Source: Nocardioides pelophilus (GTDB taxonomy: Bacteria; Actinomycetota; Actinomycetes; Propionibacteriales; Nocardioidaceae). From it: a stretch of DNA of 64,000 bases. The position numbers and the translations under genes are program-made. Positions 1 to 64,000 of this stretch are shown one piece after another. The notes beneath the pieces are model-generated. The model was not told where the DNA came from. It searched no databases and saw only the letters and a list, made by a program, of their open reading frames with translations. Location of the stretch: NCBI RefSeq assembly GCF_014180685.1, contig NZ_JACEHF010000003.1, positions 1 through 64,000 of the forward strand, in the 5' to 3' direction. Position 1 is the stretch's first letter, and each line of letters starts with the position of its first letter.

Positions 1-9
1 CCCAAACCC

Positions 10-50
10 GCCGACCCGGCCCCAAGCTGGAGCCGGGTCGGCGCGTTTTT
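10..50 (+). terminator. Rho-independent terminator of an upstream gene outside the window
   Basis: An 11-bp perfect stem (10-20 with 32-42, GCCGACCCGGC and its complement) has an 11-nt loop and is followed by GCG and a run of five T (46-50). The T run is on the plus strand, so it should end a plus-strand transcript that begins left of the window. It also lies just downstream of the minus-strand gene ending at 74. Confidence 0.8.
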
Positions 51-73
51 CGCTCGAGTTCGAGCCGGGTCGA

Positions 74-712
74 TCAGGTGCGCTGTGAGAGGACGCGACC
101 GGCGTGCCACCCCGGCGCCCGGCCGCCCGCAGGCACCCGGATGGTGTCCAGGTCGTGGCCGGTGCGTGCCAGCGCCCACGCGACGACCGAGTTGGAGTTC
201 CACATCTCGCCGGTGCCCAGCTCGTCGCGGCCCCAGGTCAGCGCCGGCACCTCCTCGAGCACCGCGAGCAGGGCAGCGACCCGGGCCGGATCCGCGGTCA
301 GCCGCACCGGGCTGCCGACGGCCTCCGCGACATCGGGGATGTAGCCGCCGGGCCAGCACCGGACCTCGTAGCGGAAGGCCCGGAAGCGACCGAGCCACCG
401 GCTTCCGACCGGCCCCTCGCAGACGACGCCGCGGTCGGCCTCCGAGACGTTCCACACCGGCCCCATCTCCACGGCGTACGAGGTGTTGTCCGTCGTCAGC
501 AGGAGGCCCGAGTGGTACAGGTCGGCGGCCGGCGGGAGCTGTCGGCGAGCCGACAGCCACTCGTAGACGCGGCCGTTCGCCCGCACGAACCAGCCGCCGG
601 CGCCCAGGGGGAGCCAGTACAGGTCGGCCCGCGACTGCGGGCCCCGGTCGTCCGTCGCCATGAGGACCACACCAGCACCCCGGCTGCCCCGAGGAGAAGG
701 GGCGAAGGTCAT
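74..712 (-). CDS. Hypothetical protein with a conserved NSNS motif
   Basis: A 212-residue soluble protein of unknown function with no signal peptide. I chose the ATG at 712 because GGGAGAG lies about 6 nt upstream; a longer frame to 772 would run into the divergent gene. Visible features are a central segment with LYHSGLLL and YAVEMGPVW, and a C-terminal GEMWNSNSVVAWALARTG. A His-containing strand followed by an asparagine/serine-rich helix start resembles permuted papain-like or DUF3750-type folds, but the usual nucleophilic Cys is not obvious. That assignment is a guess from pattern only. The divergent neighbour is the VIT1-like transporter. Confidence 0.6.
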   Translation of the reverse strand: MTFAPSPRGSRGAGVVLMATDDRGPQSRADLYWLPLGAGGWFVRANGRVYEWLSARRQLPPAADLYHSGLLLTTDNTSYAVEMGPVWNVSEADRGVVCEGPVGSRWLGRFRAFRYEVRCWPGGYIPDVAEAVGSPVRLTADPARVAALLAVLEEVPALTWGRDELGTGEMWNSNSVVAWALARTGHDLDTIRVPAGGRAPGWHAGRVLSQRT

Positions 713-764
713 CGGTCGCTCTCCCGGCGGCGCGGATCGTCGTCCGACCAGGGATGATGGGGGC

Positions 765-1523
765 ATGGACACCTCTGCTGTTGGTCAGCACGCCGAGGCC
801 GAGCCGCCGGAGGTCAGCGGGCACCCCGACGAGCCCGCCGCTCACGAAGAAGGGTTGAGCGGCCGCCTCAACTGGCTGCGCGCGGGAGTGCTCGGCGCCA
901 ACGACGGCATCGTCTCGGTCGCCGGCGTCGTCATGGGCGTCGCCGGCGCCACGACAGACCGTACGGCGATCCTCATCGCCGGTGTCGCCGCCCTCGTCGC
1001 GGGTGCTTTGTCGATGGCGGCGGGGGAGTACGTCTCCGTCTCGACCCAGCGCGACGCCGAGAAGTCGCTCCTGGCGAAGGAACGCGAGGAGCTGCGGACC
1101 ATGCCGGCCGAGGAGTTCGCCGAGCTCCAGGAGATCCTCCAGCACCGCGGGCTCAGCCCCGACCTCGCCCACGAGGTCGCCGCACAGCTCACCGAGACCA
1201 ACGCGCTCCGCGCCCACGCCGTGCTCGAGCTCGGACTCGACCCGGACGAGCTGACCAGTCCGTGGGCGGCGGCCATCGCGTCGATGGTGGCCTTCATCTT
1301 CGGGGCCTCGCTGCCGGCGCTGACCATCCTGCTGCCCGATCCCGAGAGGTTCGCGGTCACCGTCGGGGCCGTGATCGTCGCGCTGGCGATCACCGGCTGG
1401 GCATCGGCGCGGCTCGGCTACGCCCCGCCCGGGCGTGCGGTGATCCGCAACATCACCGGCGGCAGCTTCGCGATGCTCATCACCTACCTCGTCGGCTCCG
1501 TGCTCGGCGCCCAGGTGCTGTGA
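765..1523 (+). CDS. VIT1/CCC1 family iron/manganese transporter
   Basis: A 252-residue membrane protein that should export or sequester Fe2+ or Mn2+. After a hydrophilic N-terminus, the family signature WLRAGVLGANDGIVSVAGVV begins near residue 37, then a second helix and AGALSMAAGEYVSVS. A charged cytoplasmic helical region (about 100-155, EREELRTMP) corresponds to the metal-binding domain of VIT1, and three more helices follow. The ATG at 765 is preceded by a G-rich Shine-Dalgarno stretch (ATGGGGGC). The stop overlaps the next gene by 3 bases (GTGA), so translation is probably coupled. Confidence 0.9.
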   Translation: MDTSAVGQHAEAEPPEVSGHPDEPAAHEEGLSGRLNWLRAGVLGANDGIVSVAGVVMGVAGATTDRTAILIAGVAALVAGALSMAAGEYVSVSTQRDAEKSLLAKEREELRTMPAEEFAELQEILQHRGLSPDLAHEVAAQLTETNALRAHAVLELGLDPDELTSPWAAAIASMVAFIFGASLPALTILLPDPERFAVTVGAVIVALAITGWASARLGYAPPGRAVIRNITGGSFAMLITYLVGSVLGAQVL

Positions 1524-2104
1524 GCGCGATGGGGGTGCGGCTCTTCGCGGCGATCGTGCCTCCGGTCGACGTGGTCGAGCACCTCGACCAGTTCCTCGAA
1601 CCGCGGCGGGAGGCCGGCTCGTTCCGGTGGACGGTCGCCGACCAGTTCCACATCACGCTCGCCTTCATGCCGAGCGTCCCCGAGCACCTCGTCGACGAGT
1701 ACGCCGACCGGCTCGGCGACGGGCTCGCCCGCACCCCGATCCCCGTCGTGCGGCTGGCCGGCCCGGTCGCCTTCCCGAACGCAGCCGAGACCCGGGCGCT
1801 CGCGGTCGGGGTCGTGCCCGAGTCGGAGGGGGCGGACGTCGTACTCGAGCGGATGGCGGGGCGCGCCCGCAACGCCGCGGTCACGGTCGGCACCGAGGTC
1901 GACGGGCAGCGGTTCCGGCCGCACCTGACCATCGCCCGGCTGCGGCAGCGGGCCGACACGACCAGCTGGGTGCGGCTGCTGGAGACCTACACCGGGCCGG
2001 AGTGGCCGGTCATCGAGGCGACGGTGATCGCCTCCCACCTCGGGCAGGGGCCCCGTGGGCGGCCCCGCTACGAGACCGTCGCCGAGCTCCCGATCGGTCA
2101 GTAG
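1520..2104 (+). CDS. thpR: 2H-family RNA 2',3'-cyclic phosphodiesterase (ThpR-like)
   Basis: A 194-residue 2H phosphoesterase. The two catalytic tetrapeptides are visible: HITLAF near residue 43 and HLTIARL near residue 135, spaced as in ThpR/LigT. The family opens 2',3'-cyclic phosphates on RNA; the natural substrate in actinobacteria is not settled. I start at the GTG (1520) that overlaps the upstream stop as GTGA; an ATG three codons later (1529, MGVRLFAAI) is an equally good start. It lies in a tight plus-strand run with the transporter and the TRIC channel. Confidence 0.85.
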   Translation: MSAMGVRLFAAIVPPVDVVEHLDQFLEPRREAGSFRWTVADQFHITLAFMPSVPEHLVDEYADRLGDGLARTPIPVVRLAGPVAFPNAAETRALAVGVVPESEGADVVLERMAGRARNAAVTVGTEVDGQRFRPHLTIARLRQRADTTSWVRLLETYTGPEWPVIEATVIASHLGQGPRGRPRYETVAELPIGQ

Positions 2105-2108
2105 ACCG

Positions 2109-2723
2109 ATGTTGCTCCTCGTCCTCGACCTGCTGGGGATCGCCGTGTTCGCGGTCTCCGGGGCGCTGGTCGCCGTACGGCAGCGGCTCGACATCGTCGG
2201 CGTCCTGGTCCTGGCGACCGTCACCGGTCTCGGTGGCGGCTGGATCCGGGACGTGCTCATCGGCGACACCCCGCCGGCGTCGCTCGAGGACTGGCGCTAC
2301 CTCCTGGTCCCGCTCGGGTGCGGGCTGCTGACGTTCTGGTTCCACCCGACGCTCGGACGGATGGACCGGCAGGTCAACGTGTTCGACGCGTTCGGGCTCG
2401 GCCTGTTCGCCGTCGCCGGCGCGTTGAAGGCGGCCGAGCACGGCCTCGGTCCGGTGCCCGCCGCGATCCTCGGCATGGTGACCTGCATCGGTGGCGGTCT
2501 GCTCCGCGACGTCCTGTCCGGCCGGGTGCCGGTGGTCCTGACCAGCGGCGAGCTCTACGCGATCCCGGCCGTCGCCGGGTCCGCGGTCGCCGCGATCGGC
2601 TTCGAGCTCGGGGTGCAGACCGCGCTGGTCGCGGTCCCCGCCGCGGCCCTCACCACCGGCTGGCGCTTGCTCGCGATCTGGCGCGGCTGGACCGCACCGG
2701 TGCCGGGCGTGCGTCGTACCTGA
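2109..2723 (+). CDS. Trimeric intracellular cation channel-type protein (UPF0126)
   Basis: A 204-residue membrane protein with the two tandem UPF0126 repeats of prokaryotic TRIC channels. Each repeat carries the signature GGGxxRDVL (GGGWIRDVL near residue 42, GGGLLRDVL near residue 128) and three to four helices. Prokaryotic TRIC homologues form monovalent cation channels. The start ATG lies 4 bases after the preceding stop, so it is cotranscribed with the 2H phosphoesterase. It converges on pntB. Confidence 0.88.
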   Translation: MLLLVLDLLGIAVFAVSGALVAVRQRLDIVGVLVLATVTGLGGGWIRDVLIGDTPPASLEDWRYLLVPLGCGLLTFWFHPTLGRMDRQVNVFDAFGLGLFAVAGALKAAEHGLGPVPAAILGMVTCIGGGLLRDVLSGRVPVVLTSGELYAIPAVAGSAVAAIGFELGVQTALVAVPAAALTTGWRLLAIWRGWTAPVPGVRRT

Positions 2724-2781
2724 CCTGGGAGCTGCACCTCACGCGATCCGCGACATCCAGGTCTGGTACGACGAACGGCCG

Positions 2782-4260
2782 TCACTCCGGCAGGTTGTGG
2801 ATGATCTCGTCGACCTTGTCCTTGGCGTCGCCGAACAGCATCCGGGAGTTCTCGCGGAAGAAGAGCGGGTTCTGCACGCCGGCGTAGCCGGTGGCCATGG
2901 AGCGCTTGAAGACGATGACCTCGCTGGCGTTCCAGACCTCGAGCACGGGCATGCCGGCGATCGGGCTGGTGGGGTCCTCGGCGGCCGCCGGGGTGGCGGT
3001 GTCGTTGGCGCCGATGACGAGGACGACGTCGGTGTCGGGGAAGTCGTCGTTGATCTCGTCCATCTCGAGCACGATGTCGTAGGGCACCTTGGCCTCGGCG
3101 AGCAGCACGTTCATGTGGCCGGGCAGGCGGCCGGCGACCGGGTGGATGCCGAACCGTACGTCGACGCCCCGCGCCCGCAGCTTCGCGGTGAGCTCGGCGA
3201 CGGGGTACTGCGCCTGCGCCACCGCCATGCCGTAGCCCGGCGTGATGATGACCGACCGCGCGTTGGCCAGCACCTCGGCCGCCTCGGCGGACTGGACCTC
3301 GCGGTGCTCGCCGTAGTCGGTGTCGCCCGAGGACGGCGCCTCGATGCCGAAGCCGCCGGCGATGACCGAGATGAACGAGCGGTTCATCGCCTGGCACATG
3401 ATGTAGCTCAGGTAGGCACCCGAGGAGCCGACGAGGGCGCCGGTCACGATCAGCAGGTCGTTCTCGAGCAGGAAGCCGGACGCGGCCGCGGCCCAGCCCG
3501 AGTAGCTGTTGAGCATCGACACCACGACCGGCATGTCGCCGCCGCCGATCGAGGCGACCAGGTGCCAGCCCAGCGCGAGCGCGACCAGGGTGACCAGGAT
3601 CAGCAGCCACAGCTGCGGGTCGATGACGAACCACACGGTCAGGCCGGCGAACGCGGCGAGCGCGCCGAGGTTGATGTAGTTCTTGCCCGGCAGCACCAGC
3701 GGGGCCGACTTCATCCGCGCGGACAGCTTGAGGAACGCCACGATCGAGCCGGTGAACGTCACCGCGCCGATGAACACGCCGATGAAGACCTCGGCGCTGT
3801 GGACGCCGAGCAGGTCCTGAGCAGCGAGTACGGCGGCGTGGTGGCTGTCCGGGTCGTCCTCGACCTCGAGGTAGCCGTTCCAGCCCACCAGGACGGCGGC
3901 GAGACCGACGAAGCTGTGCAGCAGCGCGATCAGCTCGGGCATGCCGGTCATCTCGACGACGCGGGAGCGCCAGAGACCGATGACCGCGCCGATCGCCATG
4001 GCCGCGACCAGCAGCACGATCGGGAGGGCGTCCATCTCGTTGTCGAGCGCGACCGTGATGGTCGCGGCGAGCGCGATGGCCATGCCGAGGATGCCGAACG
4101 TGTTGCCCACCTTGGCCGTCTCGTGGTGGGAGAGCCCGGCGAGGGCGAGGATGAAGAGCAGTGCGGCGACGATGTAGGCCGCGTTCGACGCGGTCTCGAT
4201 CGAGACCAGCAGCGGCGAGGTCACCATCGAGGTCACCTGGGTCAGGAGAGGCGAGATCAT
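2782..4260 (-). CDS. pntB: NAD(P) transhydrogenase subunit beta
   Basis: A 492-residue PntB. The N-terminal two thirds is a bundle of about nine membrane helices (domain II) that carries protons. The C-terminal third is the NADP(H)-binding domain III, with [10 protein letters not shown], the [10 protein letters not shown] loop and [10 protein letters not shown]. With PntA it couples hydride transfer from NADH to NADP+ to proton re-entry, making NADPH. It starts 22 bp after pntA ends, so the order is pntA-pntB on the minus strand. An internal ATG (MVTSPLLV) is an alternative start. Confidence 0.96.
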
Positions 4261-4282
4261 CTGAGTCAGTCCCTACTGGCCG

Positions 4283-5812
4283 TCACGACCGGGTGAAGAG
4301 TCCGAGCATGCGGCGGGTCACCGCAAAGCCACCGAACACGTTGATGCTGGCGAGCAGGGTCGCGACGAAGGCGATCAGCATGATCGGCGTGTTGTCCTCG
4401 CCGAGCTGCAGGAGCGCTCCGACCACGATGATTCCCGAGATCGCGTTGGTCACCGACATCAGCGGCGTGTGCAGCGCGTGGTGCACGTTGCCGATGACGT
4501 AGTAGCCGATCACGATCGCCAGCGCGAAGACCGTGAGCCGTTCCTGCAGCGGAGGCGGGGAGATCGCGATCAGCGCGAACAGGACGAGCGCGGCGCCGCT
4601 GACCGCGGTGAGCCGGCCGCGCGCGGTGAGTTTGGCCTTCTCCTCCTTCATGCCCGCGGGATGGGTGTCGACGACCTTCGGCGTCGCGGACACCTGCACC
4701 GCCGGGGGCGGCCACATGTTCTCGCCCTCCTTGACGACCGTGATGCCGCGCTGCACCACGTCGTCCATGTCGAGCGTGAGCACGCCGTCCTTCTCGGGCG
4801 TGAGCAGCTTGAGCAGGTTGACGATGTTGGTGCCGTAGAGCTGGGAGGTCTGGGCGGCGAGCCGGCCGGCGAGGTCGGTGTAGCCGAGGATGGTCACGCC
4901 GTGGTCGGTGACGACCCGCTGGTCGGCCTGGGTGCCGGCGCAGTTGCCGCCGTTGGCCGCGGCCATGTCGACGATCACGCTGCCGGGCTTCATCCCCGCG
5001 ACGGTGTCCTCGTGGAGCAGCTTCGGTGCCGGGCGGCCGGGGATCAGGGCGGTGGTGATGACGATGTCGGCGGCGCGGGCCTCCTCGTCGTACATCGCGG
5101 CCGTGGCCGCCTCCTGCTCCGCGGTCATCTCCTTGGCGTAGCCGTCGGTGCTGACCTCCGCCTCGAAGTCGACCTCGACGAACTGGCCGCCGAGCGACTC
5201 GACCTGCTCGGCCACCTCGGGGCGTACGTCGAAGGCCCGCACGATCGCGCCCATCGCCGAGGCGGCGCCGATCGCGGCCAGACCGGCGACGCCTGCACCC
5301 ACCACGAAGACCCGGGCGGGCGGCATCTTGCCGGCGGCGGTCACCTGGCCGGTGAACATCCGGCCGAACTCGTGCGCGGCCTCCACGACCGCGCGGTAGC
5401 CGGCGACGTTGGCCATCGACGACAGCACGTCCATCGACTGGGCGCGGGAGATCCGGGGCACGGCGTCCATGGCCAGGCCCGTGACGCCCTGCGCGGCGAG
5501 CTGCTCGACGAGCTCGGGGCTCCGTGCGGGCGCCATCATCGAGATCACCGTCGCGCCGGCACGCAGGCGGCCGATCTCCTCAGCGGTCGGTGCGTTGACC
5601 TTGACCACGACGTCCGCGGCCCAGACGTCAGCGCTGGTGCCGACGGTGACTCCGGCGTCCGCGAACGCCTCGTCGGCCTGGTCCGCCTTGGCGCCGGCGC
5701 CCGACTCGACCACGACGTCGTAGCCGAGACCCAGGAGCTGGGTGGCCGTCTTCGCGGTCGCTGCGACCAGCGTCTCGCCGGACTTCGACTCGCGGGGGAT
5801 TCCGATGAGCAT
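4283..5812 (-). CDS. pntA: NAD(P) transhydrogenase subunit alpha (fused type)
   Basis: A 509-residue PntA, the same length as the enterobacterial fused form. It starts with MLIGIPRES, has the NAD-binding Rossmann motif GAGVAGLAAIGAASAMGA near residue 172 and the RPAPKLL loop near 260, and ends in a four-helix membrane segment from about residue 400 (domain IIa). Many actinobacteria split this subunit in two; here it is one protein. It is the first gene of the pntAB operon. Confidence 0.96.
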   Translation of the reverse strand: MLIGIPRESKSGETLVAATAKTATQLLGLGYDVVVESGAGAKADQADEAFADAGVTVGTSADVWAADVVVKVNAPTAEEIGRLRAGATVISMMAPARSPELVEQLAAQGVTGLAMDAVPRISRAQSMDVLSSMANVAGYRAVVEAAHEFGRMFTGQVTAAGKMPPARVFVVGAGVAGLAAIGAASAMGAIVRAFDVRPEVAEQVESLGGQFVEVDFEAEVSTDGYAKEMTAEQEAATAAMYDEEARAADIVITTALIPGRPAPKLLHEDTVAGMKPGSVIVDMAAANGGNCAGTQADQRVVTDHGVTILGYTDLAGRLAAQTSQLYGTNIVNLLKLLTPEKDGVLTLDMDDVVQRGITVVKEGENMWPPPAVQVSATPKVVDTHPAGMKEEKAKLTARGRLTAVSGAALVLFALIAISPPPLQERLTVFALAIVIGYYVIGNVHHALHTPLMSVTNAISGIIVVGALLQLGEDNTPIMLIAFVATLLASINVFGGFAVTRRMLGLFTRS

Positions 5813-5920
5813 GACTGCCTCGCTTCCGGCTGGGGTTCCTGGGATCCAGCGCAGGTCAACCTACAAGGAGGCGGGGCCGGGCGACGCAGGTTGTCCGTAA
5901 ACCAGTCTTCTGGATGAGAG

Positions 5921-6562
5921 TCAGCCCACGACGCCGTACAGCCGGTCACCGGCGTCGCCGAGGCCCGGGACGATGTAGCCCTTGTCGTTGAGCCGCTCGT
6001 CCATCGCCGCGACGACGACCGTCACGGGGACGTCGATGCCGGTGAGCTCCTGCTCGAGGCGGGCGCAGCCCTCGGGGGCGGCGAGCAGGCAGACCGCCGT
6101 GATGTGGTCGGCCCCGCGGTCGGTGAGGAAGCGGATCGCCGCCGCGAGGGTGCCGCCGGTGGCGAGCATCGGGTCGAGCACGTAGCACTGCCGGCCGCTG
6201 AGGTCGTCGGGGAGGCGCTCGGCGTACGTCGACGCCTCGAGCGTCTCCTCGTTGCGCACCATGCCGAGGAAGCCCACCTCGGCGGTCGGGAGCAGTCGCA
6301 TCATCCCGTCGAGCATCCCGAGGCCGGCGCGCAGGATCGGGACGACCAGCGGCCGGGGTGACGCGAGCTTGACCCCGGTGGTCGGCGAGACCGGCGTGAC
6401 GATGTCGTGGTTCGCGACCCGGACGTCGCGGGTGGCCTCGTAGGCGAGCAGGGTCACCAGCTCGGCGGTGAGGTTGCGGAACGTCGGGGAGTCGGTCGTC
6501 TCGTCGCGGAGCACGGTGAGCTTGTGGGCCACGAGGGGGTGGTCGACGACCAGGGTGCGCAT
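5921..6562 (-). CDS. upp: Uracil phosphoribosyltransferase
   Basis: A 213-residue enzyme that makes UMP from uracil and PRPP (pyrimidine salvage). It has [10 protein letters not shown], the PRPP-binding loop [12 protein letters not shown] near residues 130-141 and the uracil-binding C-terminus [12 protein letters not shown]. The start is the ATG at 6562, which gives the standard length; the reading frame stays open well upstream, but that part has no homology and overlaps the divergent genes. It is divergent from the tadA-associated gene across a 54-bp gap. Confidence 0.96.
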
Positions 6563-6602
6563 GACCCGAACCCTAACCCCCTGGCTTGATGGGACGGTTG
6601 GT

Positions 6603-6621
6603 GTCACCCTTGAAGGGTGAC
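6603..6621. promoter_or_regulatory. 19-bp perfect dyad over the start codon of the tadA-associated gene
   Basis: GTCACCCTT (6603-6611), one central G, then AAGGGTGAC (6613-6621): two 9-bp arms with no mismatch. The GTG start codon at 6617-6619 lies in the right arm. It sits in the short divergent interval with upp (start 6562). It could be a protein operator or an RNA hairpin over the start codon. Confidence 0.6.
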
Positions 6622-7099
6622 CGCATCCGACGCAGTCGACTTCGCGCTGGCCGCCTACCGTGAGGAAGGCGTCTGGCAGGTCGCTGAGCTCACCCACGAC
6701 CACGTGGCGGACGTCGAGACCCTCGCCTCGGCGCTGCGGCGGTTCCCCGGTGACCACGGGGCGGTGGGCCTGGTCGCGATCGACGAGGACTTCTTCGTGC
6801 TGGTCCGGGTCGCCGGCCAGCACACCCGGGTGCTCCTGTCCGACATCACCGCCGCCGGCGAGTGGGAGCTCGCGGCGTCCGCGGTGGAGTTCCTGCACCT
6901 CCCGATGCCTGAGGACGACGACGAGCCCGAGGCGGCCGGCGACCTCGACCTGCTCGGAGACCTCGGCGTGCACGCGATGGATCTCGCCGTCCTGCTCGAC
7001 GACGTCGAGCTCTATCCCGACGAGATGCTCTCCGACGTCGCCCGGCGGCTCGGTTTCGGCGAGCTCTTCGACGACGCGGTCGGCCTCACCTCGGCGTGA
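6617..7099 (+). CDS. tRNA adenosine deaminase-associated protein
   Basis: A 160-residue acidic protein of the actinobacterial family found next to tadA (TIGR03941 type). It has a conserved N-terminus [15 protein letters not shown], a middle segment [18 protein letters not shown] and a very acidic linker ([12 protein letters not shown], about 104-115). Its molecular role is unknown; genomic linkage to tadA is the main clue. The GTG start at 6617 matches the family N-terminus, yet it has no classical Shine-Dalgarno and is buried in a perfect dyad, so the mRNA may be leaderless. Confidence 0.88.
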
Positions 7100-7106
7100 A
7101 CGCGCG

Positions 7107-7568
7107 TTGAGCCCCACCGATCCGTGGCGCGAGCCGATGCGCGCCGCCCTCGCTGAGGCGCGCGCGGCGCTCGCCACCGACGACGTCCCGATCGGCGCGG
7201 TCGTGGTCGACAGCGCCGGTGCGGTGATCGGCGCCGGCCGCAACGTGCGCGAAGCAGCCGCCGATCCGACCGGGCACGCCGAGGTGGTCGCGCTGCGCGC
7301 CGCCGCGCAGGACCGGGGGGAGTGGCGGCTGGGCGGCTGCACGCTGGTGGTGACCCTCGAGCCGTGCACGATGTGCGCGGGCGCCGCCGTACTTTCGCGG
7401 GTCGACCGGGTCGTCTTCGGCGCGTGGGACCCGAAGGCGGGCGCCGTCGGGTCGCTCTGGGACGTGGTCCGCGACCGCCGCCTCAACCACCGCCCGGAGG
7501 TGGTGTCCGGCGTGCTCGCCGAGGAGTCGGCGGCGCTGCTCGAGGAGTTCTTCGCCGACCAGCGATGA
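7107..7568 (+). CDS. tadA: tRNA-specific adenosine deaminase
   Basis: A zinc deaminase that converts A34 to inosine in tRNA-Arg(ACG). With the TTG at 7107 as start it has 153 residues, zinc ligands H57 and C87/C90, and the proton-shuttling E59, in the motifs TGHAEV and EPCTMC. The segment before the first ATG (7137) still aligns with TadA helix 1 ([14 protein letters not shown]), which is why I prefer the TTG; the ATG is the alternative. It lies 7 bp after the associated gene. Confidence 0.9.
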
Positions 7569-7593
7569 GTACGCCGCCGCGGGCCGGTCGTTG

Positions 7594-8175
7594 ATGGACA
7601 TGGACCTCATCGACTTCGAGCCCGCCACCACGACGCTCCGCCGGCTGGTGACGTCGGTGACCGACGACCAGCTCGCCGCGCCGACGCCGTGCGCGGACTA
7701 CTCGGTCGGCGACCTGGTCGACCACATCGGTGGGCTGGCCATCGCCTTCGCCGGTGCCGCGAGGAAGCAGCCGGTGCCGGGTTCGGAGCAGGGCGGGAGT
7801 GGCGACGCGTCCCGGCTCGAGCCGGGCCGGCGCGACCAGATCGACCGCGACCTCGCTGGGCTGGCCGAGGCCTGGCGCGACCCGGCGGCGTACGACGGCG
7901 AGACCGAAGCGGGCGGCATCGCGATGCCCGCCCCGATCGCCGCCTCGGTCGCGCTCAACGAGGTGGTCGTGCACGGCTGGGACCTGGCGACCGGCCTGGG
8001 CCTTCCGTTCTCGGCCCGCGACGAGGATGTGGCGGCCTGCATGGCGTTCGCCGAGCCGTTCTCCTCGCCGGGATCGGAGGAGATGCGGGGCGACGCGTTC
8101 GGGCCGGTCGTGCTCGTTCCGGAGGACGCGCCGCCTCTCGAGCGCCTGCTCGGCATGATGGGGCGAAAGGTCTGA
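7594..8175 (+). CDS. TIGR03086-type metal-binding protein (DinB / mycothiol-isomerase fold)
   Basis: A 193-residue member of the actinobacterial DinB-like four-helix family (TIGR03086). Two of the three usual His ligands are visible, in LVDHIGGL and [12 protein letters not shown]; the motif around [16 protein letters not shown] is typical. Family members bind divalent metal, and some are mycothiol-dependent transferases; the substrate here is unknown. TTG 7591, ATG 7594 and ATG 7600 are possible starts. It follows tadA by 25 bp and ends at the repeat-rich gap. Confidence 0.8.
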
Positions 8176-8177
8176 CC

Positions 8178-8277
8178 GGGCGGTCGGTTGCGGGGCGGGC
8201 GGTTGCGGGGCGGTCGGTTGCGGGGCGGGCGGTTGCGGGGCGGTCGGTTGCGGGGCGGGCGGTTGCGGGGCGGGCCG
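8178..8277. repeat. 15-bp minisatellite, six full copies in three 30-bp pairs
   Basis: Two variants of a 15-bp unit, GGGCGGTCGGTTGCG and GGGCGGGCGGTTGCG, alternate exactly three times (8178-8267), followed by a partial unit. They differ at one base only. The array begins 3 bp after the stop of the preceding gene and carries no coding pattern. Strict alternation indicates duplication as a 30-bp pair. Replication slippage is the likely origin. Confidence 0.9.
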
Positions 8278-8278
8278 G

Positions 8279-8540
8279 GCTGTAACACGCTGTTCGTTGC
8301 GCTGGGCGGCTGACCGCCGCACTGGCAGGACGTTCGGCGATCTGACACGCCAACAGGTGAACTGTCACGCCGTTCCCGCCTGTTCGGCCCCGTTGCAAGG
8401 GTCTCCTAGGGAAGTGATCGTCCTGCAAGATCGTCGTACGACGTGTTACAGCCGCCGTCGGCCCGCGAGTGCCGCGAACAGCGTGTTACAGCAGCCATCG
8501 CCCCGCGAGTGCGGCGTACGACGTGTTGCAGCAGTCGAGT
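8279..8540. repeat. 40-bp tandem repeat with a distant inverted copy
   Basis: The motif CGTGTTACAGC begins at 8442, 8482 and (as CGTGTTGCAGC) 8522, giving an exact 40-bp period; the units share CCCGCGAGTGC and end in GTACGA or CGAACAG. An inverted copy lies at 8279-8296 and is the perfect complement of 8475-8492 (18 bp). Together with the minisatellite this accounts for most of the 366-bp gap between convergent genes. No gene is supported in it; the stretch 8310-8430 shows nothing I can name. Confidence 0.8.
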
Positions 8541-8541
8541 C

Positions 8542-8922
8542 TCAGCCGAGCTGAGCGGCCTCCTCGTCGGTGAACAGCCGCGACCGGATGAGGAAGCGCA
8601 CGCCGTACGGCGCCTCCAGCGAGAACCCGGCACCCCGCCCCTCGACCAGATCGATGGTGAGGTGGGTGTGCGACCAGTACTCGAACTGCGAGCGCGACAT
8701 CCACACCGGCACCGGCTGCTCGAGCCCGATGTCGAGGGCGCCGAGCCGGACGTCGGCATCGCTGAGCAGGAAGTCGCCGTCCGGGAAGCACATCGGTGAG
8801 GACCCGTCGCAGCAGCCGCCGGACTGGTGGAAGATCACCGGTCCGTTCGAGCCGACGAGGCGGCGGAGATGCTCCGCCGCCTCGTCGGTGACCGCGACCC
8901 GCGAGGGTGAGTCGGACATCAT
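8542..8922 (-). CDS. DUF779 protein, aldehyde dehydrogenase partner
   Basis: A 126-residue protein of the DUF779 family, which is almost always encoded beside acetaldehyde-type dehydrogenases. It has conserved cysteines C37, C38 and C45 in SGGCCDGSSPMC, followed by GDFLLSDADVRLG and FEYWSHTHLTIDLVEGRG. The cysteines suggest metal binding or redox sensing, but no biochemical function is established that I know of. It starts 12 bp after the dehydrogenase stop, so it is the second gene of that operon. Confidence 0.9.
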   Translation of the reverse strand: MMSDSPSRVAVTDEAAEHLRRLVGSNGPVIFHQSGGCCDGSSPMCFPDGDFLLSDADVRLGALDIGLEQPVPVWMSRSQFEYWSHTHLTIDLVEGRGAGFSLEAPYGVRFLIRSRLFTDEEAAQLG

Positions 8923-8934
8923 GTGGGCATCGGC

Positions 8935-10458
<1,524 letters not shown>

Positions 10459-10523
10459 GAGGTGCTCCAGGTGTCGGTCCGACCGCCACCCTCTGTGACG
10501 GTCCTCACACGCTAGGTAGCGCC

Positions 10524-10541
10524 ACGTTGCGCGGACGTTGC
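10524..10541 (-). promoter_or_regulatory. ACGTTGC direct-repeat box upstream of the aldehyde dehydrogenase
   Basis: ACGTTGC occurs at 10524 and 10535, an 11-bp period (same face of the helix), 66-83 bp before the dehydrogenase ATG. In the gene's own direction the half-site reads GCAACGT. The same pair with the same spacing precedes the GAF regulator gene. It may be an activator site for that regulator. Confidence 0.55.
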
Positions 10542-10554
10542 GCTGTCCGCCGCT

Positions 10555-10587
10555 GGTTGAGGTGCGAGCGAAGCGAGCCTCGAAACC
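10555..10587. repeat. Intergenic repeat of a type common in Nocardioides
   Basis: The element starts GGTTGAGGTGCGAGC and ends GCGAGCCTCGAAACC around a central GAA; GGTT/AACC and GAGG/CCTC can pair. From memory, this sequence type is scattered between genes in Nocardioides-like genomes. It sits between the GAF regulator stop and the dehydrogenase promoter boxes. Only one copy is in this window. Confidence 0.6.
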
Positions 10588-10600
10588 AAGGCGCTGACGA

Positions 10601-11821
10601 TCAGAGCAGCTCGCGGTCGAGGCGGGCGATCTGCCCGTCGACCAGGGCGCGCATCGGCGAGGAGGCGGACACGGTCCGCCGCTGCTCCTGCCACATCTCG
10701 TAGTCGTCGCGGCCCCAGCTGGACCGGGTCCAGGCCGACATCAGGTCGGCGGTGCCGGAGCGGAGCAGCGCGTGCCGCAGCGACGACTCGAGCTCTTCGC
10801 GGATGCGTACGACGCCCGGTGCGGTCGAGCGCGGCAGCACCGGTCCGTCGTACCCCCGCATCGCGGAGCGGAGGTCGCCGGCCGCGAGCTGGGCGCCGAC
10901 GGCGAGCCAGTCGCCGGTCACCGGTGCGGTCAGTCGGTAGGGGCGGGAGGCGAGCAGGTCGTCGCCGAGCAGGCCGCGCAGCCGGTTGAGCTCGGCGCGC
11001 AGGGTGGAGGACCCACCGTCCTCCTCGTAGAGCAGCACCGCGAGCTCGTCACCGCTGAGTCCGGCCGGCGCCGCGGCGAGCAGCGCCACGATCTCGCTGT
11101 GCCGGCGCGACAACCGGAACTGACCGAGCCGGTCGCGTCCGTCCGCGACCCGCACCAGCGCCTCGTTGCGGCCGAGCAGCTCGAGGACGACCTGCAGGCC
11201 CGAGGCGTTGGGAACGGCGTCGGGACGCGGCAGGTGGCGGGCCAGCTCGGCCTCGGCCAGCCGCGCGGCCGCTCGGACCATCGCCATGGTCTGGGGTACG
11301 ACGACCTCGTCGCCGCCGGTCACGTCGAGCACGCCGAGCAGCTGGCTGGTCCCGGGGTCGTGGATCGGGGTCGCCGCGCAGCTCCACGACCGCACGCTCG
11401 AGCGGAAGTGCTCGTCGCGCGTCACCGTCGCCTCGCGGCCCGTCGCGAGCGCCAGGCCGGGAGCGTTGGTGCCGGCGAGCCGCTCGTCCCAGTTGCTGCC
11501 CTCGACGAAGCCGATCTGCTCGGCCTGCCGGCGGGACTCCGAGGTGCCGCAGATCCAGAGCAGGTTGCCCTCGGCGTCGGCGAGCGCCATCACCGCGCCG
11601 CACGCCCGCACCTCGCGGCCGAGCACGTCGTCGAGCAGCGGGTAGACCCGCGCCAGCGGGTGCGCCTCACGCTGCCCGCGCAGGTCCGAGTCGTCGAGCG
11701 CGATGGGGGTGTCCTGCTGCCCGATCTCGACCCCGGCGGCGGCCGACCGCTCCCACGACGCGACCACCTCTGCCCGCATGGGGGTCAGGGGCAGGTCCTC
11801 GGTCATGAGTCCAGTAGACAT
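10601..11821 (-). CDS. GAF-domain transcriptional regulator (AcoR-like, no sigma-54 module)
   Basis: A 406-residue protein. The N-terminal half is the sensory region of AcoR-type regulators: [10 protein letters not shown] near the start, a GAF domain with [18 protein letters not shown] and the conserved [19 protein letters not shown]. The C-terminal half has no AAA+ sigma-54 domain; instead [31 protein letters not shown] and an [12 protein letters not shown] segment look like a winged helix of the transcription-activation type found in actinobacterial homologues. It probably senses an aldehyde, alcohol or ketone and activates the neighbouring dehydrogenase operon. Starts at 11821 (MSTGL) or 11806 (MTEDL) are both possible. 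Confidence 0.85.
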
Positions 11822-11871
11822 CGGCGATCCAGGTGACGACAGCACTTTGTGTGACGACCGTCGCTCTCCCG

Positions 11872-11889
11872 ACGTTGCAACGACGTTGC
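11872..11889 (-). promoter_or_regulatory. ACGTTGC direct-repeat box upstream of the GAF regulator
   Basis: ACGTTGC occurs at 11872 and 11883, again 11 bp apart, 51-68 bp upstream of the regulator start. The pair overlaps a perfect CGTTGCAACG palindrome. Sequence, spacing and orientation match the box at 10524-10541, which suggests autoregulation by the GAF protein. Confidence 0.55.
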
Positions 11890-11957
11890 ATTCCGCGTCT
11901 CGGGGAGCCTGGCGGTCGATTTCAACCCCACCAGCACCCTCCGGTAACCTTCCCCGC

Positions 11958-12044
11958 GGTGGCGTGTCCGAGCGGCCGAAGGTGCATCACTCGAAATGAT
12001 GTGTGGGGTCAAACCCACCGTGGGTTCAAATCCCACCGCCACCG
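11958..12044 (+). tRNA. tRNA-Ser (anticodon CGA)
   Basis: An 87-nt class II tRNA. The acceptor arms GGTGGCG and CGCCACC pair perfectly, with discriminator G. The anticodon loop CTCGAAA lies in a CATCA/TGATG stem, so the anticodon is CGA, reading UCG. A long variable arm (TGGGGTCAAACCCA) and the T-loop GTTCAAATC follow. CCA is not encoded. A strong hairpin lies 29 nt downstream. Confidence 0.96.
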
Positions 12045-12072
12045 CCGATCCGTCCTGCGACAGCAGGACGCA

Positions 12073-12107
12073 GAAGACCCGGATCCGCTCAGCGGATCCG
12101 GGTCTTC
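12073..12107 (+). terminator. Hairpin terminator after tRNA-Ser
   Basis: A perfect 17-bp inverted repeat (12073-12089 with 12091-12107) surrounds a single central C. The stem begins GAAGACCCGGATCC. Only TTT (12111-12113) follows, so it is a GC-rich actinobacterial-type terminator rather than a classical U-tract one. It could also be a processing signal for the tRNA transcript. Confidence 0.75.
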
Positions 12108-12260
12108 CAGTTTGCACCCGGGCGCGTCCCCGAGCCCCGTGCCGGGTCAGGGATTCGTGAGCACCTCGCACCCGCGGTCATCTGCAGGCGTCGGCCAATC
12201 GTCAGGCGCTCGGGAGCATTCCCGCAGCGGCCGTTCCGCGCGGGTCGCTGAGATGGCGTC

Positions 12261-14408
12261 ATGCCGACCGCGCATCGCGCCAAGCGCTTCCCTCCGATCT
12301 TCGAACTACCTGTCCGCAGGCCGGGCTGGACGATCGCGATCTGGCTGGTCGCAGTCGTAGCCCTGACGGGCGCGAGCCGCAGCTGGGGCGGTGGCTACGA
12401 GAACGTGATCGACCTCCCCGGCAGCGAGACCTCCGCGGGCGCCGACCTCCTCGCCCGTCACTTCGACTCGCCGGAGGGGTACGCCGCCCGGTTGGTGCTC
12501 CACGACCAGGACGGGCTCGCTGACGACGCTGCTGCGTTCGAGGAGCTGACGGCTCGGCTGGAGTCCACCGACGGAGTGCTCGCCGCCGGAGACCCGCTCG
12601 AACCGCCCAACCTCAGTCCCGACGGCACGACGGCGGTTCTTCCGTTGCGGCTGGACGATGCGCCGCGGAACCTCGACGACGACCGTCGGCAATCCCTCCG
12701 CGACAGTACGGCGGGGCTCCCCTCGACTGTCGAGGCGTCATGGCCCGGAGCCCTCGGCGACGTGCTCTCCGGCAACCGGGAGCATCGCCTGCCCGAGGCC
12801 GTCGGGCTCGGCGCGGCGCTGCTCGTGCTGCTGCTGGTCTTCGGGTCCGTGGCGGGAGCGGTCCTTCCGGTCCTGGCGTCGGTGCTCGGCGTGCTCTCCG
12901 GACTCGGGCTGCTGGCGCTGCTGGCGGCTCCTGTCACCTTCGGTACGAGCGCGCCGGTGCTCGCGACGATGATCGGCCTCGGCTGCGGGATCGACTACGC
13001 CCTGTTCCTCGTGACCCGGGCCAGGCAGCACGTGCTCGGCGGGGCGGAGCCCGGGGAGGCTGTCCGTCGGGCGGTCCACTCGGGAGGCCACGCCGTGCTG
13101 GTCGCGGCCGGGAGCGTGGCCGTCGCACTTCTCGGCCTGTACGCGTCCGGCATCGACTTCGTGGCACGGCTCGGCCTGGCAGCGGTTGTCACTCTCGGCA
13201 CGGCGGCGTTGGCCTCTGTGACGCTCGCCCCCGCCGTGCTCAGCCTGCTCGGACGGAGGGTCGACCGGCTGCGTGTGCGCCCGGCTGCGCGGGCCGAGGC
13301 CGAGGAGGGCGGCGCCGGCTGGCACCGTCACGCCCGGTTCGTGTCGCGTCACGCCGTCCTCGTGGTCGTCGGTTGTTCGGTGCTGCTGACTGTGCTCGCG
13401 CTGCCGGTGACCACCCTCCGGCTCGGGCACGTCGACGAGTCGGCCGACCCCGTCGGCAGCACCACGCGGATCGCGTCCGACCGGTTGGCGGCGGGGTTCG
13501 GGCCGGGCGCGGAGGTCGAGGTGGTGGCGGTCCTTGACCTCACGGCGCCGCCCGACCCGGCGACGTTGGACGTGGCGGAGGCCGTCCTCGCCGCGCGACC
13601 GGGAGTGGCCCACGTGACTCCCTTCGAGGTCAGCGCTGATGGAGAAGTCGCCAAGGCCTCGGTCGTACCGCTCGCCGCTCCCCAGGACAGCGCGACCGTC
13701 GACCTGGTCCACGACCTCGCCGGTCCCGCGGCCGAGGAGGTCGAGCGGGTGACCGGGGACAACCTGATGATCACCGGACAGACCGCCGCACACGTGGCGC
13801 TCGCCGACGAGATGGCCGCACGACTGCCTTTGATCATCACTGTCGTCGTGGGAGCCGCCTTCCTGCTCCTGATGGTCAGTTTTCGTTCCGTCGTGGTGGC
13901 TGCGAAGGCGGCGGTGATGAACCTGATGTCGATCGGTGCGTCGTACGGCGTGCTGGTCGCGGTGTTCCAGTGGCAGTGGGGGTCGTCCCTCCTGGGCCTG
14001 GACACTTCAGTCCCGGTCGAGTCCTTCGTGCCGATGATGATGTTCGCGATCGTGTTCGGCCTGTCGATGGACTACGAGGTGTTCCTGCTGTCCCGGATCC
14101 GCGAGGAGTGGGTCGCAGGAAAGGACAACGTCGAGTCGGTCGCCGCTGGGCTGGCCGCCACGGCACGGGTCATCTCCGCAGCCGCGCTGATCATGGTGTG
14201 CGTGTTCCTCGCCTTCACCCAGCAGGACGATGTGGCGGTCAAGATGTTGGCCGTCGGGCTCGCTGCGAGTGTGGCCATCGACGCCACGGTGGTGCGCCTG
14301 CTGCTGGTCCCGGCCGCCATGGTCCTGCTGGGGCGAGCCAACTGGTGGCTGCCTGGCTGGTTGGAGCGGCTGCTGCCCCCAGGCCGGTCCACGAACGGCG
14401 TCAGATGA
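12261..14408 (+). CDS. MMPL-family RND transporter
   Basis: A 715-residue integral membrane protein with the MMPL architecture: one N-terminal helix, an extracytoplasmic domain (about 45-175), five or six helices, a second extracytoplasmic domain (about 385-520) and a final helix bundle. The signature GLGCGIDYALFLVTR (near 235) and its repeat FGLSMDYEVFLLSRIREEW (near 595) carry the Asp-Tyr pairs of the proton relay. MMPL proteins export lipids or hydrophobic drugs. Here it may be regulated by the adjacent two-component system, whose operon converges on it with an 8-bp overlap. Confidence 0.93.
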   Translation: MPTAHRAKRFPPIFELPVRRPGWTIAIWLVAVVALTGASRSWGGGYENVIDLPGSETSAGADLLARHFDSPEGYAARLVLHDQDGLADDAAAFEELTARLESTDGVLAAGDPLEPPNLSPDGTTAVLPLRLDDAPRNLDDDRRQSLRDSTAGLPSTVEASWPGALGDVLSGNREHRLPEAVGLGAALLVLLLVFGSVAGAVLPVLASVLGVLSGLGLLALLAAPVTFGTSAPVLATMIGLGCGIDYALFLVTRARQHVLGGAEPGEAVRRAVHSGGHAVLVAAGSVAVALLGLYASGIDFVARLGLAAVVTLGTAALASVTLAPAVLSLLGRRVDRLRVRPAARAEAEEGGAGWHRHARFVSRHAVLVVVGCSVLLTVLALPVTTLRLGHVDESADPVGSTTRIASDRLAAGFGPGAEVEVVAVLDLTAPPDPATLDVAEAVLAARPGVAHVTPFEVSADGEVAKASVVPLAAPQDSATVDLVHDLAGPAAEEVERVTGDNLMITGQTAAHVALADEMAARLPLIITVVVGAAFLLLMVSFRSVVVAAKAAVMNLMSIGASYGVLVAVFQWQWGSSLLGLDTSVPVESFVPMMMFAIVFGLSMDYEVFLLSRIREEWVAGKDNVESVAAGLAATARVISAAALIMVCVFLAFTQQDDVAVKMLAVGLAASVAIDATVVRLLLVPAAMVLLGRANWWLPGWLERLLPPGRSTNGVR

Positions 14409-15003
14409 GCGCGGCGACGATCCAGGACTCCTCGTTGCTGCGGACCGTTGCCGCGACGCTGACGGCCGCGTGGACTCGCACCTCGACGCCGATGTCGCCC
14501 AGCCGCGGGTCGCAGCTCTGCACCACGGCGGCGAGGCCGGCGTCGTACCCGGTGGTGGGGATTCGGGTCGCGAGACGACGAACGTCCTGAGCGATCCGCC
14601 TTCGCTCGGGACCGTCCGGACCGGGTTGCGCCCAGATCCGGCCCAGCGCTGCCGCCAGCTCGCGCTCGACGTCGTCGCTGGTGGGCACTCGATGTGCGCA
14701 TGCGCTGATGAGAACCGCGGCTGTGACGGCGGCGGTGCGCGCCGGGTCGCGACCCGGGACCGTTCCGGTGGGGGGCAGCGCGGCCTGCAACTCCCCGAGC
14801 ATCGCCGTCCAGAACGTCGCGGTGCGCAGGCGGAACCTGGCCCGATCGGCGTCGCCCTCGGACCAGGCCTTCGTCACGTCGCGGACAGTGAGGGCTGCCC
14901 GCGCGAGCGAGAGCGCCGAGAGCGGCGTGGCCAGGCAGGTGGGAAGGGACGTCATCACACAGACGAGGACAACCCACCGAGCAGAACGTCTCCGCGCGAT
15001 CAC
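14401..15003 (-). CDS. Uncharacterised exported protein in a two-component operon
   Basis: A 200-residue protein that I do not recognise. The N-terminus (MIARRRSARWVVLVCVMTSL) is a signal peptide or anchor. The mature part is mainly helical and Ala/Arg-rich, with two cysteines (ISACAHR, VQSCDPR) that could form a disulfide. The GTG start overlaps the kinase stop as GTGA, and the end overlaps the convergent MMPL gene by 8 bp. As third gene after regulator and kinase it may be an accessory sensor or an output of that system; this is inferred from position only. Confidence 0.65.
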   Translation of the reverse strand: MIARRRSARWVVLVCVMTSLPTCLATPLSALSLARAALTVRDVTKAWSEGDADRARFRLRTATFWTAMLGELQAALPPTGTVPGRDPARTAAVTAAVLISACAHRVPTSDDVERELAAALGRIWAQPGPDGPERRRIAQDVRRLATRIPTTGYDAGLAAVVQSCDPRLGDIGVEVRVHAAVSVAATVRSNEESWIVAALI

Positions 15004-16463
15004 GCTTCCGTGGTGCTGACGTCCCCCTGAAGGTCCGCTGAGCCGGTCGTGGGGGCGCGAAGGGGAAGCTCGACGACCGCCTCGAGCCCGGACGACGTCC
15101 GCTTGTGCAGCGCGACGCGACCCTCATGACGCCGTGCGATCTCGTGCGCGATGGCCAGTCCAAGCCCGCTGCCGCCCGGCCGGGAGCGGGCATCGTCGGC
15201 CCGCCAGAAGCGGTCGAACGCGCGCGCGATCTCGGTCTCGGTCATCCCCGGCCCGTCGTCGGCAACCGTGAGGGTGGCGTGCTGCTCGGTCGCCGTGACC
15301 GTCACCTCGACCCGCGAGGATTCTCCGGAGTGGATCAGCGCGTTCCTAACCAGGTTCTGAGTCAAGGACCGGAGCTCCTCGTGGTCACCGGTGACCCACA
15401 CCTGTCGTGCTGGCGGTGCGAAGTGGAGCCGGTCGGCGGCGAGGGGGTGCAGGCTCTCGACAACTCCGCCGACGAGGCGGCCCAGGTCGACCGACTCCTG
15501 GCGCCGGGTCTCGGCCCCCTCCAGCCTGGCGAGCTCGAGCATCTGCTCGACGACACGGCTCATCCGCTGGGCGTCGGCCTCCATCGACGCCATCGCGTCC
15601 TCGACGGCGCCGGCCTGGGTGAGTCCGCCGACGCGGTACAGCTCGGTCCAGGCGCGGATCGATGCCAGTGGCGTCCGGAGCTCGTGAGAGGCGTCGGCAA
15701 GGAAGCCCCGCGCGTTCGCCTCGGCTCGGGCGCGGACGTCGAAGGCCTCGTTGAGAGCAGTCGCCAGTGCGCCGGTCTCGCTCGTGGGGTGGCTGTCGGG
15801 CAGCCGCCCCTCCTCGTGGGCGGCGATCCGGTGGGCTGCCGCGGCCATCGCGCGGAGCGGACGCAGACCCAGCCCGATCATGGTCCACGCCGTCGCCGCC
15901 CAGACGACCAGGATCAGCAGGCCGATCAGGAGCTCGGTCCTGACCAGCGCCCTGGTGGTCTCCTCCGCCGGACCGAGATCCGCCCCGAGGAGCACGTGCT
16001 TCACCCGCACTGAGCTGGTGCGGCCGGCGGTCACCTCGGCGTCGGCGGGTACGTCGACGCGGAGGAGCTGGAACGTGCCTTCGTCGGTCTCCCGCCTCAC
16101 CAGCTCCCCGACCGGGTAGTCGTCGAGCCCCGAGGCGACGAGCTGCTCAGGCGCATCACCCGCGCCCGCGGGGGCGCTGGTCAGCAGGACCTCCCCCTTC
16201 GCGTCGAGGAGAGCGACGAACAGCCCCGCCGGGACGAGGCTCTGGATCACGTTCGGGCCGAGCGCCACCTGCCGGTCGGTCGGCGCGGCGCCGATGCGGT
16301 GGGCAGCGGTTCGCAACGAGTCCCTGGTGCGGTCGGAGAGGTGGTCGTCCAGTGCGAGGTAGGCGGCGGCGTCCGCAGTTCCGACGGCGGCGATGAGCAC
16401 CACGGTCGACCCGAACAGCAACCGGGCGCGCAGGCTGCGCCTCCATCGGCCGGGTCGGCTCAT
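15000..16463 (-). CDS. Sensor histidine kinase of an OmpR-type two-component system
   Basis: A 487-residue membrane kinase: helix 1 at about 15-37, an extracytoplasmic sensor domain of about 140 residues, helix 2 at about 177-199, a HAMP domain, a HisKA domain with the phosphoacceptor H260 in DASHELRTPLASIRAW, and an HATPase with NLVRNALIHS (N box), ADDGPGM and GGSGLGLAI. The start ATG overlaps the regulator stop as ATGA; frames open further upstream are not coding. The signal is unknown; nearby MMPL and LmeA-like genes hint at the cell envelope. Confidence 0.95.
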   Translation of the reverse strand: MSRPGRWRRSLRARLLFGSTVVLIAAVGTADAAAYLALDDHLSDRTRDSLRTAAHRIGAAPTDRQVALGPNVIQSLVPAGLFVALLDAKGEVLLTSAPAGAGDAPEQLVASGLDDYPVGELVRRETDEGTFQLLRVDVPADAEVTAGRTSSVRVKHVLLGADLGPAEETTRALVRTELLIGLLILVVWAATAWTMIGLGLRPLRAMAAAAHRIAAHEEGRLPDSHPTSETGALATALNEAFDVRARAEANARGFLADASHELRTPLASIRAWTELYRVGGLTQAGAVEDAMASMEADAQRMSRVVEQMLELARLEGAETRRQESVDLGRLVGGVVESLHPLAADRLHFAPPARQVWVTGDHEELRSLTQNLVRNALIHSGESSRVEVTVTATEQHATLTVADDGPGMTETEIARAFDRFWRADDARSRPGGSGLGLAIAHEIARRHEGRVALHKRTSSGLEAVVELPLRAPTTGSADLQGDVSTTEA

Positions 16464-17161
16464 CCCGCGGCCTTGGGCAGCCGGAGCACGTAGCCGAAGC
16501 CCCGGACGGTGTGGATGAGCGGCTGGTCGGCCTCGTCGATCTTGCGGCGCAACTGGGACACGAACTTCTCGACGATGCCGGTGTCGCCGACGTCGTACCC
16601 CCACACCTGCGCGAGGATCTGCTCCTTGGTCAGCACCTGGTTCTGGTGTCGCATCAGCAGGTGGAGGAGCCGGAACTCGGTCGGCGACAGGTCCACCTCG
16701 CGCTCGCCGCGCCTGACCTCGTGCGTGGTCACCGACAGCGCGAGGTCCCCGACCCGGAGCTCCGGCTGGTCCTGCTGGTCCTCGGTGCGTCTCAGCACCG
16801 CGCCGACGCGGGCGATCAGCTCAGCCACGCTGAACGGCTTGGTGACGTAGTCGTCGCCGCCGAGGGCGAAGCCTGCGAGCCGGTCGTCGATCGAGTCACG
16901 TGCAGTGACGAAGATGATCGGGATCCCTCCGGCGGACACGTGGACCTCGGTCGCGAACTCCAGGCCCGAGCCGTCGGGGAGCATCACGTCCAGCAGGACG
17001 AGGTCGAAGGTGGCGTCGGCGATCGCGGCGCGGGCAGCCGCGATTGTCGCGGCTCCGGTGACCGAGAACCCGGCGTACTCCAGAGATCGGGTGGTGACGG
17101 CGAGCAAGGAGGCTTCATCCTCCACGACCAGGATGCGAGCAGCTCGACGCTGGGATGGCAT
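16460..17161 (-). CDS. OmpR-family response regulator
   Basis: A 233-residue regulator. The receiver domain has the acidic pocket near VVEDE, phosphoacceptor D58 (LLDVMLPDG) and K108 (VTKPF); the C-terminal winged helix ends in LIHTVRGFGYVLRLP. It is the first gene of the operon regulator-kinase-exported protein. The start at 17161 (MPSQRR) is the first good one before the receiver. It is divergent from the LmeA-like gene across 160 bp. Confidence 0.95.
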   Translation of the reverse strand: MPSQRRAARILVVEDEASLLAVTTRSLEYAGFSVTGAATIAAARAAIADATFDLVLLDVMLPDGSGLEFATEVHVSAGGIPIIFVTARDSIDDRLAGFALGGDDYVTKPFSVAELIARVGAVLRRTEDQQDQPELRVGDLALSVTTHEVRRGEREVDLSPTEFRLLHLLMRHQNQVLTKEQILAQVWGYDVGDTGIVEKFVSQLRRKIDEADQPLIHTVRGFGYVLRLPKAAG

Positions 17162-17321
17162 GCCCAGCAGTGTGCCCGCTGCGGGTGCGCCGATCCTGAA
17201 CTCCGCCTGAGTGTTGGCTGCCGCCGTGCGCCGTCGTGCATACGGCCACGCGGCGGGGTCTTCAGGGAAAGAGAGGGGGCGGGAGCGCCCGGCCCGGAGG
17301 TACGGCGACCACGGTGAGCGC

Positions 17322-18056
17322 ATGGTCTTGCTGAACCGCCGTCGTGTCGTCGCGGGGTCGATCGCTCTCCTCCTGGTCCTGCTCCTGTTGGCGGACTGGC
17401 TGATCGGTCGCCATGTCGCCGACCGCGTCGCCGGCGCCGTGGAGTGCCGGCTCGGGGCCGCACACGCCGACGTCGAGGTCGGTGGCTGGCCGCACGCGCT
17501 CTCGCTCGTGACTCGCCGTATTCCGTCGGTCCGAGTACGCGCCGAGGAGGTGGAGCTCAGCGGTGTCGCGGCCGACGTCGACCTACGGCTCGCGGACGTT
17601 CGTCGGGACGACGGAGACCTTGTGGCGGACGAGGCGACAGCGGTCGTCAGTCTGCCCGTCACGGACCTGGTCGAGCGCCTCGGAAGCGGCGGCCGCCAGG
17701 TCGATGTCCGGGGCGACGGCGGGCGTCTGGTCGCGACCGTCGGGCCGCAGATCTTCGCCGTCTCGGTGCTGTTCCAGGTCGAGCTGCGGTCGGGGCGCCT
17801 CGTGCTCGCGCCCGACGGAGTCGAGCTGGGTGGCCGGACCCTGACGGGCACGGTCGCGGAGCGGCTGGTCGACCGCTTGCTGGCGCGGCAGGGGGACAGT
17901 GTCCTGGCGACCGCGCTGGGCGAAGGCCTTCCGCTGCCGGTGCCGCCCTCGGTCGAGCTCACCGACGTCGACGTCGTCGACCAGAACATCCGGCTGTCGG
18001 CCCGGCTGGACCCGGCCGACCCGACCGGGCTGGCCCGGCAGCCGAACCGCTGCTGA
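17322..18056 (+). CDS. LmeA-like (DUF2993) phospholipid-binding exported protein
   Basis: A 244-residue protein with one N-terminal helix or signal (VVAGSIALLLVLLLLADWL), then the DUF2993 domain: a Cys-containing GAVECRLGA, VEVGGWPHALSLVTRRIPSVRV, and a C-terminal VELTDVDVVDQNIRLSARLD. Mycobacterial LmeA is a periplasmic phospholipid binder needed for lipomannan maturation and MmpL3 upkeep; a similar envelope role is inferred. The ATG at 17322 follows GGTGAG closely. It is divergent from the response regulator and converges 3 bp from the secreted esterase. Confidence 0.85.
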   Translation: MVLLNRRRVVAGSIALLLVLLLLADWLIGRHVADRVAGAVECRLGAAHADVEVGGWPHALSLVTRRIPSVRVRAEEVELSGVAADVDLRLADVRRDDGDLVADEATAVVSLPVTDLVERLGSGGRQVDVRGDGGRLVATVGPQIFAVSVLFQVELRSGRLVLAPDGVELGGRTLTGTVAERLVDRLLARQGDSVLATALGEGLPLPVPPSVELTDVDVVDQNIRLSARLDPADPTGLARQPNRC

Positions 18057-18059
18057 CGT

Positions 18060-19052
18060 CTACGTCGATGTCGCCGACCACAGCGCCAGCGTCTCGTCCA
18101 GACCGATCAGCCACCATCGCCAGTCGCCGTGGGCACCGCAATGCTCAGCGGTTGTCACGGCGACGCCGTTGGCTGACAGTGCGCGTGCGTAGCGACGGGT
18201 CTGCCGCGCGATGCCCATCTCGGTGACCGCGCTGTCGGGCTCGGGCACGCCAGCGCCGTCAGGACACGCGCTGCCGTCACCTGCCGTCACGTGGACAGTG
18301 GTGCCCACGAGCCGAGCGAGGTTGTCCATCGGGTTGGCCCGCCGCGCCCGGGGTCCGAAGACCGGGCCCCAGGTGTCGCGATAGCGCACCAATGTCCCGG
18401 CCTTGGCGGAGACCTGCAGCGGGTAGGCGGCCACCGCTTCAGGGGACCGCATGTCGGGGAGCGCCGGCGACAGGGCCCCTACGGTCCCGAAGGTCTCGGG
18501 CCATTGGCCGGCGTACCTCAATGCGCCCTGACCACCCATGGACACACCGACGATTGCTCGCGCCGAGCGATCGGTGGAGATGCTGAACCGTTCGATGACC
18601 GCATTGATCAGAGCGCGGTGGAGGTCAAGCCATCGGGCCCCGCCGAGGCGTACCCAGTTGGTGTACATCCCGTAGTGACCACCGTCGAGGGACAGGACCA
18701 CGACGTCCTGGAGTCGCGCGTCGTGCAGCAGATCGCCTCGTTCGGTCCAGGTGGTGGATGAGCCGCCGGAACCGTGGAGGAGCACGAGCAGGCGGTATCG
18801 GCCGGCCGGTTGAGGATGGAAGTCGACGGGGAGCTGGACCACCCCGCTGTGCGGGACCGGGTCCTTGGTGCGGCCGCTCACGCTCGACGGGTCGACGTAG
18901 GTCTGGTTCGCGAGCTCCACCCGGACCTGGCGAGGTCCCATCGACGTGAACAGGAGATCGGACGATCGGGCGTCGGCGGGCGCAGCAGCTAGGAACGAGG
19001 TGATCAGGACCAGCGCGATCCCGAACGATCGGCAACTCAGCCGGTGGTTCAT
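18060..19052 (-). CDS. Secreted esterase (Esterase D / PHB-depolymerase-like alpha/beta hydrolase)
   Basis: A 330-residue exported protein with a signal peptide (GIALVLITSFLAAAPADA). The alpha/beta-hydrolase core shows LLHGSGGSSTTW (oxyanion side), the nucleophile S171 in GVSMGGQGALRYA, and a late His in CGAHGDWRWWL. The family (PF00756) includes carboxylesterases and mycolyltransferases; this one looks like a plain esterase. The ATG overlaps the stop of the propeller gene (ATGA), so it is the last gene of the ALDH-hydrolase-FadD-propeller-esterase operon. An extracellular ester is the inferred substrate. Confidence 0.85.
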   Translation of the reverse strand: MNHRLSCRSFGIALVLITSFLAAAPADARSSDLLFTSMGPRQVRVELANQTYVDPSSVSGRTKDPVPHSGVVQLPVDFHPQPAGRYRLLVLLHGSGGSSTTWTERGDLLHDARLQDVVVLSLDGGHYGMYTNWVRLGGARWLDLHRALINAVIERFSISTDRSARAIVGVSMGGQGALRYAGQWPETFGTVGALSPALPDMRSPEAVAAYPLQVSAKAGTLVRYRDTWGPVFGPRARRANPMDNLARLVGTTVHVTAGDGSACPDGAGVPEPDSAVTEMGIARQTRRYARALSANGVAVTTAEHCGAHGDWRWWLIGLDETLALWSATST

Positions 19053-20926
19053 GGAAGCTCGGCCGTGGTCGGGGCGAAGCCTCCTGCGGAGATCGCGACC
19101 TCGCTCGTCCCTGGAGGAACCTCTGCCCACCCCTCGGCGTCGGTGACGACGGCCCTGCCGAGGCCTGCCACTGTCGCACCCTGAACCGGCTGCGGGGTTG
19201 CCGACTCCGGCACGTTGGCGACGACCCGGACCCGAACTGCGCCGGGCACGGCAACGGTCTCGCCGATCTGGAGCCGCGGTCGGTGGACTCCGGGGCAGGA
19301 CTTCTGCTGGGTGGGAACCCCCTCCCAGACCTCGCCGTCGATCTCGGTCCGCACCGAGCCGTCGAAGGCGGCGGGGTAGCGGATCGACAGAGCGCCGCGC
19401 ATCGAGCCTGTGCGCTCACCCGAGCTCCGGAGGTCGGCGGTCCAGGTCGACTGGATCGGAGCGGCCGAGGTGGTGATCAGCTCCGTTCCGTCGAGGAAGG
19501 TGCGCCCGTCTTCCGAATAGCTGTCGTACCGCACCGACCAGGTGCCGGCGGCGAAGGTTCCGGCGTAGCTCACGATCGCGGCGCCGGAGTGCGCTCCCGC
19601 GAGACGTCGGGCAACCAGCATGCGGGAGCCGGCAGGACGGTAGCTGCGGTACGGGATGGCCCAGTCCTCGTAGCCGACCTGGCCCAGGTCGACCGCCGGG
19701 GTGGGCGTCGTCGCCTCTGCGCCCGCGACCTCGACCACCCGCAGCTCGACCCCCTCGTCAGTGGCTCCACCAGCCCCGGGTGAGAACTGCTGCTGACTCA
19801 CGATGAACCTGCGGCCGTCGTCGAACCAGTCCGAGCCGCGGATCACCCATCCGTCGGACAGGACCACGGGTTGGCCGGCGTAGTCACCGCGTTGCCCGGC
19901 GCGGTCCATCAGCCAGTGCTCGTTCATGCATCGGCGGTTGTTGTGAAGGGAGATCCGACCGAGCTGGGGGAACGTCATGGTGTCGAGCAGGGCGGGCCGG
20001 ACGAGCTGGGTGAAGACGTCCATCCGGTCCAGGCCCCGCGCGGAGGCGTAGAGCGCCAGCTGCCCGTCGGGAGAGCCCTCATAGATCTCGTTGTAGTCGA
20101 GGTCCGTCGTGACCAGGCGGCGTTGACCCGTCGCCAGGTCGAGCTCCCAGATGTCGTAGTTCATCGACGTGCTCGTCGCCCGGTACACCAGGGTGCGGCC
20201 GCCATCGAGCCAACCGCCGCCCGTCTCGTAGTACCTCGTGCCTTCGACCCAGGTCGGGACGCGGGCCCCGAACCGATGGCGCGGGTTGATGACGTACGGC
20301 TTGCGCACCCGGTAGTGACGCGCTGTCTCGACCAGCTCGCCGATGACCATGACCGGGCCGCCGGTCGCACGCACCTCGGTCCAGGTGAGGTGCCGACCGT
20401 CAGGGCTCACCCGCGGCTCGCGGTTCTGGACACCCTGCTGCAGGCCGTCGCGGGGCAAGGTCACCGGCTTCGCAGTGCGCTCCTGGCAATCGACCAGGCT
20501 CGGCGTGCAGGTCACCACGTGGAACTGGATGTCGGACATCGTCGCGGCAGGGCCGGCGACGAAGACGCGTCGGCCGTCCTCGAACGGACTGGCCTCGCGG
20601 CCACCGTCAAGGACGCCGCAGGTCACACAGCTGAACTCCGGACGGCCCAAACGGATCGCGCCCACCTGTGGGGAACCCTCGTAGCGGACGTTGGCGAGGA
20701 CCCATTCCTCGTCCTCGATCAGCCGAAGGCCGTTCGCCTGGCCCGATTGGAGAGCGACGCCCGCCGGCAGGGCGATCGGCTCACCCGCCGAGAGGGCGTG
20801 GAGCGCCGGCGTCGCTGCGACGGTGGTGACCTGTCCGGCGTCGGCGGGAGCCGTGACGAGGAGAGCGGTCACGAGCGAGCAGGCGACAGAAAGCGTGAGG
20901 GCGCGCAGGCGCCGGTCGGTGGGCAT
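19049..20926 (-). CDS. Secreted TolB-like beta-propeller protein, paralogue A
   Basis: A 625-residue exported protein with a signal peptide (residues 1-30, ending APADA). Several blade-like repeats of PD40/TolB type are visible (SPDGRHLTWTE, SPDGQLALYASARG, WFDDGRRFIVSQQ). Paired cysteines (SCVTCGV; VVTCTPSLVDCQE) should form disulfides. The C-terminus (about 575-625) looks like a small Ig-like domain of the carboxypeptidase-regulatory type. The core ARGLDRMDVFTQLVRP and NNRRCMNE-WLM is nearly identical in the gene at 39724. No enzyme motif is seen; extracellular binding is inferred. GGAG lies well placed before the ATG. It lies 25 bp after fadD. Confidence 0.8.
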   Translation of the reverse strand: MPTDRRLRALTLSVACSLVTALLVTAPADAGQVTTVAATPALHALSAGEPIALPAGVALQSGQANGLRLIEDEEWVLANVRYEGSPQVGAIRLGRPEFSCVTCGVLDGGREASPFEDGRRVFVAGPAATMSDIQFHVVTCTPSLVDCQERTAKPVTLPRDGLQQGVQNREPRVSPDGRHLTWTEVRATGGPVMVIGELVETARHYRVRKPYVINPRHRFGARVPTWVEGTRYYETGGGWLDGGRTLVYRATSTSMNYDIWELDLATGQRRLVTTDLDYNEIYEGSPDGQLALYASARGLDRMDVFTQLVRPALLDTMTFPQLGRISLHNNRRCMNEHWLMDRAGQRGDYAGQPVVLSDGWVIRGSDWFDDGRRFIVSQQQFSPGAGGATDEGVELRVVEVAGAEATTPTPAVDLGQVGYEDWAIPYRSYRPAGSRMLVARRLAGAHSGAAIVSYAGTFAAGTWSVRYDSYSEDGRTFLDGTELITTSAAPIQSTWTADLRSSGERTGSMRGALSIRYPAAFDGSVRTEIDGEVWEGVPTQQKSCPGVHRPRLQIGETVAVPGAVRVRVVANVPESATPQPVQGATVAGLGRAVVTDAEGWAEVPPGTSEVAISAGGFAPTTAELP

Positions 20927-20951
20927 GGGGTCTCCTCTGGTGGCGTACGGG

Positions 20952-22736
20952 TCAGGGGGTTGCGGCGTACATCGAGTCGATGACGTCGGCGTACTTCTCG
21001 GAGATGGGTCGCCGCCTCAGCTTCAAGGTCGGGGTGAGCTCGTCGCCGGCGGGCTCCCACGGCTGGTCGACCACGCGGTGCCGGCGTACCTGCTCCACGC
21101 GTGCGAGCTGCTCGTTCGCCCTGGCGACGCCCTCGGCCACGGCGTCAGTGACCGCCGGATGCTGACTGAGCTGTGTGAAGTCGCCGGACAGCCCGCGCGC
21201 CGCGGCGAACTCGGCGACCTGGTCGGGGTCGAGCGCGATGAGCGCGGTGACGAAGGGGCGACGGTCCCCGATCGCGACGACCGTGCCGATCAACGGGCAG
21301 GCCATCTTCAACACGTTCTCGATCCGCGCCGGCGACATGTTCTTGCCGGCGGAGTTGATGATCAGCTCCTTCTTGCGGTCGATGATGCGGACGTAGCCCT
21401 CCGCGTCGACGGTCCCCACGTCGCCGGTGTGCATCCACCCGTCGATCACCGTCCGGGCCGTGAGCTCCGGCTCGTTGCGGTAGCCACGCATGATCCCCGG
21501 GCTGCGGACCAAGAGCTCGCCGTCGGCCGCGATCTTGACCTCGACGCCCGGGATCGCCTGGCCCACCGTGCCGGGCCGGATCGCGTCAGCGCGGTTGACC
21601 GTCGCCACGGCCGTGATCTCCGTCATCCCCCACGCCTCGCACAGCGGGATGCCCAGGGACAGCACGAACTCCATCGCGTCCTCGGCGATCGGGGCCGCGC
21701 CGGTGACGGCATAGGTGCAGGCGTCAAGGCCGAGGCGCTTGGCGACCTGGTGGAGCGCCAGTCGGTACGCCAGGGCGTACTCCAGCCGTTGGTACGCCGT
21801 CGCGCTGCGATGGTCGAGCCGCCGCCTCGCCTCGTCCCGTCCCACGCGCAGCGCCCATCGGGCGAGCGCGACGCGTGGGCCCCGCTGGTTCGCGAGCCTG
21901 CTGTCGATCGTGGCCTTGAGCTTGTACCAGAGCATCGGGACGCTGACGAAGATCGTCGGGCGGACCTTGGTCAGTGCGCCGAGCAGCTCCTTCGGCTCGG
22001 CGAGCGTCGTGACCTCTGCGCCGGAGAACATCGGGTAGTAGTGCGCGAGGTAGCGGTTGAGCGCGTGGGCATCCGGCAGGTAGGAGATCACCCGTGCCTC
22101 GGCGGGTTGCTCCGCGAGCGTGGTCACGGTCTGCAAGGAGAACAGCATGTTCGCGTGCGTGATCTCGACGCCCTTGGGGTCTCCAGTGGTACCGGAGGTG
22201 TAGATCAGGGTCAGGACGTCCTCGGGCTGGACGGAGTTCCACGCGCTCTCGAAGTCGAACCCGGGGTCGCCGACTCGTTCGAGCTCGGTGAGGGTGATGA
22301 CGCCGGGCGTCTGCTCGTCCGCATCCACGCAGACGAGGTGCTTCACGTCGGTGCCGGCCGCAGCCTCCTCGACCCGGGAGAGGAACTGGCGCTCGGTGAC
22401 GACGACCTGGCAGCCCGCGTTGAGCAGCAGGAAGCGGATCATCTCCGCGGTGTTGGTGTTGTAGCTGGAGAACGGGGTGGCACCGAGATGCATGGCTCCC
22501 GCGTCAGCGAGGTGGAACTCGGGCCGGTTCGCGAGCATCAGCCCCACCGTGTCCCCGCGGCCGACGCCCAGGTGCGCGAGGCCTGCCGCGACCCGTCGTA
22601 CTCGGTCGCCGTACTGGTGCCAGGTGAGCACGAGGGTGTCGTCGAGGTCCCGGATGGCGACCTGCTCGGCGTGCTCGCGTACGGCCTGCTGGAAGAGCTC
22701 GCACATGGTTCGTGCGACGGGTTGCGAGGTGGTCAT
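20952..22736 (-). CDS. Long-chain fatty-acid (or side-chain) CoA ligase
   Basis: A 594-residue AMP-forming synthetase (FadD15-like). It has the P-loop YTSGTTGDPKG near residue 180, the A5 motif AWGMTEITA, GWMHTGDVG and the hinge region IDRKKELIINSAGKNMSPARIE. It activates a carboxylic acid to its CoA thioester, which feeds the beta-oxidation genes 3 kb away on the plus strand. It is third in the minus operon; 9 bp separate it from the hydrolase. Confidence 0.92.
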   Translation of the reverse strand: MTTSQPVARTMCELFQQAVREHAEQVAIRDLDDTLVLTWHQYGDRVRRVAAGLAHLGVGRGDTVGLMLANRPEFHLADAGAMHLGATPFSSYNTNTAEMIRFLLLNAGCQVVVTERQFLSRVEEAAAGTDVKHLVCVDADEQTPGVITLTELERVGDPGFDFESAWNSVQPEDVLTLIYTSGTTGDPKGVEITHANMLFSLQTVTTLAEQPAEARVISYLPDAHALNRYLAHYYPMFSGAEVTTLAEPKELLGALTKVRPTIFVSVPMLWYKLKATIDSRLANQRGPRVALARWALRVGRDEARRRLDHRSATAYQRLEYALAYRLALHQVAKRLGLDACTYAVTGAAPIAEDAMEFVLSLGIPLCEAWGMTEITAVATVNRADAIRPGTVGQAIPGVEVKIAADGELLVRSPGIMRGYRNEPELTARTVIDGWMHTGDVGTVDAEGYVRIIDRKKELIINSAGKNMSPARIENVLKMACPLIGTVVAIGDRRPFVTALIALDPDQVAEFAAARGLSGDFTQLSQHPAVTDAVAEGVARANEQLARVEQVRRHRVVDQPWEPAGDELTPTLKLRRRPISEKYADVIDSMYAATP

Positions 22737-22745
22737 GGTGAGTCC

Positions 22746-23561
22746 TCAGACGGCGGTGTCGATGGCGGAGGGGGACGTCAGCGAGAGGATCGTGCTCGCG
22801 ACGAGCTCGGGGTCGTCGTACATGGGCACGTGACCGGTTCGGGGGAGCTGCACGTGGCCGGATTGCGGGAGCAGTGTCCGGAACGGACTGCCGTAGCGCC
22901 GGTAGGGAAGGACCCGGTCGAGCTGTGGCCAAGCCACCAGCGTGGGGCACGGTCCCGGCGCGAAGGGGGCCTCGCTGTGTCCCTCGGAGCGGAGCCCGGT
23001 GATCAGGCGGACGACGAATCGGGCCGAGTGTCGACGAGAGGTCAGGAGTTGGCGGACCTCGTCGACCGGCACTCGGTCGCCGCGCACCATCAGCGGAGCG
23101 AGCGCGGCACGACGAACGACGGCGCTGCCAACGGGGATCGGCGGCAGTGGCGCGGATGCGATCCGGATGGCCGCGACGAGCTTGACCTCGAGAAGAAGTC
23201 GGTCCCATCCCGTCCCCCAGGCGCCGGGCGGGGCGATCGCGGTGGCGGTGATGGCACGTCCGCGTCGCGCGAGCTCGAGCACCGCCGCTGCTCCGAGTGA
23301 GTTCCCGGCGAGGTGCGCGCGACCGATCCCGGCGCCGTCGAGGAGATCCTCGACGGCGTCCGCCAGCCCACCGAACGTCAGCAGTCGCGGCGGCGGTGGC
23401 CCGCCGTGGTGGCCGGGCAGAGTGGGCGCGAAGACGTCGTGGTGGGTTGTCAGCCGGTCGATCACCGGTCGCCAGATCCGCCAGGTGGTCACCGCGGGGT
23501 GGAGCAGTACCAGCGGCTCGCCCGAGCCCCCGCGGAAGTGGTCTGTCTGCAGGCCGCTCAT
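22746..23561 (-). CDS. Alpha/beta hydrolase
   Basis: A 271-residue cytoplasmic hydrolase. The oxyanion region is LVLLHPAVTTWRIW, the nucleophile elbow HLAGNSLGAAAVLEL and the catalytic His region LPRTGHVPMYDDP. It resembles the hydrolase at 56491 (shared GSGEPLVLxH, LPGH, AGNSLG, ATAxAP, GHVPMxDD), so the two are paralogues. It likely cleaves an ester or lactone inside the cell. The ATG overlaps the ALDH stop as ATGA. Confidence 0.88.
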   Translation of the reverse strand: MSGLQTDHFRGGSGEPLVLLHPAVTTWRIWRPVIDRLTTHHDVFAPTLPGHHGGPPPPRLLTFGGLADAVEDLLDGAGIGRAHLAGNSLGAAAVLELARRGRAITATAIAPPGAWGTGWDRLLLEVKLVAAIRIASAPLPPIPVGSAVVRRAALAPLMVRGDRVPVDEVRQLLTSRRHSARFVVRLITGLRSEGHSEAPFAPGPCPTLVAWPQLDRVLPYRRYGSPFRTLLPQSGHVQLPRTGHVPMYDDPELVASTILSLTSPSAIDTAV

Positions 23562-25048
23562 GTGCGCACCGAACCCCGACGGCGCAGTCGTCGGACCGCG
23601 CCGTGCCGGAGCACGCCGAGGGCGGTGCCCAACAACCGATTGGTCCGGCTGGAGTAAGGAAGCCAGTGCGGTTCGGCGCGGAGCCGGTGCCGCGAGTGGA
23701 GCACCACCCGGTCCCGGCAGTAGCGGCGCACAGCGTGGGCTCCGCCGAAGCGGGCTCCGAGGCCCGACGACTTCCAGCCCTGCTGAGGCGCGTCGAAGAA
23801 GAACAGGTTGCTGAAGACGCAGTTCACGTTCACCGCGCCGACCTCCAGCCGGTCCGCGACGTCCTGCGCGCGGAACGGGTCGGTCGTCCACACGGTGGCC
23901 GAGAGCCCGTAGGGGGAGAGGTTGGCACGCTCGACCGCCTCGTCGGCCGAACCCACCCGTAGGACGGGCATCACCGGGCCGAACGTCTCCTCGCGCACGC
24001 AGTCCATGTCGTCGGTCGCGTCGAGGACCAGGGTCGGCGGGAACCAGGTCCCGGAGCTCGACAGGTCGTGCCAGCGCTCGACCTTTGCCCCTTTGCGCTC
24101 GGCATCCACCACCTGGCGGCGCACCACCTCGAGCTGGGCGGCCGAAGCAAGGGGCGTGATGTCGCGTTGCCCGAGGTCGCGCAGCCGATCGCGCACGAGG
24201 TCGACGAAGCGGTCGTGCACGGAATCCTCGACGTACACCCGCTCGGTGGACACGCACATCTGCCCGCCGTTGCACATGGCCCCGAAGACCGCCGCGTTGG
24301 CTGCGTGGTCGAGGTTCGCGTCGGCCAGCACGATCATCGCGTCGTTGCCTCCGAGCTCGAGGCTCACCGGCACCAGGCGCTCTGCGGCACGGCGTCCGAC
24401 GGCGCGGCCGGTGCCGGTTGACCCGGTGAACGCCACGAAGTCGACCGTGTCGACGACGGCGACACCGGTCGGGGCATCGCCGACCACGACGTCGAGGACG
24501 TCCGGCGCCCCGATAGCCCTCCACGCGGCTACCAAGCCGGTGGCGGACAAGGGGGTGAGGTCCGACGGCTTCATCAGCACGGAGGCGCCGGCCAGCAGGG
24601 CTGGTACGGCGTCGACGACGGCGAGTCCGAAGGGGAAGTTCCACGGCGAGATGACGCCGACCAGGGGGTACGGCGCTGGGGTGACGGTGGCGCGCTCGAC
24701 GCCCAGCGCCGTGGTCAGCGAGCGGACCGGTCGCTGCGCCAGGTAGCGAGGGGAGCGTGCCGCGAGATGCCGCATGGCCTCGGTTGCGAAGAGCACCTCC
24801 ACCCTGGCCTCTGCCTGAGGCTTGCCGGTCTCGCGGCTCAGCGTCTCGACGAACGAGTCGACGTCGGCGAGGACCTGGTCGCGGAGACGGGAGACCCACG
24901 CCGCCCGGTCGGTTGCCGGGGTGCGGGCCCACGCCGGCTGCTCGGCGCGGAGCCGCTCTGCGACGACCGGGACGGTCCTGGGGTCGGTCGCCGGCACCTC
25001 CCCGACGCGCGAGCCGTCCCACGGGGACGTCACCTCGATGTTCGCCAC
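23558..25048 (-). CDS. Aldehyde dehydrogenase (succinate-semialdehyde-type)
   Basis: A 496-residue ALDH. Motifs are SPWNFPF, FTGSTGTGR, the general base in VSLELGGNDA and the nucleophile in GGQMCVSTERVYV. It has the C-terminal extension PHWLPYSSRTNRLLG that also marks the ALDH at 53520, its paralogue. The start is the GTG at 25048 because AAGGAGG lies just upstream; the frame continues to 25084 but that part overlaps the operator. It is the first gene of the minus operon and divergent from the SDR at 25132. Confidence 0.92.
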   Translation of the reverse strand: MANIEVTSPWDGSRVGEVPATDPRTVPVVAERLRAEQPAWARTPATDRAAWVSRLRDQVLADVDSFVETLSRETGKPQAEARVEVLFATEAMRHLAARSPRYLAQRPVRSLTTALGVERATVTPAPYPLVGVISPWNFPFGLAVVDAVPALLAGASVLMKPSDLTPLSATGLVAAWRAIGAPDVLDVVVGDAPTGVAVVDTVDFVAFTGSTGTGRAVGRRAAERLVPVSLELGGNDAMIVLADANLDHAANAAVFGAMCNGGQMCVSTERVYVEDSVHDRFVDLVRDRLRDLGQRDITPLASAAQLEVVRRQVVDAERKGAKVERWHDLSSSGTWFPPTLVLDATDDMDCVREETFGPVMPVLRVGSADEAVERANLSPYGLSATVWTTDPFRAQDVADRLEVGAVNVNCVFSNLFFFDAPQQGWKSSGLGARFGGAHAVRRYCRDRVVLHSRHRLRAEPHWLPYSSRTNRLLGTALGVLRHGAVRRLRRRGSVRT

Positions 25049-25061
25049 CCGACCTCCTTCA

Positions 25062-25091
25062 TTTACATACATGCCGGCTGGCATGTTAGAT
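25062..25091 (+). promoter_or_regulatory. Promoter with TetR-type operator, SDR side (unit 1 of 3)
   Basis: A -35 TTTACA (25062-25067), 18-bp spacer and -10 TTAGAT (25086-25091) face the SDR gene. The spacer region holds a perfect dyad ACATGCC-GGCT-GGCATGT (25069-25086). The 22-bp frame from 25065 aligns with the two other units (start ACATAC, end GGCATGT). The site also covers the upstream region of the divergent ALDH operon. Confidence 0.75.
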
Positions 25092-25131
25092 ACGTCAACG
25101 TAGCGGTGGCAACCATCACAGTGGGGACGAC

Positions 25132-25989
25132 ATGGGCAAGCTGGACAGATTGAGCGGCGTCAAGGTGGCGATCACCGGGGGCGGACGCGGCATCGGGCGA
25201 TCGACGGCGGCGGCCTTCCGTGCCGCCGGCGCGCGGGTCGTCATCGGCGACATCGATGCGAGCCTGGCAACGAGGACGGCGGAGGAGCTCGGCGGCCTCG
25301 GGCTTCCGCTCGACGTGACCGATCCGGTGTCGTTCCGGGAGTTCTGGCAGGCGGCCGAAGGTGACGGCGAGCCCATCCGGGTCCTGGTCAACAACGCGGG
25401 GATCATGCCGGTCGGCCGGTTCGTCGACGAAGTCGAATCCGCGACCGACCGTCAGCTGGCCGTCAACCTCGGCGGTGTCATCAACGGCTGTCGGCTGGCC
25501 GGACGCCACCTGCCATTGGCGGGAGGTGGCGCGATCGTGAACATCGCGTCGCTCGCCGGCGCGACCGGATTCCCCGGCGTGGCCACCTACAGCGCGACCA
25601 AGTTCGCCGTGGTCGGACTGAGTGCCGCGCTACGCGCGGAGTTCGAACCGCTCGACGTCTCGGTCCACGTCGTCCTGCCCGGGGTGGTGCGCACGGAGCT
25701 GTCTGCCGGTATGCGGCTGCCGGCGGCCCTGCGTGGCTTCGTGAGCGTGTCGCCCGACGACGTGGCTGACGCCGTGGTCGCGGCGGTCCGCCGTGACCAG
25801 TTCCGGCGCACCGTGCCCCGTCGGCTCGGCGTCGTGCTGCGGGTCGCGGACCTGGTGCCCGACGGGGCGCGCCGCCGCCTCGAGCGCTGGACGGGGTACG
25901 ACGACGTCCTGGTCGGTGCCGACCCGGCAGTGCGGGCCGCCTACGAGCGCCGGATCTCCGGCGACGACACCTCGATCCTCGACCTGTGA
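25132..25989 (+). CDS. Short-chain dehydrogenase/reductase
   Basis: A 285-residue classical SDR: cofactor motif TGGGRGIG (residues 15-22), an acidic residue after beta-2 (GDIDAS, favouring NAD), NNAGIMP, and catalytic S and YSATK. It shares VTDPxSFRxF, NNAGIMPxG and NIASLAG with the SDR at 52699. The C-terminal extension ([14 protein letters not shown]) resembles SadH-type enzymes. It is expressed from its own promoter-operator unit, divergent from the ALDH operon. An alcohol/aldehyde or ketone interconversion upstream of the ALDH is likely. Confidence 0.9.
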
Positions 25990-26001
25990 GCCACATCACT
26001 C

Positions 26002-26031
26002 TAAACATACCGGCCGGTTGGCATGTAAGAT
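26002..26031 (+). promoter_or_regulatory. Promoter with TetR-type operator, thiolase operon (unit 2 of 3)
   Basis: A -35 TAAACA (26002-26007), 18-bp spacer and -10 TAAGAT (26026-26031). Between and over them lies ACATACC-N8-GGCATGT (26005-26026), with a perfect inner ACCGGCCGGT. Position and sequence copy the units at 25062 and 31588. It drives the thiolase operon that starts at 26090. Confidence 0.75.
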
Positions 26032-26089
26032 GACGCCTCATCCGGGTGCCGCGATCGGCGTCGCCCTGCGTCCAGAGAGGAGAGCGCCC

Positions 26090-27292
26090 ATGGGCAGCTC
26101 CGCCACCAGCAAGAGGGTCTTCGTCATCGGCGTCGGGATGACCAAGTTCGAGAAGCCGGGTCGCCGTGACTGGGACTACCCCGAGATGGCCAAGGAGGCC
26201 GGCACGAAGGCTCTCGCCGACGCGGGACTGGACTACACGCGCATCGAGCAGGCGTACGTCGGCTACGTGTACGGCGAGTCCTGTGCCGGCCACCGGGCGG
26301 CGTACGAGCTCGGGATGACCGGCATTCCGGTCTTCAACGTCAACAGCAACTGCTCGACCGGTTCGAGCGCGCTCTACCTCGCCGCGCAGGCGATCCGCTC
26401 GGGCCAGGCGGACGTCACGCTCGCGCTGGGCTTCGAGAAGATGAACCCCGGCTCCCTCGGCACGACGTTCGATGACCGCGAGCAGCCGATGGCCAAGCAC
26501 TTCATGGCGCTCGCCGAGATCTCCGAGGTCCGGTTCCCGCCCGCGCCGTGGACCTTCGGGGCCGCCGGGCGCGAGCACATGGAGACCTACGGCAGCACGC
26601 CCGAGCACTTCGCGAAGATCGGCTACAAGAACCACAAGCACTCGGTCAACAACCCGTACGCGCAGTTCCAGGACGAGTACACGCTCGAGGAGATCCTCGC
26701 GGCGCCGATGATCTACGAGCCGCTCACCAAGCTCCAGTGCTCGCCGACCTCGGACGGCTCGGGGGCAGCCGTGCTGGCGAGCGAGGCGTACATCGACCGC
26801 CACGGGCTGGCGGACCGGGCGGTCGAGATCGTGGGCCAGGCGCTCACCACGGACTTCGCCTCGACCTTCGACGGGTCCTGCAAGAACATCATCGGCTACG
26901 ACATGAACGTGCAGGCTGCTCGGAAGGCCTACGAGCAGGCGGGTCTGGGAGCCGAGGACATCCAGGTCATCGAGCTGCACGACTGCTTCTCCGCGAACGA
27001 GCTCCTGCTCTACGAGGCGCTCGGCCTCTGCCCCGAGGGCGAAGCCGGAAAGCTCATCGACAACGACGACACGACGTACGGCGGCCGCTGGGTCGTCAAT
27101 CCGTCGGGCGGCCTGATCTCCAAGGGCCACCCGCTCGGTGCCACCGGGCTCGCGCAGTGCGCCGAGCTGACGTGGCAGCTGCGCGGGGAGGCGGACAAGC
27201 GCCAGGTCGACGGCGTGCAGGCCGCGCTGCAGCACAACATCGGCCTCGGCGGCACCGCTGTCGTGAGCATCTACCAGCGCGCCGATCGCTGA
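26090..27292 (+). CDS. SCPx-type thiolase / lipid-transfer protein
   Basis: A 400-residue thiolase of the SCP-x thiolase (Ltp) type. The nucleophile C88 is in [23 protein letters not shown] and the C-terminal [11 protein letters not shown] carry the catalytic His residues. Such proteins perform thiolytic or retro-aldol cleavage of 3-oxoacyl-CoA or sterol side chains. The ATG at 26090 has GAGAGGAGAG upstream. It heads the operon thiolase-SRPBCC-MaoC-SDR-ACAD under the shared operator. Confidence 0.92.
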
Positions 27293-27371
27293 CGCGCCCG
27301 GTCGCCGACAGCAAGACCGAACACCACCAAACCCGGGCCGCACCAGGCCCACCAACACAAGGAGAGAACCG

Positions 27372-27806
27372 ATGGGTCACGTCAATGTCAGTCAAGAGCT
27401 TCCCGTCAGCGTCGACAAGCTGTGGAGCACGATCTCGGACCCCCGAACGTGGGACTCCTGGCTCACCATCCACGCGGGCTGGCTGGAGGAGCCGCCGACG
27501 GCGCTGGCCGAGGGTGCGAAGCTCACCGAGAAGGTGGTCATGCTCGGCATGGCCAACAAGCTGGAGTGGACGGTCGAGAAGTGCGACCCGGGCTCGGAGC
27601 TGGTCATCGCCGGCAGCGGCATGGCCGGGGTCAAGACCCGCTTCAGCTTCGCCCTGACGGCGTCGGGCGACAGCACGACGGTGACCGTCGACGCCGAGTT
27701 CAGCGGCTCCCTCATCGTCGGAGCGCTCGGGAAGGCAGTGGAGAAAGACGCCAACAAGAACCTTTCCGACAGCCTCGAGAAGCTCGCCGTCCTCGCGGCG
27801 GCCTGA
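27372..27806 (+). CDS. SRPBCC (START-like) lipid-binding protein, Rv0910 type
   Basis: A 144-residue START/Bet v1-like fold protein: SVDKLWSTISDPRTWDSW at the N-terminus, a strand-rich middle, and a long C-terminal helix (KAVEKDANKNLSDSLEKLAVL). Homologues are often labelled toxin after Rv0910, but no antitoxin lies here. Its place between thiolase and hydratase fits a carrier or scaffold for a hydrophobic acyl or sterol intermediate (inference). AAGGAGAG precedes the ATG. Confidence 0.85.
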   Translation: MGHVNVSQELPVSVDKLWSTISDPRTWDSWLTIHAGWLEEPPTALAEGAKLTEKVVMLGMANKLEWTVEKCDPGSELVIAGSGMAGVKTRFSFALTASGDSTTVTVDAEFSGSLIVGALGKAVEKDANKNLSDSLEKLAVLAAA

Positions 27807-27813
27807 GGTCGAC

Positions 27814-28677
27814 ATGTCCGAGATCCACGCTTTCAACGACGACGCCCTCGGGTCCTGGTCGGAGGAGGAGACCGTCTTCGACGTGACCCGGGAGCGGATC
27901 GTCGAGTACGCCGAGGCGACGAACGACCCGATCGCGGCCCACCGGGCCGGGGACGTGGCGCCGCCGGTGTTCGCGATCGTCCCGGTCTTCGATGCGCTGA
28001 TGATGCCGGCGCTCGACGTCGTTCCGATCGGCATCTTCGGGCGGCTGGTCCACGGCGAGCAGGACTTCCACTTCCACCGACCGATCGTCCCCGGCGACGT
28101 GCTCACCTCCCGCGGGAAGATGACCGGCTACGAGTCGCTGCCCAACGGAACCCGGACCACGATCTTCCTCGAGTGCCGCGACCGGGACGGCGAGCTCGTC
28201 AACGAGCAGTACGTCACGGCGTTCTTCCGCAACGTCGACGCCGGGCGGAGCGTCGGCGACCTCGGCCCGGCGCACGCGCTCGTCGAGGAGCTGCGCGGCT
28301 CAGCGCCGGTGGCGAAGGTCGACCAGCACATCGACGCCGACCAGACCTTCCGGTACGGCCCGGCGGCGGGCGACCCGATGCCGATCCACCTCGACGAGGA
28401 GGTCGCCCGGGACGCGGGCCTGCCGGGGATCATCGCGCACGGCCTGTGCACGATGGCCTTCACCTCCTGGGCCGTCCTCACGGAGGTCGCCGAGGGCGAC
28501 GTACGGCGCCTCAAGCGACTCGCCGTCCGCTTCAACCGGATGGTCCTCCCCGACTCGGACCTCACCACGACCGTGTGGCGCGGTGCGACGGGCGACGGCT
28601 TCACCTCGTATGCCTACGAGACGCGGGTCGGCGACGACGTCGCGATCAAGGACGGCCTCGCGGAGATCTGGGACTGA
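27814..28677 (+). CDS. MaoC-like double-hotdog enoyl-CoA hydratase
   Basis: A 287-residue protein with an N-terminal degenerate hotdog (DVTRERIVEYAEATND, residues about 20-40) and a C-terminal MaoC hotdog containing the active hydratase motif (GDPMPIHLDEEVARDAGLPGIIAHGLCTM, Asp and His in the middle). It hydrates 2-enoyl-CoA in beta-oxidation. The N-terminal APPVFAIVP segment is typical of the FAS1-dehydratase-like half. It follows the SRPBCC gene by 7 bp. Confidence 0.9.
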   Translation: MSEIHAFNDDALGSWSEEETVFDVTRERIVEYAEATNDPIAAHRAGDVAPPVFAIVPVFDALMMPALDVVPIGIFGRLVHGEQDFHFHRPIVPGDVLTSRGKMTGYESLPNGTRTTIFLECRDRDGELVNEQYVTAFFRNVDAGRSVGDLGPAHALVEELRGSAPVAKVDQHIDADQTFRYGPAAGDPMPIHLDEEVARDAGLPGIIAHGLCTMAFTSWAVLTEVAEGDVRRLKRLAVRFNRMVLPDSDLTTTVWRGATGDGFTSYAYETRVGDDVAIKDGLAEIWD

Positions 28678-28721
28678 CCCCTGCCGATCCGGCAACTCAC
28701 ATCGAATGAAGGAGCAAGACA

Positions 28722-29603
28722 ATGGGCGCACTCGAAGGGCGAGTTGCCATCATCACCGGGGCCGGCCGCGGCATCGGACGCGAGCACGCGCTGCTGTTCG
28801 CGCGGGAGGGCGCACGGGTGGTCGTCAACGACCTCGGCGGCGCGAATGACGGCGCCGGCGTCGACACCGGGCCGGCACAGGCCGTCGTCGACGAGATCGT
28901 GGCGGCCGGTGGGACCGCGGTCGCCAACACCGACAACGTCGCCTCCTGGGACGGCGCCCAGGCGCTGGTCGAACAGGCTGTTGCCGAGTACGGCGGCCTC
29001 GACGTCCTCGTCAACAACGCGGGCATCCTGCGCGACGGTTTCATCCCGGGCATGACCGAGGACCAGTGGGACTCCGTCATCAAGGTCCACCTCAAGGGGC
29101 ACTTCGCGATGCTGCAGCGGGCATCGGCGTACTGGAAGGCGGAGACCAAGGCCGGCAGGCAGCCGCTGGCGGCGGTCGTCAACACCGCCTCCGGGTCGGG
29201 GATCACGCTTCCCAACGCCGGGCAGGCGAACTACGGTGCTGCGAAGGCCGGCATCGCGGCCCTCACCCTGGTCGCCGCCGAGGAGCTCGCGCGCTACGGC
29301 GTCCGGGTGAACGCGATCGCGCCGGTCGCCCGGACCCGCCTGACGGAGGCGACCCCCGGGTTCGGCGAGATCATGCGCTCGACCATCGAGGACGGGGTGG
29401 TCGACGCGTTCCACCCGGCCAACATCTCGCCTCTGGTGGCGTACCTGGCCACGGAGAAGTGCCCGATCACAGGGCAGGTCTACGCGGTGCAGGGCGGCTC
29501 GATCCAGCAGCTGCTGGGTTGGACCGTCGCGCACACCACGGAGACCGACGACCCGTGGACGATCGACGAGGTGAGCCAACGGCTGTCGGAGTGGCAGTCG
29601 TGA
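28722..29603 (+). CDS. SDR, 3-hydroxyacyl-CoA dehydrogenase of MFE-2/HSD17B4 type
   Basis: A 293-residue SDR. It has TGAGRGIGREHALLFAREGARVVVNDLGG, the characteristic N-terminus of the peroxisomal multifunctional enzyme type 2 dehydrogenase domain, followed by NNAGILRD and YGAAKAG (catalytic Tyr and Lys). It should oxidise the 3-hydroxyacyl-CoA made by the MaoC hydratase. GAAGGAG lies 8 nt before the ATG. Its stop overlaps the ACAD start. Confidence 0.92.
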   Translation: MGALEGRVAIITGAGRGIGREHALLFAREGARVVVNDLGGANDGAGVDTGPAQAVVDEIVAAGGTAVANTDNVASWDGAQALVEQAVAEYGGLDVLVNNAGILRDGFIPGMTEDQWDSVIKVHLKGHFAMLQRASAYWKAETKAGRQPLAAVVNTASGSGITLPNAGQANYGAAKAGIAALTLVAAEELARYGVRVNAIAPVARTRLTEATPGFGEIMRSTIEDGVVDAFHPANISPLVAYLATEKCPITGQVYAVQGGSIQQLLGWTVAHTTETDDPWTIDEVSQRLSEWQS

Positions 29604-30850
29604 TCGGGTGGAGCGACGCCGACGAGGCGATCCGCGAAGCCGTCCGCGACTTCGTCGACAAGGAGGTGCGGCCGCACCTGGACCAGCTCGAGACGGGAGC
29701 GTTGCCGCCGTACGACATCATCCGCAAGCTGTTCTCGTCCTTCGGTCTGGACGTGATGGCGGCCGACGCCGTCCGGAAGGCGCTGGCGTCCGAGCGCCGT
29801 CGGGAGGAGGCTCCCGACGAGGAGCGCTCTCCTCGGTCGAAGGGCGGACCTGGCCTCGACGGCGCAGAAGGCATGGCCGCAGTCGTGATCAGCGAGCTGG
29901 CCGGCGTGAGCCTCGGAACGGTCGCCTCGATCGGTGTCTCCCTCGGGCTCACCGCTCAGACGATCTGGACGAAGGGCACGCTGGAGCAGAAGGAGAGGTG
30001 GCTGCCGAAGCTGGCCACCTTCGAGCACGTCGGAGCGTGGGCCATCACCGAGCCCGACGCGGGATCGGATGCCTTCGGCGGCATGCGCACCTATGTGCGT
30101 CGTGATGGCGACGGCTACGTGCTCAACGGTCGCAAGACCTTCATCACCAACGGTCCGGACGCCGACGTCATCGTCGTCTACGCGAAGCTCGACGAGGAGG
30201 ACGGGACCGCGCCGCGGGACCGACAGGTGCTGACCTTCGTCCTCGACCGGGGGATGCCCGGGCTGACGCAGGGATCCGCGTTCAAGAAGATGGGCATGAT
30301 GAGCTCGCCGACCAGCGAGCTGTTCTTCGACGACGTACGGCTAGGTCCGGACCGGCTCCTCGGCTGCCAGCCTGCCCGCGCCGGCGGCGACAGTCGGGAC
30401 AGCGTGCGAGCGAGCTTTGCAGGGGAGCGGATGGGCGTCGCGGTCCTCGCGCTCGGCATCATCAACGAGTGCCAACGGCTCAGCATCGAGTACGCCCGCA
30501 CCCGCGAGCTGTGGGGCCGCTCGATCGGTGACCTGCAGCTGATCCAGCTGAAGCTGGCCCGCATGGAGGTGGCCCGGATCAATGTGCAGAACATGGTCTT
30601 CAGCCTGCTCGAGCACGTGCGGGCCGGGAAGATGCCGTCTCTTGCCGAAGCCTCCGCCATGAAGCTCTATGCCTCGGAGGCCGCGACGGAGGTCGCCATG
30701 GAGGCGGTGCAGCTCTTCGGGGGCAACGGCTACATGGCTGAGTACCGCGTCGAGCAGCTCGCGCGGGACGCCAAGTCGCTGATGATCTACGCGGGAAGCA
30801 ACGAGATCCAGGTGACCCACGTCGCCAAGGGTGTGCTCGGTCGAGGATGA
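29600..30850 (+). CDS. Acyl-CoA dehydrogenase (FadE) with a charged insertion
   Basis: A 416-residue FAD-dependent ACAD: AWAITEPDAGSDA and FITNGPDADVIVV (FAD/substrate loops), FAGERMGVAV, LFGGNGYMAEYRVEQLARDAK and the likely catalytic base in YAGSNEIQ. Between residues about 52 and 85 a charged, low-complexity stretch (SERRREEAPDEERSPRSKGG) replaces the usual PEEYGG loop. The GTG at 29600 overlaps the upstream stop; GTG 29591 is an alternative. It is the last gene of the thiolase operon. Confidence 0.9.
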   Translation: MIGWSDADEAIREAVRDFVDKEVRPHLDQLETGALPPYDIIRKLFSSFGLDVMAADAVRKALASERRREEAPDEERSPRSKGGPGLDGAEGMAAVVISELAGVSLGTVASIGVSLGLTAQTIWTKGTLEQKERWLPKLATFEHVGAWAITEPDAGSDAFGGMRTYVRRDGDGYVLNGRKTFITNGPDADVIVVYAKLDEEDGTAPRDRQVLTFVLDRGMPGLTQGSAFKKMGMMSSPTSELFFDDVRLGPDRLLGCQPARAGGDSRDSVRASFAGERMGVAVLALGIINECQRLSIEYARTRELWGRSIGDLQLIQLKLARMEVARINVQNMVFSLLEHVRAGKMPSLAEASAMKLYASEAATEVAMEAVQLFGGNGYMAEYRVEQLARDAKSLMIYAGSNEIQVTHVAKGVLGRG

Positions 30851-30856
30851 ACGGGA

Positions 30857-30901
30857 GAGCCTGGCCCGGCGACGCTCGCGCGGACCGTCGGGTCAGGCCT
30901 C
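30857..30901. terminator. Putative hairpin between convergent acyl-CoA dehydrogenase and TetR genes
   Basis: An imperfect inverted repeat (30857-30871 with 30886-30901) can form a stem of about 14 pairs with two G-U wobbles and one bulge around a 14-nt loop. It lies between the convergent stops at 30850 and 30893 and overlaps the end of tetR. There is no T run. Confidence 0.4.
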
Positions 30902-31534
30902 GGGGCCGTCTTCGATCCGGTCGAGCTCGGCCCCCCACAGGGTCAGCAGGTCCGAGCGCGCCCGCTGCCACTCTCGCTCGACGTCGTCGTGGACGAAGGT
31001 CAGGAGCGCCAGCCCGCGCAGCGTGGCCAGGGTGGTGGAGATGAGGCCGAACATGCTGCGGTGCCTGCTGAGCTCCGGCAGGGTGCGGTTCGCAGTGACG
31101 GCCAGCGCCTCCATGACGTCCTGCTCCAGAGAGCGCAGTGAGGCGCGGAGCTCCTCGTCGGTCCGTGCGGCGAGCCACAGCTCGGTGGCGGCGGCGAACA
31201 CCTCGCTGCGGTGCAAGGACCACAGGCGGTCGAGGGTCTCGGCGACCGTCTCCCGCTCGCTGGCGCCTGCCTTCATCGGCATGACGAACTCAACCACCAT
31301 CCGCTGGGTGAGGAAGCGGACCGCCTCCGTGACGAGGTCCGCCTTGCTGGTGAAGTGGTGCGCCTGGGCGCCGCGCGTCACCCCCGCGCGGGCGGCGATG
31401 TCTTTCGTGGTCGTGCCGGCATAGCCGGTCTCGATCAGACAGGCGATGGTCGCCTCCAGCAGCGCGGCTCGTGTCCGTGCTGTCCGCTCGGCCTGCGTAC
31501 GTCGCCGGCCGGCGATCGGCGCCACCTCCGTCAT
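30893..31534 (-). CDS. TetR-family repressor, candidate regulator of the Mce/beta-oxidation locus
   Basis: A 213-residue TetR protein. The N-terminal helix-turn-helix is ALLEATIACLIETGYAGTTTKDIAARAGVTRGAQAHHFTSK in outline, followed by an all-helical ligand domain. The ATG at 31534 has GGGAGGAG upstream. It is divergent from the mce operon, and the interval holds the third copy of an operator also found before the thiolase operon and the SDR/ALDH pair. A CoA thioester or lipid ligand is expected by analogy with other TetR lipid regulators. Confidence 0.92.
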   Translation of the reverse strand: MTEVAPIAGRRRTQAERTARTRAALLEATIACLIETGYAGTTTKDIAARAGVTRGAQAHHFTSKADLVTEAVRFLTQRMVVEFVMPMKAGASERETVAETLDRLWSLHRSEVFAAATELWLAARTDEELRASLRSLEQDVMEALAVTANRTLPELSRHRSMFGLISTTLATLRGLALLTFVHDDVEREWQRARSDLLTLWGAELDRIEDGPEA

Positions 31535-31587
31535 CTACTTCTCCTCCCGTCGACCGTTCGGGTCAGTTTTCCACATCGCGCCGCGCA

Positions 31588-31617
31588 TTGACATACCGGC
31601 TGGCCGGAATCTAAGTT
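31588..31617 (+). promoter_or_regulatory. Promoter with TetR-type operator, mce operon (unit 3 of 3)
   Basis: A consensus -35 TTGACA (31588-31593), 18-bp spacer and -10 TAAGTT (31612-31617). The spacer holds ACATACCGGC-TG-GCCGGAATCT (31591-31612), whose core CCGGC/GCCGG is a perfect dyad. It drives the mce operon and sits in the tetR/mce divergent interval. Confidence 0.75.
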
Positions 31618-31660
31618 GTCGCCACTCATCCACGCAAGTTCCGAGTCGAGGAGAAGCCGC

Positions 31661-32509
31661 ATGACCTCAGGTCCGCAGGCGCCGGCTCCACGGTCGCGGC
31701 CCCGGCGCCCCGCTTCGGTCGCCGTGCGCGGGATCCGTCCGCCGGGGCGCACGCGGATGCTGCTCATGGGAGTGGGGGACTTCTTCGGCTTCTGCGGCGA
31801 GGTCCTGCGGGCCGGGGCCAGGACGCGGTTCCAGGGGCGGGAGTTCGTCGAGCAGGCGTGGTTCATCGCGACCGTGTCGATCCTGCCGACCGCCCTGGTC
31901 GCCATCCCGTTCGGAGCGGTCATCGCACTCCAGGTGGGCAGCCTCAGCTCCCAGCTCGGCGCCGAGTCGTTCACCGGCTCCAGCTCGGCCGTCGCGATCA
32001 TCCGCGAAGGAGCGCCGCTCGCGACCGCGCTGATGCTGGCCGGAGCAGCAGGCTCCGCCATCTGCGCCGACTTCGGGGCCCGGACGATCCGCGAGGAGAT
32101 CGACGCGCTCCGCGTCCTCGGCATCGACCCGATCGAGCGGCTCGTCGTACCGCGCGTCGTCGCGGGCATGCTCGTCGGTGTGGCCCTGACCGGCATGGTC
32201 ATGGGGGTCGGCATCGCCGGCGGCTACTTCTTCAACGTGGTGCTTCAGCACGGCACGGCCGGCGTCTACGTCGACGCGTTCCGGAACCTGGCGACGATGC
32301 CGGACCTCTACGCGAGCCTGTTGAAAGGCCTGATCTTCGGTGCGCTCGCGGCGATCGTCGGGTCGTTCAAGGGGCTCCGTGCCGGAGGTGGGCCGCGCGG
32401 CGTCGGCCAGGCGGTGAACGAGGCCGTGGTCATCACCTTCCTGCTGCTGTTCCTCGTCAACTACCTGCTCACGACCGTCTACTTCAAGCTCTTCCCGCAG
32501 GTCGGCTGA
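31661..32509 (+). CDS. MlaE/YrbE-family permease A of an Mce system
   Basis: A 282-residue membrane permease. After a basic N-terminus, it has the MlaE fold with SILPTALVAIPFGAVIALQVG and the family signature REEIDALRVLGIDPIERLVVPRVVAG (contact with the ATPase). With its partner it forms the inner-membrane channel of the Mce lipid importer. GAGGAG lies before the ATG. The stop and next start overlap by one base (TGATG). Confidence 0.93.
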   Translation: MTSGPQAPAPRSRPRRPASVAVRGIRPPGRTRMLLMGVGDFFGFCGEVLRAGARTRFQGREFVEQAWFIATVSILPTALVAIPFGAVIALQVGSLSSQLGAESFTGSSSAVAIIREGAPLATALMLAGAAGSAICADFGARTIREEIDALRVLGIDPIERLVVPRVVAGMLVGVALTGMVMGVGIAGGYFFNVVLQHGTAGVYVDAFRNLATMPDLYASLLKGLIFGALAAIVGSFKGLRAGGGPRGVGQAVNEAVVITFLLLFLVNYLLTTVYFKLFPQVG

Positions 32510-33348
32510 TGACGACCACGACCGAGCGCGCGCGTCGACTGACGCAACCGCCGCTGGCGATCCTCGAGGAAGCCGGCCGGCAGCTGGACTTCTACGTCTC
32601 AGCCGTCCGGTGGACTCCGCGGACGGTCCGCCGCTACCGGCCAGAGATCAGGGCCGTGCTCGCCGACACCGCCTTCGGCTCAGGGGGCCTCGCCGTCGTG
32701 GGCGGGACCGTCGGGGTGATGGTCGCGCTGGCCTTCGCCGTCGGCACCGAGGTGGGCCTGCAGGGTTACGCGGCGCTGCAGCAGATCGGGGCCAGCAACT
32801 TCTCCGCGTTCCTGTCCGCCTACTTCAACACCCGCGAGGCAGCGCCGCTCATCGCCGGCGTGGCGCTCGCCGCGACCGTGGGCTGCGGGTTCACGGCGCA
32901 GCTCGGGGCGATGCGGGTGAGCGAGGAGATCGACGCGCTCGAGGTCATGGCGGTGCCGTCGATCCCGTTCCTCGTCACCACGCGGATGATCGCGGGATTC
33001 ATTGCGGTCGTGCCGTTGTACGCGATCGGGCTCTTCGCCTCCTACCTCGCCTCGCGCACGGTCATCACCCAGTACTTCGGACAGTCGACGGGCACCTACG
33101 ACCACTACTTCTTCCAGTACCTGGCTCCGGTCGACGTCCTGTGGTCGTTCGCCAAGGTGCTCGTGTTCGCGGTCGTGGTGATCCTCGTCCACTGCTACTA
33201 CGGCTACACCGCGACCGGGGGCCCAGCCGGCGTCGGGCTCGCTGTCGGACGCGCGATCCGTCTCTCGATCGTGGCGATCAACGTCGTCGACTTCCTCATG
33301 AGCTTCGCGATCTGGGGCTCGACGACAACGGTTCGGATCACGGGATGA
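32509..33348 (+). CDS. MlaE/YrbE-family permease B of an Mce system
   Basis: A 279-residue partner permease with the same signature, SEEIDALEVMAVPSIPFLVTTRMIAG, and about five helices. The segment YFNTREAAPLIAGVALAATVGCGFTAQLGAMR is typical for YrbE B. It pairs with permease A. The stop overlaps the first MCE gene (ATGA). No ATPase (MceG) is encoded next to it. Confidence 0.93.
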   Translation: MTTTTERARRLTQPPLAILEEAGRQLDFYVSAVRWTPRTVRRYRPEIRAVLADTAFGSGGLAVVGGTVGVMVALAFAVGTEVGLQGYAALQQIGASNFSAFLSAYFNTREAAPLIAGVALAATVGCGFTAQLGAMRVSEEIDALEVMAVPSIPFLVTTRMIAGFIAVVPLYAIGLFASYLASRTVITQYFGQSTGTYDHYFFQYLAPVDVLWSFAKVLVFAVVVILVHCYYGYTATGGPAGVGLAVGRAIRLSIVAINVVDFLMSFAIWGSTTTVRITG

Positions 33349-34469
33349 CCGCCGCACGTTCGAGGACGGGCCTCCGGTTGAGGGGCCTGCTCCTGGTCTC
33401 GATCCTGGCGGTGTTCGTCGCAGGAGCGATCGCGTCGTACCAGAAGGTCTTCGTGCCGAGCGTGGACGTGACGGTGCTGACCGGGCGGGCCGGACTACAG
33501 CTCCCCGTCAACGGCGACGTGCGGATGCGCGGCGCCATCATCGGACGCATCACCGGCATCCGGTCCGGCGAGAGCGGGGTGGTGATCGATCTCGCGCTGG
33601 AACCCGATGCTGCGGAGCTGGTGCCCGCCGACACCCGCGCCCGTATCCTGCCCACGACCCTCTTCGGGCAGAAGTACGTCGAGCTGGTGGCCAGCCGCTC
33701 CGACGGGCCTTCGGTCGCCGACGGATCGGTGCTGCGTGAGGACACCAGCCGAGAGGCCGTCGAGATCACGCGGGTCATCGACAACCTCGAGCCGCTGCTC
33801 CGCGCCGTCCGCCCCGAGGAGCTGGCCGAGACCCTCCAGACCCTTGCCGACGGCCTGCGGGGCCGCGGGGAGCGGCTCGGTGCGACGGCCACCGACGTCG
33901 ATGCCTACCTGACCGAGCTCAACGTCGACCTGCCCGTGCTGGCGACGGACCTGCGTCTGCTCGGTGTTGTCTCGAGGGCCTACGGCGCGGCGACGCCCGA
34001 CGTGCTCGCGGTGCTGCGCAACGCGACCGCGGTCGGGGACACGATCCTCGACAGCGGCGACGAGCTGTCGGCCTTCCAGGACGAGCTCACCCGTTTCGCT
34101 GACGTGACCCGCCGTTTCCTCGACGCCAACGGCGACGGCATCGTGGAGCTGACCGGTCGCACCCGTCCGGTACTCGAGCTGCTGGGGCGCTACTCGCCGC
34201 AGTTCCCGTGCCTGTTCGATGGTCTGCTGCGCGCCGAGACCGCGGCGGGTCAAGCGTTCCGCGACGGAGTCTTCCACGCGGACGTGGTGATCGGTCGGCA
34301 GTATCCCGGCTACACGGCGGCCGACGTGCCCCGGTTCGGTGACCTCGGCAAGGGCCCGCACTGCGCCGGTTTGCCCGACGTCGACCCGCCGGTCCCGGCT
34401 CCGCGCTCGGACGACGGAGCCGACTATCCGCCGGGCGTCCTGTTGCCCCCGCTGAGGGACGGCGCATGA
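33345..34469 (+). CDS. MCE-family protein, position A
   Basis: A 374-residue protein anchored by one N-terminal helix (GLLLVSILAVFVAGAIASY). The MCE domain (about 38-120) shows VDVTVLTGRAGLQLPVNGDVRMRGAIIGRI and FGQKYVEL. A helical stalk follows and a Pro-rich tail (DVDPPVPAPRSDDG). MceA-F hexamers form the periplasm-spanning lipid tunnel. Two Cys (FPCLFDG, PHCAGLP) near the C-terminus are typical for the A subunit. Confidence 0.93.
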   Translation: MTAARSRTGLRLRGLLLVSILAVFVAGAIASYQKVFVPSVDVTVLTGRAGLQLPVNGDVRMRGAIIGRITGIRSGESGVVIDLALEPDAAELVPADTRARILPTTLFGQKYVELVASRSDGPSVADGSVLREDTSREAVEITRVIDNLEPLLRAVRPEELAETLQTLADGLRGRGERLGATATDVDAYLTELNVDLPVLATDLRLLGVVSRAYGAATPDVLAVLRNATAVGDTILDSGDELSAFQDELTRFADVTRRFLDANGDGIVELTGRTRPVLELLGRYSPQFPCLFDGLLRAETAAGQAFRDGVFHADVVIGRQYPGYTAADVPRFGDLGKGPHCAGLPDVDPPVPAPRSDDGADYPPGVLLPPLRDGA

Positions 34470-35533
34470 GTCGCCGCAGCGTGACGGTCTCGGCCGCGGT
34501 GAAGCTGTCGGTCTTCCTGCTCGCTGCCGCGGCGGTCACGCTCACCGTCGCCGGGACGATCAGGCCCATCGGCTCGGGCGGGAACCACGAGTACCACGCG
34601 ATCCTCGTGAGTGCGAGCGACCTGAAGCCCGGCGACCAGGTGCGGGTCGCGGGGGTGGTGGTCGGCCGGGTCTCCGACGTGGCGCTCGATCCGGACGGGC
34701 ACGCCCGGATCAGCTTCACCGTCGACGAGGAGCTCGACCTCACCACGGAGACCCGCGCCGAGATCCGCTACCTCAACCTGATCGGCAACCGGTACCTCGC
34801 CCTGTCCGAGGGCAGGCGATCGTCGGAAGCGGAGGTGCTGACGGCCGGCGGCACGATTCCTGTCGAGCGGACCAGCCCCGCCCTCGACCTGGACCAGCTG
34901 TTCACCGGGTTCAAGCCGCTGTTCGCGGCGTTGTCGCCGGACGATGCGAACGCGCTGGCAGCGGACCTCGTCGCGACGTTCCAGGGGGAGGGGGGCACGA
35001 TCCGGTCGCTGTTGAGCCACACCGCCGAGGTCACCAGCAACCTCGCCGACCGCGACGCCGTCGTGGGGCGGGTCGTGGAGAACCTGACCACCACCCTCCA
35101 GGTCGTGGACGCCAACCAGGTCGGGCTCAACCAGCTCGTCACCCAGCTGGGGCGATACGTCGGCGGGCTGGCTGCCGACCGCCGGGTCCTCGGCGGGTCG
35201 CTGGAGGGGATCGCCGACCTGGCCGGCGAGACGGCGTCCCTTCTCGATGACGCCCGGCCGGCTCTGCGCTCCGACATCGACCGCCTCGCCGACCTCGTCG
35301 CGATGCTCGACACGCCGACCAATCGGGCGCTCGTCGACGAGGCGCTGAGGGTCGCGCCCCCGCGCCTTGCCCGGATCACGCGGGTCGCGTCGTACGGGTC
35401 CTGGTTCAACTTCTACCTGTGCGACCTCGGCCTGGACGTGCAGGGCGCCGGAGGCGGTGGGACCATCGAGCAGCTCCTGGGAGACATCGAGCAGATCACG
35501 ATCCACGACACCTCGCCGAGGTGTCGGCCGTGA
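34466..35533 (+). CDS. MCE-family protein, position B
   Basis: A 355-residue MCE protein: N-terminal anchor (KLSVFLLAAAAVTLTVAG), MCE domain with SDLKPGDQVRVAGVVVGRV and IGNRYLAL, a long helical region, and a C-terminal SYGSWFNFYLCDLGL that is typical of MceB/C proteins. Overlaps both neighbours by 4 bp. Confidence 0.93.
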   Translation: MSRRSVTVSAAVKLSVFLLAAAAVTLTVAGTIRPIGSGGNHEYHAILVSASDLKPGDQVRVAGVVVGRVSDVALDPDGHARISFTVDEELDLTTETRAEIRYLNLIGNRYLALSEGRRSSEAEVLTAGGTIPVERTSPALDLDQLFTGFKPLFAALSPDDANALAADLVATFQGEGGTIRSLLSHTAEVTSNLADRDAVVGRVVENLTTTLQVVDANQVGLNQLVTQLGRYVGGLAADRRVLGGSLEGIADLAGETASLLDDARPALRSDIDRLADLVAMLDTPTNRALVDEALRVAPPRLARITRVASYGSWFNFYLCDLGLDVQGAGGGGTIEQLLGDIEQITIHDTSPRCRP

Positions 35534-36495
35534 ACGGCGAGAACGCGACCCGGCGGGCGCTGGTCGGGCTCGCCGCCTGCGCGCTCGTGCTGGCCGCGGC
35601 CCTCAACGTGGACCGCCTGCCGCTGATCGGAAGTGGCGGGATCCGCTACCAGGCCGAGCTGACTGACGCCAGCGGTCTGGCCGAGGGCGACCCGGTCAAG
35701 GTCGCCGGCATCGCGGTCGGGACGATCCGCGAGATCGAGATCGACCAGGACCGGGTGACCGTCGAGTTCGAGGTGGACGCCGACGTCCGATTGGGCGCGG
35801 ACACCGAGGCCACCGTGGGATCGGGCTCGCTCCTCGGCGACAAGTACCTCAAGCTGGAGCCGCTGGGCGAGGGCACCCTCGCGGACGGCGCGACGATCCC
35901 TCTCGAGCGCACCCGGCCCGCCTACGACGTCGTGGACGCCTTCGCCGACCTCACCGACACGACCGCCCGCCTCGACGACGAGCTGATCGCGGATGCGCTG
36001 ACGACCCTCGCCGACACCTTCCGGGGCTCGCGCCCGCAGGTCCGCGCCGCGGTCTCCGGGTTGACCCGGCTGTCCGACTCCATCGCGCGCCGCGACGCCG
36101 AGCTCGAGCGCCTCCTGGGCCATGCCACGGAGGTTTCCGGCGTGCTCGCCGACCGCCGCGGGGACCTGAGCCGACTGCTGCGCTCGTCCAACCTCTTGCT
36201 CGGCGAGCTGCGGCAGCGTCGCGACGCGATCCGCGCCGTCCTGGTCAGCACCCGTGAGCTCAGTGATGCGTTGCACGCCGTCGTGGTCGACAACCAGGAC
36301 CGAATCACGCCGGCGTTGGAGGACCTCGAGGCGGTGACCCGTCTGCTGGCCGGCCGTCAGCGAGAGCTGCGGGCAACGATCCGCAACATGGATGCCTACG
36401 GCCGCTACTACACGAACGTGGTCGGCAGCGGCCCGTGGTTCGACAACTACATCCCGCGGCTCCCGGACTCGGTCCAGATCGGGGTCGACCGATGA
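35530..36495 (+). CDS. MCE-family protein, position C
   Basis: A 321-residue MCE protein: anchor ALVGLAACALVLAAALNV, MCE domain with TDASGLAEGDPVKVAGIAVGTI and LGDKYLKLEPLG, helical stalk, and the C-terminal motif VVGSGPWFDNYIP. I use the GTG at 35530 that overlaps the upstream stop (GTGA); GTG 35521 is a possible earlier start. Confidence 0.92.
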   Translation: MNGENATRRALVGLAACALVLAAALNVDRLPLIGSGGIRYQAELTDASGLAEGDPVKVAGIAVGTIREIEIDQDRVTVEFEVDADVRLGADTEATVGSGSLLGDKYLKLEPLGEGTLADGATIPLERTRPAYDVVDAFADLTDTTARLDDELIADALTTLADTFRGSRPQVRAAVSGLTRLSDSIARRDAELERLLGHATEVSGVLADRRGDLSRLLRSSNLLLGELRQRRDAIRAVLVSTRELSDALHAVVVDNQDRITPALEDLEAVTRLLAGRQRELRATIRNMDAYGRYYTNVVGSGPWFDNYIPRLPDSVQIGVDR

Positions 36496-37556
36496 GGACA
36501 CCAGACATCCGCCTTCGCGATCGCCGCAACGTCATCATCGCCTTGGCGGTGGCCGTCCAGCTGGCCCTGCTCCTGGCTCTCGTGCCGGGGAAGCCCGATC
36601 GCACGGCGACCTTGGAGTTCGCGAGTGCGATAGGCGTCTACGAAGGATCCGACGTCCGGCTCATGGGGGTCCGGATCGGGCGGGTGACCGGCGTCGATCC
36701 GGGGGCGACGTCGGTCACCGTCGAGATCGAGTACGACGCGGACTACGACCTGCCCGACGACGTGGGCGCGGTGATCGTGGCGCCGTCGGTGATCGCCGAC
36801 CGCTTCGTCCAGCTGACCCCCGCCTACTCCGGGTCCGGGGCGCGGCTGAGGGACGGCGCGGTCGTCCCGCTCGAGCGAACCCGCACGCCGGTCGAGCTCG
36901 ACGAGGTCTTCTCCACGATGAACCAGCTCCTGGTCGCTCTCGGCCCGAGGGGAGCGAACCAGGAGGGCGCGTTGAACGATGCCCTCGCCGTGGCCGCGAC
37001 CGATCTCCGTGGCCAAGGTCCTGCGCTGCGGCGCCTGCTCGATCGCATGGGCGACGCGGCCGCGACGATGGGCGAGCTGAGTCCGGGCCTGTTCGCGACC
37101 GTCGACAACCTCGCCGACCTCACGACCACGCTGGCGCGGGACGACCAGGACGTCCGGCGCCTCTACGACCACCTCAGTGACGTCGCGGCGTTCCTGGCCG
37201 ACGACCGTCGGGACTTGGCGGCCGTGTTGCAGTCGCTCGCTGTCTCACTGGGCGAGGTTCGGGGTTTCGTGCACGACAACCGGGACCTCGTCGTCCGGAA
37301 CGTGCAGCACCTCACTCGGGTCGGTCGGGCGCTCACCGCCGAGCAGGTGGCCCTGGACAGCCTGCTCCGGGTCGTGCCCGTCGCGCTGAACAACCTCAAC
37401 CGGGTCTGGGACGAGGACAGCCAGGCGATCCGGTCCCGGGCCAACCTCGACCAGATCCTGAACGATCTCGACGGTCTGATCTGTGACGCGATCATCCGTG
37501 CCGGCGTACCGCTGCCTGGGCGGCTGTGCGACCGCCTCGTCGGAGGTGGATCGTGA
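36492..37556 (+). CDS. MCE-family protein, position D
   Basis: A 354-residue MCE protein: anchor NVIIALAVAVQLALLLALV, MCE domain with SAIGVYEGSDVRLMGVRIGRVTGV and IADRFVQLTPAY, a long stalk helix, and LICDAIIRAGVPLPGRLCDRL with two Cys at the end. ATGA overlap with gene C, GTGA overlap with gene E. Confidence 0.93.
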   Translation: MRTPDIRLRDRRNVIIALAVAVQLALLLALVPGKPDRTATLEFASAIGVYEGSDVRLMGVRIGRVTGVDPGATSVTVEIEYDADYDLPDDVGAVIVAPSVIADRFVQLTPAYSGSGARLRDGAVVPLERTRTPVELDEVFSTMNQLLVALGPRGANQEGALNDALAVAATDLRGQGPALRRLLDRMGDAAATMGELSPGLFATVDNLADLTTTLARDDQDVRRLYDHLSDVAAFLADDRRDLAAVLQSLAVSLGEVRGFVHDNRDLVVRNVQHLTRVGRALTAEQVALDSLLRVVPVALNNLNRVWDEDSQAIRSRANLDQILNDLDGLICDAIIRAGVPLPGRLCDRLVGGGS

Positions 37557-38602
37557 GGCGGTTCCGGATTGTCGTTGCGGCGGTGGTTCTGGCGCTACTG
37601 CTGGGCGGCTGTGGAGGCGGCTCCTACGACGGCCTCGCCGACCTGCCGTTGCCGGGAGGCGTCGACGTCGGCGACTCGCCGGTCACGGTGACCGTGCAGT
37701 TCCGGGACGTGCTCAACCTCGCCCGCGGCGCCACCGTGAAGGTCGACGACGTCACGGTCGGTGAGGTGGTGAGGATCGAGCGGGTGGGCTGGCGGGCGGA
37801 GGCAACGCTCTCGCTCCGCGGGGACGTCGACCTGCCCGCCAACGCGGTGGCGGCGGTTCGACAGACGGGTCTGCTGGGCGAGAAGTACGTCGAGCTCGCG
37901 CCTCCGGTCGACGAGCGCGCGCACGGCCGGCTCGCGGACGGGCAGCTGATCCGGCTGGAGCGGACGAGCAGGTCGACCGAGGTCGAGGAGGTGCTCGCCT
38001 CGCTGTCGCTGCTCCTCAATGGCGGCGGACTGGAGAACCTGCGCACGATCACCGTCGAGCTGCATGACGCTCTCGACGGCAACGAGGAGGAGATGCGCTC
38101 ACTCTTCGGGAACGTCGACGTCTTCACCCGCACCCTCGCTGCGAACCGGCGCCACATCAACGGCGCGCTGAGGGGTCTGGACGTCCTCACTCGACGCGTA
38201 GCCGACGGGTCGGAGGTGATCGACCGCACGCTCGACCGGCTTCCGGCCGCGATCGCTGTGCTCGCCGACCAGCGGCGCGGACTGGTCCGGGCACTGGCGT
38301 CGATGGACCGACTGAGCGACGTCGGAACCCGAACGGTCCGCGCGATGCGGTCGGACCTGCTCGCCGTACTCGATGCGCTGGAGCCGACGCTCGCCCGGTT
38401 GGTCGAGGCAGGGGATGCCATTCCGCGCTCCCTGGAGTTCCTGCTCACCTATCCCTTCCCCGAGTCGGCGATGTCAGCGGTGCGCGGTGACTACGTCAAC
38501 TTCGCTGCCCAGTACGCACTTCGGGTCACCGACCTGCTCGACCTCCTGGGGGCGCTGAGTCCCCGGCAGCTCGAGGCCCTCGACCTCGGAGGCGCCCGAT
38601 GA
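37553..38602 (+). CDS. MCE-family lipoprotein, position E
   Basis: A 349-residue MCE protein with a lipoprotein signal, VVLALLLGGCGGG (lipobox LGGC), as usual for the E position (LprK-like). The MCE domain has VLNLARGATVKVDDVTVGEV and LGEKYVELAPP. The C-terminus ends in PFPESAMSAVRGDYVNFAAQY, which is typical for MceE. It overlaps both neighbours. Confidence 0.93.
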   Translation: MRRFRIVVAAVVLALLLGGCGGGSYDGLADLPLPGGVDVGDSPVTVTVQFRDVLNLARGATVKVDDVTVGEVVRIERVGWRAEATLSLRGDVDLPANAVAAVRQTGLLGEKYVELAPPVDERAHGRLADGQLIRLERTSRSTEVEEVLASLSLLLNGGGLENLRTITVELHDALDGNEEEMRSLFGNVDVFTRTLAANRRHINGALRGLDVLTRRVADGSEVIDRTLDRLPAAIAVLADQRRGLVRALASMDRLSDVGTRTVRAMRSDLLAVLDALEPTLARLVEAGDAIPRSLEFLLTYPFPESAMSAVRGDYVNFAAQYALRVTDLLDLLGALSPRQLEALDLGGAR

Positions 38603-39699
38603 ACGCGATCCGGTTGCGACTTCTCCTGTTCGCGGTCATCGGCGCCGTCGCGGTCGCGTACGCAGGGGCGCGTTACGCACGGCTGACCGATGCGGTCTAC
38701 TCACCGACCTACGCGGTCACCGTGGAGCTGACGCAGACCGGCGGTCTGTTCGAAGGAGCCGAGGTGACCTACCGGGGAGTGCCGGTCGGACGGGTCGACG
38801 ACCTCCGACTGACGAGCGACTCGGTCCACGCCGTGCTGAAGATCGACGACGACGCGGAGATCCCGGCGGACGTGCACGCTGCGGTACGCAACCGGTCGGC
38901 GGTCGGTGAGCAGTACCTCGATCTCGCCCCCGACCCCGCAGCGTTGACCAGCGCGGGGGAGCCGGCGCTGCTCGAGGACGGCAGCCGGATCCCGCGCTCG
39001 GTCACCAGCACGCCGCTCGGTGAGGAGGAGCTGCTCGCGAACGTCGACCGGTTCGTGACGTCGGTCGATCGCCCTGCGCTCCGGGTCGTCATCCGGGAGC
39101 TCGGCCACGCTTTCGAGGACGCCGACGTCGACCTCCGGCGCATCCTCGACGGGTCGGAACAGCTGGTCGACGAGGCGACCGAGGGTCTCGATGCCACCCA
39201 GCGACTGTTGCGCTCCGGGCTGGTGGTCCTGCGCACCCAGGCACGCCACGGGGACGACCTCCGACGCATCTCCGGAGACCTCAGGTTGCTGTCGGAGACG
39301 CTGGTGATGAGTGATCGGGAGCTCCGGGCCGTGCTCCGGGACGGTGGCCCGGCGGCGGCAGAGCTGGCGGCGCTGGTGGGCGATCTCGGTCCCCTCGCGC
39401 CGCGCTTCCTCGCCAACACCCTGCCGTACGTCGAGGTCGTGGCAGGTCGGCTCGACGGCGTCGAACAGGCCCTCATCGCGTTCCCCTACAGCCTTGCGGC
39501 CGCCCAGGTCGGCGTTCGCGACGGGCAGGCTCAGTTCAGCCTGGCCGCGACGCCGTCGCCCACTCCCTGCCAGGTCGGCTACCTGCCGCCGGACGAGTGG
39601 CGTTCCACCCAGGACCTGTCGATCGCCCCGCCCCGTTACGACCTGGCGTGCCGTGAGGGCGCCACCAACTTCCGAGGATCCGCCCACGCACCTCGATGA
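38599..39699 (+). CDS. MCE-family protein, position F
   Basis: A 366-residue MCE protein: N-terminal anchor LLLFAVIGAVAVAYAGARYA, MCE domain with QTGGLFEGAEVTYRGVPVGRV and VGEQYLDLAPD, stalk, and a C-terminal segment with CQVGYLPPDEWRSTQDLS, characteristic for MceF. It completes the set of six; 24 bp separate it from the propeller gene, which is therefore in the same transcript. Confidence 0.93.
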   Translation: MNAIRLRLLLFAVIGAVAVAYAGARYARLTDAVYSPTYAVTVELTQTGGLFEGAEVTYRGVPVGRVDDLRLTSDSVHAVLKIDDDAEIPADVHAAVRNRSAVGEQYLDLAPDPAALTSAGEPALLEDGSRIPRSVTSTPLGEEELLANVDRFVTSVDRPALRVVIRELGHAFEDADVDLRRILDGSEQLVDEATEGLDATQRLLRSGLVVLRTQARHGDDLRRISGDLRLLSETLVMSDRELRAVLRDGGPAAAELAALVGDLGPLAPRFLANTLPYVEVVAGRLDGVEQALIAFPYSLAAAQVGVRDGQAQFSLAATPSPTPCQVGYLPPDEWRSTQDLSIAPPRYDLACREGATNFRGSAHAPR

Positions 39700-39723
39700 G
39701 GTGCTCGCACAAGGAGAACGATC

Positions 39724-41646
39724 ATGATCAGGCACCTAGGTCCCAGCGTGGCGGTAGCGAGCGTCGTGCTCCTCGCTACCGGCGCCTTCGTCAGCCCCGC
39801 CGGTTCCACGGCGGGGCCCGAAGCGCCGGTGACATGGGGGGAGACCATCCCCGACAACACGACCGCGGCACCGCCGCCGCTCCAGGCCATCGAGGTCGTC
39901 GACACGATCTACTTCGATGAGATCCCGGTGCCGGCAGGCACGGTGGTCACCGGCGTCGACCTGCTGCCGGACGGCGAGCACTGGCTGCTCGGCATCACTG
40001 TCGACGGTGCCGCCCACTTCGCGGTCACCCGTCCGGACGGGTCCGACTACCAGTGCCTCACCTGCGGCCTGACGCCCGCTGCGGAGAAGCCCGAGGTCCT
40101 CGAGGACGAGAAGCGGATCTGGCTCACCAACACCAGCGGCCAGACCTCAGGCGCCTTGGCCGACTTCCAGTGGTCGATGCTGGAGTGCGCCCCCGACATC
40201 TACGACTGCCGGGACCGGACGCTGGTCCCCGTCGACTTCCCCATCGACTCGTTGACGTCGCTGCCCCAGGGAGCGCAGAACCGCGAGGCCACCCCCGACG
40301 GCGAGGGTCGCTACGTGGTGTGGAACGAGGTCCGCACGCTCGAAGGCACCCGGGTGACGGTCGGCCGGATCGAACGCGGTGCGACGCAGTACCGCGTGGT
40401 CGATCCCCGAGTCGTCCAGCCGCAGTTCTCGACCACGGGCGGTCCCGCCGACTGGGTGGCTGGCGGTCGCTTCTACGAAGGCGGGCGATTCGTGCTCGGC
40501 AACCGTTACCTCAAGTACCAGACGACGCGGACGGCCCTGAACTACGACACCGGGCTCCTCGACCTGTCCACCGGCCAGTACCGGTTCATGACCCGGGACC
40601 TCGACTACAACGAGACCGGTGACGCGTCGCCCGACGGCAGTTGGTACACGTACTCGTCTGCTCGCGGACTCGACCGGATGGACGTGTTCACCCAGCTCGT
40701 GCGGCCCCCCTTCATCGACATGGTCGCGTTCGGCCAGATCGGCAGGGTCGGGCTCTTCAACAACCGCCGGTGCATGAACGAGGCGTGGTTGATGGGCTTC
40801 GGAGGGCAGCGCCAGGACGGGTACGGCGGGCAGCCTCTCCTCACCGAGGACAACTGGCTCGCGCGCAAGAGACAGTGGTACCCGGACAGCAAGCACATCC
40901 TCCTCACCGAGCAGCTGCTGCCGAACGTCGCCAGCGGCGTTCCGCGGGGCCGGCAGTTCCGTCTTCGCGTCGTCCGCCTGCCCGGGCCTGCCACGGAGCC
41001 GATGCCGGAGCAGTCTCTCGACGAGGTCGACTGGGATGCGGTGAGCGTGCCGGCTGCTGAGTACCGCGGGATCGCGTCGCGCCAGGTCCCGGTCCGCGTG
41101 CTTCGCGGCCGCGAGAGCGGAAGGGCCGTGCTGACCTACCTCGGTGCCTTCGCCGGAGGAAGCTGGAAGGTTCGCTACCGCAACTACTCCGACGACGGCG
41201 TGAACTTCCTCTCCGGGCGGGAGTCGATCCGCGTGCCTGCCGCCGCGGGGGTCTCGGTGTGGACCGCGGACCTGAGATCGACCGGCGCCCGGCGGGGTAC
41301 GACCAAGGGCCGTCTGGCCATCCAGCCCGACGGAAGTGCGACCGGAGACGTCGTCACGACCATCAACGGGCAGACCTGGACCGGCGTCCCCCGGCAGGCT
41401 GACTGTCCCGGGATGCGGCAGCCGGCCCTCGAGGCGGACGTGGCTCCGGGCCTAGGTGGCGCCCGGGTCGTCACGGTCACGTCCCTCGTCGCCGAGGATG
41501 CCCGGCCGCGGCCGGTCAACGGGGCGACCGTCACCGTCGGCACGCACCGCTACATCACGGGCCCGACCGGCGTCGTCACGATTCCCCCAGGGATCACCGG
41601 ACTGGTGTCGGCCGCGGCTGGGGGGTTCCGCAGCTGGCATGAGTGA
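39724..41646 (+). CDS. Secreted TolB-like beta-propeller protein, paralogue B, in the mce operon
   Basis: A 640-residue exported protein with a signal peptide (residues 1-30, VVLLATGAFVSPAGSTAG). Blade-like repeats include LLPDGEHWLLGITVDG, TPDGEGRYVVWNE and SPDGSWYTYSSARG. Cysteine pairs (QCLTCGL; LECAPDIYDCRDR) and the core ARGLDRMDVFTQLVRP / NNRRCMNE-WLM match paralogue A (19049), as does the C-terminal Ig-like tail (PRPVNGATVTV). CAAGGAG precedes the ATG. Being last in the mce operon, it may deliver or sense the lipid outside the cell. No catalytic motif is visible. Confidence 0.8.
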   Translation: MIRHLGPSVAVASVVLLATGAFVSPAGSTAGPEAPVTWGETIPDNTTAAPPPLQAIEVVDTIYFDEIPVPAGTVVTGVDLLPDGEHWLLGITVDGAAHFAVTRPDGSDYQCLTCGLTPAAEKPEVLEDEKRIWLTNTSGQTSGALADFQWSMLECAPDIYDCRDRTLVPVDFPIDSLTSLPQGAQNREATPDGEGRYVVWNEVRTLEGTRVTVGRIERGATQYRVVDPRVVQPQFSTTGGPADWVAGGRFYEGGRFVLGNRYLKYQTTRTALNYDTGLLDLSTGQYRFMTRDLDYNETGDASPDGSWYTYSSARGLDRMDVFTQLVRPPFIDMVAFGQIGRVGLFNNRRCMNEAWLMGFGGQRQDGYGGQPLLTEDNWLARKRQWYPDSKHILLTEQLLPNVASGVPRGRQFRLRVVRLPGPATEPMPEQSLDEVDWDAVSVPAAEYRGIASRQVPVRVLRGRESGRAVLTYLGAFAGGSWKVRYRNYSDDGVNFLSGRESIRVPAAAGVSVWTADLRSTGARRGTTKGRLAIQPDGSATGDVVTTINGQTWTGVPRQADCPGMRQPALEADVAPGLGGARVVTVTSLVAEDARPRPVNGATVTVGTHRYITGPTGVVTIPPGITGLVSAAAGGFRSWHE

Positions 41647-41729
41647 GGTCCGGCCGTCCCGGCGTTGGATGCGGTGCTCGGACCGCTTGCGCTCGCGCTG
41701 TCGTCGGGATGGCGGGCCCGAGATCAACG

Positions 41730-41760
41730 CCAGCCCTGCCCGTGTCTCGGGCAGGGCTGG
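41730..41760. terminator. Bidirectional terminator hairpin
   Basis: A perfect 13-bp stem (41730-41742 with 41748-41760, CCAGCCCTGCCCG and complement) with the loop TGTCT. It lies between the end of the mce operon (41646) and the convergent PxKF gene (41827), so it can stop both transcripts. No U tract. Confidence 0.8.
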
Positions 41761-41826
41761 CGACCCTGGTCATGGCCGTGACGGTCGGCCTCGTCGTCAG
41801 GTCCGTGAGACGGGCGGTTCAGCCCG

Positions 41827-43338
41827 TCACTTCAGCTTGAAGAACGCGGTGATGGACGAGCCGTCCATCGTCGTCATCTTGACGGAGTAGCACGCGCCGA
41901 CCGTGGTGGGCGTCTTCCAGTTCTGGATGAACTGGCCGGCCGTGGCGTCGTACCGCAGCGAGGTGCCGCCGGTGCTGACGATCTCGACGGTGTCCTGCGG
42001 TGCCGTGCCGTTGCAGGCGATCCTCGTGGTGGTGAAGCTCTTCACCGCCGCGGTGCTCGTCAGCTCACTCCCGGCGAACACCTCGAACTTCAGAGGGACC
42101 GTGCTCCCGCCCTTGACGACGTTGAACACCCCGCCCATGTCGACGGGCGCGTAGAACCCCTTGAGCGTCCAGGCGAGCACCTGGTAGGACCGGCTGACGG
42201 TCGTGCTGTTGCCGGCGTTGTCGGTCGCGGAGGCGGAGACCGTGTGCGAGCCCACCGCCGTGGAGTAGCCGCTCACCGTGCAGCCGGCGTCCGTGACGCC
42301 GGAGGTGACGTCGTCGGCGGAGCAGGTCGGCGCGGCCGGGACGCTGCCCCAGTAGTAGCTCGCGCCGTCCTGCGGGCCGTCCACGACGTCGACCGACGGA
42401 TCGGTGGCGTCGCGCTTGATCGGTCCGGCGGTGACCTCGGAGGTGCCGCCGGCGCCCGTTGCTGAGCACGTGTACGACGTCTCACCCTGGTCGGCTTCGA
42501 TCGTGACGTCGTCGCAGCCGGTCGTCTGCAGCGAGCTGGGGGATTCCTCCTCGGTCACGGTCCAGTCGACCGACACGTCGCTGCGGTACCAGCCGTTGTC
42601 ACCGTCGGGCGACGCCGGCGAGACGGTGTAGCCGATGTCGGGAGCGGTGGGATCCACGATGCTGAAGGTCGCCGAGGCGCTGGCGGTCAGCCCGCCGCCG
42701 TCGGTGTAGGAGCAGCTCGCGGTCTGGGAGCCGATGCCGTCCACGGCGTACGGGCCGGTGATCGCGCTGAGGGTGGCGGCGAAGGAGGAGTTGCCGTCCT
42801 CCGCGTCGCTGACCATGCAGATCGCGTCGGGCACGGCGCCCTTGTCGTAGGCGGCTCCGGCGGTGACTCCCGCGAGGTCGACCACGGGAGCGGTGTTCGA
42901 GGCGCCCGCCACCTCGACGTCGAACCTGGCGGAGTCGAGGTTGAACGAGCCGCCGGTGGTGTTCGACAGGACGGCCACCGTCACCGAGGTGCCGCCGGCG
43001 GCGACCGGGGTGACCGTGAGGGTGGGGGTGTCGCCGCAGCCGGTCGTGAACGTGACGGTGCCGGGGCTGACGGTGGCGACCGAGGTGTCGGAGGAGCTGA
43101 CCGAGAGAGTCAGCTGCCCGCTGCTGAGGTTGCAGCCCGGTTTGCCGTCACCGTTGAGCGGCTTCACGTAGAGGTCCGTGGTGCCGGGCGAGCCGCCGAC
43201 GTTCAGCGCCATCGACTCGGCCACCGCGTCGATGGTGGTGTCGAGGTCGTTGGAGACGTCGTCGGCGTGGCTCGGGGCCATCGACCCGAGGAACAGAACG
43301 GGGACCGCGGCCGCCGCGGCAAGGCGTGAGATGCGCAT
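41827..43338 (-). CDS. Secreted Ig-like repeat protein with C-terminal PxKF domain
   Basis: A 503-residue exported protein: signal peptide (ending APSHADD), an N-terminal Ig-like domain with SSGQLTLSVSSSDTSVATVSPGTVTF, further Ig-like modules rich in DATDP and SATDNAGN, and a C-terminal PxKF domain (GFYAPVDMGGVFNVVKGGSTVPLKFEVF in outline). Eight or more cysteines suggest disulfides. Such proteins are surface or extracellular; partner and ligand are unknown. Low-complexity Thr/Ser/Gly content fits export. It is monocistronic. Confidence 0.85.
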   Translation of the reverse strand: MRISRLAAAAAVPVLFLGSMAPSHADDVSNDLDTTIDAVAESMALNVGGSPGTTDLYVKPLNGDGKPGCNLSSGQLTLSVSSSDTSVATVSPGTVTFTTGCGDTPTLTVTPVAAGGTSVTVAVLSNTTGGSFNLDSARFDVEVAGASNTAPVVDLAGVTAGAAYDKGAVPDAICMVSDAEDGNSSFAATLSAITGPYAVDGIGSQTASCSYTDGGGLTASASATFSIVDPTAPDIGYTVSPASPDGDNGWYRSDVSVDWTVTEEESPSSLQTTGCDDVTIEADQGETSYTCSATGAGGTSEVTAGPIKRDATDPSVDVVDGPQDGASYYWGSVPAAPTCSADDVTSGVTDAGCTVSGYSTAVGSHTVSASATDNAGNSTTVSRSYQVLAWTLKGFYAPVDMGGVFNVVKGGSTVPLKFEVFAGSELTSTAAVKSFTTTRIACNGTAPQDTVEIVSTGGTSLRYDATAGQFIQNWKTPTTVGACYSVKMTTMDGSSITAFFKLK

Positions 43339-43433
43339 GGCTCAGGTTGCACGCGGATCGCGTCCCCCGAGGCCACGAACGGGCAGCTGGGCGTTCAAGC
43401 CCATAAGCACGGGGCCCACCGCACCCGCGCGGC

Positions 43434-44126
43434 TCAGTCCCGCGGGACCTGCAGCCCCCGTACCTCCTCGCGCAGCTGGGTCATCCGGTGGTCGAGGTCG
43501 GCGGCGATCCGGGCCGCGTCGGTGAGCTCCTCGACCAGCGTGTGCGGCACGGTCGCGTCGTACTTGTAGTAGATGGCGTGCTCGACGCTGGCCCAGAAGT
43601 CCATCGCGATGGTGCGGATCTGCAGCTCGACCGGGACGTGCTCGGTGCGGTCGGAGAGGAAGACCGGGACCTCGATGGTGAGGTGCAGGCTGCGGTAGCC
43701 GTTGGGTTTCGGGTCGGCGATGTAGTCCTCGACCTCGAGGACGGTGACGTCGGACTGCCGGGTCAGCATCTCCTTGATCCAGTAGACGTCGGACACGAAC
43801 GGACACACGACGCGGACGCCCGCGATGTCCAGGACGGACTCGGCGATGGCGTCCAGCGAGTTGTGGCTGCCTCGTCTGGAGGCCTTCTCGAACAGGCTGT
43901 CGTGCGACTTCAGTCGGCTCCGGACGTGCTCGATCGGACTGTGGTCGTAGGTCTCCTCGAACTCCTCGCGCAGGATCGCGATCTTGGTGGTGACCTCGTC
44001 GATGGCGAACTTGTACCGCAGTCGGAACCGGTTGAGCTGCTGATGCACCTGCCGGAGCTCCGGACCCTGCCCGTCGAGGAACGCGATCTCGGACTGCCCG
44101 GAGGGGTCGGGGTCGGGGCTCGTCAT
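43434..44126 (-). CDS. Small alarmone synthetase-type GTP pyrophosphokinase
   Basis: A 230-residue RelA/SpoT synthetase domain protein of RelQ/YjbM length, without hydrolase, TGS or ACT domains. Key motifs are intact: D100 in LDIAGVRVVCPF, YRSLH (144-148) in KPNGYRSLH and E167 in VELQIRTIAMDFWASVEH. It should make (p)ppGpp from ATP and GDP/GTP. Its ATG overlaps the kinase stop (ATGA), so it is third in the operon response regulator-kinase-synthetase. That linkage suggests envelope stress raises alarmone levels (inference). Confidence 0.92.
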   Translation of the reverse strand: MTSPDPDPSGQSEIAFLDGQGPELRQVHQQLNRFRLRYKFAIDEVTTKIAILREEFEETYDHSPIEHVRSRLKSHDSLFEKASRRGSHNSLDAIAESVLDIAGVRVVCPFVSDVYWIKEMLTRQSDVTVLEVEDYIADPKPNGYRSLHLTIEVPVFLSDRTEHVPVELQIRTIAMDFWASVEHAIYYKYDATVPHTLVEELTDAARIAADLDHRMTQLREEVRGLQVPRD

Positions 44127-45535
44127 GGACTGCTCGCTTCGAGGGGGAGGCTCACGGTGAAGGTGGTGCCGGAGCTCGGGTCGCTGATGCAGTTGACGGT
44201 ACCTCCGTGGGCCTCGGTGAGGGACTTGACGATCGCGAGCCCCAGGCCGGAGCCGCCGTGGGCGCGGGTGCGGGAGGGGTCGGCGCGGTAGAAGCGGTCG
44301 AAGACCTTGGCGACGACCTCGGGTGTCATCCCGGGGCCGGCGTCGCGGACCGAGAGGTCGACGTGGTGGTCGCGGGTCCGGACGGCGACCTCGATCGGTG
44401 AGGTGACCGGGGTGTGGGCCAGCGCGTTGGTGAGCAGGTTGGCGAGGACCTGCCGCAGCCGTGACTGGTCGCCGATCACGACCGGGGGGCTCGTCCCGGG
44501 TCGCGCGTCGAGGGCGATCGGTCGTTCGGGCTGCAGGGCCTGCGTGTCGATCACCGCGTCGGTGGCGAGGCTGAGCAGGTCGACCGGCGTCCGTTCCATC
44601 GGCCTGGACTGGTCGAGGTGGGCGAGCAGCAGCAGGTCGTCGACCAGGTCACCCATCCGCTTCGACTCCGACTCGATGCGGGCCATGCTCGTGTCGACGT
44701 CCGTGGTGATCCCGGTGCGCCACATCTCCGCGTGGCCGCGGATCGCGGCCACGGGAGTGCGCAGCTCGTGGCTGGCGTCGGAGATGAAGCGGCGCAGGCG
44801 GGTCTCGGAGGTGGTGCTGGCCGAGAAGGCCCGCTCGATCTGGCCGAGCATGCCGTTCAGGGCGTGGGCGAGCCGCCCGACCTCGGTACGGCGCCGGTAG
44901 TGGGGAACCCGCTCGGTCAGGTCGCCGGCCGCGATGTGCTCGGCGGTCTCCTCGATGCGCTCCAGCGGGCGCAGCCCGATCCGGGCGATCGCCCACGCTG
45001 CGGCAGCCGTGAAGAGCAGCACGAGGGTGCTCACCAGCAGGGACAGCCAGGTGAGCCGGGAGACGGTGGCGTCGGCGTCGGCGAGCGAGACCGCCAGGAC
45101 GAGCGTCTGGCCGGTGTCCTCGTCCGGCATCGCCCGCGCCCGCCACCGGCTGTCCCCGTCGACCGACCGCAGCGTGACCACCTCGTCGGTGCCGGCCAGG
45201 TCGGCCGGCTCGAACGCCGGCGCGGCGTCCCCGAGGTCCGGGCCCAGGGAGCAGGCCACCTCGCCGTCGGCGTCGAGCACGAGCAGCACGAAGTCGCTGC
45301 GCAGGCCCTGCGGGTCCCGTGGATTGGCGCACAGGTTGGTGGGAGCGCCGGGCGGGCGGCCCTCCTCGTCGTCGGGGGCGATGGATCCGACCTGACTGTC
45401 GACCCGGTCGAGCAGGTAGGACCGCATCAGCAGGATGCCGGCCACGTTGGTGACCGCGAGCCCCACCGAGACCAGCACCACCATCCCGAGCACCAGCCGG
45501 GCCCGGATCGACAGCCCCAGCGCGGGGATCCGCAT
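44123..45535 (-). CDS. Sensor histidine kinase
   Basis: A 470-residue kinase: helix 1 at about 13-38, an extracytoplasmic sensor of about 120 residues with two cysteines (NLCANP, EVACSLG), helix 2 at about 162-185, HAMP, HisKA with H256 in DASHELRTPVAAIRGH, and an HATPase with NLLTNALAHTP, DAGPGM and GGSGLGLAI. It starts at 45535, sharing one base with the regulator stop (TGATG). It resembles TcrY/MprB-type kinases. Confidence 0.95.
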   Translation of the reverse strand: MRIPALGLSIRARLVLGMVVLVSVGLAVTNVAGILLMRSYLLDRVDSQVGSIAPDDEEGRPPGAPTNLCANPRDPQGLRSDFVLLVLDADGEVACSLGPDLGDAAPAFEPADLAGTDEVVTLRSVDGDSRWRARAMPDEDTGQTLVLAVSLADADATVSRLTWLSLLVSTLVLLFTAAAAWAIARIGLRPLERIEETAEHIAAGDLTERVPHYRRRTEVGRLAHALNGMLGQIERAFSASTTSETRLRRFISDASHELRTPVAAIRGHAEMWRTGITTDVDTSMARIESESKRMGDLVDDLLLLAHLDQSRPMERTPVDLLSLATDAVIDTQALQPERPIALDARPGTSPPVVIGDQSRLRQVLANLLTNALAHTPVTSPIEVAVRTRDHHVDLSVRDAGPGMTPEVVAKVFDRFYRADPSRTRAHGGSGLGLAIVKSLTEAHGGTVNCISDPSSGTTFTVSLPLEASSP

Positions 45536-46251
45536 CAGGCGCTCGGCGTCTTCAGCACGTACCCGACTCCGCGGACGGTGTGGATCAACGGCGGGTCGAC
45601 GACGTCGACCTTGCGGCGCAGATAGCTGATGTACGACTCGACGACGCCGGAGTTGCCGTTGAAGTCGTAGTGCCACACGTGATCGAGGATCTGGGCGCGA
45701 CTCATCACCAGCTCGGCGTTGCGCATCAAGAAGCGCAGGAGCGCGAACTCGGTCGGGGACAGGGCGATGAGCTCACCGGCACGGTGCACCTCGTGCCGGG
45801 CCTCGTCGAGCTCGAGGTCGGCGTAGGCGAGCCGGCTCGACTCGTCGCGCGTGGCCGGCCTGGTGCGGCGCAGCACCACCCCGACCCGGGCGACGACCTC
45901 CTCGAGGGAGAACGGCTTGGTGACGTAGTCGTCGCCGCCGAGGGTGAGGCCGGCGAGCCGGTCCTCGAGGGCGTCGCGGGCGGTCACGAACACGGCCGCC
46001 ATGTCCGGGTGCACCTTGCGCAGCTGTCGGAGCAGGTCGACACCGTCGGTGTCGGGCAGCATCACGTCCAGGAGTGCGAGGTCGATCTTCGTCCGGTCGG
46101 CGTGCGCGACGGCTTCGGCGCCGGTGCTGGCGCGGAGCACGTCGTACCCGACGAACGCCAGGCTCATCGCCAGCATGTCCTGGATCGCGGGCTCGTCCTC
46201 GACGACCAGGAGCCGAGTGCCGGGGACGACGGAGTCCGGGGTGACCGCCAT
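45535..46251 (-). CDS. OmpR-family response regulator controlling the divergent efflux operon (probable)
   Basis: A 238-residue regulator with D62 in LLDVMLPDTDG, VTKPF, and a C-terminal winged helix ending LIHTVRGVGYVLKTP. The ATG at 46251 is preceded by AGGAGG. It is first in an operon with the kinase and the alarmone synthetase, and divergent from the MacA-like gene. The 253-bp interval carries paired CTGGGAG/CTCCCAG heptamers with 11-bp period, as expected for this family. Confidence 0.95.
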   Translation of the reverse strand: MAVTPDSVVPGTRLLVVEDEPAIQDMLAMSLAFVGYDVLRASTGAEAVAHADRTKIDLALLDVMLPDTDGVDLLRQLRKVHPDMAAVFVTARDALEDRLAGLTLGGDDYVTKPFSLEEVVARVGVVLRRTRPATRDESSRLAYADLELDEARHEVHRAGELIALSPTEFALLRFLMRNAELVMSRAQILDHVWHYDFNGNSGVVESYISYLRRKVDVVDPPLIHTVRGVGYVLKTPSA

Positions 46252-46317
46252 GTGCTTCCTCCTGCTGATGACGCGCGACGCGTGCCACCGATGCTGGGGT
46301 ACGACGCTGACCCGCTT

Positions 46318-46372
46318 CTGGGAGGTTCCTGGGCGTTGCCTGTGAATGCGCCGGCTCCCAGCGAACTCCCAG
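46318..46372. promoter_or_regulatory. Mirror-image pair of 11-bp-spaced heptamer repeats (response-regulator site)
   Basis: CTGGGAG at 46318 and CTGGGCG at 46329 form a direct repeat with 11-bp period. CTCCCAG at 46355 and 46366 is the same repeat in reverse orientation. OmpR/PhoB-type regulators bind such tandem half-sites. The two arrays face each other in the interval between the response regulator gene and the efflux operon. Confidence 0.6.
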
Positions 46373-46504
46373 ATCCGTCGCAGCGGGCTCGGAGGTTCCT
46401 TCGCCAGTCTCCTTGACACCCGCCCGCACCTGGGGGGTCGACGGACCCATCGGGTGGCGCCGTCGCGGGCGGGCCCGACTCTTGATGCGAGGAGCAACGA
46501 ACTG

Positions 46505-48058
46505 ATGAGCAACCCGGACTCGACCCGCCGGCGGCTGCTGGGACGGCGCGGGTTGATCCTCAACCTCGTCATCCTGCTGGCGGTCCTGCTGGTGGTGGCG
46601 CTGATCGTGTGGACCGTTCGTGGCACCGGCAGCGAGGAGGAGGCCACGGACCAGACCGCCGCCGTGGACACCGGCGCCGTGACGGCCACCGTGTCGGCCA
46701 ACGGCAACATCGCCTCGGGGACTGCCGTGAACGTCGACTTCCAGGGTTCGGGCGGCGTCGTCACCGCGATCCTGGTCGAGCCGGGGGAGAAGGTGCACAA
46801 GGGCCAGGTCCTCGCCCGGGTGGACCAGACCTCGGCCCGCCAGGGACTGGCCTCCGCCCAAGCGCAGCTGGACTCGGCGCTGGCGTCGTACCAGGGCGCG
46901 ATCCAGGGCCAGACGCCCGCCGAGCAGGCGGCCGACGCCCGCACCGTCGACCAGGCCGAGACCTCGGTGGCCAGTGCCCGGACCAGCCTGCGCTCGGCGC
47001 AACAGAGCCTGAACCTCGCGCAGCGCCAGCAGGACGCCGCGGTCCGGCGCGCCGAGGACGCGGTGGACGAGGCGCGCGAGGACCTGCAGGCCGCCCGCGC
47101 GGCCTACCAGGCCGACCGCACGCCGGAGAACAAGCAGGCGGTCACGACGGCGGAGGCTGCCGTCGACACGGCCCAGTCCGCGTTGGCCACCGCCCGCGCC
47201 AACCGGGAATCGACCCTGCTGCAGGCGCGCCAGCAGGTGGCCGGCGCGCGGGACCAGCTGTCCTCCGCCCAGTCGAGCCTCGCGTCGACCAGGGCCGGGG
47301 TGGCGGTCAACCAGCAGGGCCCTCGCGACAGTGAGGTCGCCCAGGCCCAGGCCCAGGTCGACAGCGCCGAGGTCGCGGTCGACCAGGCCCGGACCACGCT
47401 CGAGCAGACCACGCTGCGGGCGCCGGTCGCCGGCACCGTCGCGAAGGTCAACGGCACCGTCGGCGAGCCGGCCGGCTCGACCTCCAGCGCCTCCACCGCC
47501 TCGTCCGGCTCGACCACCACCACCGGCACCTCGACCACCGAGGCGGCCGGGTTCGTCACCCTGACCAAGACCGATGCGCTGCAGGTCACCGCCGACGTCG
47601 CGGAGGCAGACATCGCCGACGTCCAGGTCGGGCAGGAAGCCACGGTCACGCTGTCGGCCAGCGGCAAGGAGGTCGCCGGCACGGTCACCGCGGTCGATGC
47701 GATCGAGACCGTGACCAACAACGTCGTGGAGTACGGCGTCACCGTCACCCTCGGCGACACGAAGGGGGTCAAGCTCGGCCAGAGCACCCAGGTCGTGGTG
47801 ACCACCGGCAGCAAGCAGGGCGTCGTCCGGGTGTCGGCCAGCGCGCTGACCACCATCGGCGACAGCACCACCGCCACCGTCCAGGACGACGACGGCACCA
47901 CCCGCACGGTCCAGGTCGTCACCGGGCTGGAGGGCGACGGGTACACCGAGGTCCTCAGTGGACTGGACGCCGGCGACACCGTCGTGCTGCCGGAGCAGGC
48001 CGAGGCGCCGACCGGGTTCACCTTCCCCGGTGGCGGCGGGATCGGCGGGATCGGATGA
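46505..48058 (+). CDS. MacA/HlyD-type efflux adaptor
   Basis: A 517-residue membrane-fusion-type adaptor: one N-terminal helix (LNLVILLAVLLVVALIVW), a beta-barrel/lipoyl half motif (VEPGEKVHKGQVLARVD), a long Ala/Gln-rich coiled coil (about 115-280), the second lipoyl half (TLRAPVAGTVAKVNGTVGE), a Ser/Thr-rich loop (SSGSTTTTGTSTTE) and a membrane-proximal domain. The end is TFPGGGGIGGIG. In Gram-positive bacteria such adaptors work with MacB-type ABC transporters in antibiotic or peptide efflux. ATGA overlap with the ATPase gene. Confidence 0.92.
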   Translation: MSNPDSTRRRLLGRRGLILNLVILLAVLLVVALIVWTVRGTGSEEEATDQTAAVDTGAVTATVSANGNIASGTAVNVDFQGSGGVVTAILVEPGEKVHKGQVLARVDQTSARQGLASAQAQLDSALASYQGAIQGQTPAEQAADARTVDQAETSVASARTSLRSAQQSLNLAQRQQDAAVRRAEDAVDEAREDLQAARAAYQADRTPENKQAVTTAEAAVDTAQSALATARANRESTLLQARQQVAGARDQLSSAQSSLASTRAGVAVNQQGPRDSEVAQAQAQVDSAEVAVDQARTTLEQTTLRAPVAGTVAKVNGTVGEPAGSTSSASTASSGSTTTTGTSTTEAAGFVTLTKTDALQVTADVAEADIADVQVGQEATVTLSASGKEVAGTVTAVDAIETVTNNVVEYGVTVTLGDTKGVKLGQSTQVVVTTGSKQGVVRVSASALTTIGDSTTATVQDDDGTTRTVQVVTGLEGDGYTEVLSGLDAGDTVVLPEQAEAPTGFTFPGGGGIGGIG

Positions 48059-48810
48059 CCGGGATCGCGCCGGCCCGGCCGGTCATCGAGCTGACCGGCA
48101 CCACCAAGGTCTACGGCCAGGGCGAGGCCGAGGTGCGTGCCCTCGACGGCGTGGACCTGCGCGTCGGCCACGGCGACTACGTCGCGATCATGGGCGCCTC
48201 CGGCTCCGGGAAGTCCACCCTGATGAACATCATCGGCTGTCTCGACGTCGGGACCTCGGGTCGCTACCTCCTCGACGGCATCGACGTACGACGCCTCGAC
48301 GAACGCCGCCTCTCCCTGGTGCGCAACCGCAAGATCGGGTTCGTCTTCCAGAGCTTCAACCTGATCGCCCGCACCTCGGCGCAGCGCAACGTCGAGCTGC
48401 CGCTGGCGTACGCCGGCGTGCGATCCGCCGAACGGGCCCGCCGGGCGGCGGCCGCCCTGGCCCGGGTCGGTCTCTCCGACCGCGCCGACCACGTCCCGGC
48501 CGAGCTGTCGGGTGGTCAGCAGCAACGAGCGGCCGTCGCACGGGCGCTGGTCACCGAACCGGTGCTGCTGCTGGCGGACGAGCCCACCGGCGCACTGGAC
48601 AGCCACAGCACCGCCGACGTACTGGCGCTCTTCGACGACCTCGCGGTCAGCGGTCGCACCCTGGTCGTGATCACGCACGAGGACGAGGTGGCCCACCACG
48701 CCAAGCGGATCATCCGGATGAGCGACGGCAGGATCGTCTCCGACGACCGTCAGGTCGGGGTCGAGCAACCCCCGCCGCGCTGGCGCCCCAGCCGGGCAGT
48801 CGTCTGGTGA
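48055..48810 (+). CDS. MacB-type ABC transporter ATPase
   Basis: A 251-residue ATPase of the LolD/MacB class: Walker A GASGSGKST (about 46-54), Q-loop VFQSFNLI, signature LSGGQQQRAAVARAL, Walker B LLLADEPTGALDS and H-loop VITHE. It pairs with the permease immediately downstream, whose GTG start overlaps the stop. Confidence 0.95.
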   Translation: MTGIAPARPVIELTGTTKVYGQGEAEVRALDGVDLRVGHGDYVAIMGASGSGKSTLMNIIGCLDVGTSGRYLLDGIDVRRLDERRLSLVRNRKIGFVFQSFNLIARTSAQRNVELPLAYAGVRSAERARRAAAALARVGLSDRADHVPAELSGGQQQRAAVARALVTEPVLLLADEPTGALDSHSTADVLALFDDLAVSGRTLVVITHEDEVAHHAKRIIRMSDGRIVSDDRQVGVEQPPPRWRPSRAVVW

Positions 48811-50099
48811 ACGTCCGCGAGACCGGCCGGTTCGCCTGGCAGGGCGTGACCGCCAACAAGACCCGTTCGGCGTTGACGACGCTGGGCATCCTGATCGGCG
48901 TCGCCGCCGTCATCATCCTGGTCGCCGTCGGCACCGGCTCCAGCAAGGCCGTCCAGGACTCCATCGGCGCGCTGGGCAGCAACACCCTGACCGTCACGGC
49001 CAGCTCCGGAGGCGGCGGCGGGACCGCCGGTGGCTTCCCCGGCGGCGGCTTCCCCGGCGGTGGGCTGTTCGGCGGCGACACCACGACCAGCGAGAACGCC
49101 ACCTCGACCAGGGCCGCCGAGCTGACGATGGACGACGCCGAGGCCATCGCGACCAGCGACGAGGCCGACCACGTGCTCGGCGTCGCACCGGTGGTCAGCG
49201 CGACCTCGGTGACGGCGACGTACGACGGCGCCTCCCACGACGTCGGCACCTTCACCGGCACCACGGCCGCCTACCTGCTCATCGACAACTCCGAGGTCCG
49301 CCACGGCAACGCGTTCACCGACGACGACTACACCGCCCACCGCCGCGTGGCGCTGCTCGGTCAGACCGTCGCCGAAGAGCTCGTCGGCGACGACGTCGGC
49401 ACGATCGTCGGACAGACGGTCTCCTTCAACGGGTTCCAGTTCGAGGTCGTGGGCGTGCTCGCCGAGAAGGGCAGCACCGGGCCGATGGACTCCGACGACC
49501 GGGTGATCGCCCCGGCGACCGCGGTCCAGGACACGCTCTCGGGGTACGGCGCGCTCAGCTCGATCTCGGTCAAGGCCACCTCGGCCGACGACGTGACCGC
49601 CGCCCAGAGCGAGGTGCAGGCCATCCTCGACGTCCGGCACGACGTGAGCTCGGCCGACCGCGACTACAGCGTCACCAGTGCCTCGTCCATCCTGGAGGCC
49701 GCCACCTCGTCCAACCAGACGTTCACCGTGCTCCTCGGGGCGGTGGCCGCGATCTCGTTGCTGGTCGGCGGCATCGGGGTCATGAACATCATGCTGGTCA
49801 CCGTCACCGAGCGGACCCGGGAGATCGGCATCCGCAAGGCCATCGGCGCCAGCAGGGCCGACATCATCGGCCAGTTCCTCGCCGAGGCCGTGCTGCTGTC
49901 GCTGTTCGGTGGCGTGGTCGGCGTCGCCGCCGGCCTGATCGGCTCGCAGTTCACCATCGTCGGCGTCGAGCCCGTGGTCGCGCCGTACTCGGTGTTCCTG
50001 GCCTTCGGCGTCGCCATCCTGATCGGCCTGTTCTTCGGCCTCTACCCCGCCAACCGGGCCGCGTCGCTGCGCCCGATCGAAGCCCTGCGCTACGAGTGA
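48807..50099 (+). CDS. MacB/FtsX-type ABC permease with Gly-rich insert
   Basis: A 430-residue permease: N-terminal helix (TLGILIGVAAVIILVAVG), an extracytoplasmic MacB-PCD-like domain (about 45-290), and three C-terminal helices with VTERTREIGIRKAIGASR (FtsX signature). Directly after helix 1 lies a glycine-rich stretch GGGGGTAGGFPGGGFPGGG (about 64-84) that is not part of the standard domain. Mechanotransmission-type efflux with the adaptor is likely. Confidence 0.92.
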   Translation: MNVRETGRFAWQGVTANKTRSALTTLGILIGVAAVIILVAVGTGSSKAVQDSIGALGSNTLTVTASSGGGGGTAGGFPGGGFPGGGLFGGDTTTSENATSTRAAELTMDDAEAIATSDEADHVLGVAPVVSATSVTATYDGASHDVGTFTGTTAAYLLIDNSEVRHGNAFTDDDYTAHRRVALLGQTVAEELVGDDVGTIVGQTVSFNGFQFEVVGVLAEKGSTGPMDSDDRVIAPATAVQDTLSGYGALSSISVKATSADDVTAAQSEVQAILDVRHDVSSADRDYSVTSASSILEAATSSNQTFTVLLGAVAAISLLVGGIGVMNIMLVTVTERTREIGIRKAIGASRADIIGQFLAEAVLLSLFGGVVGVAAGLIGSQFTIVGVEPVVAPYSVFLAFGVAILIGLFFGLYPANRAASLRPIEALRYE

Positions 50100-50109
50100 G
50101 GACCCCCCG

Positions 50110-50697
50110 ATGAACGACACCAGGAACGACACCACGAACGACACCAGGAACGACACCACGAACGACACCAGGAACGACACCGACCTCGACGACCCGATGC
50201 TGGACGACGAGTGGCTCGCCGCCCCTGCGGCACGATCGCGGCTCCGCGCCGTGCTCGTCGTGCTGCTCGCGGCCGCGGTCTGCTTCCTCGGCGGCGCGCT
50301 GGTCCAGAAGCAGCTGGGGACCGACGCCGTCGGCGACACCGCGGCCGGCGCAGGGGGCTTCCCCGGCGGCCAGCTGCCCGAGGGGCTCCCCGAAGGCATC
50401 CCCGAGAACATCGGCCAGGGCGGGTTTCCGGGTGACTCGGAGGACTCCGCCGGTTCGACCGCCGACGGCGGGGACGACCGGGGGTCGGTGATCGGCGAGG
50501 TCGTCGAGGTCCGCGGCGACCTGTGGATCGTCGAGGACCTCGGCGGCGAGCGCCACGAGATCGAGGTCGGCGACGACACCGACGTCGTCCGCGAGACCCG
50601 CATCGAGCCCGCCCAGGTGGAGGTCGGCGACCCCGTCGACATCACGGGCACCAGCAGCGGCGGCCGGATCAAGGCCGACGAGGTCACCTTGCGATGA
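50110..50697 (+). CDS. Single-pass membrane protein with DUF5666-like domain and NDT repeats
   Basis: A 195-residue protein in three parts. Residues 2-25 are six tandem copies of NDT followed by R or T, encoded by a 12-bp DNA repeat. A helix follows (AVLVVLLAAAVCFLGGALV, about 55-73). The extracytoplasmic part has a linker GGFPGGQLPEGLPEGIPE and a small beta domain (IGEVVEVRGDLWIVEDLGGERHEIEVGDDT), which looks like DUF5666. It lies 10 bp after the permease and is the fourth gene of the efflux operon. Function unknown; an accessory of the adaptor is plausible. Confidence 0.7.
   Translation: MNDTRNDTTNDTRNDTTNDTRNDTDLDDPMLDDEWLAAPAARSRLRAVLVVLLAAAVCFLGGALVQKQLGTDAVGDTAAGAGGFPGGQLPEGLPEGIPENIGQGGFPGDSEDSAGSTADGGDDRGSVIGEVVEVRGDLWIVEDLGGERHEIEVGDDTDVVRETRIEPAQVEVGDPVDITGTSSGGRIKADEVTLR
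50113..50184 (+). repeat. In-frame 12-bp (24-bp paired) tandem repeat
   Basis: AACGACACCAGG and AACGACACCACG alternate, with six copies over 72 bp; the last copy ends GAC. The frame encodes NDTR and NDTT. Identity at synonymous positions shows recent expansion. Slippage would change the length of the cytoplasmic tail in steps of four residues without a frameshift. Confidence 0.9.
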
Positions 50698-50723
50698 CCG
50701 CCAACCGGAAGGAAACCAGCTCA

Positions 50724-51125
50724 GTGAAGAAGACCCGCACCGCGATCGGGGCCGTCGGCCTCGCCGCCCTGCTCACCCTCACCGCCTGCGGCGGCGAGGA
50801 CTCCGACGGCGGCGCCGACACCGCCACCGACACCGCCACCGACGCCGCTGCCGCGCCGTCGGGCGCCCCCGGTTTCGACGCCGAACAGCTCGAGGAGATC
50901 CAGCAGTGCCTCGAGGCGGCGGGCCTGGAGGACCAGCTCCCCTCCGGGCAGCCGACCGACCTGCCGACCGACCTGCCGTCGGACCTCCCGACCGACCTCC
51001 CGTCCGACCTGCCGTCGGACTTCGGCTCCGGTGGGCCCGGCGGCGGGGCGTTCCAGGACCCCGAGGTCCAGGAAGCGCTCGAGGCCTGCGGCATCGACCT
51101 GCCGCAGCCCCCCGACCAGGGTTAG
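50724..51125 (+). CDS. Small Asp/Pro-repeat lipoprotein of the efflux operon
   Basis: A 133-residue lipoprotein: signal VKKTRTAIGAVGLAALLTLTAC with the lipobox LTAC, a Thr/Ala/Asp linker, a helix with two Cys in the mature part (IQQCLEAAG; LEACGIDLP), and a repeat of PTDLPSDL units (about 83-103). GGAAGG precedes the GTG at 50724, which I prefer; an ATG at 50694 overlaps the preceding stop but would put the signal peptide inside. Function unknown; it may cap or tether the transporter. Confidence 0.75.
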   Translation: MKKTRTAIGAVGLAALLTLTACGGEDSDGGADTATDTATDAAAAPSGAPGFDAEQLEEIQQCLEAAGLEDQLPSGQPTDLPTDLPSDLPTDLPSDLPSDFGSGGPGGGAFQDPEVQEALEACGIDLPQPPDQG

Positions 51126-51156
51126 CCTCCCTGCCTCCGCACCCGCCGCCCGTCGT

Positions 51157-51207
51157 ACCTGAGGTTTCGGCCCCGGATCCGGTCCAGATGGGGCCGGAAC
51201 TTCAGGT
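51157..51207. terminator. Large hairpin between convergent genes
   Basis: Arms 51157-51174 and 51190-51207 pair over 18 bp with only two G-U wobbles (ACCTGAGGTTTCGGCCCC against its partner), with a 15-nt loop. It lies between the efflux operon end (51125) and the end of the convergent gene at 51218, so it can act in both directions. Confidence 0.75.
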
Positions 51208-51217
51208 GCGAGCGTGG

Positions 51218-51904
51218 TCAGAGCGCGGCCGGCTCTTCGAAGCGCGCCTGCATCCGCTCGGTCCAGGTGGTGAGGACGACCGTGTCGGGGGAGAGGTCCA
51301 GGGAGGCGAGCTCCTTGGCGATCGCGTGATCGCCCAGGGTGAGGGCGACGTCGGCGTCGAAGTACACCCCGCTGCCGCTGCCGCCCTGGGTGAACCGCGT
51401 GACGTGGGGGCGGCCGTCGATCAGGGTGTACGCCGCCAGCGGCATGGCCGGCATCTCCTCCGAACCGCCGCGCGGCACCGTGACGTCGACGACCAGCTCG
51501 CCGTCCATCGTCAGGACCCAGCGGCTGGTGGTGTCGGTGTTGGTCACCTCGATCCGCTCGACCGACTTGGGGAAGCCCCAGATCTGGTTGCCGGCCACGC
51601 AGGTGAACTGCTCGGTCACGGGCAGGTGGGTGATGAACGTGCCGTCCTCCCCGCCGCCCTCCGGACGGACGAACAGGAGGGTGCCGACCTCGAGGTAGGC
51701 ACCGAGGTCGTTGTCCCGGTAGTCGATCAGGGCCAGGGCGAACTGGGCCCGCCCGGGCGCCGACTCGACCACCTCGAAGCCGGACGGCGCGAGGGCCCGG
51801 GCGGCGTCCAGCGCGACGTCGAAGATCACGGTGGCGCTCGATCCGTCGCGCACGTCGACGGGCATGGTCACGGTCTTGCCGAGGATGTCGTGGGTCGCAG
51901 TCAC
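51218..51904 (-). CDS. Acetoacetate decarboxylase family protein under a KstR-type box
   Basis: A 228-residue protein of the acetoacetate decarboxylase-like superfamily: YLEVGTLLFVRPEG, TFITHLPVTEQFTCVAGNQIWGFPKSVERIEV and a C-terminal TWTERMQARFEEP. The Lys in WGFPK occupies the region of the Schiff-base Lys in true decarboxylases, but many homologues are lyases or hydratases of other substrates. I start at GTG 51904 (VTATHDILGKTV). A perfect 14-bp KstR-type palindrome ends 9 bp upstream, pointing to sterol or steroid catabolism. Confidence 0.85.
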   Translation of the reverse strand: MTATHDILGKTVTMPVDVRDGSSATVIFDVALDAARALAPSGFEVVESAPGRAQFALALIDYRDNDLGAYLEVGTLLFVRPEGGGEDGTFITHLPVTEQFTCVAGNQIWGFPKSVERIEVTNTDTTSRWVLTMDGELVVDVTVPRGGSEEMPAMPLAAYTLIDGRPHVTRFTQGGSGSGVYFDADVALTLGDHAIAKELASLDLSPDTVVLTTWTERMQARFEEPAAL

Positions 51905-51912
51905 GATCGCAG

Positions 51913-51926
51913 TAGAACATGTTCTA
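51913..51926 (-). promoter_or_regulatory. KstR-type operator (perfect 14-bp palindrome)
   Basis: TAGAACATGTTCTA is fully palindromic and fits the published mycobacterial KstR motif TnnAACnnGTTnnA exactly. It lies 9-22 bp upstream of the GTG start of the acetoacetate-decarboxylase-like gene. The kstR gene itself is not in the window. Confidence 0.75.
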
Positions 51927-51995
51927 GCGAGGAAGTTCCAGAGCGTCCGCCCGGAATCCCCGATGGGCGGGCCCGAGGTCACCTAGGTTGGTGGG

Positions 51996-52691
51996 ATGCC
52001 AGCACTCCTCGGGTTCCGCGCCGCCGCGCTCGCCGTCCTCGCTACCGCCCTCGTGGCCGCCGCCACCCTGACGTCGGCCGCGCCGGCCGCGGCGGCGCCG
52101 CCCGTCGCGGTCGACGACTACCGGACGATGTACCCCGGTCAGGTCCGGCTGATCAACGTGCTGCGCAACGACACCGATGCCGACGGCGACCAGCTCGCGA
52201 TCTGTCGGCTGGGTGAGGTCGACGAGGACCGCTACTACGCCGAGATCGTGGAGGGCCGGCTGCTCGTCGCGCCGTTCGGCGGCAGCCTCGAGGACATCGT
52301 GATCACCTACTACGCGTGCGACTTCGACACGTTGGTGCCGGCGACGCTGACCATCTCCCTGCGGGAGATCTTCCCGATGAAGATCGTCAAGCTCGACCGT
52401 CCGGGGCGGCTGCGCGTGACCAACGACAACGACCGGGTGGTCCGGTTCCTCTACGGCAGCTTCCGGGAGGAGCGTCCCGACGGTCGGGCTCGGGTGATGC
52501 CGAACGACTCGGTCGTCATCCGGGTGCACCGTCATCGGATCGACTGGGTCGCCTACATGGGCCGCGACATCCTGGTCGGGATCGGCCACGTGCGTGACAT
52601 CCAGCTTCCGGCGGGCGACGACGGCAGTGCCCGCACCCGCGTCACCCTGAGCCGGGCCGAGGCCCGGATGTGGGCCGAGCAGCGCCCCTGA
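51996..52691 (+). CDS. Secreted protein with a cadherin-like/Ig-like domain
   Basis: A 231-residue exported protein: signal peptide (AALAVLATALVAAATLTSAAPAAAA), then one Ig-like or cadherin-like domain starting VAVDDYRTMYPGQVRLINVLRNDTDADGDQL, a motif typical of bacterial VCBS/cadherin-type repeats with Ca-binding DxDGD. The C-terminal half (FPMKIVKLDRPGRLRVTN) is not recognised. It is divergent from the KstR-boxed gene and ends 7 bp from the convergent SDR. Confidence 0.75.
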   Translation: MPALLGFRAAALAVLATALVAAATLTSAAPAAAAPPVAVDDYRTMYPGQVRLINVLRNDTDADGDQLAICRLGEVDEDRYYAEIVEGRLLVAPFGGSLEDIVITYYACDFDTLVPATLTISLREIFPMKIVKLDRPGRLRVTNDNDRVVRFLYGSFREERPDGRARVMPNDSVVIRVHRHRIDWVAYMGRDILVGIGHVRDIQLPAGDDGSARTRVTLSRAEARMWAEQRP

Positions 52692-52698
52692 GCTGGGC

Positions 52699-53523
52699 TC
52701 AGCTGCCCCGGATCCGGTCGAGGTAGCTCTTGCGCGCGCTCATGTCGACCTCGTCGAGGAAGACGTCGTCGCCACCGAGCGCCGAGCTGAGGCCCTCGGC
52801 GATCCGGCGAGGGACGAACTTCATCCCCGTCACCATGCCGCCCGCGACCCGGGTCACCCGCACGAACGGCTTGGGCTTCTCGATCAGCGCGGCGGTCGCC
52901 CGGGCGATCTCCTCGGGCTCGGCGTTGCGGAAGCCCTTCGCCCCCGCGGTGCCGGCGACCAGCTCGGTGTTGGTGAACGTTGGGCGCACGGTCGAGAGCC
53001 GGATCCCGGTCTTGCGGTACTCCAGCCGCGCCGCCTCGGTGAAGCCGATGACGGCGTGCTTGGTGCCGCAGTACGTCGCCAGCCCGGGTACGGCGAGCTC
53101 GCCGGCCAGCGACGCCGTGTTGATGATGTGGCCGCGGTCGCGCGGCAGCATCCGCTCCAAGGCCAGCTTGGTGCCGTAGATGACGCCGAGGACGTTGATC
53201 TCGACCTGACGGCGGGTGACCGCGTCCTCCTCCTCGTGGGTGTGCCCGGTCGGCATGATGCCCGCGTTGTTGATGAGCACGTCGAGGTCGCCGAGCTCGG
53301 TCTCGACGAGGTCGAGGAACGCCCGGAAGGACCCGGGGTCGGTGACGTCGAGCCGGGCGTAGGTGTCGATGCCCAGCTCCAGCGCCGCCTCCTTGAGCCG
53401 GACCTCGTCGACATCGCCGATGGCGACCCGGCAGCCGCGCCCGAGCAGCTCCTTGGCGGTGGCGTAGCCGATCCCGCGGGCGCCTCCGGTGATGGCGACG
53501 ACCTTCCCGTGCAGCGCGCTCAT
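52699..53523 (-). CDS. Short-chain dehydrogenase/reductase (SadH-like)
   Basis: A 274-residue SDR: TGGARGIG, an acidic GDVDEV after beta-2 (NAD preference), NNAGIMPTG, NTASLAG and YCGTKHA (Tyr and Lys). The C-terminus RVTRVAGGMVTGMKFVPRRIAEGLS is like mycobacterial SadH (Rv3085). It is a paralogue of the SDR at 25132. The ATG overlaps the ALDH stop (ATGA). Confidence 0.9.
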   Translation of the reverse strand: MSALHGKVVAITGGARGIGYATAKELLGRGCRVAIGDVDEVRLKEAALELGIDTYARLDVTDPGSFRAFLDLVETELGDLDVLINNAGIMPTGHTHEEEDAVTRRQVEINVLGVIYGTKLALERMLPRDRGHIINTASLAGELAVPGLATYCGTKHAVIGFTEAARLEYRKTGIRLSTVRPTFTNTELVAGTAGAKGFRNAEPEEIARATAALIEKPKPFVRVTRVAGGMVTGMKFVPRRIAEGLSSALGGDDVFLDEVDMSARKSYLDRIRGS

Positions 53524-55052
53524 CGGCCGGTCTCCTTCGTGCGCAGGCCCAGGCGTTGTCGCAGTCCGCGTCCGGCCATCGCCCGCATGACGCGGCCGGC
53601 GAGCGCGGTGCGCCGCGCCGAGTAGGGGTACCAGGTGAGCTCGTTGGACAGCGTCGGGATGCGAGGAGCCGTGACCGCCTGGACCTTGCAGTACTTGTGC
53701 ACGCCGTACGCACCGCCGAGCCGCGCGCCCACCCCCGACTCCTTCCAGCCGGAGTGCGGCAGGGGAGCGGCGAACAGGTTGCTGAAGACGTCGTTGATGT
53801 TGACCGCGCCCGCCTCGAGCCGCCGCGCCACCCGCTGGCCCCGGTCGACGTCGCCGGTCCAGACCGTCGCCGAGAGGCCGTACGGCGAGTCGTTGGCCAT
53901 CCGCACCGCCTCGTCCTCGTCGGCCACCTTCATCACCGGGATGGTGGGGCCGAAGGTCTCCTCGGTCATGCACGACATCGAGTGGTCGACGTCGACGAGG
54001 ACGGTCGGGGCGAAGAAGTTGCCGGAGCTCCCGCGGCTGCCGCCGGTGAGCACCCGGGCGCCGTCCGCGATCGCCTCGCGGACGTGGCGGTCGGCGATGT
54101 CGACCTGCTGGGCCGTCACCATCGCCCCGACGTCGTCGCCCTTCGCGACGCCCTGGGACAGTCCGGCCACCTTCTTCTGCAGCCGCTCGACGAACTCGTC
54201 GTAGACCGGAGCCTCGACATAGACCCGCTCGACGGAGATGCAGACCTGGCCGGCGTTGAACAGCCCTCCCCAGGCGATGCCGTTGACGGCGCGGTCGAGG
54301 TCGGCGTCCGCGAGCACGATCGCGGGGTCCTTGCCGCCGAGCTCGAGGCTGTAGGGCTTGAGCTGCTCGGCGCAGCGCACGCCGATCTTGCGGCCGGTCG
54401 CCGTGGACCCGGTGAACTGCACGTAGTCCGCGGCGTCCACGACCGCGGCGCCCGTGTCGCCCAGGCCGGTGACGTTGGCGATCACCGGCGGCGCGCCGAT
54501 CTCGTGCCAGCCCTCGATCAGGCGGGCGCACGCCAGCGGCGTCTCCTCCGAGGACTTCGACAGCACGGCACAACCGGCGGCCAGCGCGGGCGCGGCGTCC
54601 ATCAGGAAGAGGGTGATGGGGAAGTTCCAGGGCGTGATGATCCCGACCACCGGGTACGGCGAGTACACCTTGGTCAGCTTCTTCGGGAGGCTGATCGGGC
54701 TGGCCGGCTTCACGTTCTCGTCGGCCAGGAACGCCGCGGCGTGGTCGGCGTAGTAGCTGACGAGCTCGCACGACGCGATGGGCTCGATCGCGGCGTCAGG
54801 CCGGGCCTTGCCCGTCTCGGCCTGCAGCAGGTCGGTGAGCTCGTCGACGTGCTCGAGGATCCAGGTGCGCCACCGGCGCAGCCACACCGCGCGACCGTCG
54901 GCGCCGAGCGCCTCCCAGCCTCGCTGGGCCATCCGCAGCTCGGCCGCGGCCTCGTTGACCGCGCGGGCGTCGAGGATCGGCACGCTGCCGACCAGGCTCC
55001 CGTCGGCGGGGTTGCGGACGTCGAGTACGGCGGACGTGGTGTCGACGCTCAC
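53520..55052 (-). CDS. Aldehyde dehydrogenase (succinate-semialdehyde-type)
   Basis: A 510-residue ALDH: TPWNFPITLF, FTGSTATGR, the base in YSLELGGKDPA, and the nucleophile in AGQVCISVERVYV. It has the C-terminal extension LTWYPYSARRTALAGRVMR shared with the ALDH at 23558. AAAGGAGG precedes the GTG at 55052. With the SDR it forms a two-gene operon, divergent from the PucR regulator. Confidence 0.92.
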   Translation of the reverse strand: MSVDTTSAVLDVRNPADGSLVGSVPILDARAVNEAAAELRMAQRGWEALGADGRAVWLRRWRTWILEHVDELTDLLQAETGKARPDAAIEPIASCELVSYYADHAAAFLADENVKPASPISLPKKLTKVYSPYPVVGIITPWNFPITLFLMDAAPALAAGCAVLSKSSEETPLACARLIEGWHEIGAPPVIANVTGLGDTGAAVVDAADYVQFTGSTATGRKIGVRCAEQLKPYSLELGGKDPAIVLADADLDRAVNGIAWGGLFNAGQVCISVERVYVEAPVYDEFVERLQKKVAGLSQGVAKGDDVGAMVTAQQVDIADRHVREAIADGARVLTGGSRGSSGNFFAPTVLVDVDHSMSCMTEETFGPTIPVMKVADEDEAVRMANDSPYGLSATVWTGDVDRGQRVARRLEAGAVNINDVFSNLFAAPLPHSGWKESGVGARLGGAYGVHKYCKVQAVTAPRIPTLSNELTWYPYSARRTALAGRVMRAMAGRGLRQRLGLRTKETGR

Positions 55053-55147
55053 GGCGCCTCCTTTGGTGCACGGGGTCGGATCGCCTCCGATCGTGCCGAA
55101 CAACGCCGAGGCTGGGGAAGGCTGATCTCGCCCAATCCCATCGCCCC

Positions 55148-55170
55148 CGACTGTGCATGGCGCACAATCG
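55148..55170. promoter_or_regulatory. 23-bp imperfect dyad between ALDH and PucR genes
   Basis: CGA-C-TGTGC, five spacer bases, GCACA-A-TCG: 8 of 9 positions per arm are complementary. It covers the first candidate ATG of the PucR gene (55157) and lies about 100 bp upstream of the ALDH start. It may be the PucR binding site. Confidence 0.5.
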
Positions 55171-56404
55171 AGGGGTGGAGCAACCTGACGAAGCCGTCGC
55201 CGCGTGGATCCGGACGTTCGCCGTCGAGAGCCTGGCCTCGGAGGAGGTCGACCGGGTGGTGCGGCTGCTCGACGAGCAGATCGCGGCCCAGGTCGCCGTC
55301 ATCGCCCGCGACCCCGACCTGCGCGCGGCCCTGGACGCCAGCACCCGCGCCCAGCTGCGGTCCTTCGTCACCCACCTGGTCAACCCGGGCGAGCTGCGTC
55401 CGCCCGACGAGGCGTTCCTGCTGGCGCGGGAGTTCGCGGCCCGCGGCGTCGAGCTCGCCTCGCTCCTCGAGGTCTACCGCTCCGGCCAGCAGGCGGCGCT
55501 CGCCTACGTGACCTCGGTCGCGAAGGACGCCGCCCTGGCGCCCGCGCAGGTCACCGGCGCGCTGGTCACCGTGTGGGGGCAGGCGATCGAGTGGTTCGCC
55601 CACTCGGTCGAGCAGCTGATCGGGGCGTACGGCGAGGAGCGCGAGCGCTGGCTGCGCAGCGCGCTGACCCGTCGTACCCAGCTGGTCGCGAGCATCCTCG
55701 ACGGCGACCGCGTCGACATCGACGAGGCGGGGCGGGACCTCGGCCACTCGCTGCGACGGCACCAGACCGCGCTCGTGCTCTGGGAGGCCGACGCCCGGGC
55801 CGACGGGGACGCCGTCCCGCGGCTGGAGGCGGAGGCGGCCCGGCTCGCGGCGCGGTGCGCGGCGCCCCGGCCGCTCGTCCTGCAGGCCGGGCCGGCGGAG
55901 GTCTGGGCCTGGCTCGCGACCGACCGGCCGCCCGATGCCGGCGGGTGGAGCGCGGAGGTGACGCCCGGCGTCCGGGTCGCGGTCGGCGTCACCGCCCCCG
56001 GCGTGGCCGGCTTCCGGGACTCGCACCGCGAGGCGGTGGCCGCCCGCGCCCTGGCGGACGTGCTGCCCGACCCGCTCGTGGCCTACGCCGACGTGGAGGT
56101 GGTCTCGCTGCTGTCGCGCGACCGGTCGGCGATGGAGACGTTCGTACGCCGCGAGCTCGGTGACCTGGCGGCCGACGACGCCGCGACCGCGCGGCTCCGC
56201 GCCACCGCTCTGGCCTACCTCGAGGTGGGGATGGAGGGCGCCGCCGCCCGGCTGGCCATCCACCGCAACACCGTGCGCTACCGGCTGCACCAGGCGGAGG
56301 GCCTGCTCGGCCACCCGATCACCGAGCGCCGGCGCGAGCTCGAGCTGGCCCTGTTGTGCGCCGACACGCACGTGGCCTGGATCACAAAACCTCGCCGCCA
56401 GTAG
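55157..56404 (+). CDS. PucR-family transcriptional regulator
   Basis: A 415-residue regulator (from ATG 55157): an N-terminal helical sensor domain (RsbRD-like, about 20-170), a GGDEF-like middle part, and the C-terminal PucR helix-turn-helix with LEVGMEGAAARLAIHRNTVRYRLHQAEGLLG. The GTG at 55175 is an alternative start; the dyad covers the ATG. It is divergent from the ALDH/SDR operon, which it likely controls, and 86 bp before the hydrolase operon. Confidence 0.9.
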   Translation: MAHNRGVEQPDEAVAAWIRTFAVESLASEEVDRVVRLLDEQIAAQVAVIARDPDLRAALDASTRAQLRSFVTHLVNPGELRPPDEAFLLAREFAARGVELASLLEVYRSGQQAALAYVTSVAKDAALAPAQVTGALVTVWGQAIEWFAHSVEQLIGAYGEERERWLRSALTRRTQLVASILDGDRVDIDEAGRDLGHSLRRHQTALVLWEADARADGDAVPRLEAEAARLAARCAAPRPLVLQAGPAEVWAWLATDRPPDAGGWSAEVTPGVRVAVGVTAPGVAGFRDSHREAVAARALADVLPDPLVAYADVEVVSLLSRDRSAMETFVRRELGDLAADDAATARLRATALAYLEVGMEGAAARLAIHRNTVRYRLHQAEGLLGHPITERRRELELALLCADTHVAWITKPRRQ

Positions 56405-56426
56405 GTTCAACCGGTAGACATCTCAC

Positions 56427-56456
56427 TTATATCTGTACAGCGTGTACAGCTAACTA
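56427..56456 (+). promoter_or_regulatory. Promoter with TGTACA operator, hydrolase/monooxygenase operon
   Basis: A perfect dyad CTGTACA-GCG-TGTACAG (56433-56449) lies exactly between a possible -35 TTATAT (56427) and -10 TAACTA (56451), 18 bp apart. A near copy precedes the diiron oxygenase gene. Likely operator of the TetR at 58965. Confidence 0.7.
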
Positions 56457-56490
56457 TGGGCAGCGTTGCCCGGGTGAGGTGGTCGAGCGG

Positions 56491-57300
56491 ATGCTGGCTT
56501 ACGAGCGATTCGGATCGGGAGAGCCCCTCGTGCTGGTGCACGGGATCAGCCACCGGCGGCAGGCGTGGTACCCCGTGGCGGAGCGGCTGGCCGAGCACCG
56601 CGAGGTCATCCTCTTCGACCTCCCCGGCCACGGCGAGTCCCCCGACCTCCCGAGCGACGGACGTCCGGTCAAGGACGTGCTCCAGGAGCACCTCATCGAC
56701 TTCTTCGCCGAGCTCGACCTCGAGCAGCCGCACATCGCCGGCAACTCGCTCGGCGGCCGGATCGCCCTCGAGGCGGCCGCCGACGGCCTGGTGAGCAGCG
56801 CGACCGCGCTCGCACCTGCGGGCTTCTGGAAGAACGACCTCGACTTCGCCTACATCCGCGCCCACTTCGCCGTACTGCTGGCCGCGGCCCAGCTCAGCTC
56901 GCCGGTCGCGGCGCACCTCGCCCGGTCCCACCACGGGCGCCGGCTGATGCTCTCCTCGCTCATGGTCCACGGCCACCGGCTCGACGCCGAGCGGGTCCTC
57001 GGTGATCTGAACAGCATGCTCGCCGCGCGCGACGCACTGCGCCGGATCATCAAGGGCGGGGTGCCCTTCGAGGGCGAGATCCACGCCGACATCCCGGTGA
57101 CGATCGCGTGGGGCGACAAGGACCGGGTGCTCCTGCCCTACCAGGCCGGTCGCGCCCGTCGCCAGCTCCCCGACGCCGAGCACATCTGGCTCGACGGCAG
57201 TGGCCACGTCCCGATGTCCGACGACGTCGACCGCGTCGTCGACGTCCTGCTGCAGGGTTCCTCGCAGGGCCTGCGCTCGATCACCGCGCACGTCGCCTGA
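56491..57300 (+). CDS. Alpha/beta hydrolase
   Basis: A 269-residue hydrolase: LVLVHGISHRRQAW, LPGHGES, nucleophile elbow HIAGNSLGGRIALEA, an Asp in AWGDKDRVL and the His in GSGHVPMSDD. It is paralogous to the hydrolase at 22746. Placed before a Baeyer-Villiger-type oxygenase, it is well placed to open the ester or lactone product. The start ATG 56491 follows GAGG poorly; GTG 56479 is possible. Confidence 0.9.
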   Translation: MLAYERFGSGEPLVLVHGISHRRQAWYPVAERLAEHREVILFDLPGHGESPDLPSDGRPVKDVLQEHLIDFFAELDLEQPHIAGNSLGGRIALEAAADGLVSSATALAPAGFWKNDLDFAYIRAHFAVLLAAAQLSSPVAAHLARSHHGRRLMLSSLMVHGHRLDAERVLGDLNSMLAARDALRRIIKGGVPFEGEIHADIPVTIAWGDKDRVLLPYQAGRARRQLPDAEHIWLDGSGHVPMSDDVDRVVDVLLQGSSQGLRSITAHVA

Positions 57301-57313
57301 CCCGGGAGTGACC

Positions 57314-58870
57314 ATGTCCGTGAACCAGACCGAGTCCACCGGGCCCACCGAGCTCGACGTCCTCATCGTCGGTGCCGGCCTCTCCGGCATCGGGGCCGCC
57401 TGCCACCTGGTCCGCGAGACCAAGGGCAAGACCTTCGCCGTCCTCGAGCGCCGCGACGCGATCGGCGGCACCTGGGACCTGTTCCGGTACCCCGGCATCC
57501 GGTCCGACTCGGACATGCTCACCTTCGGCTACAACTTCCGGCCGTGGGTCGGCACCAAGGTGCTGGCCGACGGTCCGCACATCAAGCAGTACGTCGAGGA
57601 GACGGCCACCGAGTACGGCGTCACCGAGCACATCCGGTTCGGTCGGCGGGTCGTCAAGGCGAGCTGGTCGTCCGAGACCGGCCGGTGGACGGTCGAGGCG
57701 GAGGTCGACGGCGAGCGCGAGGTCTACTCGGCGCAGTTCCTGGTCGGCGCCAGTGGCTACTACAACTACGACGAGGGCTACGCCCCGACCTTCCCGGGCC
57801 AGGAGGACTTCCGTGCGGCCGGCGGACAGATCGTGCACCCGCAGTTCTGGCCCGAGGACCTCGACTACGCCGGCAAGCAGGTCGTGGTGATCGGCAGCGG
57901 GGCGACCGCGATCACCCTGATCCCGGCGATGTCGACCGGCGAGGGGGCCGCGGGCCACGTCACGATGCTGCAGCGCTCGCCGTCGTACATCATGGCCGTG
58001 CCGGCGCACGACCCCGTCGCGGTCCCGCTGTCGAAGCTGCGGGTGCCCGTGAACGCGGTGTACCGGAGCGGGCGCACCCGCAACATCGTGCTGCAGCAGG
58101 CGATCTACAAGCTGTGCCGCAAGCAGCCGGCGCTCGCGCGCAAGGTGCTGCTGGCCGCGATCCGGGCGCAGCTCGGCCCCGACGTGGACATGAAGCACTT
58201 CACGCCGTCGTACGACCCGTGGGACGAGCGGCTGTGCGTCGTCCCCAACGGCGACCTGTTCCGGGTGCTGCGGCGCGGTCAGGCGTCGATCGTGACCGAT
58301 CACATCGACCACTTCACCGCGACCGGGATCAAGCTGAAGTCCGGCGAGGAGCTGCCGGCCGACATCGTCGTCTCGGCGACCGGCCTGCAGATCCAGCTCG
58401 CGGGCGGCGCCGAGGTCGAGGTCGACGGTCAGCGCATCAACACCCGTGACCAGCTGCTCTACAAGGGCGTGCTGATGGAGGGCGTCCCGAACGCGCTGTT
58501 CGTCATCGGCTACACCAACGCGTCCTGGACGCTGAAGGCCGACCTCGCCAGCGAGTACTTCTGCCGGCTCATCAACCACATGGACGCGAACGGGCACACC
58601 CAGGTGGTCCCGGTCGCCGCCGCGGACGACCGCGACGAGGTGTCGATGATGGGCGACTCGATGCGGTCGGGCTACATCCAGCGCGGCGACGCGATCATGC
58701 CGCGGCAGGGCAAGAAGGCGCCGTGGAAGATCCGCAACGACTACTTCCGCGACGCTCCCGTGCTGCGGCGGGCGAGGATCGCGACGCCGGAGCTGAAGTT
58801 CTCCGACGGCCCGGCGCCGGCCGCCGCGCCGGCCGCCTCAGGTGACGGGGTCGGTGCCGGTGTCGGCTGA
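57314..58870 (+). CDS. Flavin-containing Baeyer-Villiger-type monooxygenase (EthA/MymA-like)
   Basis: A 518-residue flavoprotein: FAD-binding GAGLSGIG (20-27), GGTWDLFRYPGIRSDSDM, the Baeyer-Villiger fingerprint around 166-180 (F166, G171, H175, W179, P180, in GGQIVHPQFWPED), and the NADPH-binding GSGATA. Close to EthA/MymA. The fingerprint has a two-residue longer spacing between the first Phe and Gly than the usual FxG. It inserts oxygen next to a ketone using NADPH. The tail is Ala/Pro/Gly-rich. 13 bp after the hydrolase. Confidence 0.9.
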   Translation: MSVNQTESTGPTELDVLIVGAGLSGIGAACHLVRETKGKTFAVLERRDAIGGTWDLFRYPGIRSDSDMLTFGYNFRPWVGTKVLADGPHIKQYVEETATEYGVTEHIRFGRRVVKASWSSETGRWTVEAEVDGEREVYSAQFLVGASGYYNYDEGYAPTFPGQEDFRAAGGQIVHPQFWPEDLDYAGKQVVVIGSGATAITLIPAMSTGEGAAGHVTMLQRSPSYIMAVPAHDPVAVPLSKLRVPVNAVYRSGRTRNIVLQQAIYKLCRKQPALARKVLLAAIRAQLGPDVDMKHFTPSYDPWDERLCVVPNGDLFRVLRRGQASIVTDHIDHFTATGIKLKSGEELPADIVVSATGLQIQLAGGAEVEVDGQRINTRDQLLYKGVLMEGVPNALFVIGYTNASWTLKADLASEYFCRLINHMDANGHTQVVPVAAADDRDEVSMMGDSMRSGYIQRGDAIMPRQGKKAPWKIRNDYFRDAPVLRRARIATPELKFSDGPAPAAAPAASGDGVGAGVG

Positions 58871-58964
58871 CCCGATCATCGAAGAGATGCCGGCCGGCGG
58901 GCTCGCGCCGCAGGGCCTCGCCGGACGCGTGGTCTCGGGGGCTCGCGCGACTACAGTGCGAGCC

Positions 58965-59708
58965 ATGCCGCACGTGCCCCGGGTCCCGCGGATCGACATG
59001 CCGCGGGTGCCGCGGATCGACGGGCGCCAGCTGCGGTGGGAGAACCACAACGAGGAGCGCCGGCAGCAGGTGCTGCAGGCCGCCGTCGACCTGCTCGAGG
59101 AGCACCCGTCCGGCACCGAGCTGCACGTGCAGCAGATCGCCGAGCGGGCCGGCCTGGTGCGCACGGTCGTCTACCGGCTGTTCAAGAGCCGGGCCGACCT
59201 CAACCGGGCCGTCCAGCTGCACGTCGTGGGCATGGTCCGCAGCGAGCTCAACGCGACCCTCGAGCTGAGCGGCAGCACCGACCAGATCGTCCGCAGCATC
59301 GTCGGCTCGTACGTCGAGTGGGTCGGTGCCCACCCCCAGCTGCACGACATGGCCGAGCGCGAGCTCGGCGACGGCCAGCCGGGTGAGCTCGACCGCGCCA
59401 TCGACGAGCTGAGCCGTGACCTCACGACGCTGCTGTCGGCGGCGTCGTCCCTCTTCGGCACCGTCCTCGACGACGACCAGACGGCCATGCTCGAGCTGCT
59501 CGTCGTCGGCCTCATCGGGCAGGTCCGCGGCAGTGTCAACCAGTGGGTACGCCGTCCCGTGCGGACCCTGAGCACCCGGGCGCTCACCGCGCAGCTGAGC
59601 CGGTGGATCTGGTTCCAGATCGACGGTCAGGCCCGCGAGCTCGGCGTCGTCATCGACCCGACGGTCCCGCTCGACCAGCTCGCCGTCTCCCCCTCTCCCG
59701 ACAAGTAG
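58965..59708 (+). CDS. TetR-family regulator with an N-terminal peptide repeat
   Basis: A 247-residue TetR protein. Before the helix-turn-helix (QVLQAAVDLLEEHPSGTELHVQQIAERAGLVRTVVYRLFKS in outline) stands a tandem PRVPRIDMPRVPRIDG stretch. The ligand domain is all-helical. It follows the monooxygenase by 94 bp and precedes the diiron oxygenase operon. The TGTACA dyads at 56433 and 59753 flank this gene and are its probable targets. Confidence 0.9.
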   Translation: MPHVPRVPRIDMPRVPRIDGRQLRWENHNEERRQQVLQAAVDLLEEHPSGTELHVQQIAERAGLVRTVVYRLFKSRADLNRAVQLHVVGMVRSELNATLELSGSTDQIVRSIVGSYVEWVGAHPQLHDMAERELGDGQPGELDRAIDELSRDLTTLLSAASSLFGTVLDDDQTAMLELLVVGLIGQVRGSVNQWVRRPVRTLSTRALTAQLSRWIWFQIDGQARELGVVIDPTVPLDQLAVSPSPDK

Positions 59709-59752
59709 TCGCGCGGCAACGCCCCGGCTTCGCACACCCATCTCCAAATACC

Positions 59753-59776
59753 CTGCACAGCCTGTACAGATAACTC
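59753..59776 (+). promoter_or_regulatory. TGTACA operator before the diiron oxygenase operon
   Basis: CTGCACA-GCC-TGTACAG (59753-59769) is a one-mismatch copy of the dyad at 56433, followed at the same distance by TAACTC (-10 region; TAACTA in the other). No good -35 is seen, so an activator or weak promoter is possible. Confidence 0.65.
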
Positions 59777-59787
59777 CAGGAGGAGTC

Positions 59788-60753
59788 ATGACCGCAGCGC
59801 CAGCCCTGAGCTACGACGACACCCTGCACACCCTGTCCGAGGGGTCCGTGCGCCGCAGCTTCGACGCGTTCGTCGACATCCCGTGGGACGACCCGGCGTA
59901 CGCCATCGACAAGACCGACCCGCGGTGGTCGCTGCCCACGGTCGACGCGCTCGGTGCGCACCCGTGGTACCAGGCGCTACCGGAGGAGCGTCGGATCGAG
60001 ATCGGGCTGTGGCGCCAGGCCAACGTCGCCAAGGTCGGCCTGCAGTTCGAGAACATCCTGATCCGCGGGATCATGCAGTACGTCTTCTCGCTCCCCAACG
60101 GCTCGCCGGAGTTCCGCTACCTCACCCACGAGGCGACCGAGGAGACCCACCACACCCAGATGTTCCAGGAGTTCGTCAACCGCTCGGGTGCCGACGTGCC
60201 CGGCATGCGGCTGCTGATCCGGGCCGCCAGCCCGGTCATCCCCTGGGTCGCCTCGATCTTCCCGGAGTGGTTCTTCACGATGGTGCTCGCCGGCGAGGAG
60301 CCGATCGACCACATCCAGAAGTCGATCCTGCGCTCGAGCGACGAGCTGCACCCGCTCCTCGAGCGGATCATGCAGATCCACGTCGCGGAGGAGGCGCGCC
60401 ACATCTCCTTCGCGCACGAGTACCTCCAGCAGCGGGTGCCCGAGCTCGGCCCGGTCCGCACGGCGCTGCTGTCGGTGCTCTACCCGATCACGATGCGGGT
60501 CGCCTGCGACCTGATCGTGGTGCCCGGCAAGGAGCTCACGACCGACATGGGCGTGCCGCGGAAGGTCGTCAAGGACGCCTACTGGCGCAGCGACGACGCG
60601 CAGCGGATGCTGCGCGACTTCTTCGGCGACGTCCGTGCCCTCGCCGAGGAGACCGGCCTGATGAACCCCGTCTCGCGCCGGGTCTGGAAGCTGCTCGGCA
60701 TCGCCGGCCCGACCTCGCGCTACCGCAGCGAACCGGTGCGCGCCGCGGCCTGA
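59788..60753 (+). CDS. AurF-like diiron oxygenase
   Basis: A 321-residue protein of the AurF/p-aminobenzoate N-oxygenase family. Metal ligands are visible in EATEETHHTQMFQEF, a Glu in LAGEEPIDHIQ and HVAEEARHISFAHEY. It probably hydroxylates or desaturates an organic substrate with O2 and two electrons. CAGGAGGAG lies before the ATG. The next gene, an FprB-type reductase 25 bp away, is the likely electron donor. Confidence 0.88.
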   Translation: MTAAPALSYDDTLHTLSEGSVRRSFDAFVDIPWDDPAYAIDKTDPRWSLPTVDALGAHPWYQALPEERRIEIGLWRQANVAKVGLQFENILIRGIMQYVFSLPNGSPEFRYLTHEATEETHHTQMFQEFVNRSGADVPGMRLLIRAASPVIPWVASIFPEWFFTMVLAGEEPIDHIQKSILRSSDELHPLLERIMQIHVAEEARHISFAHEYLQQRVPELGPVRTALLSVLYPITMRVACDLIVVPGKELTTDMGVPRKVVKDAYWRSDDAQRMLRDFFGDVRALAEETGLMNPVSRRVWKLLGIAGPTSRYRSEPVRAAA

Positions 60754-60778
60754 GCCGCCGCGACCCGAAGGAGCTCTC

Positions 60779-62314
60779 ATGACCTACGTCGTCACCCAGT
60801 CCTGCTGCAGCGACGCCTCGTGCGTCACCGCGTGCCCGGTCAACTGCATCCACCCCGCGCCCGGGGAGCCTGGGTTCGCCGAGGCGGAGATGCTCTACGT
60901 CGACCCGGTCGCCTGCATGGACTGCGGCGCGTGCACGACCGCATGTCCCGTCGGCGCGGTCGTGCCGCACACGGCGCTGGGCGAGCACGAGCTCCCGTTC
61001 CTCGAGCTGAACGCCGCCTACTACCGCGAGCACCCCCACGACGACCGGCCGCCGCTCGCTCCCGTCCGGCCGCTGCCGAAGGTGACCGCGCGCCGACCGG
61101 TGCGGGTGGCCGTCGTGGGCGCCGGCCCGGCGGGACTGTTCACCGCCGACGAGCTGCTCCGCCAGGACAACATCGAGGTCGACGTCTTCGACCGGCTGCC
61201 GACGCCGTACGGCCTGGTGCGGGCGGGCGTCGCCCCGGACCACGCCCGCACCAAGGACGTCACCCGGCTGTTCGAGCGGATCGAGGACCAGGCCGGCTTC
61301 CGCTACGTGCTCGGCGTGGAGGTCGGCACCGACATCACGCACGAGGAGCTGCGCGCGGCGTACGACGCCGTGGTGCACGCGAGCGGGTCGGGGACCGGCC
61401 GCACCCTGGACCTGCCGGGCAGCGACCTGGCCGACTGCGTGACCGCGACCGACGTCGTCGCCTGGTACAACGGCCATCCCGACCACCGCGAGCTGCCCAT
61501 CTCGCTCGACGCCGAGCGGGTGCTCGTCGTCGGCAACGGCAACGTCGCCCTCGACGTGGCGCGGATCCTCACCGCGGATCCCGACCGGTTGGCGCGGACC
61601 GACATCGCCGACCACGCGCTCGCCGCGCTGCGGGGCAGCGCGGTCCGCGAGGTCGTCGTGCTCGGGCGCCGCGGCCCCGCGGACGCGGCGTTCTCGCTGC
61701 CCGAGCTGGTCGGCCTCGCGGGCCTGACCGAGGTCGACGTCGTCGTCGACGCCGGCGGCCCCGTCGAGGCGACCACCGAGAAGACCAAGGTGCTGGCGGC
61801 GCTCGCCGAGCGGCAGGCGACCGAGGGGCGGCGGCGGATCGTGCTGCGCTTCCGCACCACGCCGGTCGAGGTCCTCGGCGCCGGCCACGTACAGGGGATG
61901 GCGGTCAGCCGCGACGGCGCCACCGAGGAGATCGCAGCCGGCGCCGTCGTCGCGGCGATCGGCTACCGGGCACGGCCGGTCGAGGGGCTGCCGTTCGACC
62001 ACCAGGCGGGCCGGGTGCCGAGCGACCAGGGCCGGGTCGAGCCGGGGGTGTACGTCGCCGGCTGGATCAAGCGCGGCCCGCGCGGCTTCATCGGGACCAA
62101 CCGGTCCTGCGCGGAGGAGACCGCCGCCCGGGTGTTCGAGGACCTGGACGCCGGCCGGCTGTCACCTCCGACGCGGCCGCGCCCGACTGCGCCGGTCGAC
62201 CTCGCCGGCTGGCGGGCCATCGACGAGCACGAGCGCACGGCCGGGCGCGCGACCGACCGGGTGCGGGTCAAGCTGACCGACACCGCCGCGATGCGGGCCG
62301 TCGCGGCCGGCTGA
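60779..62314 (+). CDS. Ferredoxin-fused NADP reductase (FprB-type)
   Basis: A 511-residue fusion. Residues 1-60 are a bacterial ferredoxin domain with SCVTACPVNCIHP and the second cluster motif CMDCGACTTACPVGAV. Residues from about 105 are a FprA/adrenodoxin-reductase-like flavoprotein: GAGPAGLFTADELL, PYGLVRAGVAPDHARTKDV, GNGNVALDVAR, and AGWIKRGPRGFIGTNRSCAEET. It passes electrons from NADPH to Fe-S partners, here probably the diiron enzyme. Confidence 0.94.
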   Translation: MTYVVTQSCCSDASCVTACPVNCIHPAPGEPGFAEAEMLYVDPVACMDCGACTTACPVGAVVPHTALGEHELPFLELNAAYYREHPHDDRPPLAPVRPLPKVTARRPVRVAVVGAGPAGLFTADELLRQDNIEVDVFDRLPTPYGLVRAGVAPDHARTKDVTRLFERIEDQAGFRYVLGVEVGTDITHEELRAAYDAVVHASGSGTGRTLDLPGSDLADCVTATDVVAWYNGHPDHRELPISLDAERVLVVGNGNVALDVARILTADPDRLARTDIADHALAALRGSAVREVVVLGRRGPADAAFSLPELVGLAGLTEVDVVVDAGGPVEATTEKTKVLAALAERQATEGRRRIVLRFRTTPVEVLGAGHVQGMAVSRDGATEEIAAGAVVAAIGYRARPVEGLPFDHQAGRVPSDQGRVEPGVYVAGWIKRGPRGFIGTNRSCAEETAARVFEDLDAGRLSPPTRPRPTAPVDLAGWRAIDEHERTAGRATDRVRVKLTDTAAMRAVAAG

Positions 62315-62346
62315 CCGGCCGGCGGGGGAGGGTGCCCGCGGGACGG

Positions 62347-62712
62347 TCAGCGGCGCGCGGAGGTCGGGCGACCGAGGCAGACCGCGACCAGCTCGCCCGG
62401 TCGCTCGTTGTTGAACACGGCCCAGCCGTGGTCGAACGACACCACCTTGGCGCGCCCCGCACGGTCGCGGATCACCGCCGCCGACGGGATGACGTCGGGC
62501 TCGAAACCGGTGGTCGAGCAGTTGTTGCGCTCGAGCAGCCGGCTCGTGGCCTCGTCCTGCACGGACAGGCCCAGGTGGTCGGCGGGCGGCTCCGGCGAGT
62601 CGAGGAAGCTGGCCGCGCCGAGCCCCATCAGCAGCGTGAGAGCGGCAGCCGTCATCGCCGTACGGAACGACATGACAGCGGTGCGCAGCCATGAGATGCG
62701 GACAGCGTCCAA
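62347..62712 (-). CDS. Small exported protein of unknown function
   Basis: A 121-residue protein with an N-terminal signal or anchor (MTAAALTLLMGLGAASFL). The mature part has two Cys (NNCSTTGF; VAVCLGR), likely a disulfide, and VVSFDHGWAVFNNERPGELVAVC. I do not recognise it. The TTG at 62712 has AAGGGGA upstream; ATG 62673 (MSFRTAM) is an alternative. It converges on the reductase gene. Confidence 0.6.
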   Translation of the reverse strand: MDAVRISWLRTAVMSFRTAMTAAALTLLMGLGAASFLDSPEPPADHLGLSVQDEATSRLLERNNCSTTGFEPDVIPSAAVIRDRAGRAKVVSFDHGWAVFNNERPGELVAVCLGRPTSARR

Positions 62713-62881
62713 CGTCGTTCCCCTTCACAAAAATGCGTCAGCGACTGGCCGGGTTATGGCCGAGGAGGTCCGAACCGGGCCCCGATGCCGGTCGATGCCA
62801 CCTCAACGATCAGGACCGGATCGGGTCACGACCCTTCGTGCCCGGACTCGGGGGGACCTGCGTCGCTGAACGTCGGGCAGG

Positions 62882-63766
62882 ATGGGCCGCATGACCTGGT
62901 TCTCCTCGCCGTCGCACGCCGCAGCACAGCTGACGAAGGCGGGCTACCTCGCGGACGCGGCGACCGCCACGACCGCCTTCCTGGCGGGTGCGCTGGAGAA
63001 GCCGCTGCTGCTCGAGGGCCCGGCCGGCGTCGGCAAGACCGAGCTCGCCAAGGCCGTCGCCCGCGCCACCGGGGCCGACCTGGTGCGGTTGCAGTGCTAC
63101 GAGGGGCTCGACGAGGCCCGGGCCCTCTACGAGTGGAACTACAAGAAGCAGCTGCTGCGGATCCAGGCGCAGACCGGGTCCGGGGACGGCGTCGACTGGG
63201 ACAAGACCCACGACGACATCTTCACCGAGGAGTTCCTGCTGACCCGGCCGCTGCTCGCCGCCATCCGACGCGACGAGCCGACGGTGCTGCTGATCGACGA
63301 GGTCGACAAGACCGACGTCGAGGTCGAGGGCCTGCTGCTCGAGGTGCTCTCGGACTTCCAGGTGACGATCCCCGAGCTGGGCACGGTGGCGGCGACCCGC
63401 CGGCCGTACGTCGTCCTCACCTCGAACGCGAGCCGCGAGCTCTCCGAGGCGGTCAAGCGGCGCTGCCTGTACCTCCACCTCGACTACCCCGACGCCGAGC
63501 GGGAGCGGGCGATCCTGCAGGCGCAGGTGCCCGACCTCGACGACCGGATCGCCGAGCAGCTCGTCGCCACGGTGGGCAAGCTCCGTGACCTCGAGCTCAA
63601 GAAGGCGCCCTCGATCGCCGAGTCGGTCGACTGGGCGCGCACCCTGATCGCGCTGGAGATCCGCGACCTCGACGAGAAGGCGATCGCCGACACCCTGGGT
63701 GCCGTGCTCAAGCACGCCTCCGACCAGGACCGCGCCGTCAAGGAGCTCCGCCTGAAGCGGGCGTGA
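62882..63766 (+). CDS. MoxR-type AAA+ ATPase
   Basis: A 294-residue AAA+ protein: Walker A GPAGVGKTELAKAVA, Walker B VLLIDEVDK, sensor 1 LTSNASRELSEAVKRRCL (Asn and Arg finger region). It is close to the CoxD-like ATPases that pair with a VWA protein (CoxE), which begins 5 bp downstream; such pairs help metal insertion or complex assembly. The ATG at 62882 or 62891 (MTWFSS) may be the start. Confidence 0.92.
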   Translation: MGRMTWFSSPSHAAAQLTKAGYLADAATATTAFLAGALEKPLLLEGPAGVGKTELAKAVARATGADLVRLQCYEGLDEARALYEWNYKKQLLRIQAQTGSGDGVDWDKTHDDIFTEEFLLTRPLLAAIRRDEPTVLLIDEVDKTDVEVEGLLLEVLSDFQVTIPELGTVAATRRPYVVLTSNASRELSEAVKRRCLYLHLDYPDAERERAILQAQVPDLDDRIAEQLVATVGKLRDLELKKAPSIAESVDWARTLIALEIRDLDEKAIADTLGAVLKHASDQDRAVKELRLKRA

Positions 63767-63771
63767 CGGCC

Positions 63772-64000
63772 ATGACGCGTGAGACCTCCGGCCTGCTGGA
63801 CCGACACCTCTCCTTCATCGAGGCGCTCCGGGGCGCCGGCCTGTCGGTGTCGCTGGCCGAGGACCTCGACTCGGTCGCCGCGCTCGGTGCCGTGGGCTGG
63901 GGCGACCGGTCGCACGTGCGCGACGTGCTCGCCGCGACCCTGCTGAAGAAGCAGGCGCAGCGCACCACCTTCGACGCGCTCTTCGACGTCTACTTCCCGG
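63772..64000 (+). CDS. VWA-domain (CoxE-like) protein, N-terminal part only
   Basis: The first 76 codons of a VWA protein, cut by the window end. It reads MTRETSGLLDRHLSFIEALRG and LLKKQAQRTTFDALFDVYFP, the typical N-terminus of CoxE-like VWA proteins. It is the partner of the MoxR ATPase just upstream. Confidence 0.85.
   Translation, partial: MTRETSGLLDRHLSFIEALRGAGLSVSLAEDLDSVAALGAVGWGDRSHVRDVLAATLLKKQAQRTTFDALFDVYFP

Follow-up and report, generated by a model that had tools for sequence, protein, structure and literature searches.

The window, a stretch of 64,000 nucleotides of Nocardioides pelophilus DNA, carries two related genes in the two arms of one locus. PROPA (19049–20926, minus strand) encodes a protein of 625 aa and PROPB (39724–41646, plus strand) one of 640 aa. 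Both are supported by open reading frame and BLASTP analysis, PROPB by a structural model in addition, and their products are identical at 240 of 599 positions (40%; BLASTP, E=3e-136). The first-pass annotation had described a related pair at these positions, which our analysis confirms; it had left unmentioned that PROPA lies on the minus strand.

The left arm is tightly packed on the minus strand. It starts with an aldehyde dehydrogenase gene (ALDH; 23558–25048), followed by genes for an alpha/beta hydrolase (22746–23561), a FadD11-like acyl-CoA ligase (20952–22736; PF00501, and NF038343 at 680 bits, below the cut-off of 950), PROPA and an esterase with a hydrophobic N-terminus (18060–19052; PF00756). 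The esterase start at 19052, as placed by our own gene caller, overlaps the PROPA stop by 4 bp, in agreement with the earlier statement that a secreted esterase follows one of the propellers. The right arm runs on the plus strand and comprises genes for an SDR dehydrogenase (SDR1; 25132–25989), an SCP2/SCP-x type thiolase (26090–27292; match to the SCP2-thiolase type-1 structure 6hsj with E=2.1e-171, PRK08256 above cut-off), an SRPBCC/polyketide cyclase-like protein (27372–27806), a MaoC-type enoyl-CoA hydratase (27814–28677), a second SDR of the PRK07791 subfamily (28722–29603; above cut-off) and an acyl-CoA dehydrogenase (29591–30850). A TetR regulator gene follows on the minus strand (30893–31534). 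Beyond it, again on the plus strand, lie two MlaE/YrbE permease genes (MlaE1, 31724–32509, TIGR00056 below cut-off; the second, 32509–33348, PF02405), the six MCE protein genes mceA-mceF (33345–39699, with six MCE domains at 33459–38931) and PROPB. The start of PROPB, likewise from our gene caller, is 24 bp from the mceF stop, and PROPB forms the end of the mce operon, just as the first-pass annotation had it.

Each flank carries a histidine kinase gene together with an OmpR-type or related response regulator gene on the minus strand, one pair beside PROPA and the esterase (15000–17161) and the other 2.5 kb from PROPB (44123–46218). The two regulators are each other's best paralogues in the genome (52%), and the kinases are 35% identical. 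The left flank also contains plus-strand genes for an LmeA-like phospholipid-binding protein (17211–18056; PF11209, above cut-off) and an MMPL transporter (12261–14408), the latter being found near a propeller in Nocardioides stalactiti as well. No defence genes were found.

The two arms share an operator-like motif. The 13-bp sequence ACATRCCGGCYGG occurs exactly at 25069, 26005 and 31591, i.e. in three promoter regions that serve both arms, which bears out the earlier claim of a common operator. The first copy (ACATGCCGGCTGG, 25069–25081, plus strand) lies between the divergent ALDH and SDR1 genes within a palindrome at 25070–25085, the second (ACATACCGGCCGG, 26005–26017, plus strand) precedes the thiolase gene, and the third (ACATACCGGCTGG, 31591–31603, plus strand) is located between the TetR and MlaE1 genes. 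Three occurrences in the window compare with 0.03 expected from shuffles, and five exist genome-wide. Judged by its position, the TetR regulator is the candidate owner of the motif.

PROPA and PROPB share one architecture: the N-terminus is hydrophobic and is followed by a beta-propeller of the TolB type, a second domain of beta structure and a tail that is Ig-like. Both contain ARGLDRMDVFTQLVRP and NNRRCMNE-x-WLM, and their N-terminal cysteines and C-terminal tails correspond, all as previously described. A common signal peptide had been claimed as well; by a simple hydropathy scan, both N-termini are hydrophobic. Cysteines C111, C114, C155 and C162 are invariant across 13 close homologues, a set without locus L034. 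In a sister group, f21, a lipobox-like motif is present in 7 of 8 rows, which fits a location outside the cell. Taken together, the hydrophobic N-termini, the paired cysteines and the lipoboxes of the sister group make export of PROPA and PROPB likely. D275, D292, D294 and E297 are conserved acidic residues. Among the matches seen, no Pfam or NCBIfam model is specific to these proteins; PROPA matches PD40 and CarboxypepD_reg weakly and under the Pfam cut-offs, and the PD40 match exceeds its cut-off in L051.

Sequence comparison with known structures yielded no match for PROPB and only a weak one to TolB for PROPA, while a profile of eight homologue rows matches TolB with E=2.7e-10 through one blade. 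The AF2 model of PROPB is weak (mean pLDDT 53, pTM 0.49): residues 61–120 reach about 90 and the first blades are near this value, and much of the remainder, including much of blades 4–7, stays below 50. When residues 55–423 of this weak model were compared with solved propellers, Z was about 15 with an rmsd of 3.7–3.8, and oligogalacturonate lyase 3pe7 and S9 peptidase propellers were the top matches. For the seven-bladed lyase, Z was 15.1 and the rmsd 3.7 over 270 residues, with pLDDT below 50 in much of blades 4–7 of the model. The structural and profile matches agree with the beta-propeller named in the first reading of the sequence, in a model that is weak overall. The C-terminal part, modelled separately (mean pLDDT 72), is all beta, with long antiparallel strands and the Ig-like tail. 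The latter resembles the MG1 domain of alpha-2-macroglobulin (Z 10.6, rmsd 1.7, 68 residues), so that this element of the earlier description holds too. For the middle domain, a DUF1849 barrel and OspA were the best matches (Z about 6), which we read as uninformative.

TolB of the Tol-Pal system is likewise an exported TolB/PD40-type propeller, and one blade of the PROPA/PROPB family matches it by sequence. However, PROPA scores 16 bits with the NCBIfam TolB equivalog, which has a cut-off of 343, and PROPB does not match it. The N-terminal TolB domain is absent from both proteins (Pfam, E<=1), they add the second beta domain and the Ig-like tail, and their gene neighbours differ.

The propeller family is rare and patchily spread. 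PROPA and PROPB are the sole two copies in the window genome (genome search, E<=10), which is itself the only bearer among 58 relatives. In overlapping genome sets, all of them samples, bearers numbered 2 among 391 genomes for the order, 18 among 394 for the class (searched with a two-row model), 5 among 396 for the phylum, 2 among 130 for the family that includes genome G144 and 12 among 118 for the G060 genus, leaving 106 genomes of the last set without a propeller. The nearest named relatives occur in N. stalactiti (76% to PROPB) and Patulibacter medicamentivorans (48%). Distant members reside on two plasmid records, from Caulobacter rhizosphaerae and Mycolicibacterium madagascariense. A viral or phage origin was rejected, no relative being present in the viral contigs or phage records searched.

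For the tree and the underlying 43-row alignment, 5 of 48 propeller genes were dropped as fragments or broken copies (<560 aa). A group of ten rows (support 100/99) unites PROPB with seven rows from the G060 genus and with the N. stalactiti and Patulibacter sequences. PROPA stands outside this group, with a long branch and a position of its own that is weak (88/45). A recent local duplication behind the pair is therefore rejected. On this tree, PROPA and PROPB read as old, separate lineages, and members of the family were apparently acquired by the locus on more than one occasion.

To characterize the surroundings of the family, gene calling and clustering covered 40 loci with 48 propeller genes, within a radius of about 10 kb that was shorter at some contig ends. 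Controls came from 14 contigs of propeller-bearing genomes, without the window genome, N. stalactiti, Patulibacter and the plasmids; 40 random stretches were drawn and 37 used, after one reaching the G271 propeller locus and two overlapping draws had been dropped. Score thresholds were our choice and were applied once. An SCP2-type thiolase gene is near 11 of 48 propeller genes vs 0 of 37 controls (p=0.0011), and an acyl-CoA dehydrogenase gene near 8 of 48 vs 0 of 37 (p=0.0078), where p values serve as guides rather than strict probabilities since the rows share descent and several genes come from the same locus. Co-location of propellers with the beta-oxidation operon is thus non-random. Two-component systems (11/48 vs 1/37, p=0.0069) and secreted hydrolases (13/48 vs 1/37, p=0.002) are enriched as well, the hydrolase count being biased because three of the four queries came from propeller loci. 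Hydrolases beside other members include a PF00756 esterase (L006, L038), a PE-PPE protein (L092) and a tannase/feruloyl esterase (Caulobacter plasmid). No enrichment was found for ALDH (9/48 vs 3/37, p=0.14), MMPL (2/48 vs 1/37) or FadD11 (1/48 vs 0/37). The thiolase is absent within about 10 kb of 37 of the 48 propeller genes and the tested hydrolases are absent from 35. As a partner of the family, the beta-oxidation operon with the SCP2-type thiolase is more consistent than mce, and it is joined by secreted hydrolases and a two-component system.

This association recurs on separate branches of the tree. A thiolase is near propellers of the G060/G216/G1155/G1146 branch, of the G060/G1155 branch and near PROPA, and, in the wider cluster, near PROPB and the N. 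stalactiti copy. In both G060 and G1155, two thiolase copies are each near a propeller, and these propellers come from different branches. In G1146, genes for a response regulator, a histidine kinase, a propeller, an NlpC/P60 protein, a second propeller, the thiolase, SRPBCC, MaoC, SDR and acyl-CoA dehydrogenase follow each other on one strand, with 63 bp between propeller and thiolase. Within the G060 genus, a propeller lies 0.1–10 kb from a thiolase copy in 7 of the 12 genomes that bear one, although only one or two thiolase copies exist in the ~6 Mb of most of the 116 genomes. Yet, the thiolase was detected in 105 of 116 genomes of this genus and the propeller is absent from 106 of 118, so the pathway can do without it.

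Could the propeller be a dedicated extracellular part of the Mce importer, which captures lipid and passes it to the Mce channel? PROPB lies directly behind mceF, and mce genes are also near propellers in N. stalactiti (L034), G060 and G216, with a lone mceE-like gene in G1146. However, we regard this as unlikely and no longer as the main reading, because the census, the other mce operons, the neighbourhood counts and the ubiquity of MCE domains speak against it. MCE domains occur in 57 of 59 genomes of the genus, as opposed to the 2 of 391 genomes of the order with a propeller, and 34 of 36 same-genus genomes without a propeller (G001–G036) have them. The window genome has five other mce operons, none of which includes a propeller; BLAST identified all six mce genes in four of them, and in the fifth, which is divergent, five MCE domains were detected. 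Genes of mce type are near 5 of 48 propeller genes vs 1 of 37 random stretches, which is no enrichment (p=0.17), and homologues are largely away from them, a finding that the first-pass annotation had named as refuting its proposal: 43 of 48 have no mce or yrbE gene within ~10 kb, with several stretches cut by contig ends. The gene that follows mceF in N. stalactiti does not belong to the propeller family and has no database match. Another propeller is found 5 kb further on, and the orthologue of PROPB sits on a contig of 14 kb that carries no mce genes, possibly owing to its short length. From the first-pass annotation, the link of the pair to a lipid locus stands, supported by gene order and the operator-like motif; the proposed class of Mce partners is not supported, as co-occurrence with mce is irregular.

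Known Mce accessory proteins differ from the propellers. Mas (mce-associated) proteins are exported and coded just downstream of mceF; their domain of ~160 aa is reported to be usually membrane-anchored and to occur in most mce operons of Actinomycetales (Casali and Riley 2007, PMC1810536). The propellers, in contrast, exceed 600 aa, are rare and are unlike Mas in size and fold. Short, putatively Mas-like proteins, judged by size and place, follow four of the five other mce operons of the window genome. LucA and LucB are accessory factors of mycobacterial Mce lipid import (PMC9882608, PMC5487216); PMC9882608 describes both as small transmembrane proteins, whereas the propellers are large and probably exported. 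A precedent for islands that combine mce and beta-oxidation genes is MmGI-1 of Mycobacterium massiliense, reported to bring together an mce operon and genes for a thiolase, an SDR, an acyl-CoA ligase and an acyl-CoA dehydrogenase (PMC4263727); neither propeller nor WD40 appears as a word in the text of that paper as searched. Among the matches listed, the open-licence PMC literature yielded no recognised link between propellers and mce. The one paper found to combine a propeller, an mce operon and Actinobacteria (PMC6985099) mentions a propeller once, for a methanol-dehydrogenase-type protein.

It is similarly doubtful that the propeller acts as an extracytoplasmic ligand-binding partner of the neighbouring two-component systems, i.e. 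as a sensor accessory and not as a transport part. The enrichment of kinase and regulator genes given above suggests such a role, and in L035, L036, L006 and the G1146 cluster they immediately adjoin it; pairs are also found by the lipoprotein members in L042 and L046, below the score threshold of the count, and each window propeller has a related pair nearby. However, in the window at least two genes separate propeller and kinase, and regulators next to propellers in different families are not orthologues. Only in N. stalactiti is the propeller-side counterpart the top match of the window regulator; it is 4th of 33 in G144, 5th of 24 in G271, 5th of 16 in G1146 and 5th of 15 in G1149. A conserved orthologous two-component partner was rejected beyond the genus on the basis of these ranks.

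That the propeller is itself an enzyme, cleaving an extracellular polymer or ester as a lyase or hydrolase, is improbable: the top structural matches are PL22 oligogalacturonate lyase and S9 peptidase propellers and the Caulobacter member sits amid glycosyl hydrolase and tannase genes, but a shared fold says little on function, the lyase metal site uses several histidines and no counterpart is seen in the alignment of the 13 close homologues, where no histidine is invariant, the C-terminal alpha/beta-hydrolase domain of S9 peptidases is absent by Pfam from proteins whose C-terminal model is all beta, and Pfam revealed no hydrolase or peptidase domain in PROPA or PROPB. A known enzyme active site, the other finding named as refuting in the first-pass annotation, was thus not seen.

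No function is known to have been described for the pair. PROPA and PROPB are probably secreted, non-enzymatic binding proteins of scattered lipid- and ester-catabolism loci, accompanied here by an Mce importer. More specifically, the reading we favour, if tentatively, is that these exported three-domain proteins were recruited into loci degrading lipophilic, probably esterified, compounds, where the propeller would bind the substrate or a surface, or hold the esterase. The TetR-type repressor, and perhaps also the neighbouring sensor kinase, would sense the substrate. The exported propeller may bind it or the surface bearing it, or may keep the secreted esterase beside it. The freed acid would enter by whichever importer is available, here the mce operon, and the FadD11-like ligase, acyl-CoA dehydrogenase, MaoC hydratase, SDR and SCP2-type thiolase would then shorten it. 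In animals, thiolases of the SCP2 type use branched-chain and sterol side-chain acyl-CoAs as substrates. We infer binding, the class of substrate, the order of events and any direct contact with Mce.

A bolder version, which we consider improbable, is a capture-and-handover unit at the surface of Actinobacteria that deals with water-insoluble esters, following a logic similar to that of the starch-utilisation systems of Bacteroidetes. In such a unit, the propeller would bind, the esterase cleave, the kinase detect and Mce import, with the propeller as an exchangeable recognition part moving between loci. Returning to recruitment into lipid- and ester-degrading loci as the favoured reading, the exported propeller, accompanied by esterase, sensor and SCP2-type beta-oxidation genes, is a candidate for bringing very hydrophobic nutrients from outside the cell to Mce importers in harmless soil bacteria, and the propeller family may serve as a flag for lipid-degradation islands.

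In both Nocardioides loci, that of the window and that of N. stalactiti (L034), the propeller gene lies close to a gene for an LmeA-like phospholipid-binding protein (PF11209; window 17211-18056 and L034 3731-4459), and an MMPL transporter is encoded in the vicinity. Directly 3' of mceF, N. stalactiti carries a gene for a 524-aa protein (L034 9833-11407), for which searches of Pfam, NCBIfam and PDB returned no match at the thresholds applied. Propeller-like stretches were seen in this product on visual inspection.

In the window, PROPB and the second kinase are separated by genes encoding a secreted-looking PxKF-domain protein (41827-43338) and a RelA/SpoT-domain protein (43434-44126). The window also contains the transhydrogenase genes PntB and PntA (2782-5812), relatives of which flank propellers at three further loci (L040, L049 and L102). 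In genome G1146, a propeller adjoins a solitary mceE-like lipoprotein gene (L092 8569-9711), the site being an island edge beside truB.

Finally, propeller copies are disrupted by a frameshift or by stops in L099 (genome G1149) and L107 (genome G1124), which suggests that the propeller is lost often.
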